From contig NZ_CANLZU010000026.1 of assembly GCF_947495715.1 (NCBI RefSeq), positions 1 through 40,986 on the forward strand: a stretch of 40,986 bases of DNA, given 5' to 3'. The position numbers and the translations under genes are program-made. The notes under the pieces are model-generated. The model saw only the letters and a program-made list of their open reading frames with translations. It made no database searches and was not told the DNA's origin. This document shows, piece after piece, positions 1 through 40,986 of the stretch (within the stretch, counting starts at the first letter, position 1; the number at the start of each line of letters is the position of its first letter). Source of the DNA: an uncultured Oceanisphaera sp. (GTDB lineage Bacteria > Pseudomonadota > Gammaproteobacteria > Enterobacterales > Aeromonadaceae).

Positions 1-76
1 GGTGGCTATGGCGGGATTCGAACCTGCGACCCCATCATTATGAGTGATGTGCTCTAACCAACTGAGCTACATAGCC
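1..76 (-). tRNA. tRNA-Met (CAT), elongator
   Basis: Read on the minus strand this folds as a complete cloverleaf. The acceptor begins GGCTATG, the D arm is GCTCAGTTGGTTAGAGC, the anticodon stem CATCA/TGATG encloses loop CTCATAA with anticodon CAT, and the T arm carries GGTTCGAATCC. It matches the elongator tRNA-Met of enterobacteria almost base for base, not the initiator. The window edge cuts the encoded CCA: only its two Cs are inside. A strong promoter lies just upstream at 119-147. Confidence 0.96.
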
Positions 77-118
77 ATTGCTTTCTCGTTGATGACGTCT
101 CGTCACCGAACGGGGCGC

Positions 119-147
119 ATTATGCGTATCCGGGCCAAAAGCGTCAA
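119..147 (-). promoter_or_regulatory. tRNA-Met promoter with GC-rich discriminator
   Basis: On the minus strand: -35 TTGACG (147-142), a 17-bp spacer, -10 CATAAT (124-119), then GCGCCCC. A GC-rich discriminator directly after the -10 is typical of sigma70 stable-RNA promoters under ppGpp control. The start would fall about 35 nt before the mature tRNA. Confidence 0.8.
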
Positions 148-251
148 CCGTTTTTTCCCGAAAAGTTTGACCTTCTCAATTGTTTGGCCAGAAACTGAAC
201 GGGTTGCCGAGAGACTATACAAAACCCGGTGAGATTTACAACACGGCGAGA

Positions 252-324
252 GGATTAGGGATTAGGGAATAGGGAATAGGGAATAGGCGGGGGAGCAGGG
301 ACTGGGGATCGGGTCCCCAGTCCC
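252..324. repeat. 7-bp tandem array plus 11-bp perfect hairpin
   Basis: Five 7-bp units in a row (GGATTAG twice, GGAATAG three times) occupy 252-286. They are followed at 298-324 by a perfect inverted repeat whose arms are GGGACTGGGGA and TCCCCAGTCCC around loop TCGGG. The arms contain the CCCCAGT unit that forms a longer array at 3094-3144. The element lies just downstream of the ychF stop codon. The hairpin has no T tract, so it is not a standard terminator. The rest of the gap (148-334) holds nothing else I can name. Confidence 0.7.
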
Positions 325-334
325 TCAGGTGTAT

Positions 335-1426
335 TTAGACGTTGAACAGGAAGTTCATCACATCGCCGTCTTTGACGATGTAGTCTTTGCCTTCGGCGCG
401 CTGCTTGCCGGCTTCCTTGGCACCCTGTTCGCCCTTGTAGGTGATGAAGTCTTCATAGGCGATGGTTTGGGCGCGAATAAAGCCTTTCTCGAAGTCGGTG
501 TGAATTTTACCGGCCGCCTGGGGGGCAGTGGCACCCACGGGGATGGTCCAGGCGCGTACTTCCTTCACCCCGGCGGTGAAGTAGGTCTGCAGGTTGAGCA
601 GCTCGTAACCGGCGCGGATCACCCGGTTCAGGCCCGGCTCTTCCAGACCCAGATCGGCCATGAATTCGGCGGCTTCTTCCGCATCCAGTTCGGCAATTTC
701 CGACTCCATGGCGGCGCACACCGGTACCACGACGGCGTTTTCGGCGGCGGCGATTTCCATTACCTGGGCCAGGTAGGGGTTGTCCTCGAAGCCGTCGTCA
801 TTGACGTTGGCAATGTACATGGTGGGCTTGATGGTGAGGAAGTTCAGGTAGTCGATGGCCGCCTTTTCTTCCTTGGTCAGTTCGACGCTGCGCAGTACCC
901 TGGCTTCTTCCAGTGCCGGCAGTAATTTTTCCAGTACCGCCACTTCAAATTTGGCATCCTGGTCGCCGCCCTTGGCCTTCTTGGCGTTACGATGGATGGC
1001 ACGCTCGCAGGTGTCCAGATCCGCCAGTGCCAGTTCGATATTGATAACGTCGATATCGTCCTTGGGCGACACCTTGCCGGATACGTGCACGATATTGTCA
1101 TCGTCGAAGCAGCGCACCACGTGGCCGATGGCGTCGGTTTCACGAATGTTGGCCAGGAATTTGTTACCCAGACCTTCCCCCTTGGAGGCACCGGCGACCA
1201 GGCCGGCGATGTCCACAAATTCCATCGAGGTGGGCAGTATGCGCTGAGGCTTGACGATTTCGGCCAGGGCATCCAGACGCTTGTCCGGCATCGGCACCAC
1301 GCCGGTGTTCGGCTCTATGGTGCAGAACGGAAAGTTGGCGGCTTCGATACCGGCCTTGGTCAGCGCGTTGAACAGGGTGGATTTGCCTACATTGGGCAGG
1401 CCCACGATACCGCATTTAAAACCCAT
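335..1426 (-). CDS. ychF: Redox-regulated ATPase YchF (Obg-family, OLA1-like)
   Basis: 363 residues, the family's usual length. The P-loop GLPNVGKS is at residues 9-16, followed by switch sequences (DIAGLV near residue 70) and a C-terminal TGS domain ([14 protein letters not shown] onwards). YchF is a cytosolic P-loop NTPase of the Obg group that prefers ATP to GTP and binds ribosomes. It is linked to translation quality and oxidative-stress responses. The ATG at 1426 has AGGA eight bases upstream. It lies 32 bp downstream of pth on the same strand, the pth-ychF order seen in most gammaproteobacteria, so the two are probably one transcript. Confidence 0.97.
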
Positions 1427-1458
1427 GATGAGTGTCCTGAAAGTGATGACTAAAAGAG

Positions 1459-2055
1459 TTACTTGGTGGAGTCGGCGTTAAAAGCATGCAGGCGATTCAT
1501 TGCCTTGTTCATGCCATCGTTAAATAAAATATCGGTGCAGCGAGCGGCCTCGTCGACGGCGGCTTCCAGCAGGCTGTGCTCGGCGGCCGGTGCCTTGGTC
1601 AGTACAAAGCCGGCGACCTGAGACTTGTGGCCCGGGTGACCGATGCCAATGCGCAGACGGTAAAAATCCTTGTTGTTACCCAGGCTGCTGATGGTATCGC
1701 GCAGGCCATTATGACCGCCGTGGCCGCCGCCCTGCTTGAAGCGGGCGCTACCCGGAGGAAGATCCAGTTCGTCGTGGGCCACCAGAATCGACTCGGGCGG
1801 TATCCGGTAAAAATTGGCCATGGCAGCCACCGCCTTGCCCGAACGGTTCATGAAGGTGGCCGGGATCAGCAGGCGGACATCTTTGCCCTGGATGCGTACC
1901 CGGCTGGTCCAGCCGAAGAACTTGCCTTCTTCTTTCAGCTGGCCGCCGTGCATCCGGGCCAGCTCGGCCACATACCAGGCGCCGGCATTATGGCGAGTCT
2001 GGGCGTATTCGGGGCCCGGGTTAGCGAGCCCGACAATCAGTTCGATAGAGTGCAT
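1459..2055 (-). CDS. pth: Peptidyl-tRNA hydrolase
   Basis: 198 residues. Cytosolic hydrolase that frees tRNA from peptidyl-tRNAs dropped by the ribosome. The N-terminal LIVGLANPG, the catalytic His in TRHNAGAW (His22), FMNRSGKAV and [10 protein letters not shown] are all present, with the glycine-rich [11 protein letters not shown] segment behind them. The ATG at 2055 gives the standard N-terminus, although no strong Shine-Dalgarno is visible. A possible -10 TAGAAT sits about 25 bp upstream. It is the first gene of the pth-ychF pair. Confidence 0.97.
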
Positions 2056-2249
2056 ATGCTGAGTCGGCCGTTAAAATGACGCCATATTCTAATTAAGAGC
2101 GGCAATAATGGCCACCTCGGTCGAACCAATCGACCATAATAGGCGGTTTGAACAGTATTATTTACAATGTTTGTTGTTATTGTTTTTCATAATTTGGGTG
2201 TATGATCGTTCATTTTACACCCAGAACTCCTCTGCTACGGAATAACATC

Positions 2250-2978
2250 ATGTTCGAATTATTAGGCTGGTCGCTGCTGGCCGGGGTGGTCAATGCCCTG
2301 GCCGGCGGCGGTCTTTTTTTCACCCTGCCGGCCTTGCTGGCGCTGGGGCTGCCCAGTACCGGTGCGGTGGCTACCGCCAGCGTGGCGTCCTGGCCGGGTT
2401 ATGTCAGCGCCTTCTGGGGCATTCGTCGCCAGTTGAGCCAGGGACCTCTGCTGGCGCTGACCCTGATCGGTCTGCTGGGCGGCGGCCTGGGTGCCCTGAC
2501 GCTGGTGCAATTTCATGCGGATAACTTCAACTATCTGGTGCCCTGGCTGTTGCTGGGGGTGAGTGTGCTCTACGGACGCCAGCTGTTGAGCCGCTCCGGC
2601 TCCGAGGGGCCGCTGCAGTTGCGTCGCCGGGCCTGGCCCATGTTACTGGGCGGCAGTTTTTACGGCGGCTTCTTCGGGGGCGGCCTGGGGGTCTTGCTGA
2701 TGGCGCTGTGCGGCCAGCTACGTCTGGGGTCAAATCTGCAGCAGCATGCGATCAAGCTGTATCTGTCGATGCTGGCCAGCGGTGCCACCATACTGGTGTA
2801 TTCGTTGTCGGGGCTGGTGTACTGGCATGAAGCCTTGTTGCTGGCGCTGGGTTATCTGCTGGGGGGCAAGCTGGGGGCCAGGGTGCTGGTGTGGATCAGA
2901 CCGAAGCTGCTGGCCTGGGGCATAGTGGCCTTTGGTATCGGTCTCAGCGGCTATTACTTTGTGCGGTTTTACGGGTAA
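2250..2978 (+). CDS. TSUP-family (TauE/SafE-like) membrane transporter
   Basis: 242 residues from the ATG at 2250. An upstream in-frame ATG at 2202 would add a 16-residue polar leader, which I think is less likely because TSUP proteins begin at the first membrane helix. About seven to eight hydrophobic segments are visible. The N-terminal helix carries NALAGGG and the mid-protein repeat carries GGSFYGGFFGGGLGV, the paired glycine-rich motifs of the TauE/SafE (DUF81) family. Members export or import small organosulfur or carboxylate anions across the inner membrane. The substrate cannot be told from sequence. It is a single-gene unit between divergent pth and convergent prs. Confidence 0.85.
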   Translation: MFELLGWSLLAGVVNALAGGGLFFTLPALLALGLPSTGAVATASVASWPGYVSAFWGIRRQLSQGPLLALTLIGLLGGGLGALTLVQFHADNFNYLVPWLLLGVSVLYGRQLLSRSGSEGPLQLRRRAWPMLLGGSFYGGFFGGGLGVLLMALCGQLRLGSNLQQHAIKLYLSMLASGATILVYSLSGLVYWHEALLLALGYLLGGKLGARVLVWIRPKLLAWGIVAFGIGLSGYYFVRFYG

Positions 2979-2982
2979 CTGC

Positions 2983-3011
2983 GGGGATTGGGGATTGGGG
3001 AACAGGACTGG
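2983..3011 (+). repeat. Short GGGGATT tandem repeat
   Basis: Two perfect GGGGATT units followed by the degenerate GGGGAAC and AGGACTGG, starting six bases after the TSUP stop codon. It is the same 7-bp period and G-rich character as the arrays at 252, 3094 and 35609. Confidence 0.6.
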
Positions 3012-3093
3012 TAAAGAGTCTGAAGGTTCTGGTTCAGTCCGAACCAATCAAGTCGCCTGTAGTCTTGCAGTCCCGCTAAAACGGAGCATGATG

Positions 3094-3144
3094 CCCAGTC
3101 CCCAGTCCCCAGTCCCCAGTCCCCAGTCCCCAGTCCCCAGTCCC
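3094..3144 (+). repeat. CCCCAGT 7-bp tandem array
   Basis: Six perfect CCCCAGT units (3100-3141) with partial units on both sides. It lies between the convergent TSUP and prs genes, directly beyond the prs terminator. The strand transcribed with prs is G-rich (ACTGGGG), with eight runs of G in 51 bases, so it could form G-quadruplexes in DNA or in read-through RNA. Confidence 0.9.
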
Positions 3145-3152
3145 ATCCACAA

Positions 3153-3180
3153 AAAAAGCCCGCGAATTCGCGGGCTTTTT
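3153..3180. terminator. Perfect palindromic bidirectional terminator (prs / TSUP gene)
   Basis: A 28-bp perfect palindrome: AAAAAGCCCGCG, then GAATTC at the centre, with the mirror arm ending in TTTTT. It is A-flanked on one side and T-flanked on the other, so it can stop transcripts arriving from prs (minus) and from the TSUP gene (plus). Confidence 0.9.
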
Positions 3181-3220
3181 GACTTTCGGCTTTCAGCTTA
3201 ACGCTTCAGGCTCTCAGTGC

Positions 3221-4168
3221 TTACTGCTCGAACATGGCGGAGATGGATTCTTCGTTGCTGATGCGACGAATGGCTTCGGCCAGCATCGGCGACAGAGACA
3301 ATTGCTTGACCTTGTCCAGTGCCTTCATCTCTTCGCTCAGCGGAACCGAGTCGGTGATGATGACTTCATCGATCACGGAATCCTTGATGTTCTGAGCGGC
3401 GTTGCCGGAGAACACGGCGTGAGTGGCGTAGGCAAATACCCGCTTGGCGCCGCGCTCTTTCAGGGCTTCGGCGGCCTTGCACAGGGTACCACCGGTGTCG
3501 ATCATGTCGTCGACGATCACGCAGTCACGGCCTTCAACGTCACCGATCAGGTGCATCACCTGAGACACGTTGGCGCGGGGACGACGCTTGTCGATGATGG
3601 CGATGTCGGTTTCGTCCAGCAGCTTGGCCACGGCACGAGCGCGAACCACACCACCGATATCGGGTGAAACCACCACGGCATCCTGCAGGTTCTTGGCTTT
3701 CATGTCTTCCAGCAGCACCGGGGTACCGAAGACATTGTCTACCGGCACATCGAAGAAACCCTGAATCTGTTCGGCGTGCAGGTCAACGGTCAACACCCGA
3801 TCAACACCCACGCTGGACAGGAAGTCGGCCACTACCTTGGCGGTAATCGGCACACGAGAAGAGCGTACACGACGATCCTGACGGGCATAACCGAAGTAGG
3901 GGATAACCGCGGTGATACGACCGGCGGAGGCACGACGCAACGCATCCACCATCACGATCAGTTCCATCAGGTTGTCGTTGGTCGGAGCACAGGTAGACTG
4001 GATGATGAAGACATCGCCGCCCCGTACATTTTCGTTGATTTGAACGCTGATTTCGCCATCACTGAAACGGCCGACATCGGCAGCACTCAGTTTGATGAAA
4101 AGACGGTCGGCGATACGTTGGGCGAGTTCCGGCGTAGCATTACCAGCAAACAGCTTCATGTCGGGCAC
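3221..4168 (-). CDS. prs: Ribose-phosphate pyrophosphokinase (PRPP synthetase)
   Basis: 315 residues from a GTG at 4168 (product begins MPDMKLFAG), as in E. coli. GAGG lies nine bases upstream of this GTG, so it is preferred over the inner ATG three codons on and over longer in-frame starts. The enzyme makes PRPP from ribose 5-phosphate and ATP for purine, pyrimidine, His, Trp and NAD synthesis, and acts as a cytosolic hexamer. The Mg-ATP region ([20 protein letters not shown]), the flexible catalytic loop (YARQDRR) and the PRPP loop ([10 protein letters not shown]) are intact. A 260-bp leader separates it from ispE, so it probably has its own promoter. Confidence 0.97.
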
Positions 4169-4428
4169 GGTTGAAAACCTCGGGGTTGCTTCATGGGTGG
4201 CGAGACTGGACGGGGCCGTGAACCCGTTATCACGGAACAAACATCCGCTATCCAGCCTGTTTTAGAATTCTATTCTAGTCTGTCGTGCGCCTGGCAGGTA
4301 GTCGGGTTAAAAACCCGGACGGCAAGTGGGCCTTGTGCTCTGTCGTCCTGCAGGTGTCACTGAACAACCGATTGACTCTTGAAACCAAGAGCGAAACAGG
4401 GCCCATCCCCGGTTTCTGCAATCGTTGT

Positions 4429-5301
4429 CTAGGTTGCCGTGTTTGATGACGGGGTGGCGGCGTCCATTTTCTGTAATGCACTGAAAAGTGGCGATAAATT
4501 GCAGCCTTTCGCGACAAATCCGCGTGTGCCTTCCGGTGCCTTTGCCAGGGTTTGTTCTGCCTTTTCCCGGCTGCCAAAACTGGCGAAAATACAGGCTCCG
4601 GTGCCCGTCATTCTTGACGGCGCGTATTCTAGCAACCAGCCAAGGAGCTTGGCAACCTCGGGGTGGTGCTTTTTGACCAGGGGTTCACAATCGTTTTGCC
4701 AGGGTAACGCCAGCCGTTGTTGCAGGCTTAATACCGGGCTGTTACGGGGGAGTTCCGGGTCGTTGAACACGGCGGCGGTGGCCACTTCAATCTCGGGATG
4801 CAGCACCAGATACCAGGGCTCTGGCGGGTGAGCCGGAGTCAGAATGTCGCCCACGCCTTCGGCAAAGGCGGCCTGGCCGCGGATAAATACCGGCACATCG
4901 GCACCGAGTGTCAGCCCCAGTTGTGCCAGTTGTTCTGTTGGCAACCCGAGCTGCCATAACCGGTTCAGGGCCACCAGGGTGGTGGCGGCATCGCTGGAGC
5001 CACCGCCCAGGCCACCACCCATCGGCAGGCGCTTGGTCAGGTGAATGCGCGCCCCCCGGGTGCAGCCGGTGTGGTGTTGCAGCAGACGGGCGGCCTTGAT
5101 GATCAGATTTTGTTCCTCGGTCACCCCGGGCAGAGCGGGATGCAGCGACAGCTCGCCGTCGGGGGCGGGCTCGAAGCCCAGGCTGTCACCGTGGTCGACA
5201 AACTGAAACAGGGTTTGCAGGTTGTGGTAACCGTCATCCCGGCGGCCGGTAATGTACAGAAACAGATTCAGCTTGGCCGGAGCCGGCAGCACCATCATCA
5301 T
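4429..5301 (-). CDS. ispE: 4-diphosphocytidyl-2-C-methyl-D-erythritol kinase
   Basis: 290 residues. GHMP-family kinase that phosphorylates CDP-ME in the MEP pathway of isoprenoid synthesis. The substrate motif [10 protein letters not shown] is at the N-terminus and the glycine-rich ATP loop [14 protein letters not shown] is near residue 100. The ATG at 5301 overlaps the lolB stop as ATGA with GGGAG five bases upstream, so I prefer it to the ORF start four codons earlier. Two further ATGs follow at once and cannot be excluded. It is translationally coupled to lolB. The 260 bp between ispE and prs (4169-4428) contains a small CGGGTT/AACCCG hairpin without a T tract and no RNA gene I can recognise. 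Confidence 0.95.
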
Positions 5302-5873
5302 TTCAGCTCCCATTGGTTGATGGCCAGACGCAGGGTGGTGGTGTCGTGGCTCAGATCGAGCCGGCTGGGCAGCCAGAGCCCGTCAATCCGGGTATAGCCC
5401 AGATAACGCAGTCGCCAGCCATGGGCCACTATGGTTTCGGGGCGCCCGTCGGCATCATATTCCACCTGATCCGCTTCCCCCGGCAGGCCCTTTATCCAGT
5501 ACGACAACTGCTCGACCGGCAGATCCCAGCCGGTGAGGCGAAACACCAGCTCGCGGGCATCGGTCGCCTGGTGTTGCCGGCCCTCGCTGTCGGTCAGTAC
5601 CACCAGCCCCTGACGCCGACTCAAATCGAACACCCGCTTGCCGACCACATTGGTCAGGTTCATGCGGTAGTCATCGCTGTTCTGACGCCAGAACAGGCTG
5701 AGGCTGCCACGTTCATCGGGGGTGATAATGCCGAGCCGCGCCGACAGCTGCCATTGCTGCAATTGAGCCAGGGTGGTTTTCTGGGCTTGCCAGGAGCCGA
5801 CGGGGGCTTGCTGAGCCTGGTAGGCACAGCCCGACAGCCACAGCAAAGCAAAGATGAACAGTAAAATACGCAC
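5298..5873 (-). CDS. lolB: Outer-membrane lipoprotein insertion protein LolB
   Basis: 191 residues from a GTG at 5873. The N-terminus is a classic lipoprotein signal with lipobox LSGC (Cys16). The mature domain shows the LolB fold signatures ([17 protein letters not shown] and the following [16 protein letters not shown]). LolB receives lipoproteins from LolA and inserts them into the inner leaflet of the outer membrane. It heads the lolB-ispE pair and is divergent from hemA across 122 bp, exactly the arrangement in E. coli. Confidence 0.95.
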
Positions 5874-5924
5874 GGATAACCCCGGAATGAAATTTGTCGT
5901 CAGTATAAGGGCAAGGTCAGCGCC

Positions 5925-5953
5925 TTTTAAAGCCCCGGTCTTTCTCGTACAAT
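5925..5953 (+). promoter_or_regulatory. Candidate hemA promoter
   Basis: -35-like TTTTAA (5925-5930), a 17-bp spacer, then -10 TACAAT (5948-5953). It lies 42 bp ahead of the hemA ATG in the divergent lolB/hemA gap. The -10 is good and the -35 weak. Confidence 0.45.
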
Positions 5954-5995
5954 AGCCGGCTATTCGAAAGATGCTGTGAGCCGCGCAAAACCCTC

Positions 5996-7255
5996 ATGAA
6001 CCTGTTGGTACTGGGAATTAATCACAAGACAGCTTCCGTCGCCCTGCGCGAACGGGTGGCATTCGGACCTGAACTTGCCCCCAAGGCACTTCGGGAGCTG
6101 ATGCATACCCAAGGCGTAAACGAGGTGGTGATACTGTCGACTTGTAACCGCACCGAGCTTTACTGCTGTCTGGAACCCGATGGCGACAGCGATTCGGTGC
6201 GGCACTGGCTGCAGCATTTTCATCGGCTGGATGAAGATGAACTGACCGCCTGTCTGTATCAGCACAGCGGCGAAGAGGCCGCACGACACTTGATGCGGGT
6301 TTCCTGTGGTCTGGACTCCCTGGTGTTGGGAGAGCCGCAAATACTGGGTCAGATCAAGCAGGCCTATGGCCAGTCGCATCAGGTCGGCTCTCTCAAGGGC
6401 GTGCTGGAACGGTTGTTTCAGAAGACGTTTTCCGTGGCCAAGCGGGTGCGCACCGAAACCGAAATTGGTGCCAGTGCGGTGTCGGTGGCCTTTGCCGCCG
6501 TCAGTCTGGCCAAGCGTATCTTCTCCGATCTCAGCCGTACCCGGGTGTTGCTGGTGGGGGCGGGTGAAACCGTCGAACTGGTGGCGCGTCATCTCAAGGA
6601 ACAGTCGGTCACCAAAATGATGGTGGCCAACCGTACCCTGGATCGGGCCCAGAACCTGGCGCAGGAGTTTGGTGCCGAGGTGATGACCCTGGAGCAGATT
6701 CCCGACTATCTGCCCAAGGCCGATATCGTGATCAGCTCCACCGCCAGCCCCCTGCCGATCATCGGCAAGGGCATGGTAGAGCGGGCGCTCAAGGCGCGTC
6801 GCCAGCAGCCCATTCTGCTGGTCGACATCGCAGTGCCACGGGATATCGAGCCCGAAGTCGATGAGCTTAACGACGCCTATCTGTACACGGTGGATGATTT
6901 ACAGGGCATCATCGAGCAGAATCTGGAGAGCCGCAAACGGGCCGCCGGTCAGGCCGAACTCATCATTCTGGATGAGCGGGATCAATTCATGGCCTGGTTC
7001 CGCTCGCTCGAGTCGGTGAACCTGATCCGCGATTACCGCAGCCAGGCCGAGCAGTTACAACAGCAGGAACTGGACCATGCCCTACGGGCGCTGGCTCACG
7101 GCGAAGATGCCGCGCAAACCATGCAGCGGCTGGCACGTCGGCTTACCAACAAACTGATCCACACTCCTACTCAGGCGCTGAACCAGGCGGGCAAAGACGG
7201 CGAGCAGGAAATCCTGGCCGTGCTGGCCCAGAGCCTGAAGCTTGGTCAGCGCTGA
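5996..7255 (+). CDS. hemA: Glutamyl-tRNA reductase
   Basis: 419 residues, full length. It reduces glutamyl-tRNA to glutamate-1-semialdehyde, the first committed step of C5 tetrapyrrole synthesis. The N-terminal catalytic domain shows GINHKTA and the nucleophile Cys50 in [11 protein letters not shown]. An NADPH-binding Rossmann domain follows ([17 protein letters not shown]), and the C-terminal helical dimerisation domain ends [13 protein letters not shown]. The ATG at 5996 gives the usual [11 protein letters not shown] start, but the ribosome site in front is poor. The positively charged N-terminus through which E. coli HemA is degraded is only partly kept. First gene of hemA-prfA-prmC-sirB1-kdsA. 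Confidence 0.97.
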
Positions 7256-7278
7256 TTGAGCCACAGCGGCGAGACATC

Positions 7279-8364
7279 ATGAACATATCCATACTGAAGA
7301 AACTGGAAGGCCTGCAGGAGCGTTACGAAGAGGTGCAGGCGCTGCTGGGCGAAGCCTCTGTTATCAATAATCAGGACCGCTACCGGGCCCTGACTCGTGA
7401 ATATTCCCAACTGGAAGACGTAGTCGGCTGTTTTCGCCGTTATCGTCAGGCCGAAGCCGACCTGGCTGCCGGCAAAGAGATGCTGGCGGAAGACGACGCC
7501 GAGATGAAGCTGATGGCGCAGGAAGAAATCGACGCCGCCAAGGACACCATCGAAGCCCTGAGCGTCGAGCTGCAGATACTGCTGCTGCCAAAGGATCCCA
7601 ACGACGACAACAACTGCTTTCTGGAAATCCGCGCCGGTGCTGGCGGCGACGAGGCTGCCATCTTCGCCGGCGACCTGTTTCGCATGTACAGCCGTTACGC
7701 CGAGCAGCAACGCTGGCGGGTGGAAATCATCAGCGCCAACGAGGGCGAGCATGGCGGTTTCAAGGAGCTGATTGCCCGCATCGAAGGAGTCGGCGTCTAC
7801 GGTCAACTCAAGTTCGAGTCGGGCGGCCATCGGGTGCAACGGGTGCCCGAGACCGAGTCGCAGGGCCGTATTCATACCTCCGCCTGTACCGTGGCGGTGA
7901 TGCCCGAGGTGCCGGAAGCCGAAGCCATCGACATCAACCCCGCCGATCTCAAGATCGACACCTTTCGGGCCTCCGGCGCCGGTGGTCAGCACGTCAACAA
8001 AACCGACTCGGCCATTCGTATTACCCACCTGCCGTCCGGCATGGTAGTGGAATGCCAGGATGAACGTTCGCAGCATAAAAACCGGGCCAAGGCGATGGCG
8101 GTACTGAACTCGCGGCTGGCGCAGATGGAGCAGGACAAGCGCCATGCCGAAGAACAGAACACCCGTCGCAACCTGCTGGGCACCGGCGATCGCTCCGACC
8201 GCATTCGAACCTACAACTACCCGCAGGGGCGAGTGTCGGATCATCGTATCAACCTGACCCTGTACCGGCTGAGCGAAGTGCTGGAAGGTCAGCTCGACAT
8301 GCTGACCCAGCCGATATTGCAGGAACACCAGGCCGATTTGCTGGCCTCGCTGGCGGAGCAGTAA
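7279..8364 (+). CDS. prfA: Peptide chain release factor 1
   Basis: 361 residues. It reads UAA and UAG stop codons and triggers peptidyl-tRNA hydrolysis. The GGQ motif is at residues 235-237 in [14 protein letters not shown]. The codon-recognition PxT tripeptide is PET (in [14 protein letters not shown]) where E. coli has PAT, a common variation in the family. The last base of its TAA is the first base of the prmC ATG (TAATG), so the factor and the methylase that modifies its GGQ glutamine are translationally coupled. Confidence 0.97.
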
Positions 8365-9198
8365 TGACCCTGGCGCAATGGCGGCAGTGGCTGCGAGCGC
8401 AACTGGCGGGGGGCGAGTCGCCGGCGGTGGATGCGGACGTATTGCTGTGTCATGTGCTGGCCAAACCGCGCAGTTTTCTGCTGACGTGGCCGGAATACGA
8501 GCCGACGGCGGCCGAGAGTGAGCAGCTGACGGCCCTGTTGGCCCGCCGGAAGAGCGGTGAGCCGGTGGCCTATCTGACCGGCGAGCGCGAATTCTGGTCG
8601 CTGGCGCTGGAAGTGTCACCCGCCACCCTGATCCCTCGACCCGACACCGAAATCATCATCGAGGCGGCCCTGGCCCGTTTGCCTGCGCGGCCGGCCACCC
8701 TGGTGGATCTGGGCACCGGTACCGGCGCCATTGCCCTAGCACTGAAAAGCGAACGTCCGGCCGATACGGTGCTGGCGGTGGAATACAACCCCGACGCCGC
8801 GGCGCTGGCCCGGCGTAACGCCACTCGGTTGGAGCTGGATGTTGAGGTACGCCAGGGCAGCTGGTTCGCGCCGCTGACCGGCCAGCGTTTTGATATGATA
8901 CTGTCCAACCCGCCCTATATCGACGCCGCCGATGCTCATTTACAATCAGGAGATGTGCGTTTCGAGCCGGCGTCGGCGCTGGTGGCGGAGCAGCAGGGCA
9001 TGGCGGATCTGCATTATTTGATTGACCAGTCTCGCGAGCATCTTGAGCCTGGTGGTTGGTTGCTGCTGGAACACGGTTGGCAGCAGGGCGCCCTGGTGCG
9101 CAACGACTTGTCGGCGCTGGGCTACCAGCAAGTGGAAACCCTGCGCGATTATGGCGGTCAGGAACGAATAACATTGGCACAGTGGCCCGGGAGGCTGA

Positions 9199-9221
<23 letters not shown>
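8364..9221 (+). CDS. prmC: Release factor glutamine methyltransferase
   Basis: 285 residues. SAM-dependent enzyme that N5-methylates the glutamine of the GGQ motif in RF1 and RF2. An N-terminal helical substrate domain is followed by the Rossmann fold with VDLGTGTGAIALALK and the active-site NPPY at residues 182-185. Start ATG overlaps the prfA stop by one base. Its own 3' end overlaps the next gene by 23 bp, so the operon is tightly packed here. Confidence 0.96.
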
Positions 9222-10889
<1,668 letters not shown>

Positions 10890-10904
10890 AAAATACTTCT
10901 AACT

Positions 10905-10934
10905 AAAAAGCCCGGCTGAATAGCCGGGCTTTTT
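10905..10934 (+). terminator. kdsA intrinsic terminator
   Basis: The stem AAAAAGCCCGGCT pairs with AGCCGGGCTTTTT around loop GAAT, 16 bases after the kdsA stop, with a T run closing the 3' arm. A second small palindrome follows at 10951-10966 (CCCGACT/AGTCGGG), REP-like in form. Confidence 0.92.
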
Positions 10935-10975
10935 AATGGCTCCCTGTCGGCCCGACTTTAGTCGGGAGCTTTTTA

Positions 10976-11465
10976 TACCAAGCTGATTAAATAACTGATC
11001 TATTTGGTTGCTCTACAAAGGTCGGACAAAGGGCCAGCTCCGCCGACACGCCGTGAATACCTCCATGTAGGCTCCACCGCGCCATCCTTGGCGCGGAGGG
11101 TCGGCGGAGCAGATCCCTTTATCCTCCCTGACGCCAGAGAGTTGCCTGTAGGCGACATCTGCGGACAACTCGGTGTTCCAGAAGAGGCAACAGAGAACGG
11201 CTCCCACGACCGTGAAATGCCAAGGCCGGAAAATGCTCCTGCCGTTCCGGCATTCCCGCCCTCCCTGGCGGTCAGACGGCATTTCCGAGCCCCTATGGGG
11301 CAGCTTGCTGCCGTATATCTTTGTTGGGTAATGGACCAAATATCCAGTGAATATTCGCAGCCGTTATCCAGCAAAGATGGCTAGCCCAGTGGCGTATCGT
11401 GGGAGGCGGCTGTGTTGCCTCTGATCTGAGGCCTTAATATGACCAGATCATTACTGGGGTTGGTA
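10976..11465 (+). mobile_element. Structured MITE-like repeat, copy A (490 bp, intact ends)
   Basis: Ends are TACCAA (10976-10981) and TTGGTA (11460-11465), each flanked by TTA (10973-10975 and 11466-11468) as a 3-bp target duplication. Inside are three structured parts. Module 1 (11024-11124): outer stem GGACAAAGGG with CCCTTTATCC, next stem GCTCCGCCGAC (11037-11047) with GTCGGCGGAGC (11100-11110), inner hairpin CCGCGCCA-TCCT-TGGCGCGG (11077-11096). Linker hairpin: GTTGCCTGTAG (11141-11151) with CTGCGGACAAC (11159-11169). Module 2 (11183-11422): AGAGGCAACAGAG with CTGTGTTGCCTCT, enclosing CTCCCACGA with TCGTGGGAG and GAAATGCC with GGCATTTC. This copy has about 90 bp extra in module 2. No convincing protein is encoded. 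It fills most of the gap between convergent kdsA and the slipin gene. Family unknown to me. Confidence 0.85.
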
Positions 11466-11472
11466 TTACATA

Positions 11473-11494
11473 GCCCCACTGAAGTGGGGCCTAC
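11473..11494 (-). repeat. REP-like palindrome with GTAG head
   Basis: On the minus strand: GTAGGCCCCACTTCAGTGGGGC, that is, GTAG plus a near-perfect palindrome with a short loop, quoted here only as arms GCCCCACT/AGTGGGGC. This is the layout of REP sequences mobilised by RAYT transposases. It sits five bases beyond repeat copy A. A weak CCACAG/CTGTGG hairpin with TTTT follows at 11503-11528. Confidence 0.6.
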
Positions 11495-11549
11495 AAGGTG
11501 ACCCACAGAAAAATCTGGCTGTGGTTTTAACGTTTTACCCCCCTAGGGA

Positions 11550-12353
11550 TCAGGTGATCTCGCTGGGTGACTGGGGATCTTTCGGTGCAGCGGCCGGCTC
11601 TATGATGGGCTGCAGCAGCTTGCCCAGATCCATCGGCAGTGGAAACACGATGATCTTGCTGTTGTCGTTGGTAATTTCGGTCAACGTCTGCAGATAACGC
11701 AATTGTATCGCTTCCGGCTGCTGGCCCAGCATGCGAGCGGCTTCCAGCAACTGCCTGGAGGCTTCCAGCTCACCGGTGGCGTGAATGACCTTGGCCCGAC
11801 GCGACCGTTCGGCCTCGGCCTGGCGGGCGATGGCGCGGATCATCGACTCGTCCAGATCGACGTGTTTGATCTCTACCGCCGTGACCTTGATACCCCAGTT
11901 GTCGGTGCTCTGATCCAGAATTCGTTGCAAGTCTGCATTGAGGGTGTCCCGGGCCGAGAGGATCTCGTCCAGCTCATGCTGACCCAACACCGATCTCATG
12001 GTGGTCTGGGCCAGCTGACTGGTGGCCTCCAGAAAGTTTTCGATATTGATGATGGCCTTCTGCGGATCCAGCACCCGGAAATAGAGCACCGCATTCACCC
12101 GTACCGTGACGTTGTCTCTGGAGATCAGATCCTGCGACGGCACGTCCATGGTAATGATACGCAGATCGACCCGCACCATTTGCTGCACGAAGGGGATCAG
12201 GATGATGAAACCGGGCCCCTTTATCTTGTAAAAACGCCCCAGCAGGAAGATCACCCCCCGTTCGTATTCCCGCAGTATTCGAAACATGCTGGCAAACAGC
12301 ATCACCACCAGGATCACTATCAGCAGCTGGAAGTAGAGAAAATCGATGATCAT
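11550..12353 (-). CDS. Slipin (stomatin-like SPFH protein)
   Basis: 267 residues. A single N-terminal membrane segment (residues about 5-27) leads into the SPFH domain ([20 protein letters not shown], then [11 protein letters not shown]) and a charged coiled-coil ([17 protein letters not shown]). The C-terminal tail is short and Pro-rich. Slipins form membrane-associated oligomers that organise lipid domains. In prokaryotes they pair with NfeD proteases that cleave their C-terminal region. The ATG overlaps the nfeD stop by 4 bp (ATGA), so the two are co-translated. It resembles the p-stomatin group more than QmcA or HflK, but the subgroup call is inference. Confidence 0.9.
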
Positions 12354-13726
12354 GACGGAGTCTCCTTCGCCGGAGCGACGTTGAGGGTGAGATCTTCTAC
12401 CGCCAGCACCACTATGGGCTGATGGGCGGCAACGGGTTGCCGGCTGCGGGCCTGCCAGCGTTCGCCCTGCACCATAACGGTGCCGGTGGGGTCAATGATG
12501 GTCAGGGCGATGCCCTGTTCCCCGATCATGGCGTTTGCGCCCGACACCGGCGCGGCATGACGTTGTTTAACCAGCATTCGCACCACCACCAGGATCAGGG
12601 TCAGTGAAAACAGGGTAAAGGCGGCGATAAAAGGCCAGGCCACCCTGAATGCCTGATCCGGGGTGTCGAACAGAAGCACGGATCCGATGACGAAAGCGAC
12701 CAGGCCACCACCGCCCAGAATACCGAAACTGGGAGAGAGCCCCTCGGCCACCATCAATGCGAGTCCCAGCCCCAGCAGGGCCAGTCCGGCGGTACTGAAC
12801 GGCAGCATCTGCAACGCCAGCAAGGCCAGCATCAGGCAGATGGCGCCGGTGACCCCGGCCACGCCGAAGCCGGGGCTGTAAAACTCCAGCAGGAGACCAT
12901 AGACGCCGACCAGCATCAGCAGATAGGCGATATTGGGGTTGCTGATGGTGATGATAAAGCGCTGGCGCCAGTCGGGCTGGCGCTGCTCGCCCTGCAGTCC
13001 GGAGCTGGCAAAGGTATAGCTGCTGCCGTGTAGCTCCAGTGTGCGACCGTCAAGGCCCTGCAGCAGGGCCGGTATATCGTCGGCGATCAGCTCGATGACA
13101 TTTTTGTCCAGCGCCTCGGTGGCGGTGAGAGTAGCGGCATCGCGTACCGCCAGCTCGGCCCAGTCGGCGTTGCGTCCGCGCAGCTGGGCCAGAGAACGAA
13201 TATAGGCGATGGCATCGTTCAGGGTCTTGCGTTCCATGGCGGTGCTACCGGGAGACGACGTATCCTGCGGGTCTTCGTCTTCACTCTTGTCTGTGCTCTT
13301 GTCTTTTTCGGTCGGTGTACCAGGCAGGGAGGGGCCGCCTATCTGCACCGGCGTGGCCGCGCCCAGATGGGTACCCGGCGCCATGACGGCCACATGGCTG
13401 GCATAGAGAATATAGGTGCCGGCCGAGGCGGCACGGGCGCCACCGGGTGACACATAGACCACGACCGGTATGCGTGATTCCAGTATGGCGGTGATGATGT
13501 CCCGGGTGGCGCTGTAAAGGCCACCGGGGGTGTCCATGTTCAGCAGTACGAAGGCGGGTTTCTCTGTCTGTGCCTGATTCAGCTCGGTGACGATAAAGTC
13601 CGAGGTGCCGGGGCCGATGCCGCCCTTGACGTCAAGCTGCCAGTAACGCTCTTGCGCCAACGCCTGCATTCCCAGCCCCAGCCACAATAACAGCACTAAC
13701 AATAATAACGGCCCACGCCAGCTCAT
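12350..13726 (-). CDS. NfeD-family membrane-bound serine protease (ClpP-class)
   Basis: 458 residues, the long NfeD1b type. A signal peptide (residues 1-24) is followed by a ClpP/SppA-like protease domain with DTPGGL (65-70) and the catalytic Ser101 in [11 protein letters not shown]. The general-base Lys is probably the one in [15 protein letters not shown]. An acidic low-complexity insert ([15 protein letters not shown]) precedes that helix. Four to five membrane helices then lead to a C-terminal OB-fold NfeD domain ([25 protein letters not shown]). Partner of the overlapping slipin gene, which is its probable substrate. GGAG lies eight bases before the ATG. Confidence 0.92.
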
Positions 13727-13812
13727 CTTATTTTCTCCAGTTCCATCCTCATTAGAGCTTAGTGCATGACATCGGTTTGGTTGTTATTTGACCGCCTTTG
13801 GGGGCTCAATCC

Positions 13813-14082
13813 CGGACAAAGAGCCCGCTCCACCGACCCGCCGTGAATCCATCCATGGAGGCTCGACGGCGCCATCCATGGCACCAACGGTCGCTGGAGC
13901 AGATCCCTTTGTCCTCCTTGATGTATTGGCGTCTCCTGTTGGCATCGTCAACCGGATACTCAGTTGTCAAGAAGAGACGGCAGGGATTGGCTCAGCCGAC
14001 CATCACATGCCACGGATGGCATGTGTGAGCGTTACATATATGTACTTGTAGCGTGTCGGAAGAGGTAACCCTGATGTCTCTT
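13813..14082 (+). repeat. Structured repeat, copy B (about 270 bp, no terminal repeats)
   Basis: Same architecture as copy A but with diverged sequence and without recognisable TACCAA/TTGGTA ends. Module 1 (13813-13916) is closed by GGACAAAG with CTTTGTCC. The next stem is GCTCCA-c-CGACC with GGTCG-c-TGGAGC, and CGCCGT pairs with ACGGCG around the CCATGG centre. Module 2 (13972-14082) is closed by AAGAGAC..CAGGG with CCCTG..GTCTCTT. Its sequence is unlike the AGAGGCAAC arm of the other copies, yet it pairs. Inside are CCGAC with GTCGG and the hairpin CACATGCC-acggat-GGCATGTG. It fills the divergent gap between nfeD and the acetyltransferase gene. Short ORFs across it look spurious. Confidence 0.75.
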
Positions 14083-14123
14083 TGTACGTACTAGCAAACC
14101 AGTAGACTTGTGGCTAGGAGAAA

Positions 14124-14146
14124 GCCGTCAGCATTATGCCGACGGC
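14124..14146 (+). repeat. 23-bp interrupted palindrome upstream of the GNAT gene
   Basis: GCCGTC-a-GCAT-t-ATGC-c-GACGGC: a near-perfect inverted repeat with a single a/c mismatch, flanked by AAA and a later CTTT. It lies 67 bp before the GNAT start. It could be a REP-like element, an operator or a transcript hairpin; nothing decides which. The remainder of 14083-14212 shows nothing else. Confidence 0.5.
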
Positions 14147-14212
14147 GGACTTTGCTTTACCATTTACCGCCATGTAACGAGCATTGGCCGACATGCAGGC
14201 CCGGGAGTGAGA

Positions 14213-14650
14213 ATGAAGATAAGAGCGGCGACCAAGGCCGATTTGGGTGAGGTCTTTCGGCTGGAGCTGGGAGGCTTTGGTGAACACGGCTATCCTGATT
14301 TTTTTATTCGTCAGGCGCTTGATCTGTGGCCGGGCACCCTGCTGGTGGCGGAAAGCGAAGCGGGGCTTGTGGGATATGCCCTGGGCAGCATGGGCGAGGC
14401 GAAAGAGCAGGGCTGGATTCTGTCGCTGGCGGTGGATGAACGGCAGCGGGGCCTGGGGATCGGCAGGGCATTGCTGCAACGATTGCTGGCCGAGCTGGCA
14501 CAGCGCGGCTGTTGCGAGCAACGCTTGACCGTACACCCGAATAACCCGGCGGCGGGACTCTACCGCTCGCTGGGATTTGAATTTGAGACTGAGGAGCCGG
14601 ATTATTTCGGACCCGGCGAACCCCGGCAGGTCTTGCTGCGCCGGGGATAA
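14213..14650 (+). CDS. GNAT-family N-acetyltransferase (RimI-like)
   Basis: 145 residues from the ATG at 14213, preceded by GGGAG. The N-terminus is MKIRAATKADL. The acetyl-CoA binding motif A is LAVDERQRGLGIGRALLQRL (R/Q-x-x-G-x-G/A), and motif B follows around NPAAGLYRSLGFE. It transfers an acetyl group from acetyl-CoA to an amine; the order of motifs resembles RimI-like protein acetyltransferases, but the substrate is unknown. An in-frame start further upstream (14108) would add 35 residues unlike any GNAT and would run through the palindrome, so I rejected it. Convergent with viaA with a 7-bp gap. Confidence 0.85.
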   Translation: MKIRAATKADLGEVFRLELGGFGEHGYPDFFIRQALDLWPGTLLVAESEAGLVGYALGSMGEAKEQGWILSLAVDERQRGLGIGRALLQRLLAELAQRGCCEQRLTVHPNNPAAGLYRSLGFEFETEEPDYFGPGEPRQVLLRRG

Positions 14651-14657
14651 ACGGCCA

Positions 14658-16085
14658 TTACTGCAGGCGTGCGGCCTGCTCCAGGCTTTTCCAGTCGCTG
14701 AACAGATGCACCGGATCGCATAGCTGGCTCATGGCGTGCAGGGCGGTGGCATAGCCAAGCTGTAACCCGAACAGGCGCACCCCCTGCTTTTCCTTGGCCT
14801 GGTCTACCTGCTGGCGCAGGGCGGCGTCGACCTGAAACTCGCCGTCGCTCACCAGCAGAATATCCGCCTGCTGCCAGCCTTGCTGCTGCAGCCGCTGCAA
14901 GGCCGCCTGCAGCGGCGTATTGACGTCGGTGCCGCCGCTGAAGGAGCCGCGCAGCATGTCCAGCAGCTCGGGCAGGGTCAGTGTTTGGTTATCCAGGGTC
15001 AGCAGTTCATCGGCGCCGCCGAACAGGTAGATAAGACAACCTCGATTCTGTTTTTTGGCCAGGCGCAGGGTTTCAAGCACCAGCGCTTTCGAGACCTGCT
15101 CTGCCATGCCGTGCATGGAAGCCGAGGTATCCAGACACAGAATAAGGGGTCCCTGTTGCAGACCCTGACCGGCACCTTCGCCCTTGCCGGAGCGGGGAGA
15201 CGTCCAGTCGTTGCCGGCGTCGATGGGCATGACCCCGGCCACCGCATAGCTGAGTAATCCCTGCTCGGCCCGGCGGGCATGCCACAGCATGTGCAGTACC
15301 TCGTGGCCCATGAAGGCCGCCTCCAGCGGCAGCATACGGGCCAGATTGTCGGAGCGGGTAATGCCCTGGGTTTCCATCGGAACACCGGGTATTTTTCGCT
15401 CCTGCGGACCTTGCTCCTTCGGGCTCATCTGCTGCATCAGCCGGCTCAGGCTGGCGCTTTGCTCCGGGTTCGGCCTTTGCTGGCCCAGCAACTGCAGCAG
15501 GCGCTGCAATGGCTGAATTTGTGCCACCCACTGACTGAGCCGCAACAGATCAAACCAGGCGCGATCGCGTAGCTGGCCGCTGTTCTGGTCGGTGCCGATG
15601 GCCGGGGCTATGCCCAGCTCTTCCGCCACCTGATCCAGTGACTGCCACAGGCTGACCCTGTGCTGCCACTGTTCGGCCAGCTTGTTCAGCTCGCTGCGAG
15701 TATGGCGTGCCCGGGCGCGGGCTTGTGCCAGGCTGGCCGGAGTTCCGTGCAGCGTCAGCCCTATGGCGGTGGCCGGCCAGCTCAGCTCTACCTGCTCCAG
15801 CGCCAGCAGAATGTCCTGCACCACCGCCTGGGCCACTTCCGGGGTTTGCTTGCAGTAATCCAGCGCGCCGGAGCGCACCAGTAACTGGCGAAGTCGGCGT
15901 TCGGTACTGCTGTTGAGCCAGCTACCGGGCCGGGGCAGTTTGCCCTTATCCAGTTGTTCCAGCATGTGTTGCACCTGGGTGGCCCTGGGCAGCAGGCTGC
16001 CGATCGGGTGGGTCACCACCAGCGCAAACAGGTGTTCCGGAATCGATGCCAGTGGGCTCAGTCCGGGCGGCAAAGGGGCGCTCAC
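14658..16085 (-). CDS. viaA: VWA-domain protein ViaA
   Basis: 475 residues from a GTG at 16085 with GAGGA just upstream, beginning three bases after the ravA stop. A long helical N-terminal region precedes a C-terminal von Willebrand A domain. The metal-site motif is DTSAS (Asp319) in LILCLDTSASMHG, and the later MIDAS Thr lies in SGGTDVNTPL. ViaA partners the MoxR-type AAA+ ATPase RavA; in E. coli the pair is linked to respiratory complexes, membrane lipids and aminoglycoside entry. Similarity to E. coli ViaA is clear in the VWA half and low in the N-terminal half, so identical function is inference. Confidence 0.85.
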   Translation of the reverse strand: MSAPLPPGLSPLASIPEHLFALVVTHPIGSLLPRATQVQHMLEQLDKGKLPRPGSWLNSSTERRLRQLLVRSGALDYCKQTPEVAQAVVQDILLALEQVELSWPATAIGLTLHGTPASLAQARARARHTRSELNKLAEQWQHRVSLWQSLDQVAEELGIAPAIGTDQNSGQLRDRAWFDLLRLSQWVAQIQPLQRLLQLLGQQRPNPEQSASLSRLMQQMSPKEQGPQERKIPGVPMETQGITRSDNLARMLPLEAAFMGHEVLHMLWHARRAEQGLLSYAVAGVMPIDAGNDWTSPRSGKGEGAGQGLQQGPLILCLDTSASMHGMAEQVSKALVLETLRLAKKQNRGCLIYLFGGADELLTLDNQTLTLPELLDMLRGSFSGGTDVNTPLQAALQRLQQQGWQQADILLVSDGEFQVDAALRQQVDQAKEKQGVRLFGLQLGYATALHAMSQLCDPVHLFSDWKSLEQAARLQ

Positions 16086-16088
16086 GGG

Positions 16089-17543
16089 TCAGTCCTCGAC
16101 CGGCAGGGCGGCAAAGTCACGGTGCAGCTGTTGCAACCGTTCCCGTTGCTGTTGCAATTGCTGTTGCTGCCGCTCCAGCTGGCGCGTCGCCTGAGTGGCC
16201 AGATCCTGCTCCAGCCACAGGTGCTGGCGCAGGCGCTCGCTCAGGCCGTTCAGCTGCTGACCCAGCCAGCCGAGATAATGGGTCAGCTCGTCGATACGTT
16301 CATCGAGCTGGCGCAGACGCGAGGCGATGTGCGTCGCCGGCCAGGCCTTGGGCTGCAGGGCGGTGGGGCGCTGATAGCTTTCCAGCAGCGGCTGGTATTG
16401 GTCCAGACTGCCGCCGAGGTTGCGAATTTCATCGGCGGTAAAGCTGGCGTCCGGCAACCGGGGCTGACGAAAGAGGGGCTCGCCCCTGGCATTGCGGCGC
16501 GGGCGCTGGCCCCGGGCTTCGGTGACCGGCTGGCCCTGCTCGTCCAGATAGAGCTGATAGCCCTGTTCGTTCAATGCCGGCAGCACAGGATCCGCATCCT
16601 GCTCCAGCCGTTGCTGCCAGCTGTCGACCAGCTCGGTGATCAGTTCGGGGCTGAAGCCCGGATCGGCGGCGATGTGCCGGTGCAGCCAGTCGTTCAGTTG
16701 CTCGAACTGCTCCGGTTGCTGCCACAGGCAGTGGGGCAACAACCAGGCATCAAACAGGCCGGCTTCGGTCTCGCCATTGCAGAAGGCGGACACCTTGAGC
16801 AGCTTGACCACCTTGCGCCAGCGTCGATCCGACACCGGAATATCCTGCTCGGCCAGAAAGGCACGCAGGCTGTGCAGCAGCCGGATCAGCGCATCGGCCA
16901 GCTGCAGTTGCTCGGCGCCGTCGCGAATGGCACTCAGATCGTCCCGGCTCAGGCATTGCTCGGGCGAGGGTGCTTGATAATCGTGATTCAGGGTCAGCAG
17001 GGCGGTAAAGCTGTCGTCCTGTATCGGCGCCACCTGAAAACGCAGCAGAAAACGGTCGTATAGCGCGTTCAGCTCGGCTCCGTCGGGCAGCTCGTTGCTG
17101 GCGGCGATCACCGAAACCAGCGGCACTCGCACCCGTTCGCTGCCGTTGTCGAACTGGCGTTCGTTGAGCAGGGTCAGCAGGCTGTTGAGGATGGCGCTGT
17201 TGGCCTTGAAGATTTCGTCGATAAAGGCGATGGCGGCTTCCGGCAGGTAGCCTTTGGTCTGGCGCAGGTAACGGTCCTGCTCCAGCGCCTTGATGGACAG
17301 CGGGCCGAACAGTTCTTCCGGTACCGAAAAGCGGGTCAGCCGCCGCTCGAAGTAACGGCCGTCATCCACCAGGGTGTGCAGGCGGCGGGCCAGTTCACTC
17401 TTGGCGGTACCGGGTGGGCCCAGCAGCAGCAGGTGTTCACCGGACAGGGCCGCCAGCAACGCCAGCCTGGCTGGGGTGTCCCGTTCCAGCAGCCCTTGCT
17501 GCAAATGGTTGATTAATGCTGCGATACGGGGTTTTACGACCAT
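16089..17543 (-). CDS. ravA: MoxR-family AAA+ ATPase RavA
   Basis: 484 residues. The AAA+ core has Walker A GPPGTAKS (42-49), Walker B AIAFIDEIFK, sensor AASNELP and the following LYDRFLLRF. RavA's own tripartite C-terminal region replaces the usual MoxR lid and ends in a Gln-rich coiled-coil (QLERQQQQLQQQRERLQQL). It works as a hexamer with ViaA. It lies 76 bp downstream of fadE on the same strand. That gap contains TTGAGT, an 18-bp spacer and TAATAC, which may be its own promoter. In E. coli ravA-viaA lies elsewhere, so the location beside fadE is a local rearrangement. Confidence 0.88.
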   Translation of the reverse strand: MVVKPRIAALINHLQQGLLERDTPARLALLAALSGEHLLLLGPPGTAKSELARRLHTLVDDGRYFERRLTRFSVPEELFGPLSIKALEQDRYLRQTKGYLPEAAIAFIDEIFKANSAILNSLLTLLNERQFDNGSERVRVPLVSVIAASNELPDGAELNALYDRFLLRFQVAPIQDDSFTALLTLNHDYQAPSPEQCLSRDDLSAIRDGAEQLQLADALIRLLHSLRAFLAEQDIPVSDRRWRKVVKLLKVSAFCNGETEAGLFDAWLLPHCLWQQPEQFEQLNDWLHRHIAADPGFSPELITELVDSWQQRLEQDADPVLPALNEQGYQLYLDEQGQPVTEARGQRPRRNARGEPLFRQPRLPDASFTADEIRNLGGSLDQYQPLLESYQRPTALQPKAWPATHIASRLRQLDERIDELTHYLGWLGQQLNGLSERLRQHLWLEQDLATQATRQLERQQQQLQQQRERLQQLHRDFAALPVED

Positions 17544-17619
17544 GTGCCAGACCTGTAAGTTAATTGTATTAAATGTATATCATTATTGTACTCAAAAAGC
17601 CTCGAGTGACCAGCATCAA

Positions 17620-20064
17620 TCAAGTGCTCTTGTTCAGCATGGCGTCGTTGAACAGCGCCTTGTTGGCCACCAGCGCCTGTGGCTCGAAGTCGTCGACGTT
17701 GATGGTGCGCAAGCGGCTGGCTTCCGCCTGCTGCAGCAGGGCGGCTTCTTGTGAGTCAATGATGTCGGCGCTCAGAGCCTCTTTAGCCAGCTGATCCAGC
17801 CGGGTGAAGGACCGGCGGCCGAGGATTTGGGTGATTTTGTCGAATACCGGCTCGGCGGCGAGGACGTCGGTGAAGGCCTGCTCCAGCATGCCCAGCGGGT
17901 TACCATCCTCGGCGGCCAAGTAGAGCCCGTCGCCGATGTGCTGGCGTACCGTTCCCGGCGTTTGCAGGGCGCGGGCAACCTGATGATCCAGCCGGTCCGA
18001 AGGCCGTTTGAACGGGGCACCATAGGGCATCAGCAGGAACTTGAGGGTTTTGCCCAACAGGGGGGCGGGAAAGTTGTCGAGCAGCTCCACCAGTGCCACC
18101 TGTGCACGGTACAGGCCATCCTGACAGGCCCAGTGTACCAGCGGCAACACTTCGGCCGGGCGGCCTTCGTCGTTGAAGCGCTTGAGAGTGGCGGACACCA
18201 GATACAGCTGACTCAGCACGTCACCGAGGCGGGCCGACAGTCGTTCCTTGCGCTTGAGCTCGCCGCCGAGGCTGGCCATGGCCACATCCGACAACAGGCT
18301 CAGGTTGGCGCTCAGCCGGTTCATCTGGCGGTAATAAGGCGCTGTGTCATCAGCAACCGGCGTCGGGCTGAAGCGGGCCCCGGTAAAGCCGAACCAGAGG
18401 CTGCGCACCAGGTTGCCGATGGCGAAGCCGAGATGGCCAAATACCGCCTGGTCGAATTGCGTCAGCGCCTTGCGGGCATCCGGCTCCTGCACCGACAGCA
18501 TCTCCGCCAGCAGGTAAGGATGGCAACGAATGGCACCCTGGCCGTAGATGATCATGCTGCGGGTCAGGATGTTGGCGCCTTCGACCGTGATGGCGATGGG
18601 GGCGCCCTGATAACCGCGGGCCAGGTAGTTGTTGGGCCCCATGCAGATACCCTTGCCGCCGTGAATGTCCATGGCGTCGATGATGCTGCGCTGACTGCGA
18701 TCGGTGAGATGATATTTGACGATGGCCGACACCACCGAAGGCTTTTCGCCCAGATCGATGCCGGTTACGGTCAGCATGCTGGCCGCATCGGACAGGTAGG
18801 CGTTACCGCCGAGGCGAGCCAGCGGCTCTTCGATGCCTTCCATCTTACCGATGGGTAGCCGAAACTGGCGACGAATACGGCTGTAGGCACCGGAGGCCAG
18901 TGCCGAGACCCGGGTACCGGCGGTGCCGGTTGAGGGCAGGGTGATGCCGCGACCCACCGACAGGCATTCCATCAGCATGCGCCAGCCCTGACCGGCCATT
19001 CGCCGACCACCGATGATGAAGTCGATGGGCACGAACACCTCTTCGCCCTGAGTGGGGCCGTTCTGAAAGGGCACGTTCAGCGGAAAATGACGGCGACCTA
19101 TTTTTACGCCGGGGGTGGTGGTGGGGATCAGGGCGCAGGTGATGCCGAGATCGGTCTCGCCGCCCAGCAAACCTTCTGGATCCTTAAGCTTGAACGCCAG
19201 CCCGAGCACGGTGGCGATGGGCGCCAGGGTAATGTAGCGTTTGTTCCAGGTCAGACGCATGCCCAGTACTCGCTCGCCCTGCCAGTCGCCCATGCACACC
19301 AGGCCCACATCGGGAATGGCGCCGGCGTCGGAGCCCGCTTCCGGCCCGGTGAGGGCAAAGCAGGGAACCTCTTCGCCGCGGGCCAGCCGGGGCAGATAGT
19401 GATCCTTCTGCTCCCGGGTGCCGTATTCCTGCAGTAACTCGCCCGGGCCAAGGGAGTTGGGCACACCGACGGTTGAAGCCAGCACGGCGCTGGTGCTGCA
19501 CAGTTTTTGCAGGATGCGGGACTGGGCATAGGCAGAAAACGCCAGGCCGCCATACTGCTTTTCGATGATCATGGCGAAGAAGCCCTGCTTTTTCAGGTAA
19601 TCCCAGACCTCGGGCGACAGATCGGCGCGCTCGTGAGTCACCTCCCAGTCGTTGGTCATGCGGCACACCTGCTCTACCGGACCGTCCATGAAGGCCTGCT
19701 CTTCGGCACTGAGCTTCGGTTGAGGATATTGGTGCAGGGTGTGCCAGTCCGGTTTGCCGCGAAACAGCTCGGCCTCCCACCAGGTGGTACCGGCCTCGAT
19801 GGCTTCGCGCTCTGTGGAAGACATCTCCGGCATCAGCCCTTTATACAAGCCGAACAGCGGGCGGCTGAGCAGGCCGGATCGCAGCGGCGTCATGTTAAGC
19901 AACGCGGCCAGCACGGCAAAAATCAGCCAAAGGCTGGAGTGAACCTCGCCCAACAGGGTGCCCACCGCCAGTACCAATGCGCTGATCAGGGTGGTCGTGG
20001 ACAGGCGGGAGCGGCGGTACGCCAGAATGCTCCAGGAAATCAGCAGTAGCAGCAGGGTAATCAT
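17620..20064 (-). CDS. fadE: Acyl-CoA dehydrogenase FadE
   Basis: 814 residues, the same length as E. coli FadE and much longer than typical 380-residue dehydrogenases. Two N-terminal hydrophobic segments (about 2-19 and 25-55) suggest membrane attachment. The flavoprotein core follows: [35 protein letters not shown] and [13 protein letters not shown] long C-terminal FadE-specific domain completes it. It carries out the FAD-dependent first oxidation of beta-oxidation. The ATG at 20064 has AGGAG six bases upstream; a TTG one codon earlier is possible. A FadR-type operator sits just upstream. Divergent from gmhA, as in E. coli. Confidence 0.95.
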
Positions 20065-20096
20065 CAATAACTCCTTTTACCGGCATCAGTGCGGCT

Positions 20097-20113
20097 GTGA
20101 GGTCTGACCTGTT
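20097..20113 (-). promoter_or_regulatory. FadR-type operator at fadE
   Basis: Plus-strand bases 20101-20113 read GGTCTGACCTGTT, which fits the core and right arm of the FadR site pattern (A-A-C-T-GGTC-N-GACC-T-G-T-T). The four left-arm bases do not match well. The operator lies 33 bp upstream of the fadE ATG and about 10 to 25 bp downstream of the start expected from the promoter at 20126-20154. This position suits repression relieved by long-chain acyl-CoA. Confidence 0.7.
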
Positions 20114-20125
20114 TGGGTGCTCCTA

Positions 20126-20154
20126 GTTGTAATTCATACAAATGTTTAAAGCAA
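20126..20154 (-). promoter_or_regulatory. Candidate fadE promoter
   Basis: Minus strand: -35 TTGCTT (20154-20149), 17-bp spacer, -10 TACAAC (20131-20126). The predicted start near 20119 puts the FadR site immediately downstream. Confidence 0.5.
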
Positions 20155-20300
20155 GCTGCGAAAAAGTTAAAGAAAAGGGCGCCATTCTTCCCGATTCTGC
20201 CGCACTCTCACCACAACAGGCGGTGGCCGGGATCGCCCGGCTTCCCGCTGCGGGTGACTTGTGCCAAAATGCCCTTTTATCGTGAGTGAGAGGCAATTTC

Positions 20301-20882
20301 ATGTATCAGGATCTGATCCGTAGCGAACTGACCGACGCCGCCGAAGTGCTGAATCGCTTTCTGGCCGATGATGCCAATATTCAGGCCATCGAGCAGGCGG
20401 CCAAGTTGCTGGCCGACAGCTTCAAGGCCGGTGGCAAGGTGTTGTCTTGCGGAAACGGCGGCTCTCATTGCGATGCCATGCACTTTGCCGAAGAGCTGAC
20501 CGGGCGCTATCGGGAAAACCGCCCGGGTTATCCGGCCATCGCCATCTCCGATCCCAGCCATTTGTCTTGCGTTGCCAACGACTTCGGTTATGAATACGTA
20601 TTTTCCCGCTATCTGGAAGCGGTAGGGCGGGAAGGGGACGTGCTGTTCGGTCTCTCTACCAGCGGTAACTCCGGCAATATTCTCAAGGCCATCGAAGCGG
20701 CCAAGGCCAAAGGCATCCAGGTGATTGCCCTGACCGGCAAGGACGGCGGCAAGATGGCCGGTCTGGCGGATGTGGAAATTCGCGTCCCTCACTTCGGTTA
20801 TGCGGACCGGATTCAGGAAGTACACATCAAGATCATTCATATTCTGATCCAGTTGGTCGAAAAAGAGATGGAGCAGGGATAA
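20301..20882 (+). CDS. gmhA: Phosphoheptose isomerase (sedoheptulose-7-phosphate isomerase)
   Basis: 193 residues from the ATG at 20301 ([10 protein letters not shown]), with GAGAGG upstream; the longer in-frame start is not supported by homology. SIS-fold enzyme that makes D-glycero-D-manno-heptose 7-phosphate for LPS inner core, as a tetramer. [33 protein letters not shown] and [18 protein letters not shown] include the zinc ligands and phosphate-binding serines. It forms a unit with yafJ, five bases downstream. The fadE/gmhA-yafJ block matches E. coli. Confidence 0.97.
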
Positions 20883-20887
20883 GCGAT

Positions 20888-21676
20888 ATGTGTGAATTGC
20901 TAGGGATGAGCGCCAACGTACCCACCGATATCTGCTTCAGCTTTACCGGCCTGATGCAGCGGGGCGGCCGCACCGGCCCCCACAAGGATGGCTGGGGTAT
21001 CGTGTTTTACGAAGGCAAGGGACTGCGTACCTTCAAGGATCCGCAGCCGTCCAGTCAGTCGCGCATCGCCAGGCTGGTACAGGAGTATCCGATCAAGAGC
21101 TGCTCTGTGGTCAGTCATATCCGGCAGGCCAACCGGGGCGGCATCGCGCTGGAGAACACTCACCCCTTTACCCGGGAGCTGTGGGGCCGGTACTGGACCT
21201 TTGCCCACAACGGCCAGTTGAGCGGTTACGACCATCTTGAAACCGGGCGGCACAAGCCAGTGGGTGAAACCGACAGCGAGCTCGCCTTTTGCTGGATTCT
21301 GGATGCCATGGAGCGCCAGTTTCCCACCAAACCCCATGATGCCACGGACATGGCCGCCATGTTCCGTTATGTGGCCGGCCTGTGCGATCAGTTGCGTGTG
21401 CTCGGCGTGTTCAACATGCTGCTCACCGACGGCGAATATCTGATGACCTATTGCAGCAACAATCTGCACTGGATTACCCGCCGCGCCCCCTTCGGCCCGG
21501 CCCGGCTAATCGATGAAGAAGTCGAAATCGACTTTCAGAAGGAAACCACGCCCAACGATATCGTGACCGTGATCGCCACCCAGCCGCTGACCAACAACGA
21601 GCAGTGGCACAAGATGCAACCGGGCGAGTTCAACCTCTTCCTGCTGGGCGAACGAATCGCGGCTACCGATTTGTGA
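20888..21676 (+). CDS. yafJ: Class II glutamine amidotransferase YafJ
   Basis: 262 residues. The N-terminal Cys2 (MCELLGM) becomes the nucleophile once Met is removed, as in Ntn-type glutaminases. HKDGWGIVFYEG, SHIRQANRG, HNGQLSGY and ETDSELAFCWILD are the substrate-pocket signatures. No synthase or isomerase domain is fused. The acceptor of the released ammonia is unknown, although related YafJ/DUF4-type proteins have been proposed as stand-alone amidotransferases. It follows gmhA closely and ends in the gap that holds repeat copy C. Confidence 0.92.
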   Translation: MCELLGMSANVPTDICFSFTGLMQRGGRTGPHKDGWGIVFYEGKGLRTFKDPQPSSQSRIARLVQEYPIKSCSVVSHIRQANRGGIALENTHPFTRELWGRYWTFAHNGQLSGYDHLETGRHKPVGETDSELAFCWILDAMERQFPTKPHDATDMAAMFRYVAGLCDQLRVLGVFNMLLTDGEYLMTYCSNNLHWITRRAPFGPARLIDEEVEIDFQKETTPNDIVTVIATQPLTNNEQWHKMQPGEFNLFLLGERIAATDL

Positions 21677-21701
21677 GCTTGTTCCCTGCAGATGGCTCTA
21701 A

Positions 21702-22018
21702 TACCAATCTCACTAAACAAATGATCTATTTCATTTTTGTATAAAAGTCGAACAAAGGGCCCGCTCCCCCGACTCGCCGTGAATCCCTCCCTGGAGGCTC
21801 AGCCGCGCCATCCGTAGCGCGGATGGTCGGCTGAGCAGATCCCTTTGTCCTCCTTGATGCACCGGCGTTGTCTGTTAGCGCCACCTACAGACAACTCGAT
21901 GCTTGAGAAGAGGCAACAGAGATCGACTACCACGACCGTGAAATGCCATGGACGGCATTTCCCGAGCCCTCAGGGATGAGTTCATGGCGTGTCGTGGGAG
22001 GCTGCTGTGTTGCCTCTG
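21702..22018 (+). repeat. Structured MITE-like repeat, copy C (about 317 bp, right end lost)
   Basis: Left end TACCAA (21702-21707), preceded by TAA and followed by the family's CT.A.TAAA..AATGATCTATTT. Module 1 (about 21751-21850): GCTCCCCCGAC pairs with GTCGGCTGAGC (nine of eleven), with inner CCGCGC/GCGCGG. Linker hairpin: GTTGTCTGT with ACAGACAAC, nine perfect pairs. Module 2 (21909-22017): AGAGGCAACAGAG with CTGTGTTGCCTCT, CACGA with TCGTG, and AAATGCCATGGACGGCATTT as a hairpin. No TTGGTA end follows; the sequence runs into the purN terminator. It occupies the convergent yafJ/purN gap. Confidence 0.8.
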
Positions 22019-22047
22019 GAACCATGATTTATCTGCATTCACACAAC

Positions 22048-22083
22048 AAAAAGCGCGCTTATGTCACCATAAGCGCGCTTTTT
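22048..22083. terminator. Bidirectional terminator between yafJ and purN
   Basis: AAAAAGCGCGCTTATG and CATAAGCGCGCTTTTT form a 16-bp perfect stem around loop TCAC. With A and T runs on opposite sides it can serve purN on the minus strand and yafJ on the plus strand. Confidence 0.92.
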
Positions 22084-22099
22084 CAGTAGCAGAAGAAAA

Positions 22100-22738
22100 T
22101 TACTCTCCGGCGTGACCCTGAGCGGGCAGCAAGGTGCCGTCCAGAAAGGCACTACCTTGCTGCATCATCAGACGACCGTCGCAGAACCAGCGCACCACCA
22201 ACGGATAAATAGCGTGCTCCTGCACCTGTACCCGCTCGGCCACGGCCGCTTCGTCATCACCGGCAAAGATGGGCACCCTGGCCTGCAATGCCACCGGGCC
22301 GCCGTCCAGCTCTTCGGTAACGAAGTGCACGCTGCAGCCGTGCTCGCTGTCACCGGCCTCAATGGCTCTTTTATGCGTATGCAGCCCTTGGTATTTGGGC
22401 AGCAGGGAAGGATGAATATTGATCATTCGTCCCTGATAATGGCGCACAAAACCGGGGGTGAGGATGCGCATAAAGCCGGCCAGTACCACCAGATCGGGCG
22501 CATAGCTGTCGATTTGCGTCATTAACGCCGCATCAAAGCTGTCCCGATCCGCATAGTCCTTGCTGGGCAATACCGCCGTGGCGGTGCCCGCGATGCGGGC
22601 ACGTTCCAGACCATAGGCGTCGGCCTTGTTGCTGACGACGGCCACCACGTCGCCGCCCAGCAGGCCGGCGGCGGACTGATCCAGCAACGCCTGCAGATTG
22701 CTGCCGTTGCCGGAAATCAGGACGACGATACGCTTCAT
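22100..22738 (-). CDS. purN: Phosphoribosylglycinamide formyltransferase 1
   Basis: 212 residues. It transfers the formyl group of 10-formyl-THF to GAR, step three of purine synthesis. The GAR-binding loop GNGSNLQAL (11-19), the catalytic Asn-His of [13 protein letters not shown] and the folate-side Asp in [14 protein letters not shown] are present. The ATG overlaps the purM stop by 4 bp, so the pair is translationally coupled. Confidence 0.97.
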
Positions 22739-23772
22739 TTGATCTCGACCTGCTCTTCGCCGTCGGCCGCATTGTCGATCTGACCGATAACCCAGGCTTG
22801 CTCGCCCGCGTCCTGCATGAACTTGACGGCGGCGTCGGCCTGGTCGGCCGGCAGGGCAATCACCATGCCCACACCACAGTTGAAGGTGCGATACATTTCA
22901 TGAGTTTCCACACCACCGGCCTGCTGCAACCAGCCGAACACCTGCGGCCACTGCCAGCTGCTGCCGTCGATAACGGCCTTGGCACCTTTAGGCAGCACGC
23001 GGGGAATGTTTTCCCAGAAGCCGCCGCCGGTGATGTGGCTCAGCGCATGGATGTCGAACTGCTTGATCAGCTCCAGTACCGGCTTCACGTAGATGCGGGT
23101 CGGGGCCATCAGTGCATCGGCCAGGGTGCCATCACCCAGCGGCTGTTGCAGATCGGCCTCGCTGACTTCCAGCACCTTGCGGATCAGGGAATAACCGTTG
23201 GAGTGGGGGCCGCTTGACCCTAAGGCGATCAGCGCATCACCGGCGCCGACTTTGGTGCCGTCGATAATTCCGCTTTTTTCTACTACACCAACACAAAAAC
23301 CTGCCAGGTCGTAGTCGCCGGCTTCGTACATGCCGGGCATTTCGGCGGTTTCACCACCGATCAGGGCGCAACCACTTAGCTCGCAGCCTTCGCCGATACC
23401 GGTCACCACGTCGGCGGCGGTGTCGACGTCCAGCTTGCCGGTGGCGTAGTAGTCGAGGAAGAACAGCGGCTCGGCACCCTGCACAATCAGGTCATTCACG
23501 CACATGGCGACCAGATCGATGCCCACGCCCTGATGACGCTTGAGATCGATGGCCAGGCGCAGCTTGGTGCCTACGCCGTCGGTGCCGGCGACCAGCACCG
23601 GCTCCTTGTAACCGGTCGGCAGCTGGCACAGGGCACCGAAGCCCCCGAGTCCACCCATGACTTCCGGGCGTTGAGTGCGACGGCTGACGCCTTTGATGCG
23701 TTCAACCAGGGCGTTACCGGCATCGATATCTACACCGGCATCTTTATAGCTCAGGGGTTTTTTCTGCGTCAC
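22735..23772 (-). CDS. purM: Phosphoribosylformylglycinamidine cyclo-ligase (AIR synthetase)
   Basis: 345 residues from a GTG at 23772, exactly the E. coli length, with AAGG nine bases upstream. ATP-dependent ring closure of FGAM to [53 protein letters not shown] and [11 protein letters not shown] are diagnostic. First gene of purMN and divergent from upp. I looked for a PurR operator in the gap and found no acceptable match. Confidence 0.97.
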
Positions 23773-24137
23773 GAGTGGTTACCTTGTCATTTTATTTAGG
23801 AGCGGATCTGGTACCGGTTGGCTCTTGTTGGCGGCTGTTGGCACCGTTGCCGGCTGTTAGTCACTGTTTCGGCCGCTATTCTAATTTAATGCGCGAGGCA
23901 GTGCCACCGACGTTGGCCTGTCAGACCATGTTCTTGCAGTGAATGTGAGTGGATGATTCGATATTGCCCGGCGGGCGCTTGATAGGGGACCTTAGGTAGA
24001 TGCCCGTCACCTTTAACGACAGGCTCACAGTTTAAAACTCACAGTTTAAAACAAGGGGCCGAACAAGGCTAAACAGGAAGAAGACGACATCCTTTGCTAA
24101 AATTTACCCTGAATGCCTGCCGCAGGGCGCTATTTTA
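23773..24137. other. Divergent purM / upp intergenic region
   Basis: 365 bp without a gene. It holds loosely repeated GGCTGTTGG-like words (23818-23860) and an exact 14-bp tandem duplication CTCACAGTTTAAAA at 24024-24037 and 24038-24051. An extra extended -10-like TGCTAAAAT lies at 24095-24103, repeating the one used in the upp promoter call. No RNA gene or purine riboswitch fold is evident. Confidence 0.5.
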
Positions 24138-24161
24138 TGCTAAAATCCCGCGGTTTTTTTG
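24138..24161 (+). promoter_or_regulatory. upp promoter with GG-T7 start region (possible UTP-dependent slippage)
   Basis: The extended -10 TGCTAAAAT (24138-24146) is followed by CCCGC, then GG at 24152-24153, seven T (24154-24160) and G. The expected start falls on GG. In E. coli upp and codBA, initial transcripts beginning G-A-U(n) undergo reiterative U addition when UTP is high, which lowers expression. Here the start-proximal A is replaced by G. No strong -35 is visible. Confidence 0.6.
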
Positions 24162-24200
24162 TGCATGTGCATACAGTCAGGGCGTCGGGAGAATAGGTTG

Positions 24201-24827
24201 ATGAAAGTTGTTGAAGTTAAGCACCCTTTGGTGAAACACAAGCTGGGTCTGATGCGGGAAGCCGATATCAGTACCAAACGCTTTCGTGAACTGGCAAAGG
24301 AAGTCGGCAGCCTGCTGACCTATGAAGCCACTGCCGATTTTGAAACCGAGAAAACCACCATCAATGGTTGGCACGGCCCGACCGATGTTGATCAGCTCAA
24401 GGGCAAGAAAGTGACCGTAGTACCGATTCTGCGTGCCGGCCTGGGCATGATGGACGGGGTGCTGGAGCATATGCCCGGTGCCCGGGTCAGCGTGGTGGGG
24501 GTTTATCGTGACGAAGAAACACTGCAACCGGTACATTACTTCAACAAGCTGGTCAGCCATATCGACGAACGGATGGCGCTGATCGTCGATCCCATGCTGG
24601 CTACCGGCGGCTCCATGATCGCCACCATCGATCTGCTGAAGGAAAAAGGCTGTCAGCACTTCAAGGTGATCGTGCTGGTGGCTGCCCCCGAAGGCCTCAA
24701 GGCGCTGGAAGCCGCTCACCCGGACGTAGAGCTGTATTGTGCCTCTGTTGACGAGCGGCTCGACAAGAATGGTTATATCATTCCCGGTCTCGGTGATGCC
24801 GGCGACAAGATTTTTGGTACCAAGTAA
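24201..24827 (+). CDS. upp: Uracil phosphoribosyltransferase
   Basis: 208 residues from the ATG at 24201 ([20 protein letters not shown]), identical in length to E. coli Upp. The longer in-frame start is inside the leader and not supported. It makes UMP from uracil and PRPP. The PRPP loop [15 protein letters not shown] and the uracil site [16 protein letters not shown] are intact. Paired with uraA downstream, so uptake and salvage of uracil are linked. Confidence 0.97.
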
Positions 24828-24830
24828 GTC

Positions 24831-24855
24831 AAAACCGGCGCAGGCCGGTTTTTTT
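24831..24855 (+). terminator. Intrinsic terminator between upp and uraA
   Basis: AAAACCGGC pairs with GCCGGTTTT around loop GCAG, followed by further Ts. It lies three bases after the upp stop and 24 bp before uraA. With no obvious second promoter, it probably acts as a partial terminator that sets uraA below upp. Confidence 0.85.
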
Positions 24856-24879
24856 CCGTTTGTTCAAGGTAAATAAAAG

Positions 24880-26148
24880 ATGAGTTCAGTTAATCAACCC
24901 GACGTTCTGGCCCACAGCCAGAGTGCGGCCAATACCCCGTTGCGCCAGGCTCTGGCCGGCTCCCAGATGCTGTTTGTGGCCTTTGGCGCCCTGGTGCTGA
25001 TGCCGCTGATCACCGGCCTGGATCCCAACGTGGCCCTGTTTACCGCCGGTTTCGGCACCCTGATTTTTCAGTTGTGCACCAAGCGTCAGGTACCGATTTT
25101 TCTGGCGTCTTCTTTCGCCTTTATCGCCCCGATTCTGTACGGCGTGCAAACCTGGGGCATTCCCGCCACCATGAGCGGATTGATGGCGGCCGGTGTCATG
25201 TATGTGCTGCTTAGCCAGCTGGTACGCTGGCGCGGTACCGCTTTACTGACCCGGCTGTTGCCGCCGGTGGTGGTCGGGCCGGTGATCATGGTGATCGGTC
25301 TGGGGCTGGCGCCGATGGCGGTGAACATGGCCATCGGCAAGAGCGGTGATGGTGCATCCGAAATGATGGCCAACGATGTGGCGTTGTGGCTGTCGCTGTC
25401 GGCGCTGGTGACCACCCTGCTGGTATCCACGGTGGCGAAAGGGGTATTTCGGCTGGTGCCCATTACCGCCGGCATCGCGGTGGGCTACAGCCTGGCACTG
25501 TGGTTCGGCGTGGTCGACTTTACGCCGGTACGCGAGGCGGCCTGGTTCTCTCTGCCGCATTTTGTCGCGCCCGAATGGCATTGGCAGGCGGTGTTGTTCA
25601 TGCTGCCGGTGGCCATCGCGCCCGCCATCGAACATATCGGTGACGTGCTGGCCATCAGCTCGGTTACCGGCAAGGATTATATCAAGAAACCGGGTCTGCA
25701 CCGCACCCTGCTGGGTGATGGCCTGGCCACGGTTGGTGCCTCTATGTTCGGTGGTCCGCCCAACACCACCTATTCCGAGGTGACCGGCGCCGTGATGCTG
25801 ACCAAGAATTTCAACCCGGTGATCATGACCTGGGCGGCGGGCTTTGCCATCGTGCTGGCCTTTGTCGGTAAATTCGGCGCCCTGATGCTGAGCATTCCGA
25901 CCCCGGTGATGGGCGGCATCATGATTCTGCTGTTCGGCTCCATCGCGACCGTGGGCCTGAACAGCCTGATCAAGCATCAGGTGGATTTGTCTCAGGCACG
26001 CAACCTGTGCATTGTGGCGGTGATCCTGATCTTCGGCATCGGCGGCATGGCCTTCGGTATCGGCGGTTTCAGCCTGCAGGGCATCAGCCTGTGTGGCATC
26101 GTCGGCATACTGTTGAATCTGGTACTACCCAGAGCACAGCCCCATTGA
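24880..26148 (+). CDS. uraA: Uracil:proton symporter UraA
   Basis: 422 residues, NCS2/NAT family with 14 membrane segments in two inverted repeats. The uracil-site glutamates lie in IAPAIEHIGDVLAISS and GGPPNTTYSEVTGAVMLTKN, as expected for E. coli UraA (Glu241, Glu290). The N-terminus is about ten residues longer than in E. coli. AAGG lies nine bases before the ATG. Transcribed with upp through a leaky terminator. Confidence 0.95.
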   Translation: MSSVNQPDVLAHSQSAANTPLRQALAGSQMLFVAFGALVLMPLITGLDPNVALFTAGFGTLIFQLCTKRQVPIFLASSFAFIAPILYGVQTWGIPATMSGLMAAGVMYVLLSQLVRWRGTALLTRLLPPVVVGPVIMVIGLGLAPMAVNMAIGKSGDGASEMMANDVALWLSLSALVTTLLVSTVAKGVFRLVPITAGIAVGYSLALWFGVVDFTPVREAAWFSLPHFVAPEWHWQAVLFMLPVAIAPAIEHIGDVLAISSVTGKDYIKKPGLHRTLLGDGLATVGASMFGGPPNTTYSEVTGAVMLTKNFNPVIMTWAAGFAIVLAFVGKFGALMLSIPTPVMGGIMILLFGSIATVGLNSLIKHQVDLSQARNLCIVAVILIFGIGGMAFGIGGFSLQGISLCGIVGILLNLVLPRAQPH

Positions 26149-26211
26149 GTCTGGTTTGCATTCATGTCTGTGGTTATCATGCGCCTCATGCTTTTCAAAA
26201 GTGGTAACTTG

Positions 26212-27198
26212 ATGTTGAAAAATCTGTTGCTGACGACGCTGCTGCTGTGTTCGGCTGCCGCGTCGGCTCACTCGGTGTTTGAGGTTAAGCTTGATCCGGC
26301 CCCCTATAACCGAAGCGAGGCGCGGACCCAGGCGGTGGAGTTGGTGCTGGATCGCCTGACCGGCGGCCGAGCAGAGAACTCCTGGGTGCAGGATGAAGTG
26401 GGTCGAGAACTGTCGCGCTACCTGCAGGCGGAGCCGACAGGATCCGGCTATAACGCCGTGTTCAACGAAGCAGAGTTGCTGGCCTTGCTGCAAGGCGCCG
26501 AGTTGCCGTTTTCGCTGGCGCCGAGGCCGACCTTGCTGGTGTGGCTGTCGACAGAGGGGCGTGCCCGCAGCGAGGCAAACCGCTCCTGGCGACGAGCCTC
26601 TAATGCCTATCAGATACCGCTGCTATGGCCACTGTGGGATCTGGACGAGCACATGACGCTGGACCCCCGCGAGCTGTTTGCTGCCAAGCCTCTGCGTGAG
26701 GCCAGCCGGCGCTACGGCGCAGAATACTGGCTGGCAGTGGAGCAGGGCACGGAGGGCGGCCGCTGGCAGCTGTTTGGCTCCGAGCAAGTGACGCCGCTGC
26801 TCGAAGGTAAACTGGAGTCGGGTGCCGATGCGGTGACCAAACTGATGGCGCGTCTCAATCGTTACTGGGTTGAAAAGCATGCACAGAGACGGGCGCCCCG
26901 GCCTGCCAATCCGGCGCCGGAACAGCCGTTGCTGGCCGAGGTGGATGCCGGCGGCGAACTGACCATAGTGGTTTCCGGTCTGCGCCGGTTTGCAGACACT
27001 GTGTTGCTGGAGCGCAAGTTGCGCCAACTCGATGGAGTGGGGTCGGTTTTTGTGGTTGATAGCGCCGGCTCTCAGGGACGTTATCGACTGGACCTATACG
27101 GCTCTCGCGCCGCCGTGCTGCAGGCGTTGACCACTATTGGCGGACTGACCGTAACCGGTGAGCGGGAATTCAGCTGGTCGGGAGCCACACGTGATTAA
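26212..27198 (+). CDS. DUF2066 domain-containing exported protein
   Basis: 328 residues from the ATG at 26212, where a clean signal peptide begins (MLKNLLLTTLLLCSAAASAHS, cut expected after ASA). Upstream in-frame Met codons would place charged residues before the signal, so I chose this one. The body has the DUF2066 pattern: RSEARTQAVELVLDRLTG, then RPTLLVWLS and SYQIPLLWPLWDLDEH-like text, and a C-terminal alpha/beta repeat around VVSGLRRFADTVLLERKLRQL. Predicted periplasmic, function unknown. It sits between uraA and hda, as seen in related marine gammaproteobacteria. Confidence 0.85.
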   Translation: MLKNLLLTTLLLCSAAASAHSVFEVKLDPAPYNRSEARTQAVELVLDRLTGGRAENSWVQDEVGRELSRYLQAEPTGSGYNAVFNEAELLALLQGAELPFSLAPRPTLLVWLSTEGRARSEANRSWRRASNAYQIPLLWPLWDLDEHMTLDPRELFAAKPLREASRRYGAEYWLAVEQGTEGGRWQLFGSEQVTPLLEGKLESGADAVTKLMARLNRYWVEKHAQRRAPRPANPAPEQPLLAEVDAGGELTIVVSGLRRFADTVLLERKLRQLDGVGSVFVVDSAGSQGRYRLDLYGSRAAVLQALTTIGGLTVTGEREFSWSGATRD

Positions 27199-27913
27199 CG
27201 GCGATGAAGAAGATAACCAGCCAGCCCAGTTGGCGCTGGCGGTACAGCTGCCGGATGATGAAACCTTTGCCAGTTTTTATCCGGGCGATAACGCCCAGCT
27301 GATCACCGCCCTTAAAAATGCGGCCATCGGTCAGGGTGACGAGCTGCTGTATTTCTGGGGGCAGCAGGGCAGTGGCCGCTCTCACCTGCTGCATGCCGCC
27401 TGTGCCGAGCTGGATGGGGAAGGTGAGACCGCGGCCTATATTTCGCTCGACAGCTATCAGAACATGTCGACGCGCATACTGGACGGCATGGAGCTGCTGG
27501 CGCTGGTGTGTCTGGATAATCTGGATGCCATTGCCGGGGTGGCAGAGTGGGAGCGGGCCGTGTTCAACTTCTTCAATCGCCGCCGCGAGCGGGCGCCGGG
27601 CTCCCTGGTGATCAGTGCCATCAACGCGCCGCGCAACCTGGGGCTGGCACTGCCGGATCTGGCCTCGCGCCTCGATTGGGGCGTGGCCTATCAGCTGAAA
27701 CCGCTGGATGATGAAGGCAAGCTCAGTGCCCTGCAGCTGAGAGCCGAATTGCGCGGCTTCAAGCTGCCCACCGATGTGGGCCGCTTTCTGCTCAATCGGT
27801 TATCCCGCGACATGAGTACCCTGCTTGCGGCTCTCGATCTGCTCGACAACGCTTCTTTTCAGGCCAAACGCAAACTCAGCATTCCCTTCGCCAAGGAAAT
27901 ACTGGGGCTGTAG
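27191..27913 (+). CDS. hda: DnaA regulatory inactivator Hda
   Basis: 240 residues from a GTG at 27191 that overlaps the DUF2066 gene's stop by 8 bp. No in-frame ATG is available near the start. AAA+ protein that, bound to the DNA-loaded sliding clamp, stimulates hydrolysis of DnaA-bound ATP after initiation. The Walker A region is GQQGSGRSHLLHAA, with Arg in place of Lys as in E. coli; sensor and arginine-finger text LPDLASRLDWG is intact. The clamp-binding segment reads QLALAVQL where E. coli has QLSLPLYL, so the Pro is missing. LPDDETFASFYPGDN follows as usual. Confidence 0.93.
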   Translation: MINGDEEDNQPAQLALAVQLPDDETFASFYPGDNAQLITALKNAAIGQGDELLYFWGQQGSGRSHLLHAACAELDGEGETAAYISLDSYQNMSTRILDGMELLALVCLDNLDAIAGVAEWERAVFNFFNRRRERAPGSLVISAINAPRNLGLALPDLASRLDWGVAYQLKPLDDEGKLSALQLRAELRGFKLPTDVGRFLLNRLSRDMSTLLAALDLLDNASFQAKRKLSIPFAKEILGL

Positions 27914-28030
27914 CGGGGCTGATAACCTGCATTTATATGTAATACCGAGCCCATTTATGCGGCGCAAACTTGCAGGTAACGGTATGTCTGCAAGAACTGC
28001 ATATCGCCTGACGGTCTCGCGTGGTCTGAT

Positions 28031-28145
28031 CCGCCAGCTGAAGCGGCGGCTACAAAACCGCAAGCCAGCTCGTCCCGTAGGGTCCATTTCAATGGACCAG
28101 CCTGACCTGAGAGCCATACCTCTGGTCGAATAAATTCGACCCTAC
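28031..28145. repeat. Cluster of three GTAG-headed REP palindromes
   Basis: Three palindromes, each with a GTAG head on one strand. At 28031-28053 (minus): GTAG then CCGCC..GGCGG. At 28077-28098 (plus): GTAG then GGTCCATT/AATGGACC. At 28124-28145 (minus): GTAG then GGTCGAAT/ATTCGACC. Head-to-head and tail-to-tail REPs form BIME-like clusters in other genomes. They lie between convergent hda and xthA; 27914-28030 holds nothing else I can name. Confidence 0.65.
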
Positions 28146-28204
28146 GAAGAAAGAGATACTCATCAGCAAGTATCTCTTATTCCCATCCCGATCCAATGTA
28201 TCCC

Positions 28205-29011
28205 TCAGCCAAAAGTGGCCCAGATGGGGGCGTGATCCGAGGGCTTTTCGATACCGCGCAGCTCGTAGTCGATACCGGTGTCGATCAACTGCTCGACCAG
28301 CGGCCGGGTGGCGAGGATCAGGTCGATGCGCAGGCCGCGGTTGTCGTTGAAGCCCTTGCTGCGGTAGTCGAACCAGGAATACCGCGCGCTCTCTTCCGGG
28401 TTCTGCAGCCGCCAGGTGTCGATCAGTCCCCAGCCCATCAGCGTGTTCATCCATTCCCGTTCTTCCGGCAGAAAGGAGCACTTACCCTCGCGCAGCCAGC
28501 GTTTGCGGTTGGGCTCGCCGATGCCGATATCCAGATCGGTATGGGAAATATTCACGTCTCCCATCACGATAACCGCGTCATCCGGCTGATGGTGCTCGGT
28601 CAGATAGCGTTGCAAATCTGCATAAAAGCGGGTCTTGGCCGGAAACTTGGTTTCGTGGCTGCGGTTTTCGCCCTGAGGGAAATAACCGTTGAGCACGGTC
28701 AGCACGCTTCCGTCGGGGCGGGCGAAACGGCCCATGATCATGCGTCGCTGGGCATCTTCTTCATCACCGGGAAAGCCCTTCTGGATTGCAAGCGGGGCCT
28801 GCTTGCTCAGCATGGCCACGCCGTAATGAGCTTTCTGGCCATGAAAGTGCACGTGATAGCCCATGGCTTCCACGGCGGCCAGCGGAAAGGCGTCGTCGTG
28901 AACCTTGATTTCCTGCAGACCTATGATGTCCGGCTGGTGTTTGTCGATAAGCGCCTGCAACTGGTGCAAACGCGCCCTGAGTCCATTGATATTGAAGGAA
29001 ACAACTTTCAT
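28205..29011 (-). CDS. xthA: Exonuclease III
   Basis: 268 residues, the same length as E. coli Xth. AP endonuclease and 3'-5' exonuclease on double-stranded DNA in base-excision repair. All active-site elements are in place: FNINGLRA (Asn7), LQEIKVHD (metal-binding Glu34), [28 protein letters not shown] and the C-terminal [10 protein letters not shown]. Monocistronic, convergent with hda. Confidence 0.97.
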
Positions 29012-29060
29012 TACGGCGCCCGATACAAAAAAGAGGGCGCCATGCTAGCAGAAACCGGGG

Positions 29061-29822
29061 TCAGTCGGCAGTCGCCCCGTCCGGATAGATCATCCGTTTG
29101 CTCATGCCGCCGTCGATAATATATTCCTGACCGGTAATAAAGCCGGCCTCGTCGGATAACAGAAATCGCGCCAGCGCCGCCACATCGTCGACGTCACCCA
29201 CCCGGCCGGCCGGGTGCAGGCCGTGATCGTGCCGGCTGGGCGCCGGCTCCATGGGGTTTGGCTGCAGCCGACTCACATCAATCCAGCCCGGGCTGATGAC
29301 ATTGACCCTCACATCCGGCCCCAGGCTGATGGCCATGGCATGCGTCAGGGCGATGAGTCCGCCCTTGGCGGCAGCATAGGCCTCGCTGTCGGGCTCGGAC
29401 TGATGCGCCCGGGTCGAGGCGATATTGATGATGGACCCGCCCGGCTTGAGCAGGGGGGCCACATGCTTGCTGATCAGCATGGGGCCGGTAAGGTTGACCG
29501 CCAGCACCCGCTGCCAGTGCGACAGGGGGAGCTGAGCCAGTGGTTCATGATGGGGCTGGCTGATGGCGGCGTTGTTGATGATGCCATCGATCTGCCCGAA
29601 CTGACGTTCAATCAGTCGGCTCAGCGCCTGTACCGAGGTTTCTTCGCTGACATCGAGGTGAACCAGTTGCAGGCCGGGCAATCCGGCGTCGTCCAGCCGG
29701 GTGAGGGCATCCTTGTCGATATCGACCCCCACTACCTGATAGTTGTGTTGCAGAAAGTAGCGGCTCATGCCCAGTCCCAGCCCCTGGGCTACCCCGGTGA
29801 TCAGAATTTTTCCCTGCTTCAT
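29061..29822 (-). CDS. SDR-family NAD(P)-dependent oxidoreductase
   Basis: 253 residues from the ATG at 29822, five bases after a perfect AAGGAG; the longer ORF start is not needed. Classical short-chain dehydrogenase: cofactor loop TGVAQGLG near residue 10, NNAA near 85, catalytic Ser in INIASTRAH and YAAAK, then SPGWIDVSR and the C-terminal GQEYIIDGGMS. The acidic residue at the end of beta-2 (GVDIDKD) suggests NAD(H) preference. Substrate unknown. Divergent from the RND pump operon. Confidence 0.9.
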   Translation of the reverse strand: MKQGKILITGVAQGLGLGMSRYFLQHNYQVVGVDIDKDALTRLDDAGLPGLQLVHLDVSEETSVQALSRLIERQFGQIDGIINNAAISQPHHEPLAQLPLSHWQRVLAVNLTGPMLISKHVAPLLKPGGSIINIASTRAHQSEPDSEAYAAAKGGLIALTHAMAISLGPDVRVNVISPGWIDVSRLQPNPMEPAPSRHDHGLHPAGRVGDVDDVAALARFLLSDEAGFITGQEYIIDGGMSKRMIYPDGATAD

Positions 29823-29862
29823 ACTGTCTCCTTGACGAGGCTCCTGCCGGCTTGTGGTGTCT

Positions 29863-29894
29863 TCGATTAAGCCCTGTTGCATCCTCGACTAAGC
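29863..29894. promoter_or_regulatory. Pair of 10-bp direct repeats in the SDR / RND-pump divergent region
   Basis: TCGATTAAGC at 29863-29872 and TCGACTAAGC at 29885-29894, nine of ten bases shared, 22 bp apart (two helical turns). This could be a tandem operator for a regulator encoded elsewhere. No regulator gene is adjacent. Confidence 0.3.
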
Positions 29895-29999
29895 GTAGTG
29901 GGGTTTTGTCACACTTTGTTACCTCTTTGCCGGTAGCTGACATAGTCTGGCCGCACTAAACGGGTACACTAGGTCCAATATGCACAAAGGAATAAAAAC

Positions 30000-31034
30000 A
30001 TGTTTCGTCATCACCATCACTCCGGTCTCTGGTTGATCTGCCTGTTGAGCCTGTCGATCATGACGCCGAGCGCGGTACTGGCCCGCAGTGCGCCGCTGGT
30101 CTCTACGGTACGGGTCACCGAGCAGCCGGTGACGGCCGGCATTGAACTGATTGGTACCCTCAAGGCCAGTCAGCAGGTGGCCATTTCTCCCCAGGTCAGT
30201 GCCCGGGTGACCAGGGTGCACTTCGTGCCCGGCCAGATGATCGCTCGGGATCAGCTGTTGCTCAGCCTGGATGACAGAGCCGCACAGGCGACGGTACGCG
30301 AAGCCGAAGCGGTGCTGATGGACGCCCGTCGTGTGCTTAACAACTTTCAGACCCTGTTCCGGCGCAAGGCGGTCACCCAGACCGAGCTGAACGGCCAGCA
30401 GGCGGTGGTGGCCATGGCCGAGGCCAAGTTGCAGGCGGCTCGCGTGCAGGCGGACTATCTGACCATCAAGGCCCCTTTTGGTGGTGTGATAGGATTGAGC
30501 GATGTGGCGCCCGGCGCCCTGCTCGGGGCCAACGAACCGGTGGCAAACCTGCTTGATGTGAGCAGCCTCAAGCTGGATCTGGCGGTACCGGAAAAATATT
30601 TTCGTCTGCTCAAGGTGGGTGAGCAGTTGAGCGCTCACACCCAGGCCTATGGCGAGCAGACCTTTATCGGTGAGCTGGCGGTCATTGCCCCCCGCGTGGA
30701 TGAAGACACCCTCAACGCCCGGGTTCGCTTGCTGTTTGATAACAGCGAGGGACTGCTGGTGCCGGGCATGCTGATGCGGGTGCAGCTGAGGGTAGATAAC
30801 AACACCCAGGCGGTGATTCCGGCGCAGAGCCTGCTTTATGCGGGCCAGCAGCGCTATGTGTTTGTGGTGGATGACGAGGGCAAGGTCAGTCGGCGCAACG
30901 TGAGCATAGGCCGCAACCTGGGGGAGCGGGTGACCATTACCGACGGACTGACCCTTGGCGAGCGGGTGATCAGCGAAGGCACGGTCAAGGTACGCAGCGG
31001 CATGCAGGTGGAGGTACAGAGTGAAGCTCTCTGA
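30000..31034 (+). CDS. RND efflux periplasmic adaptor (membrane fusion protein)
   Basis: 344 residues. N-terminal signal peptide (residues about 10-29, ending VLARS), then the HlyD/AcrA order: barrel-lipoyl half (GTLKASQQVAISPQVSARV), helical hairpin (REAEAVLMDARRVLNNFQ), second lipoyl half (IKAPFGGVIGLSDVAPGALL) and beta-barrel/membrane-proximal domain. No lipobox Cys is seen, so it is probably soluble or anchored by an uncleaved signal. Good ribosome site AAAGGA. It overlaps the permease gene by 14 bp. It would bridge the permease to a TolC-type channel encoded elsewhere. The short hairpin resembles VexC or MexH-type adaptors. Confidence 0.93.
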   Translation: MFRHHHHSGLWLICLLSLSIMTPSAVLARSAPLVSTVRVTEQPVTAGIELIGTLKASQQVAISPQVSARVTRVHFVPGQMIARDQLLLSLDDRAAQATVREAEAVLMDARRVLNNFQTLFRRKAVTQTELNGQQAVVAMAEAKLQAARVQADYLTIKAPFGGVIGLSDVAPGALLGANEPVANLLDVSSLKLDLAVPEKYFRLLKVGEQLSAHTQAYGEQTFIGELAVIAPRVDEDTLNARVRLLFDNSEGLLVPGMLMRVQLRVDNNTQAVIPAQSLLYAGQQRYVFVVDDEGKVSRRNVSIGRNLGERVTITDGLTLGERVISEGTVKVRSGMQVEVQSEAL

Positions 31035-34000
31035 TCTGTCTATCTCCCGCCCGGTACTGGCTACGGTACTGAGCCTGATGTTGTGCGTATTCGGGCTGAT
31101 TTCCTTTCTTGAGCTGCCGCTTCGGGAAATGCCCGACACCACCTCGCCGGTGGTGACGGTACGCACCGATTATACCGGTGCCAGCGCCGGCGTGCTGGAG
31201 ACGCAGGTCACCAAGCGACTGGAAGACGAGTTGTCGGGCATCAGCGGGGTCAAATTTATCAGCTCCAGCACCAGTGACGGCCGCTCCAGCATCACCATCG
31301 AGTTCGATCCGGCGCGAAACCTGGACAACGCCGCCAGCGATGTACGCGAAGCGGTGGCCCGGGCGTCCCGCGGCCTGCCCGATGATGCCGACGCTCCCAT
31401 CGTCACCAAGGACACGGGGCGCAACGATGTCATCTTGTGGGTAACGCTGCGTTCTACCGGTATGTCGCCACTGGCACTGGGGGATTATGCCCAGAACGTG
31501 CTGGCCGATCGTTTCAGCCTGCTCGACGGCGTCAGCTCGGTCTGGGTCGGTGGTCGCAAGGAGCGGGTGATGAACGTGCGGCTCGATCCGGTGGCCATGG
31601 CCTCGCGCGGGGTCACGGTGGCCGATATTCGCGCCGCCTTGCGTGCCCAGAACGTGGAGTTGCCGGCCGGCACCCTGGAAAACAGCCAGCAGAACTTCGC
31701 CGCCCGCATTCAGCGTGGTTACGATCAGGCGGTAAACTTCCAGACCCTGAGCATTCGCCGCATTGACTCGGGGGCTCGGGTCTATCTGGGCGACGTGGCC
31801 GAGATCTGGGAAGGAGAAAAGCCGGAAGATACCCTGTTTCGCTCCAACGGCCAGAACGTGGTGGGGCTGGGCATCGTCAAGCAGACTCAGGCCAATACCC
31901 TGGATGTGGTGAACGAGGTCAAGCAGGCGATTATTGCCCAGCAGCCCTTTCTGCCGGCAGGGGCCGAACTGACCTGGACCTACGACAGTTCGGTGTTTAT
32001 CGACAGCGCCATCAGCGAGGTCTATCAGACCCTGATGATCACGGTGGGGCTGGTGATACTGGTGATTTACATCTTTCTGGGGCAGGTGCGCGCCACCCTG
32101 ATCCCGGCGGTAACGGTGCCGGTGTCGCTGGTCAGTGCCTTTATCCTGGCCTATGCGCTGGGTTACTCGGTCAACCTCATTACCCTGATGGCGCTGATCA
32201 TGGCCATCGGCCTGGTGGTGGATGATGCCATTGTAGTATTGGAGAACATTCACCATCACCTGGAGCGGGGCCGTTCACCGCTGGCGGCGGCCTATCACGG
32301 TGCGCGCGAGGTGGGGTTTGCGGTGATCGCCACCACCCTGACCCTGGTATCGGTATTTCTGCCCATCGTGTTCATGGGCGGCATCATAGGCCGTATTTTT
32401 ACCGAATTTGCGATATTGCTGGCCGGAGCCGTAGCTTTTTCGTCGCTGGTGGCGCTGACCCTGACCCCGGTAATGGCCAGCAAGATCCTCAAGCCCAAAC
32501 AACAACCGGGCTGGCTGGCGAGCCGTTTCGATGCAGGCTTTGCCCGACTGGAACAGGGCTATCGGCGCCTGCTCGGCAGCGAGCTGAGTCATCGCTGGTG
32601 GGCACCGGTGGCCATGGTGCTGGCGCTGGGGTTCATTACCCTGTTGTTTCGAGAAGTACCGCAGAGTCTGACTCCGAAGGAAGACCGTGGCGTGATCTTC
32701 GTGTTGGTGCGTGGGGCCGAAGGGGCCAGCTTCGAGCGCATGAGCCGGGCCATGGGGGAGGTGGAAGCGCGCCTGGCGCCTTTGCAGCAGGATGGCACCG
32801 TTACCAGCCTGACGGTCCGCACTCCCGGCTTCGGTGGCGGGGTGAACAGCGGTATCGTCATCGCCAGCCTGGAAGCCTGGGATAAACGCGAGCCCTCGGC
32901 CGAAGCCGTTGTCGGGCGTATTCGCGGCCTGACCCGGGACGTGGCCGATGTACTGGTGATTCCGATACTGCCTTCGTCCATTCGGGGCGGCTCCAGCTCA
33001 CCGGTGGAGTTTGTGCTGGGCGGGGCCGACTACGACGAACTCTATGGCTGGGCCGAACAGTTGCAGCGGCTGGCGCGGGATAACCCGGGTCTGAGTGATC
33101 TGGATCTGGATTATGCCCAGACCAAACCCGAGCTGCTGGTGGAAGTGGATCAGCAGCGGGCGGCCAAGCTGGGGATTTCGGTAACCGAGGTGGCCGACAG
33201 TCTCAATGTCATGCTCGGCGGCCAGGGCATTACCACCTATGCCCGCCAGGGGGAAGAGTACGATGTCTATCTCAAGGGGCAGCAGGACGCCTTCAGGCAG
33301 CTCAGTGATCTGGGCGGCATCTACCTGCGCACCGGCGGCGGCGAGCTGGTGTCGCTGGACAACCTGGTCACCCTGAACGAGCAGGGGGCTTCGCCTTCCC
33401 TTAACCATTACAATCGCAAGAAGGCGATTACCCTCAGCGCCAACCTGGTCGGCAACTATAGCCTGGGTGAGGCGCTGGATTATCTGGACGGCCTGGTGCG
33501 CGAGCAGCTGCCCGACAATGCCACTGTCGATTACAAGGGCGAGTCGCTGGAGTACAAAAGCAATCAGGGCGATGTGGCCTTCGTGTTCGGGCTGGCGCTG
33601 GTGGTGGTGTTTCTGATCCTGGCGGCCCAGTTCGAGAGCTTTGTGCATCCTTTTATCGTGCTGCTGACGGTACCCCTTGGCCTGCTCGGTGGCCTGCTGG
33701 GGCTGTATTTTACCGGTATGACCCTTAACGCCTACAGCCAGATAGCCATGGTGATGCTGATAGGATTGGTGACCAAAAACGGCATTCTGATCGTGGAGTT
33801 TGCCAACCAGCTGCGTGACCGGGGGCAGCCGTTTGCCGAGGCGTTAATCGAGGCGTCGGTGCGACGTCTGCGGCCCATTCTGATGACCGCCTTTACCACG
33901 GTGGCGGGCGCGATTCCACTGATCCTGGCCAGCGGTGCCGGCGCCGAAAGTCGGCAGGCGGTGGGTATAGTGGTGTTTGCCGGCGTGGCACTGGCGACCC

Positions 34001-34116
34001 TGCTGACGCTGTTTATCGTGCCCGCCATGTACCGGTTGCTGGCGCGGCACACTCAGTCGCCGGAGCATCAGCAACGACGGCTGGAAGCGGCGCTGAAGGA
34101 AAAGCCTGAAGGATAG
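31021..34116 (+). CDS. RND-family multidrug efflux permease (HAE1-like)
   Basis: 1031 residues from a GTG at 31021 with GGAGG six bases upstream. Twelve membrane helices in two halves with two large periplasmic loops (about 40-330 and 560-860). The proton-relay aspartates lie in TM4 (AIGLVVDDAIVVLENI). N-terminal SISRPVLATVLSLMLCVFGLISFLELPLREMP and the later VTKNGILIVEFANQLRD are typical of the AcrB/MdtC/VexD-type branch. It pumps amphiphilic compounds out in exchange for protons; the actual substrates are unknown. No outer-membrane channel or regulator gene is next to it. Confidence 0.94.
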   Translation: MKLSDLSISRPVLATVLSLMLCVFGLISFLELPLREMPDTTSPVVTVRTDYTGASAGVLETQVTKRLEDELSGISGVKFISSSTSDGRSSITIEFDPARNLDNAASDVREAVARASRGLPDDADAPIVTKDTGRNDVILWVTLRSTGMSPLALGDYAQNVLADRFSLLDGVSSVWVGGRKERVMNVRLDPVAMASRGVTVADIRAALRAQNVELPAGTLENSQQNFAARIQRGYDQAVNFQTLSIRRIDSGARVYLGDVAEIWEGEKPEDTLFRSNGQNVVGLGIVKQTQANTLDVVNEVKQAIIAQQPFLPAGAELTWTYDSSVFIDSAISEVYQTLMITVGLVILVIYIFLGQVRATLIPAVTVPVSLVSAFILAYALGYSVNLITLMALIMAIGLVVDDAIVVLENIHHHLERGRSPLAAAYHGAREVGFAVIATTLTLVSVFLPIVFMGGIIGRIFTEFAILLAGAVAFSSLVALTLTPVMASKILKPKQQPGWLASRFDAGFARLEQGYRRLLGSELSHRWWAPVAMVLALGFITLLFREVPQSLTPKEDRGVIFVLVRGAEGASFERMSRAMGEVEARLAPLQQDGTVTSLTVRTPGFGGGVNSGIVIASLEAWDKREPSAEAVVGRIRGLTRDVADVLVIPILPSSIRGGSSSPVEFVLGGADYDELYGWAEQLQRLARDNPGLSDLDLDYAQTKPELLVEVDQQRAAKLGISVTEVADSLNVMLGGQGITTYARQGEEYDVYLKGQQDAFRQLSDLGGIYLRTGGGELVSLDNLVTLNEQGASPSLNHYNRKKAITLSANLVGNYSLGEALDYLDGLVREQLPDNATVDYKGESLEYKSNQGDVAFVFGLALVVVFLILAAQFESFVHPFIVLLTVPLGLLGGLLGLYFTGMTLNAYSQIAMVMLIGLVTKNGILIVEFANQLRDRGQPFAEALIEASVRRLRPILMTAFTTVAGAIPLILASGAGAESRQAVGIVVFAGVALATLLTLFIVPAMYRLLARHTQSPEHQQRRLEAALKEKPEG

Positions 34117-34145
34117 AAAGCTGAAAGCGGTAAGCGCGAAGCTAT

Positions 34146-34178
34146 AAAGCACCGGGCTTGTGAGCTCGGTGCTTTTTT
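34146..34178 (+). terminator. RND pump operon terminator
   Basis: AAAGCACCGGGCT pairs with AGCTCGGTGCTTT (one G-T pair) around loop TGTG, then Ts, 29 bases after the permease stop. Confidence 0.88.
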
Positions 34179-34198
34179 AGGGTCGAATTTATTCGACC
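34177..34198 (+). repeat. REP-like palindrome with TTAG head
   Basis: TTAG followed by GGTCGAAT-tt-ATTCGACC, the same palindrome as at 28124-28145 but with TTAG in place of GTAG. Its head overlaps the T run of the upstream terminator. Confidence 0.6.
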
Positions 34199-34223
34199 AG
34201 AAACCGAGGCACTATCCTAAAGC

Positions 34224-34654
34224 GGTCGAATAATACCAACCTAAGTAAAAATATGATCTATTTTAAAGCTCGGAACGAGAGGCAACAGAGTCACCTCCCA
34301 CTACACGCAATAAACCCATCCATGGGAGCTCGGAAATACCGTCCCTGGCATTTCACGGTCGTGGGAGCCGATCTCTGCTGCCTCTCCTGAAGCACCGAGT
34401 TGTCTGCAGGGCACTCCCACAGGCGACGCCGCAGCACAGGGGCGGATGAAGGGTTCTACTCCAGCGACCATCACATGACAGGTCACCAAAGGCTCCTGCA
34501 ATGCTGACACTCCCGCCATCCTTGGCGGTCGGACGTCATGTGCTGAGCGTCGCAGGGATGCGGTTTTGTCGGTGGAGTGGACCCTTTGTTCGACCTTTAC
34601 AGGGCAGCTAAACAGACCAGTTAGTTTTACAGATTGGTATAAATTCGACCCTAC
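34224..34654 (-). repeat. REP palindrome split by repeat copy D
   Basis: The left part GGTCGAATAA (34224-34233) and right part TAAATTCGACCCTAC (34640-34654) join, with one TAA removed, to give exactly the 22-bp GTAG-headed palindrome found at 28124-28145. The 406-bp copy D lies between them. It is therefore an insertion into a REP with a 3-bp TAA duplication. Confidence 0.8.
34234..34639 (-). mobile_element. Structured MITE-like repeat, copy D (406 bp, intact, inverted orientation)
   Basis: Ends TACCAA (34234-34239) and TTGGTA (34634-34639), flanked by TAA on both sides. Internally it runs opposite to copies A-C. Module 2 comes first (34278-34385): AGAGGCAACAGAG with CTCTGCTGCCTCT, CTCCCAC with GTGGGAG, and a CCCAT..ATGGG hairpin. 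The linker hairpin follows (GAGTTGTCTGCAGGGC side near 34397). Module 1 comes last: read on the minus strand, ACTCCA-c-CGAC pairs with GTCG-c-TGGAGT, with an inserted CCGCCA-AGGA-TGGCGG hairpin. The minus-strand left end reads AAGGTCGAACAAAGGG as in copy C. No credible protein. It fills most of the gap between the RND operon and the tRNA-Tyr pair; 34655-34701 shows nothing more. Confidence 0.87.
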
Positions 34655-34701
34655 CACAGGTTTTTTACAGCGTTTCTTCGCGCTGTGTTTTCAGCAGGCA
34701 T

Positions 34702-34732
34702 AAAAAAAGCCGGTGCTGAGCACCGGCTTTTA
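34702..34732 (-). terminator. tRNA-Tyr operon terminator
   Basis: AAAAGCCGGTGCT and AGCACCGGCTTTT around loop GAGC-like centre, ending in a run of T on the minus strand (As at 34702-34708 on plus). It lies six bases beyond the second tRNA-Tyr. Confidence 0.88.
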
Positions 34733-34737
34733 AAGGA

Positions 34738-34822
34738 TGGTGGAGGGAGCTGGATTCGAACCAGCGAAGGCTGAGCCGTCAGATTTACAGTCTGATCCCT
34801 TTGGCCACTCGGGAACCCCTCC
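34738..34822 (-). tRNA. tRNA-Tyr (GTA), second copy
   Basis: 85 nt with encoded CCA. Class II tRNA with a long variable arm. The anticodon loop CTGTAAA gives GTA. 5' end GGAGGGGTTCCCGAG, T arm GGTTCGAATCC. Identical in sequence to the copy at 34915-34999, from which it is separated by 92 bp. Confidence 0.97.
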
Positions 34823-34914
34823 ACGAGTTAACTTGTTGCTGTTTAATGAAGTGCGTTAAACAGTTTTAATTTTTAAGTCTTACATCAATGCCTAAGGCAC
34901 TGATTAACAATAGA

Positions 34915-34999
34915 TGGTGGAGGGAGCTGGATTCGAACCAGCGAAGGCTGAGCCGTCAGATTTACAGTCTGATCCCTTTGGCCACTCGGGAACCCCTCC
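34915..34999 (-). tRNA. tRNA-Tyr (GTA), first copy
   Basis: 85 nt, encoded CCA, long variable arm, anticodon GTA. It is the promoter-proximal member of a tandem pair. A strong promoter with GC-rich discriminator sits at 35016-35043. The glyT-thrT-tuf genes that often follow tyrU in enterobacteria are absent here. Confidence 0.97.
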
Positions 35000-35015
35000 A
35001 CACTTTGTGGGGCGC

Positions 35016-35043
35016 ATATTACCAAAAAGAGGGAGCTTGTGAA
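35016..35043 (-). promoter_or_regulatory. tRNA-Tyr promoter with GCGCCCC discriminator
   Basis: Minus strand: -35 TTCACA (35043-35038), 16-bp spacer, -10 TAATAT (35021-35016), then GCGCCCC. This is the same discriminator as at the tRNA-Met promoter, typical of ppGpp-sensitive stable-RNA promoters. Confidence 0.75.
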
Positions 35044-35122
35044 CCCCGAAAGGGTAATTTTTTACTAAAAAAACCGGACTTGCTGCCGATAACCATTCAA
35101 ATGCCTAATATTTGCACTTTTT

Positions 35123-35599
35123 ATGCTGCCAGAACTTAATACCAATCTGCTCGTCAACGACAGCCAACTCGGAGATCGCCTTAACCAGGCGGTCATCGAC
35201 GGCCGTCGTAGCGATTTTGGTTTGCTGCTGGCGCTGCTTTCCGAAGATGCGCGGGATCTGCCGCGCATCGAAGAGGCAAAAAATGAGCAGGGGCAGCAGG
35301 ATTGGCGAAAGCATTTCGAACTGCCGGCGCAAAATCCGCTTTATGCGCACCAACAGGACAGCACCAGAGCACCGGAGCTGTCGGCCCTGGCCGGTGGCCT
35401 GCAGCAGGACAGCTTGCGTTTATTGCTGGCGATGCGGGCCGAGCCGTTACGGGCGAGCGACGAACTGCTGCCGACCGACGTCAGCAGCAACCTGAACCCG
35501 CGCACCCTGGCGCGGCTGTCGAGTGAGCTGAATCCCCGGCTGCCGGTACAGCCGGGACGCATGCTGGAGGTGTTGAACGCCGTCAAGGCGATGGCCTGA
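35123..35599 (+). CDS. Conserved protein of VC2046/SO_2500 type
   Basis: 158 residues, acidic and Leu-rich, no signal peptide or membrane segment. N-terminal text QLGDRLNQAVIDGRRSDFGLLLALLSEDARD recalls the small VC2046/SO_2500 family of Vibrio and Shewanella; the assignment is from memory and moderate. Function unknown. No Shine-Dalgarno precedes the ATG, but a TAATAT hexamer lies at 35107-35112. Transcription would start within a few bases of the ATG, so the message may be leaderless. Divergent from tRNA-Tyr and convergent with fabH. Confidence 0.6.
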   Translation: MLPELNTNLLVNDSQLGDRLNQAVIDGRRSDFGLLLALLSEDARDLPRIEEAKNEQGQQDWRKHFELPAQNPLYAHQQDSTRAPELSALAGGLQQDSLRLLLAMRAEPLRASDELLPTDVSSNLNPRTLARLSSELNPRLPVQPGRMLEVLNAVKAMA

Positions 35600-35608
35600 G
35601 ACGATTAG

Positions 35609-35656
35609 CCTCACCCCTCACCCCTCACCCCTCACCCCTCACCCCTCACCCCTCAC
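35609..35656 (+). repeat. CCCCTCA 7-bp tandem array with TTTCA tail
   Basis: A partial CCTCA then six perfect CCCCTCA units (35614-35655), followed by three CATTT repeats (35655-35669). It lies ten bases after the VC2046-type gene and just beyond the fabH stop. The fabH-sense strand is G-rich (TGAGGGG). The gap has no hairpin terminator that I can see. Confidence 0.9.
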
Positions 35657-35680
35657 ATTTCATTTCATTTCACAGACCCA

Positions 35681-36763
35681 TCAACCGCCGTGGGCCTGGC
35701 GACAGCCCATGATGGCCGGTGCCAGTAGTTCCAGTGCGCTTTGCTCGCAGGGCGGCAGGGTTGCATCGGAGCGGTTCAGCGGGGTGATGCGATCGCCCCA
35801 GCGGATCACGCCGGCGCCCCAGGTCAGGCCGGCACCGAAGGCGGCGGTCAGCAGCAAAGCACCGGGCTTGACTCGTCCCTGCTCCAGCGCCTCGCACAGG
35901 GCGATGGGCACGGTAGCGGCAGAGGTATTGCCGTACTGCGCTATGTTCACCATCACCTTTTCCGGCGGCAATGCCATTTTTTTGGCCAGCGTTTCGATAA
36001 TGCGAATATTGGCCTGGTGGGGCAGCAGCAAGTCGATATCCTGCTCGGTGACCCCCGCCTGATCCAGCACATGAGCGGCCGCATCGCCCATGCCCTTGAC
36101 CGCACGCTTGAATATTTCCTTGCCCTCGAAATTGACCTCGAACAGGCCATCGATATGCTCGAAACGACGGCGGTCGGTGCCTGAATTGGGTACGGCAAGA
36201 ATGTCTCTGGCCTCTGCGTCGCAGCCGAGCTTGTCGGCGAGCAGCCCCACCGGTTGTTCGCTGGCTTCCAGCACCACGGCCCCGGCGCCGTCGCCGAACA
36301 GTACGGCGGTATCTCTTTTGGTCCAGTCCAGATAGTGAGTCAGTCGTTCGGCGCCGATCACCAGTACGCGCTGCATGCTGCCGGCCTTGATCAGGGCGCT
36401 GCCCACGCTCAGGCCATAAATAAAGCCGGTACAGGCGGCATTGATGTCGAATACCGCCGCGCGGCCGGCCCCCAGCGACTGTTGTACCGCCGAAGCGGCG
36501 CTGGGCACCAGGCTGTCCGGGCTGGCGGTGGCCATGATAATGCAGTCCAGCCGGCTCGCGTCCATACCGGCGGCGGCCAGAGCATGGCTGGCTGCTACCG
36601 TGGCCAGAGCCGAGGTACTTACATGAGCAATGCGACGCGAGCGAATGCCGGTACGGCTATGAATCCACTCATCGGAAGTGTCGAGAAAGGTGCCGAGATC
36701 GTCGTTACTCAGGGCGGCGGGGGGCAGACATTTCCCCCAACCGGTAATATTGGCGTAGCGCAT
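35681..36763 (-). CDS. Beta-ketoacyl-ACP synthase III (FabH-type)
   Basis: 360 residues, about 40 longer than canonical FabH, with the extra length at the C-terminus after WGDRI. Thiolase fold with the Cys-His-Asn triad: Cys111 in [11 protein letters not shown], His in [10 protein letters not shown] and Asn in [13 protein letters not shown]. Such enzymes condense acyl-CoA with malonyl-ACP to start fatty-acid or related chains. The gene is not beside plsX-fabD-fabG, so it is probably a second KAS III rather than the housekeeping fabH; its primer specificity is unknown. It ends at a CCCCTCA array. Confidence 0.88.
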
Positions 36764-36884
36764 GTTAAGCCCTGTTTGCGAGATTAAGGTGAATGCTGCC
36801 GATGTTGTCCTGGCGACTTCAAAGCGTCATATACCGGCAATATCGTCAGCTTGGGTATTCGATGTTGTTTACGGGGTGGTGGCG

Positions 36885-37262
36885 TTAACCTCGGCCTTGC
36901 CGTTCCAGTCGTAGCTGAACCCAGGTACGATAAATCCAGGACAGACAGGGCCGAACCAGCGGCAGCCCAATCAACCAGGCCAGTGGCTTGAGCCGGGGCA
37001 CCCGCTGCATCAACAGAATATAGGCGTCCAGCTCGGATCGCACTTCTCCGTCTGCGGTTTGTACGTGCAGCTCGCGTAATGCCTTGTAAGGACTGATCCC
37101 CAGGCTCAGCAATACTTCTTCCCGACCCGTGATATCAAACCAGTAAATATCGTCACCACCGGTGCCTGCCCAACGTTCATAACGCGCCCTGTCCTTGATG
37201 CAGCCCTCGCAACTGCCATCGTAAAACACCACCAGCTGATGGCGCGGCTTTTTTCCATCCAT
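36885..37262 (-). CDS. DCC-family (DUF393) thiol-disulfide-type protein
   Basis: 125 residues from the ATG at 37262, eight bases after GGAGG. That ribosome site rules against the much longer ORF start, which would overlap the carboxypeptidase gene. The N-terminal motif is VVFYDGSCEGCIKDR: the family's DxxCxxC, from which DCC is named. WFDITGREEVLLSLGISPYKALRELHVQ follows and a hydrophobic C-terminal helix ends it. A redox role is presumed from the CxxC only. Between the M32 peptidase (62 bp upstream) and fabH (121 bp downstream), same strand. Confidence 0.87.
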   Translation of the reverse strand: MDGKKPRHQLVVFYDGSCEGCIKDRARYERWAGTGGDDIYWFDITGREEVLLSLGISPYKALRELHVQTADGEVRSELDAYILLMQRVPRLKPLAWLIGLPLVRPCLSWIYRTWVQLRLERQGRG

Positions 37263-37324
37263 CACCACGTCCTCCATGACAAGGAAGTTCCGTCCCTGGA
37301 ACTCTGAGCTAAGCATAGTCGGCA

Positions 37325-38800
37325 TTAGCCCAGATACCTTTGCTGCAGATGGTGTTTGAAGGCGGTGGCATCCAGTGACTGACCACAAGCCTGTTGAATC
37401 AGGGTGTCGGTCTCCAGCAGGCTGGCGTGTTGCCAGATGTGCTGTTGTAGCCATTCGAATACAGAAGACAAGTTATTGCCGATCAGCTGTTCCAGTGATC
37501 CCTGCTGTTGCTGCATGGCTGCGGCCTGCTGGGACGCATAGATGGCGCCCAGGGTGTAACTGGGAAAATAGCCGAAGCTGCCGTCGGTCCAGTGAATGTC
37601 CTGCAGGCAGCCGTCCTTGTAGTTACCCTTGGTGCTCAGCCCCAGGTAGGCTTGCATCAGCTGATCCCAGCGTTCGGGCAGATCGCTGGCTTCCATTCTG
37701 CCTTCTATCAGATCCCGCTCTATTTCGTAGCGCAGCATGATGTGGGCCGGATAGGTTACTTCGTCTGCGTCGACCCTGATCAGACCGGGGCTGACCCGAG
37801 TGTAAAGCCTGGCCATGTTGTCCGGGGCAAAAGCCGGTTGGGCACCGAAGTGACGCTCCAGCAAGGGAGTCAGTCGGGCGATAAAGGCGGGATGACGGGC
37901 CAGTTGCATCTCGAAGAACAGGCTTTGGGATTCATGCACCCCCATGGATCTGGCCTGGCCCACCGGCAACCGGCGCCATTGGGCAGGTAAACCCTGTTCA
38001 TAGCGGGCATGGCCGGTTTCATGAATGATGCCCATCAGCGCCTGAGCCACATCCTGCTCGTTATAGCGGGTGGTGAGCCGTACATCTTCGCTGACGCCGC
38101 CACAGAAGGGGTGGGCACTGACATCGAGCCGGCCATGATTGAAGTCAAAGCCGAGCAGCGTCATGACCTCCAGCCCCAGTGCCCGTTGTTGTTCTATGGC
38201 AAAGGGTCCCTGGGGTTGCAGCATGGGCTCGTTGCGCTGCTTGTTCTGTACCTGAGTGATCAATTCCGGCAACCAGCTTTTCAGGCCGCCAAACAGGGTA
38301 TCGAGCCGGGCGCTGCGCATGCCGGGCTCATATTGCTCCAGCAGGCTGTCGTAACGGGACAGACCCAGCGCCTCGGCCCGGGCCGAGGCGACCTGGCGAG
38401 ACAGGTTGAGCACTTCTTCAAACAACGGCAGATAACCGGCCCAGTCGTTGGCAGGACGCAAACTGCGCCAGGCATGCTCGCAGCGCGAACCGGCCAGCGA
38501 CATGGCGCGCACCAGATCGGCCGGTAACAGGGTGGCATCGCGCCACTGGCGGCGCATCTCGGCCAGACTGACCTTGTGCTCCCGAGCCGACGATTCCTGC
38601 TCGGCGTCGGCAAACCAGTCGGCCAGCCGCGGATCCTGCAATTGTTGATGGCACAGCACCGCCAGGGTGCCCAGGGCTTCGGCCCGGGCTTCGTTGCCGC
38701 CGGACGGCATCATGGTGGCCTGATCCCAGCCACAGATGGCACCAAGGTGTTGCAGATGATGGAGCTGTTCGAAATGCTGACTCAGAGCATGATAAGACAT
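37325..38800 (-). CDS. Carboxypeptidase M32 (thermostable carboxypeptidase 1 family)
   Basis: 491 residues from the ATG at 38800, with AAGGA upstream; the ORF could extend 25 codons but the family begins near YHALSQHFEQLHHL. Zinc metallopeptidase that removes C-terminal residues. The metal motif HETGH is at residues 260-264 in GIIHETGHARYEQG. The family signatures SMGVHESQSLFFE and IRVDADEVTYPAHIMLRYEIE are intact. Cytosolic, usually dimeric. The 239-bp upstream gap (38801-39039) has no other gene, only a weak CCGT/ACGG hairpin near 38992-39008. Confidence 0.94.
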   Translation of the reverse strand: MSYHALSQHFEQLHHLQHLGAICGWDQATMMPSGGNEARAEALGTLAVLCHQQLQDPRLADWFADAEQESSAREHKVSLAEMRRQWRDATLLPADLVRAMSLAGSRCEHAWRSLRPANDWAGYLPLFEEVLNLSRQVASARAEALGLSRYDSLLEQYEPGMRSARLDTLFGGLKSWLPELITQVQNKQRNEPMLQPQGPFAIEQQRALGLEVMTLLGFDFNHGRLDVSAHPFCGGVSEDVRLTTRYNEQDVAQALMGIIHETGHARYEQGLPAQWRRLPVGQARSMGVHESQSLFFEMQLARHPAFIARLTPLLERHFGAQPAFAPDNMARLYTRVSPGLIRVDADEVTYPAHIMLRYEIERDLIEGRMEASDLPERWDQLMQAYLGLSTKGNYKDGCLQDIHWTDGSFGYFPSYTLGAIYASQQAAAMQQQQGSLEQLIGNNLSSVFEWLQQHIWQHASLLETDTLIQQACGQSLDATAFKHHLQQRYLG

Positions 38801-39039
38801 GGGCGCTTCCTTGAATGAGTTGCGCGATAGAACTGTCGGTATGGGCAAGCCGAAAAACGGAAAAGAGGCAGACAACAGCTCAGACAGCGCAAGATGATAA
38901 ATAGCTGCAGTATAATCAAGTTAAACAGGAAGCAGAATGACCAAGTTGAATGGACAGAGGAAACGACAGGCCTCGGGGAGGAGGTGAGACCTGCCGTTAT
39001 TAAAAACGGGGTATTAAATATGGAGCCAAGCTCGTTCAA

Positions 39040-39180
39040 TTACTCGTTTGGACCGGCTTTGCTGACTTTATAAATAAAGTAGCCGGCATAAAAGCAGATC
39101 AGTACCGTGGTTGCAATAATCACCAGCATGGACATCAAGCCAACATCGCTCCCAAACATTAAATCAAGCCAGAATGACAT
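39040..39180 (-). CDS. DUF3149-type 46-residue membrane protein
   Basis: 46 residues, below usual gene-calling limits. It begins MSFWLDLMFGSDVGLMSM, then a single hydrophobic helix (about 16-37) and a short polar tail ending SKAGPNE. This resembles the DUF3149 family of tiny inner-membrane proteins (pattern FWLDLLFG..VGL). AAGGAG sits eight bases before the ATG. A near-consensus FNR box lies upstream at class II spacing, so expression is probably raised without oxygen. Function unknown; size and regulation would suit an accessory subunit of a respiratory or transport complex, which is only a guess. Confidence 0.8.
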   Translation of the reverse strand: MSFWLDLMFGSDVGLMSMLVIIATTVLICFYAGYFIYKVSKAGPNE

Positions 39181-39204
39181 GGGTCGTCTCCTTTCGTATG
39201 CGTT

Positions 39205-39253
39205 ATGAACTCATCTTAGCGAGATGTTTTCTGGTTGTGCTGATCCTGATCAA
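39205..39253 (-). promoter_or_regulatory. Class II FNR-type promoter of the DUF3149 gene
   Basis: Minus strand TTGATCAGGATCAG (39253-39240) matches nine of ten fixed positions of TTGAT-N4-ATCAA. A -10 TAAGAT lies at 39218-39213. If transcription starts at 39205 the box is centred at -41.5, the standard position for FNR activation. The -35 is replaced by the box, as in class II promoters. Confidence 0.65.
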
Positions 39254-39301
39254 TAAAGTGAGGGATCATTAATGGGTTAGATCATTTATGAATTTAATTA
39301 T

Positions 39302-40147
39302 TCATTCCGTCATTTTATTCAGTGTATAGCCGTCTTGCTCCAATAATCGAAGCAGGCCATGTTCGCCATAAAGATGCAGGGCGCCCACCACCAGTAATGC
39401 CTTTTGCGGAGTCTGGCTTTTAAGGTGTTCCAGCCACAGCCGATTGCGGGACAGCAGCAAATCCTGTTCGATAAAACGGTTCAGCGGGGGCGACTGCTCG
39501 TTGCGCAGCAGACTGAGCAAGGCCTGTTCGTCTCCGCTTTGCCAGGTGTCCAGCAGTTTCTCAAGGTGCGGTTGCAAATCGTTCAGCTCATTCAGGGTAT
39601 GGTGCACAAAGTCTGCTTCCAGTTGCCGTTCAGGCAGAGAGGCCAGCATGCTGAACACCAGATCTGGCGCTTCCAGCCCCCGTATAGGAAGTTGCCGTTG
39701 TCTGGCCAGACGCATTATCTGCATATCGACGCCCTGCTCACTGGTAAAACCGAGTTTCTGGGCCCGAGCCTGAGTCAGCTGCAGGGCGGCAAACCAGGGC
39801 GGCAGTGATGTCAGTGGCGACAATGCCGTGTCGTTGATGGCCTGTTCAAGTTCATCGGCCAGTGGAGTGCCCAGCCGAGCATGCCAGCTGTCACCGGGCG
39901 ACATGGTGATAAAAGGGGCCAGAGTGGCCGGCGATAGAGCATCCGGGTCGACTTCCAGAAACAGCTGCTCGCTTTGCTGCAGGCTGTGCAGCAGTGGCGC
40001 CGGCAGTGAAGTCAGGCGTTTATCGGCAAGATGAATTGAGCCGAATAACCACAGCTGTTGGCCCGCTTTTGTGGCCGACCACAGGGCAGGAGCGGCCAGA
40101 GTGATGCTGCTCCAGAACCATAGTAGTAATAAAGATAATATTTTCAT
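39302..40147 (-). CDS. TraB/GumN-family protein, exported
   Basis: 281 residues from the ATG at 40147, where a signal peptide begins (MKILSLLLLWFWSSITLAAP, cut after LAA). Family marks are WLFGSIHLADKRL near the mature N-terminus, FLEVD, and VVGALHLYGEHGLLRLLEQDGY at the C-terminus. The GxxH and ExD-like positions are those proposed as a metallopeptidase site in the TraB/PrgY/GumN (TIKI-like) superfamily. Cellular role unknown. Divergent from the DUF1904 gene across 76 bp. Confidence 0.88.
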   Translation of the reverse strand: MKILSLLLLWFWSSITLAAPALWSATKAGQQLWLFGSIHLADKRLTSLPAPLLHSLQQSEQLFLEVDPDALSPATLAPFITMSPGDSWHARLGTPLADELEQAINDTALSPLTSLPPWFAALQLTQARAQKLGFTSEQGVDMQIMRLARQRQLPIRGLEAPDLVFSMLASLPERQLEADFVHHTLNELNDLQPHLEKLLDTWQSGDEQALLSLLRNEQSPPLNRFIEQDLLLSRNRLWLEHLKSQTPQKALLVVGALHLYGEHGLLRLLEQDGYTLNKMTE

Positions 40148-40223
40148 CGGCACTCGCTGTTTTGTACTTCGGCTTTGATTATGATGCCGAAGTTGTGATT
40201 CACACAAGAATAAGGAATTTATC

Positions 40224-40559
40224 ATGCCTCATTTACGTTTTCGTGGACTGTCCCGTGAAACGGTCAAACAAATCAGCAAACCTTTGGTCGACATCTTATC
40301 GCCCATGATTGGCAGTCCGCTGGATCATTTTACGCTGGAATTTATTCCCGCCGAATTTGTGGCCAAGGGTCAGGTAATAAGTGGTTATCCCATAGTGGAA
40401 GTACTCTGGTTTGAACGCCCACTGGAGATACAGGACAAGGTCGCGGCCGAAATTACGACAACATTGCGGGCCAGGGTCGGTGCCGAGCAGGATATCTGCG
40501 TCATTTTTACCCGGCTTGAAGGCCGCCAGTATTACGAAAACGGCAGCCACTTCGGTTAA
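40224..40559 (+). CDS. DUF1904 protein
   Basis: 111 residues, with AAGGAA before the ATG. MPHLRFRGLSRETVKQISKPLVD and VEVLWFERPLEIQDKVA fit the DUF1904 family, whose fold resembles tautomerase/MIF-like chains. The Pro after the initiator Met, the catalytic residue of that superfamily, is present. Activity unproven. Cytosolic, single gene. Confidence 0.8.
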   Translation: MPHLRFRGLSRETVKQISKPLVDILSPMIGSPLDHFTLEFIPAEFVAKGQVISGYPIVEVLWFERPLEIQDKVAAEITTTLRARVGAEQDICVIFTRLEGRQYYENGSHFG

Positions 40560-40563
40560 ATAG

Positions 40564-40912
40564 TTACCCTCCGGCCTTGAGCAGCAGTTTGTCCAGCGCT
40601 CGAGCACTGAGCACACGGCGTAGCCAGCCCATCATCACGGTGGGTCGGGTCACCGGATAGCGAATCCTGGGGCGAGAACTGGTCAGTGCATGCAGCAGCG
40701 GCGCCATGCAGGCATCCGGCTCCAGGCTGAAGCGGGAGCTGGGGCCGGGTTGTTGCAGCCTGGCAAGGGTTTGCCGGTAACCTTGCCGGTGACGGCTCTG
40801 TTCAACATCTATATGACGTAAAAAAGCGGCCTCGGCGTTGGCGCGAAAACGAGTCTCTATAGGGCCGGGTTCCAGCAGGCTGATATGTATGCCAGTGCCG
40901 GTCAGTTCCAGG
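40564..40912 (-). pseudogene. 3' remnant of an SDR-family dehydrogenase gene
   Basis: The minus-strand reading frame gives ELTGTGIHISLLEPGPIETRFRAN and continues for about 115 residues to a TAA at 40566-40564 (last residues LDKLLLKAGG). This is the C-terminal third of a classical SDR: the part after the YxxxK helix, including the PGxIxT loop. Homology stops at about 40912 and an in-frame TAG stands at 40926-40924. No YAASK-type active site is found in any frame between the break and the window edge. The gene is therefore interrupted or deleted. Confidence 0.7.
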
Positions 40913-40986
40913 GGCGTTGTTTCCTAAATCAGGGAACTATCTGCTTCTCCCGTGATCCGATCTCCTGACGAACGGACTCGGGAGCA
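40913..40986. other. Foreign sequence abutting the SDR remnant (possible IS end)
   Basis: The last 74 bases do not continue the SDR frame. They contain GGGAACTATC and the words CGTGATCCGATCTCC / GGACTCGGGAG. This is the kind of sequence found at an insertion-sequence end, but too little is visible to name a family or to see a second terminal repeat. Confidence 0.35.

What the first reader, a model, noticed from the sequence alone, without database searches (positions are those of the whole stretch)
10976..34639. A multi-copy structured intergenic element whose stems covary between copies
Four gaps carry the same three-part structure. The closing arms change while pairing is kept. Module 1, second stem: GCTCCGCCGAC/GTCGGCGGAGC (A), GCTCCA.CGACC/GGTCG.TGGAGC (B), ACTCCA.CGAC/GTCG.TGGAGT (D). 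Module 2 closing stem: AGAGGCAACA/TGTTGCCTCT (A, C) but AAGAGAC..CAGGG/CCCTG..GTCTCTT in B. Linker: GTTGCCTGTAG/CTGCGGACAAC (A) and GTTGTCTGT/ACAGACAAC (C). Compensatory change implies selection or replication through a folded form, as RNA or single-stranded DNA. Four copies in 41 kb suggest a very abundant genomic family. I know of no described family with this layout.
Basis: seen in the sequence. Interest (0 to 1): 0.88.

Follow-up and report, generated by a model that had tools for sequence, protein, structure and literature searches.

The report
Jumping DNA carrying CsrA-like RNA hairpins
The four repeats are copies of a small non-coding jumping element whose cargo is a folded unit, also found in other gamma-proteobacteria, with two hairpin loops that match the docking signal of the global RNA-binding regulator CsrA, so the element may be scattering regulator-binding sites around genomes.

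Summary
Confirmed and extended. The four gaps carry copies (A, D complete; B, C truncated) of one element, TACCAA...TTGGTA, with a 3-bp TNA target duplication; a relative's empty site proves insertion of copy A. The genome has 180 such ends, control 0. Modules 1 and 2 are inverted copies of one ~73-nt two-hairpin fork, the centre of the published Yersinia repeat YPAL/RU-2. It occurs in 44 of 229 class genomes (own included); all 16 matching genomes of a 299-genome phylum sample lie in the class. Covariation is strong (18 of 20 pairs; 0.805 against 0.192 shuffled). New: both loops read CANGGANG, the CsrA/RsmA motif, in 83 of 88 cores, 23 nt apart in 75; G-U exceeds A-C on that strand, 52 to 18 distinct events, which points to RNA. 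Further hairpin units sit at GG^A. Against: that strand is mostly antisense to flanking genes, and csrA presence does not separate the genomes. Best reading: a non-autonomous transposon dispersing a CsrA-bindable fold. Mobility is shown; CsrA binding is inferred; no transposase partner was found.

The parts
10976..11465 (+). copy A, complete element TACCAA...TTGGTA; target duplication TTA at 10973-10975 and 11466-11468
   Evidence: empty site in G016
11038..11109 (-). copy A, core 1 (module 1; CANGGANG loops on the minus strand)
   Evidence: covariance model R1, E 3.6e-20; loops
11141..11169 (+). copy A, linker hairpin (GTTGCCTGT.../...ACAAC)
   Evidence: sequence; pair counts over the family
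11200..11405 (+). copy A, core 2 (module 2), both loops occupied by inserts
   Evidence: comparison with insert-free copies
11226..11275 (+). insert U1 in the P1 loop of core 2 at GG^A
11299..11387 (+). insert U2 in the P2 loop of core 2 at GG^A (3' limit approximate)
   Evidence: comparison by eye with L132 and insert-free copies
13758..14100 (+). copy B, decayed, no terminal repeats found; core 1 about 13827-13900 (-), core 2 about 13989-14060 (+)
21702..22020 (+). copy C, left end TACCAA present, right end missing; core 1 21764-21835 (-), core 2 21927-22000 (+)
34234..34639 (-). copy D, complete element; target duplication TAA at 34231-34233 and 34640-34642
   Evidence: not present at this place in O. 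litoralis L032
34295..34367 (-). copy D, core 2
   Evidence: model R1, E 3.7e-18
34458..34578 (+). copy D, core 1, with a U1-type insert in its P1 loop
34483..34532 (+). U1-type insert at GG^A in core 1 of copy D, in the same orientation to GG^A as in copy A

Best explanation
Each copy is a non-autonomous transposable element (MITE-like) with ~25-bp terminal inverted repeats (TACCAA...TTGGTA) that duplicates 3 bp (TNA) on insertion; a transposase not found here must act in trans. Its cargo is two inverted copies of a ~73-nt YPAL-type fork: an outer stem, hairpin P1 and hairpin P2, both closed by C-G and ending in an ANGGAN hexaloop, 23 nt apart. On RNA of the CANGGANG strand the two hairpins could be docked by one CsrA/RsmA dimer. 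Because the cores are inverted, transcription from either side would give one fork in binding orientation unless inserts occupy its loops. The likely effect is titration of CsrA, or CsrA control of transcripts that contain a copy. SHOWN: element ends, target duplication, one empty site, copy number (lower bounds), covariation, loop motif, spacing, wobble bias, nested inserts at GG^A. INFERRED: that the strand is transcribed, that CsrA binds, and any benefit to element or host.
For: Mobility: 40 of 54 distinct elements (own genome and relatives) have matching TNA bases at both ends (15.3 expected, 0 of 10,000 shuffles; the 54 include a few wrongly bounded entries, kept); empty site TTTTTTACATAG in G016 against filled ...TTTTTA[element]TTACATAG; 180 ends in the genome at up to 2 mismatches, control 0. 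RNA: in the stems flanking 88 distinct cores, delimited with Watson-Crick scoring only, the CANGGANG strand has 69 G-U and 18 A-C (p 3e-8); 52 to 18 as distinct events, 39 to 8 copies, 13 to 3 genomes. CsrA: 83 of 88 cores have both CANGGANG, and 75 of those 83 a 23-nt spacing; in the class-wide set 70 of 75 have two on this strand and 1 of 75 has the motif on the other. TACANGGANGTA occurs 482 times against 38 for the reversed control in 12 genomes picked for their cores. 12 of 14 CANGGANG hairpins (stem of 3 or more) of this window lie in the four copies. CsrA's SELEX consensus RUACARGGAUGU, the ANGGAN hexaloop, and bridging of two sites 10-63 nt apart with an optimum above 18: PMC7652899, passages. 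The genome has a csrA gene.
Against: Exact 12-nt SELEX consensus: 10 of 75 class-wide cores, 0 of 33 in the relatives' set A3 and 0 of 32 in A1. In A3, which holds cores interrupted by inserts, only 20 of 33 keep two CANGGANG and 5 of 33 have the motif on the other strand. The TACANGGANGTA excess is absent in 2 of the 12 genomes (G127 3 against 0, G161 2 against 2), and its hits were not mapped to cores one by one. Between co-directional genes the CANGGANG strand is antisense in 25 of 35 cases (p 0.017, simple ORF caller), so mRNAs mostly carry the complement; Rfam's Ysr224 also models the complement strand. csrA is found in 40 of 44 core-bearing genomes against 154 of 185 others, no clear association, and one near-complete core-bearing genome (G255) shows none. 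Overall wobble is rare, and the linker hairpin shows no bias (36 to 37). U1 and U2 disrupt both loops of core 2 in copy A. The CsrA review says that very stable structure might be disadvantageous for binding. No transcription data were available.
Confidence: 0.5

Rival explanations
1. A plain nested palindromic MITE. The folds matter only as DNA: palindromes are kept perfect by intramolecular template switching and serve as targets for hairpin-seeking insertion; the conserved loops are recognition sites of the mobilising enzyme (GG^A), and CsrA plays no part.
For: Flanking stems are nearly perfect palindromes (74 of 89 cores with an extension score of at least 8, 0 of 267 slid controls); orthologous arms in G412 and G447 differ by 3 compensated pairs and 1 broken pair (read by eye); U1 sits at GG^A at three host sites, always in one orientation (25 of 25 followed by A, 24 of 25 preceded by GG); copies A and D themselves sit in what read as GTAG-REP doublets.
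Against: A double-stranded or strand-neutral DNA process predicts G-T and A-C in equal numbers (inference); 69 to 18 was seen. A single-stranded DNA intermediate of the same strand could also give this bias, so it is not excluded.
Confidence: 0.35
2. A cis-acting RNA element (stabiliser, attenuator or RNase III site) that affects neighbouring genes through its long stems, not through CsrA.
For: Stems covary; 70 of 92 class cores are not covered by an ORF of 150 aa or more (simple caller); the MITE review PMC10969869 (passages) mentions such roles for MITE transcripts.
Against: It does not explain why the hexaloops, but not the stems, are nearly invariant across genera, nor the 23-nt spacing.
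Confidence: 0.12
3. Chance or alignment artefact.
For: The model was built from these copies, with outer stems chosen by stem-requiring patterns, so its hits lean towards them.
Against: Shuffles, slid controls, reversed-pattern controls and the empty site.
Confidence: 0.01

Closest known systems
YPAL / RU-2 (Yersinia palindromic sequence, ~168 bp)
   Same: Same core: two forked hairpins with AAGGAT and ATGGAT loops, GAGCC between them, then TTTACGGCGTC (sequence in PMC2759123 Table 1b, passages seen); abundant, mobile.
   Different: The RU-2 sequence shows one core; YPAL is said to have internal inverted repeats and target duplications of 3-26 bp (PMC2229807, passages). Here two inverted cores lie between TACCAA terminal repeats with a 3-bp TNA duplication and carry nested inserts.
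Rfam RF02770 Ysr224
   Same: Covariance hit over its full length to copies A and B (29 and 22.3 bits).
   Different: Far below its gathering score of 70; modelled on the opposite strand with another structure.
MITEs with TNA duplications (IS5-family, IS1031-type transposases; recalled, no call)
   Same: Non-coding, terminal inverted repeats, 3-bp TNA duplication.
   Different: No transposase with these ends found: the six DDE_Tnp_1 loci of the own genome are not flanked by them; other transposase families were not searched.
CsrB/RsmZ-type CsrA-titrating RNAs
   Same: Hairpins with ANGGAN-type loops as CsrA/RsmA sites (PMC7652899 and PMC3791407, passages).
   Different: Those are dedicated sRNA genes; this is a dispersed mobile repeat; binding untested.
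GTAG REPs / REPINs (PMC3733652, passages)
   Same: Palindromic, high copy, found nested with this element.
   Different: No GTAG tag seen in the core; copies A and D are inserted between two REP-like palindromes.

Membership tests
MITE (non-autonomous TIR element) | terminal inverted repeats, no coding capacity | tested here: met
   ends; no transposase-length frame between the ends (elements of 245-549 bp)
MITE (non-autonomous TIR element) | target site duplication | tested here: met
   40 of 54, 15.3 expected; one empty site
MITE (non-autonomous TIR element) | partner transposase with the same ends | tested here: inconclusive
   one Pfam family searched in the own genome, 6 loci, none flanked by these ends; of 24 viral stretches with the end pattern 3 were looked at, no transposase recognised by eye, no family search run
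YPAL / RU-2 | forked two-hairpin core sequence | tested here: met
   letters of RU-2 compared by eye with cores; not aligned by a tool
YPAL / RU-2 | ~168-bp unit without terminal repeats and with variable 3-26 bp duplications | tested here: not met
   245-549 bp, terminal repeats, 3-bp TNA
Rfam Ysr224 | gathering score of 70 bits | tested here: not met
   29 bits for copy A, 22.3 for copy B
CsrA-binding RNA | ANGGAN hexaloop on a stem | tested here: met
   83 of 88 cores with both loops
CsrA-binding RNA | binds CsrA; is transcribed | not testable with these tools
   no assay or transcript data
CsrA-binding RNA | occurs only with csrA | tested here: inconclusive
   40 of 44 core-bearing genomes have csrA, 154 of 185 others

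The most novel reading that the evidence does not exclude
A class-wide superfamily of transposable RNA folds (YPAL-type cores) is a mobile reservoir of paired CsrA/RsmA binding sites, probably some hundreds of motif hairpins in this genome alone (extrapolated: at least 150 cores, two motifs in 27 of 32 sampled cores), so that transposons titrate or rewire a global regulator; the hairpin units are themselves mobile and insert into each other's ANGG^AN loops, which switches sites off or adds new ones.
Probability: 0.37. Interest if true: 0.88.

Novelty: new variant of a known kind. Interest (0 to 1): 0.68.

Why it matters
YPAL was described in 2006 (cited in PMC2229807); the passages I saw name no protein that binds its core. 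If the loops bind CsrA, a structured repeat seen in 44 of 229 sampled genomes of the class becomes a directly testable regulator sponge and a route by which transposons rewire post-transcriptional control. The nested GG^A inserts also offer a clean natural experiment on hairpin-in-hairpin insertion.

Tried and rejected
Rfam at gathering score: only tRNAs. Plasmids, whole copy A: one Halomonas record, which has a core with U1 in the same loop. Plasmids, core 1: 25 records, of which 15 enterobacterial ones share one stretch; the one fetched carries a core by model R1 (L149, 41 bits); the other 10 are weak. A weak Serratia plasmid match to U1 contains no core by R1. Phages: no match. E. coli: 5 of 5,426 genomes, weak. 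End pattern in viral contigs: 24 stretches; most looked like chance (its output was cut), and the three examined (L110, L114, L115) show no transposase by eye; the rest were not followed. Cores as cis elements read with the upstream mRNA: not supported, antisense preferred (15 to 6, 25 to 10 in the larger set). Pre-existing or newly made palindromes at solo cores: undecided, the G347 site is too diverged. Gradual change against wholesale replacement of stems: undecided; G143 arms look homologous, G412 arms do not (by eye).

Literature: ten searches of this open-access library. No listed paper links YPAL-type repeats with CsrA, but several searches had more hits than were listed (3,192 papers, 15 listed; 68, 10 listed; 23, 8 listed). 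One search (six literal core words) found only PMC2759123. Of the papers opened I saw passages, and for PMC9788540 also abstract and outline; none was read whole. The first report of YPAL (De Gregorio 2006) was not held and is known here only through PMC2229807 and PMC2759123.

Rows dropped and biases: A1 holds 32 of 56 trimmed cores, and those cores were cut out with patterns that require parts of the outer stem; one search found 39 core-1 and 30 core-2 stretches in 54 elements, later calls added some. L148-L150 were left out; one search also left out both L153 cores and the second core of L163. One search is capped at 150 matches and at 21 and 16 per genome, with stricter filters, so copy numbers and genome counts are lower bounds. 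The listing does not show how many of the 299 genomes lie outside the class. A2-A4 were fitted to model R1, so their pair counts lean towards it. Cells and copies are related by descent, not independent.
Full report
What is in the window. The four gaps hold one repeat family. Complete copies run from TACCAA to TTGGTA with ~25-bp terminal inverted repeats. Copies A (10976-11465) and D (34234-34639, minus strand) are complete; C lacks its right end; B lacks both. Sizes seen are about 245, 365, 417, 445, 497 and 549 bp, explained by optional hairpin units.

It is a transposable element. In 40 of 54 distinct elements (own genome and relatives) with both ends the outer TNA triplets carry the same middle base (15.3 expected by shuffling, 0 of 10,000; a few of the 54 are wrongly bounded and were kept). 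In G016, whose contig has the length of an Oceanisphaera arctica contig (47416 bases), the site of copy A is empty: TTTTTTACATAG against TTTTTA[element]TTACATAG here. Copy D is not found at this place in O. litoralis (L032). Both A and D lie inside pairs of palindromes that read as GTAG-REP doublets (by eye; REP class after passages of PMC3733652). The genome has 88 plus 92 end sequences at up to 2 mismatches, none for the reversed pattern. In the first relatives search 33 of 61 genomes, own included, matched. L129 and L142 share the ends but have another interior, so the ends define a mobilised family with more than one cargo. A partner transposase was not found: the six DDE_Tnp_1 loci of the own genome are not flanked by such ends, and other families were not searched.

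The interior is one fork used twice. Module 2 and the reverse complement of module 1 are homologous: CTCCnnCGACC-[P1]-nGAGC-[P2]-TTCAnGGCGTGTCGnnGGAG. A covariance model from 32 such cores (R1) lists 150 cores in the genome, the limit of that listing, the weakest at E 2.6e-16. The Y. pestis RU-2/YPAL sequence printed in PMC2759123 (passages seen) has the same core by eye, so the fold is not new. Rfam's Ysr224 reaches 29 bits on copy A and 22.3 on copy B, gathering score 70 (C and D were not scanned at that threshold).

Covariation. Class-wide (31 cores): 97.9% of cells paired, 18 of 20 pairs with double changes, score 0.805 against 0.192 shuffled and at most 0.128 slid. Second set (44 distinct cores of five genomes): 94.1%, 18 of 20, 0.722 against 0.213; further pair types 43 against 42.8, no excess. 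In other genomes of the class the core sits in a longer palindrome whose arms often differ between copies of the same genome yet pair almost perfectly: 74 of 89 with an extension score of 8 or more, 0 of 267 controls. One orthologous pair, G412 and G447, shows 3 compensated and 1 broken pair (by eye).

RNA or DNA, and which strand. In the arms, delimited with Watson-Crick scoring only, the CANGGANG strand shows 69 G-U, 18 A-C and 45 other mismatches against 1445 Watson-Crick pairs. As distinct events 52 to 18, by copies 39 to 8, by genomes 13 to 3 (p 0.021). In the own family the outer stems lean the same way in each module's own CANGGANG orientation (44 to 20, 13 to 3), while the linker shows none (36 to 37). 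A1-A3 give 34 to 17, but those sets are biased by RNA folding or the RNA model. Strand bias of C-to-T change tied to transcription would work the other way if this strand is mostly the template strand of flanking genes (inference). RNA is the simplest reading; a single-stranded DNA form is not excluded.

The loops. 83 of 88 distinct cores keep CANGGANG in both hairpins, 75 of those 83 at 23 nt; the loops and the GAGC and GCGT joints are the conserved positions while stems vary. CsrA's SELEX consensus is RUACARGGAUGU, RsmE binds ANGGAN hexaloops, and a CsrA dimer bridges sites 10-63 nt apart, best above 18 (PMC7652899, passages). 10 of 75 class-wide cores hold the exact 12-nt consensus and 45 of 75 TACANGGANGTA; in A1 it is 0 and 8 of 32, in A3 0 and 14 of 33, and in A3 only 20 of 33 keep two CANGGANG. 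Across 12 genomes picked for their cores TACANGGANGTA occurs 482 times against 38 for the reversed pattern, with no excess in G127 and G161. Against: csrA presence does not separate the genomes (40 of 44 against 154 of 185; G255 counted as lacking because it is absent from the printed list of hits), and the motif strand is antisense to co-directional neighbours in 25 of 35 (51 of 92 cores had a neighbour on each side within 300 nt, and 22 of 92 are covered by an ORF of 150 aa or more by the same simple caller). The bias could mean that sense insertions, which would put CsrA sites into mRNAs, are selected against; that is inference.

Nested inserts. A ~50-bp unit U1 occurs 25 times in the 54 elements, at three different host sites: the P1 loop of core 2 (23), the P1 loop of core 1 in copy D, and a stem foot of core 1 in L079. 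It is always followed by A, is preceded by GG in 24 of 25, and has one orientation to GG^A. A ~85-bp unit U2 sits in P2 loops at GG^A, and once, inverted, in core 1 (L132) (by eye). A Halomonas plasmid has a core with U1 in the same loop. U1 carries its own CANGGANG hairpin on the opposite strand.

Verdict. An ordinary vehicle (MITE) with a known kind of cargo (YPAL core) in a composite layout for which I found no description in the searches named above, plus a testable idea about what the cargo does. Mobility and structure are firm; CsrA binding is a motif-level inference at about even odds. On checking, the odds for the best explanation were lowered from 0.52 to 0.50 and for the novel case from 0.38 to 0.37, because the copy-number extrapolation and the A3 and two-genome exceptions had been left out.

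Noticed in passing
window 37271-37308, minus strand: Two CANGGANG hairpins 20 nt apart, apparently just upstream of the start of a DCC1-like thiol-disulfide oxidoreductase gene, the second near a Shine-Dalgarno-like GGAGG: could be an ordinary CsrA-regulated leader (start codon inferred).
   Followed up: partly
window 10945-10968 with 11469-11495; 34178-34230 with 34643-34654: REP-like doublets (GTAG type by eye) that serve as insertion sites of copies A and D.
   Followed up: partly
L197 788-2152 (G466): Six tandem 227-bp units; the unit read holds a YPAL-type core and a GTAG-type REP-like hairpin.
   Followed up: no
L129 249-383; L142 412-566: 135-155 bp elements with the same TACCAA ends (one with TAGCAA) but another interior (GTCATCCTGACGAAAGTCAGGATC hairpin), one with an extra hairpin.
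   Followed up: no
L189-L191 (G095): Larger elements that enclose a core between inverted ends such as AACTGTTCCGAAAT.
   Followed up: no
window 34738-34822 and 34915-34999: Two identical tRNA-Tyr genes in tandem.
   Followed up: no
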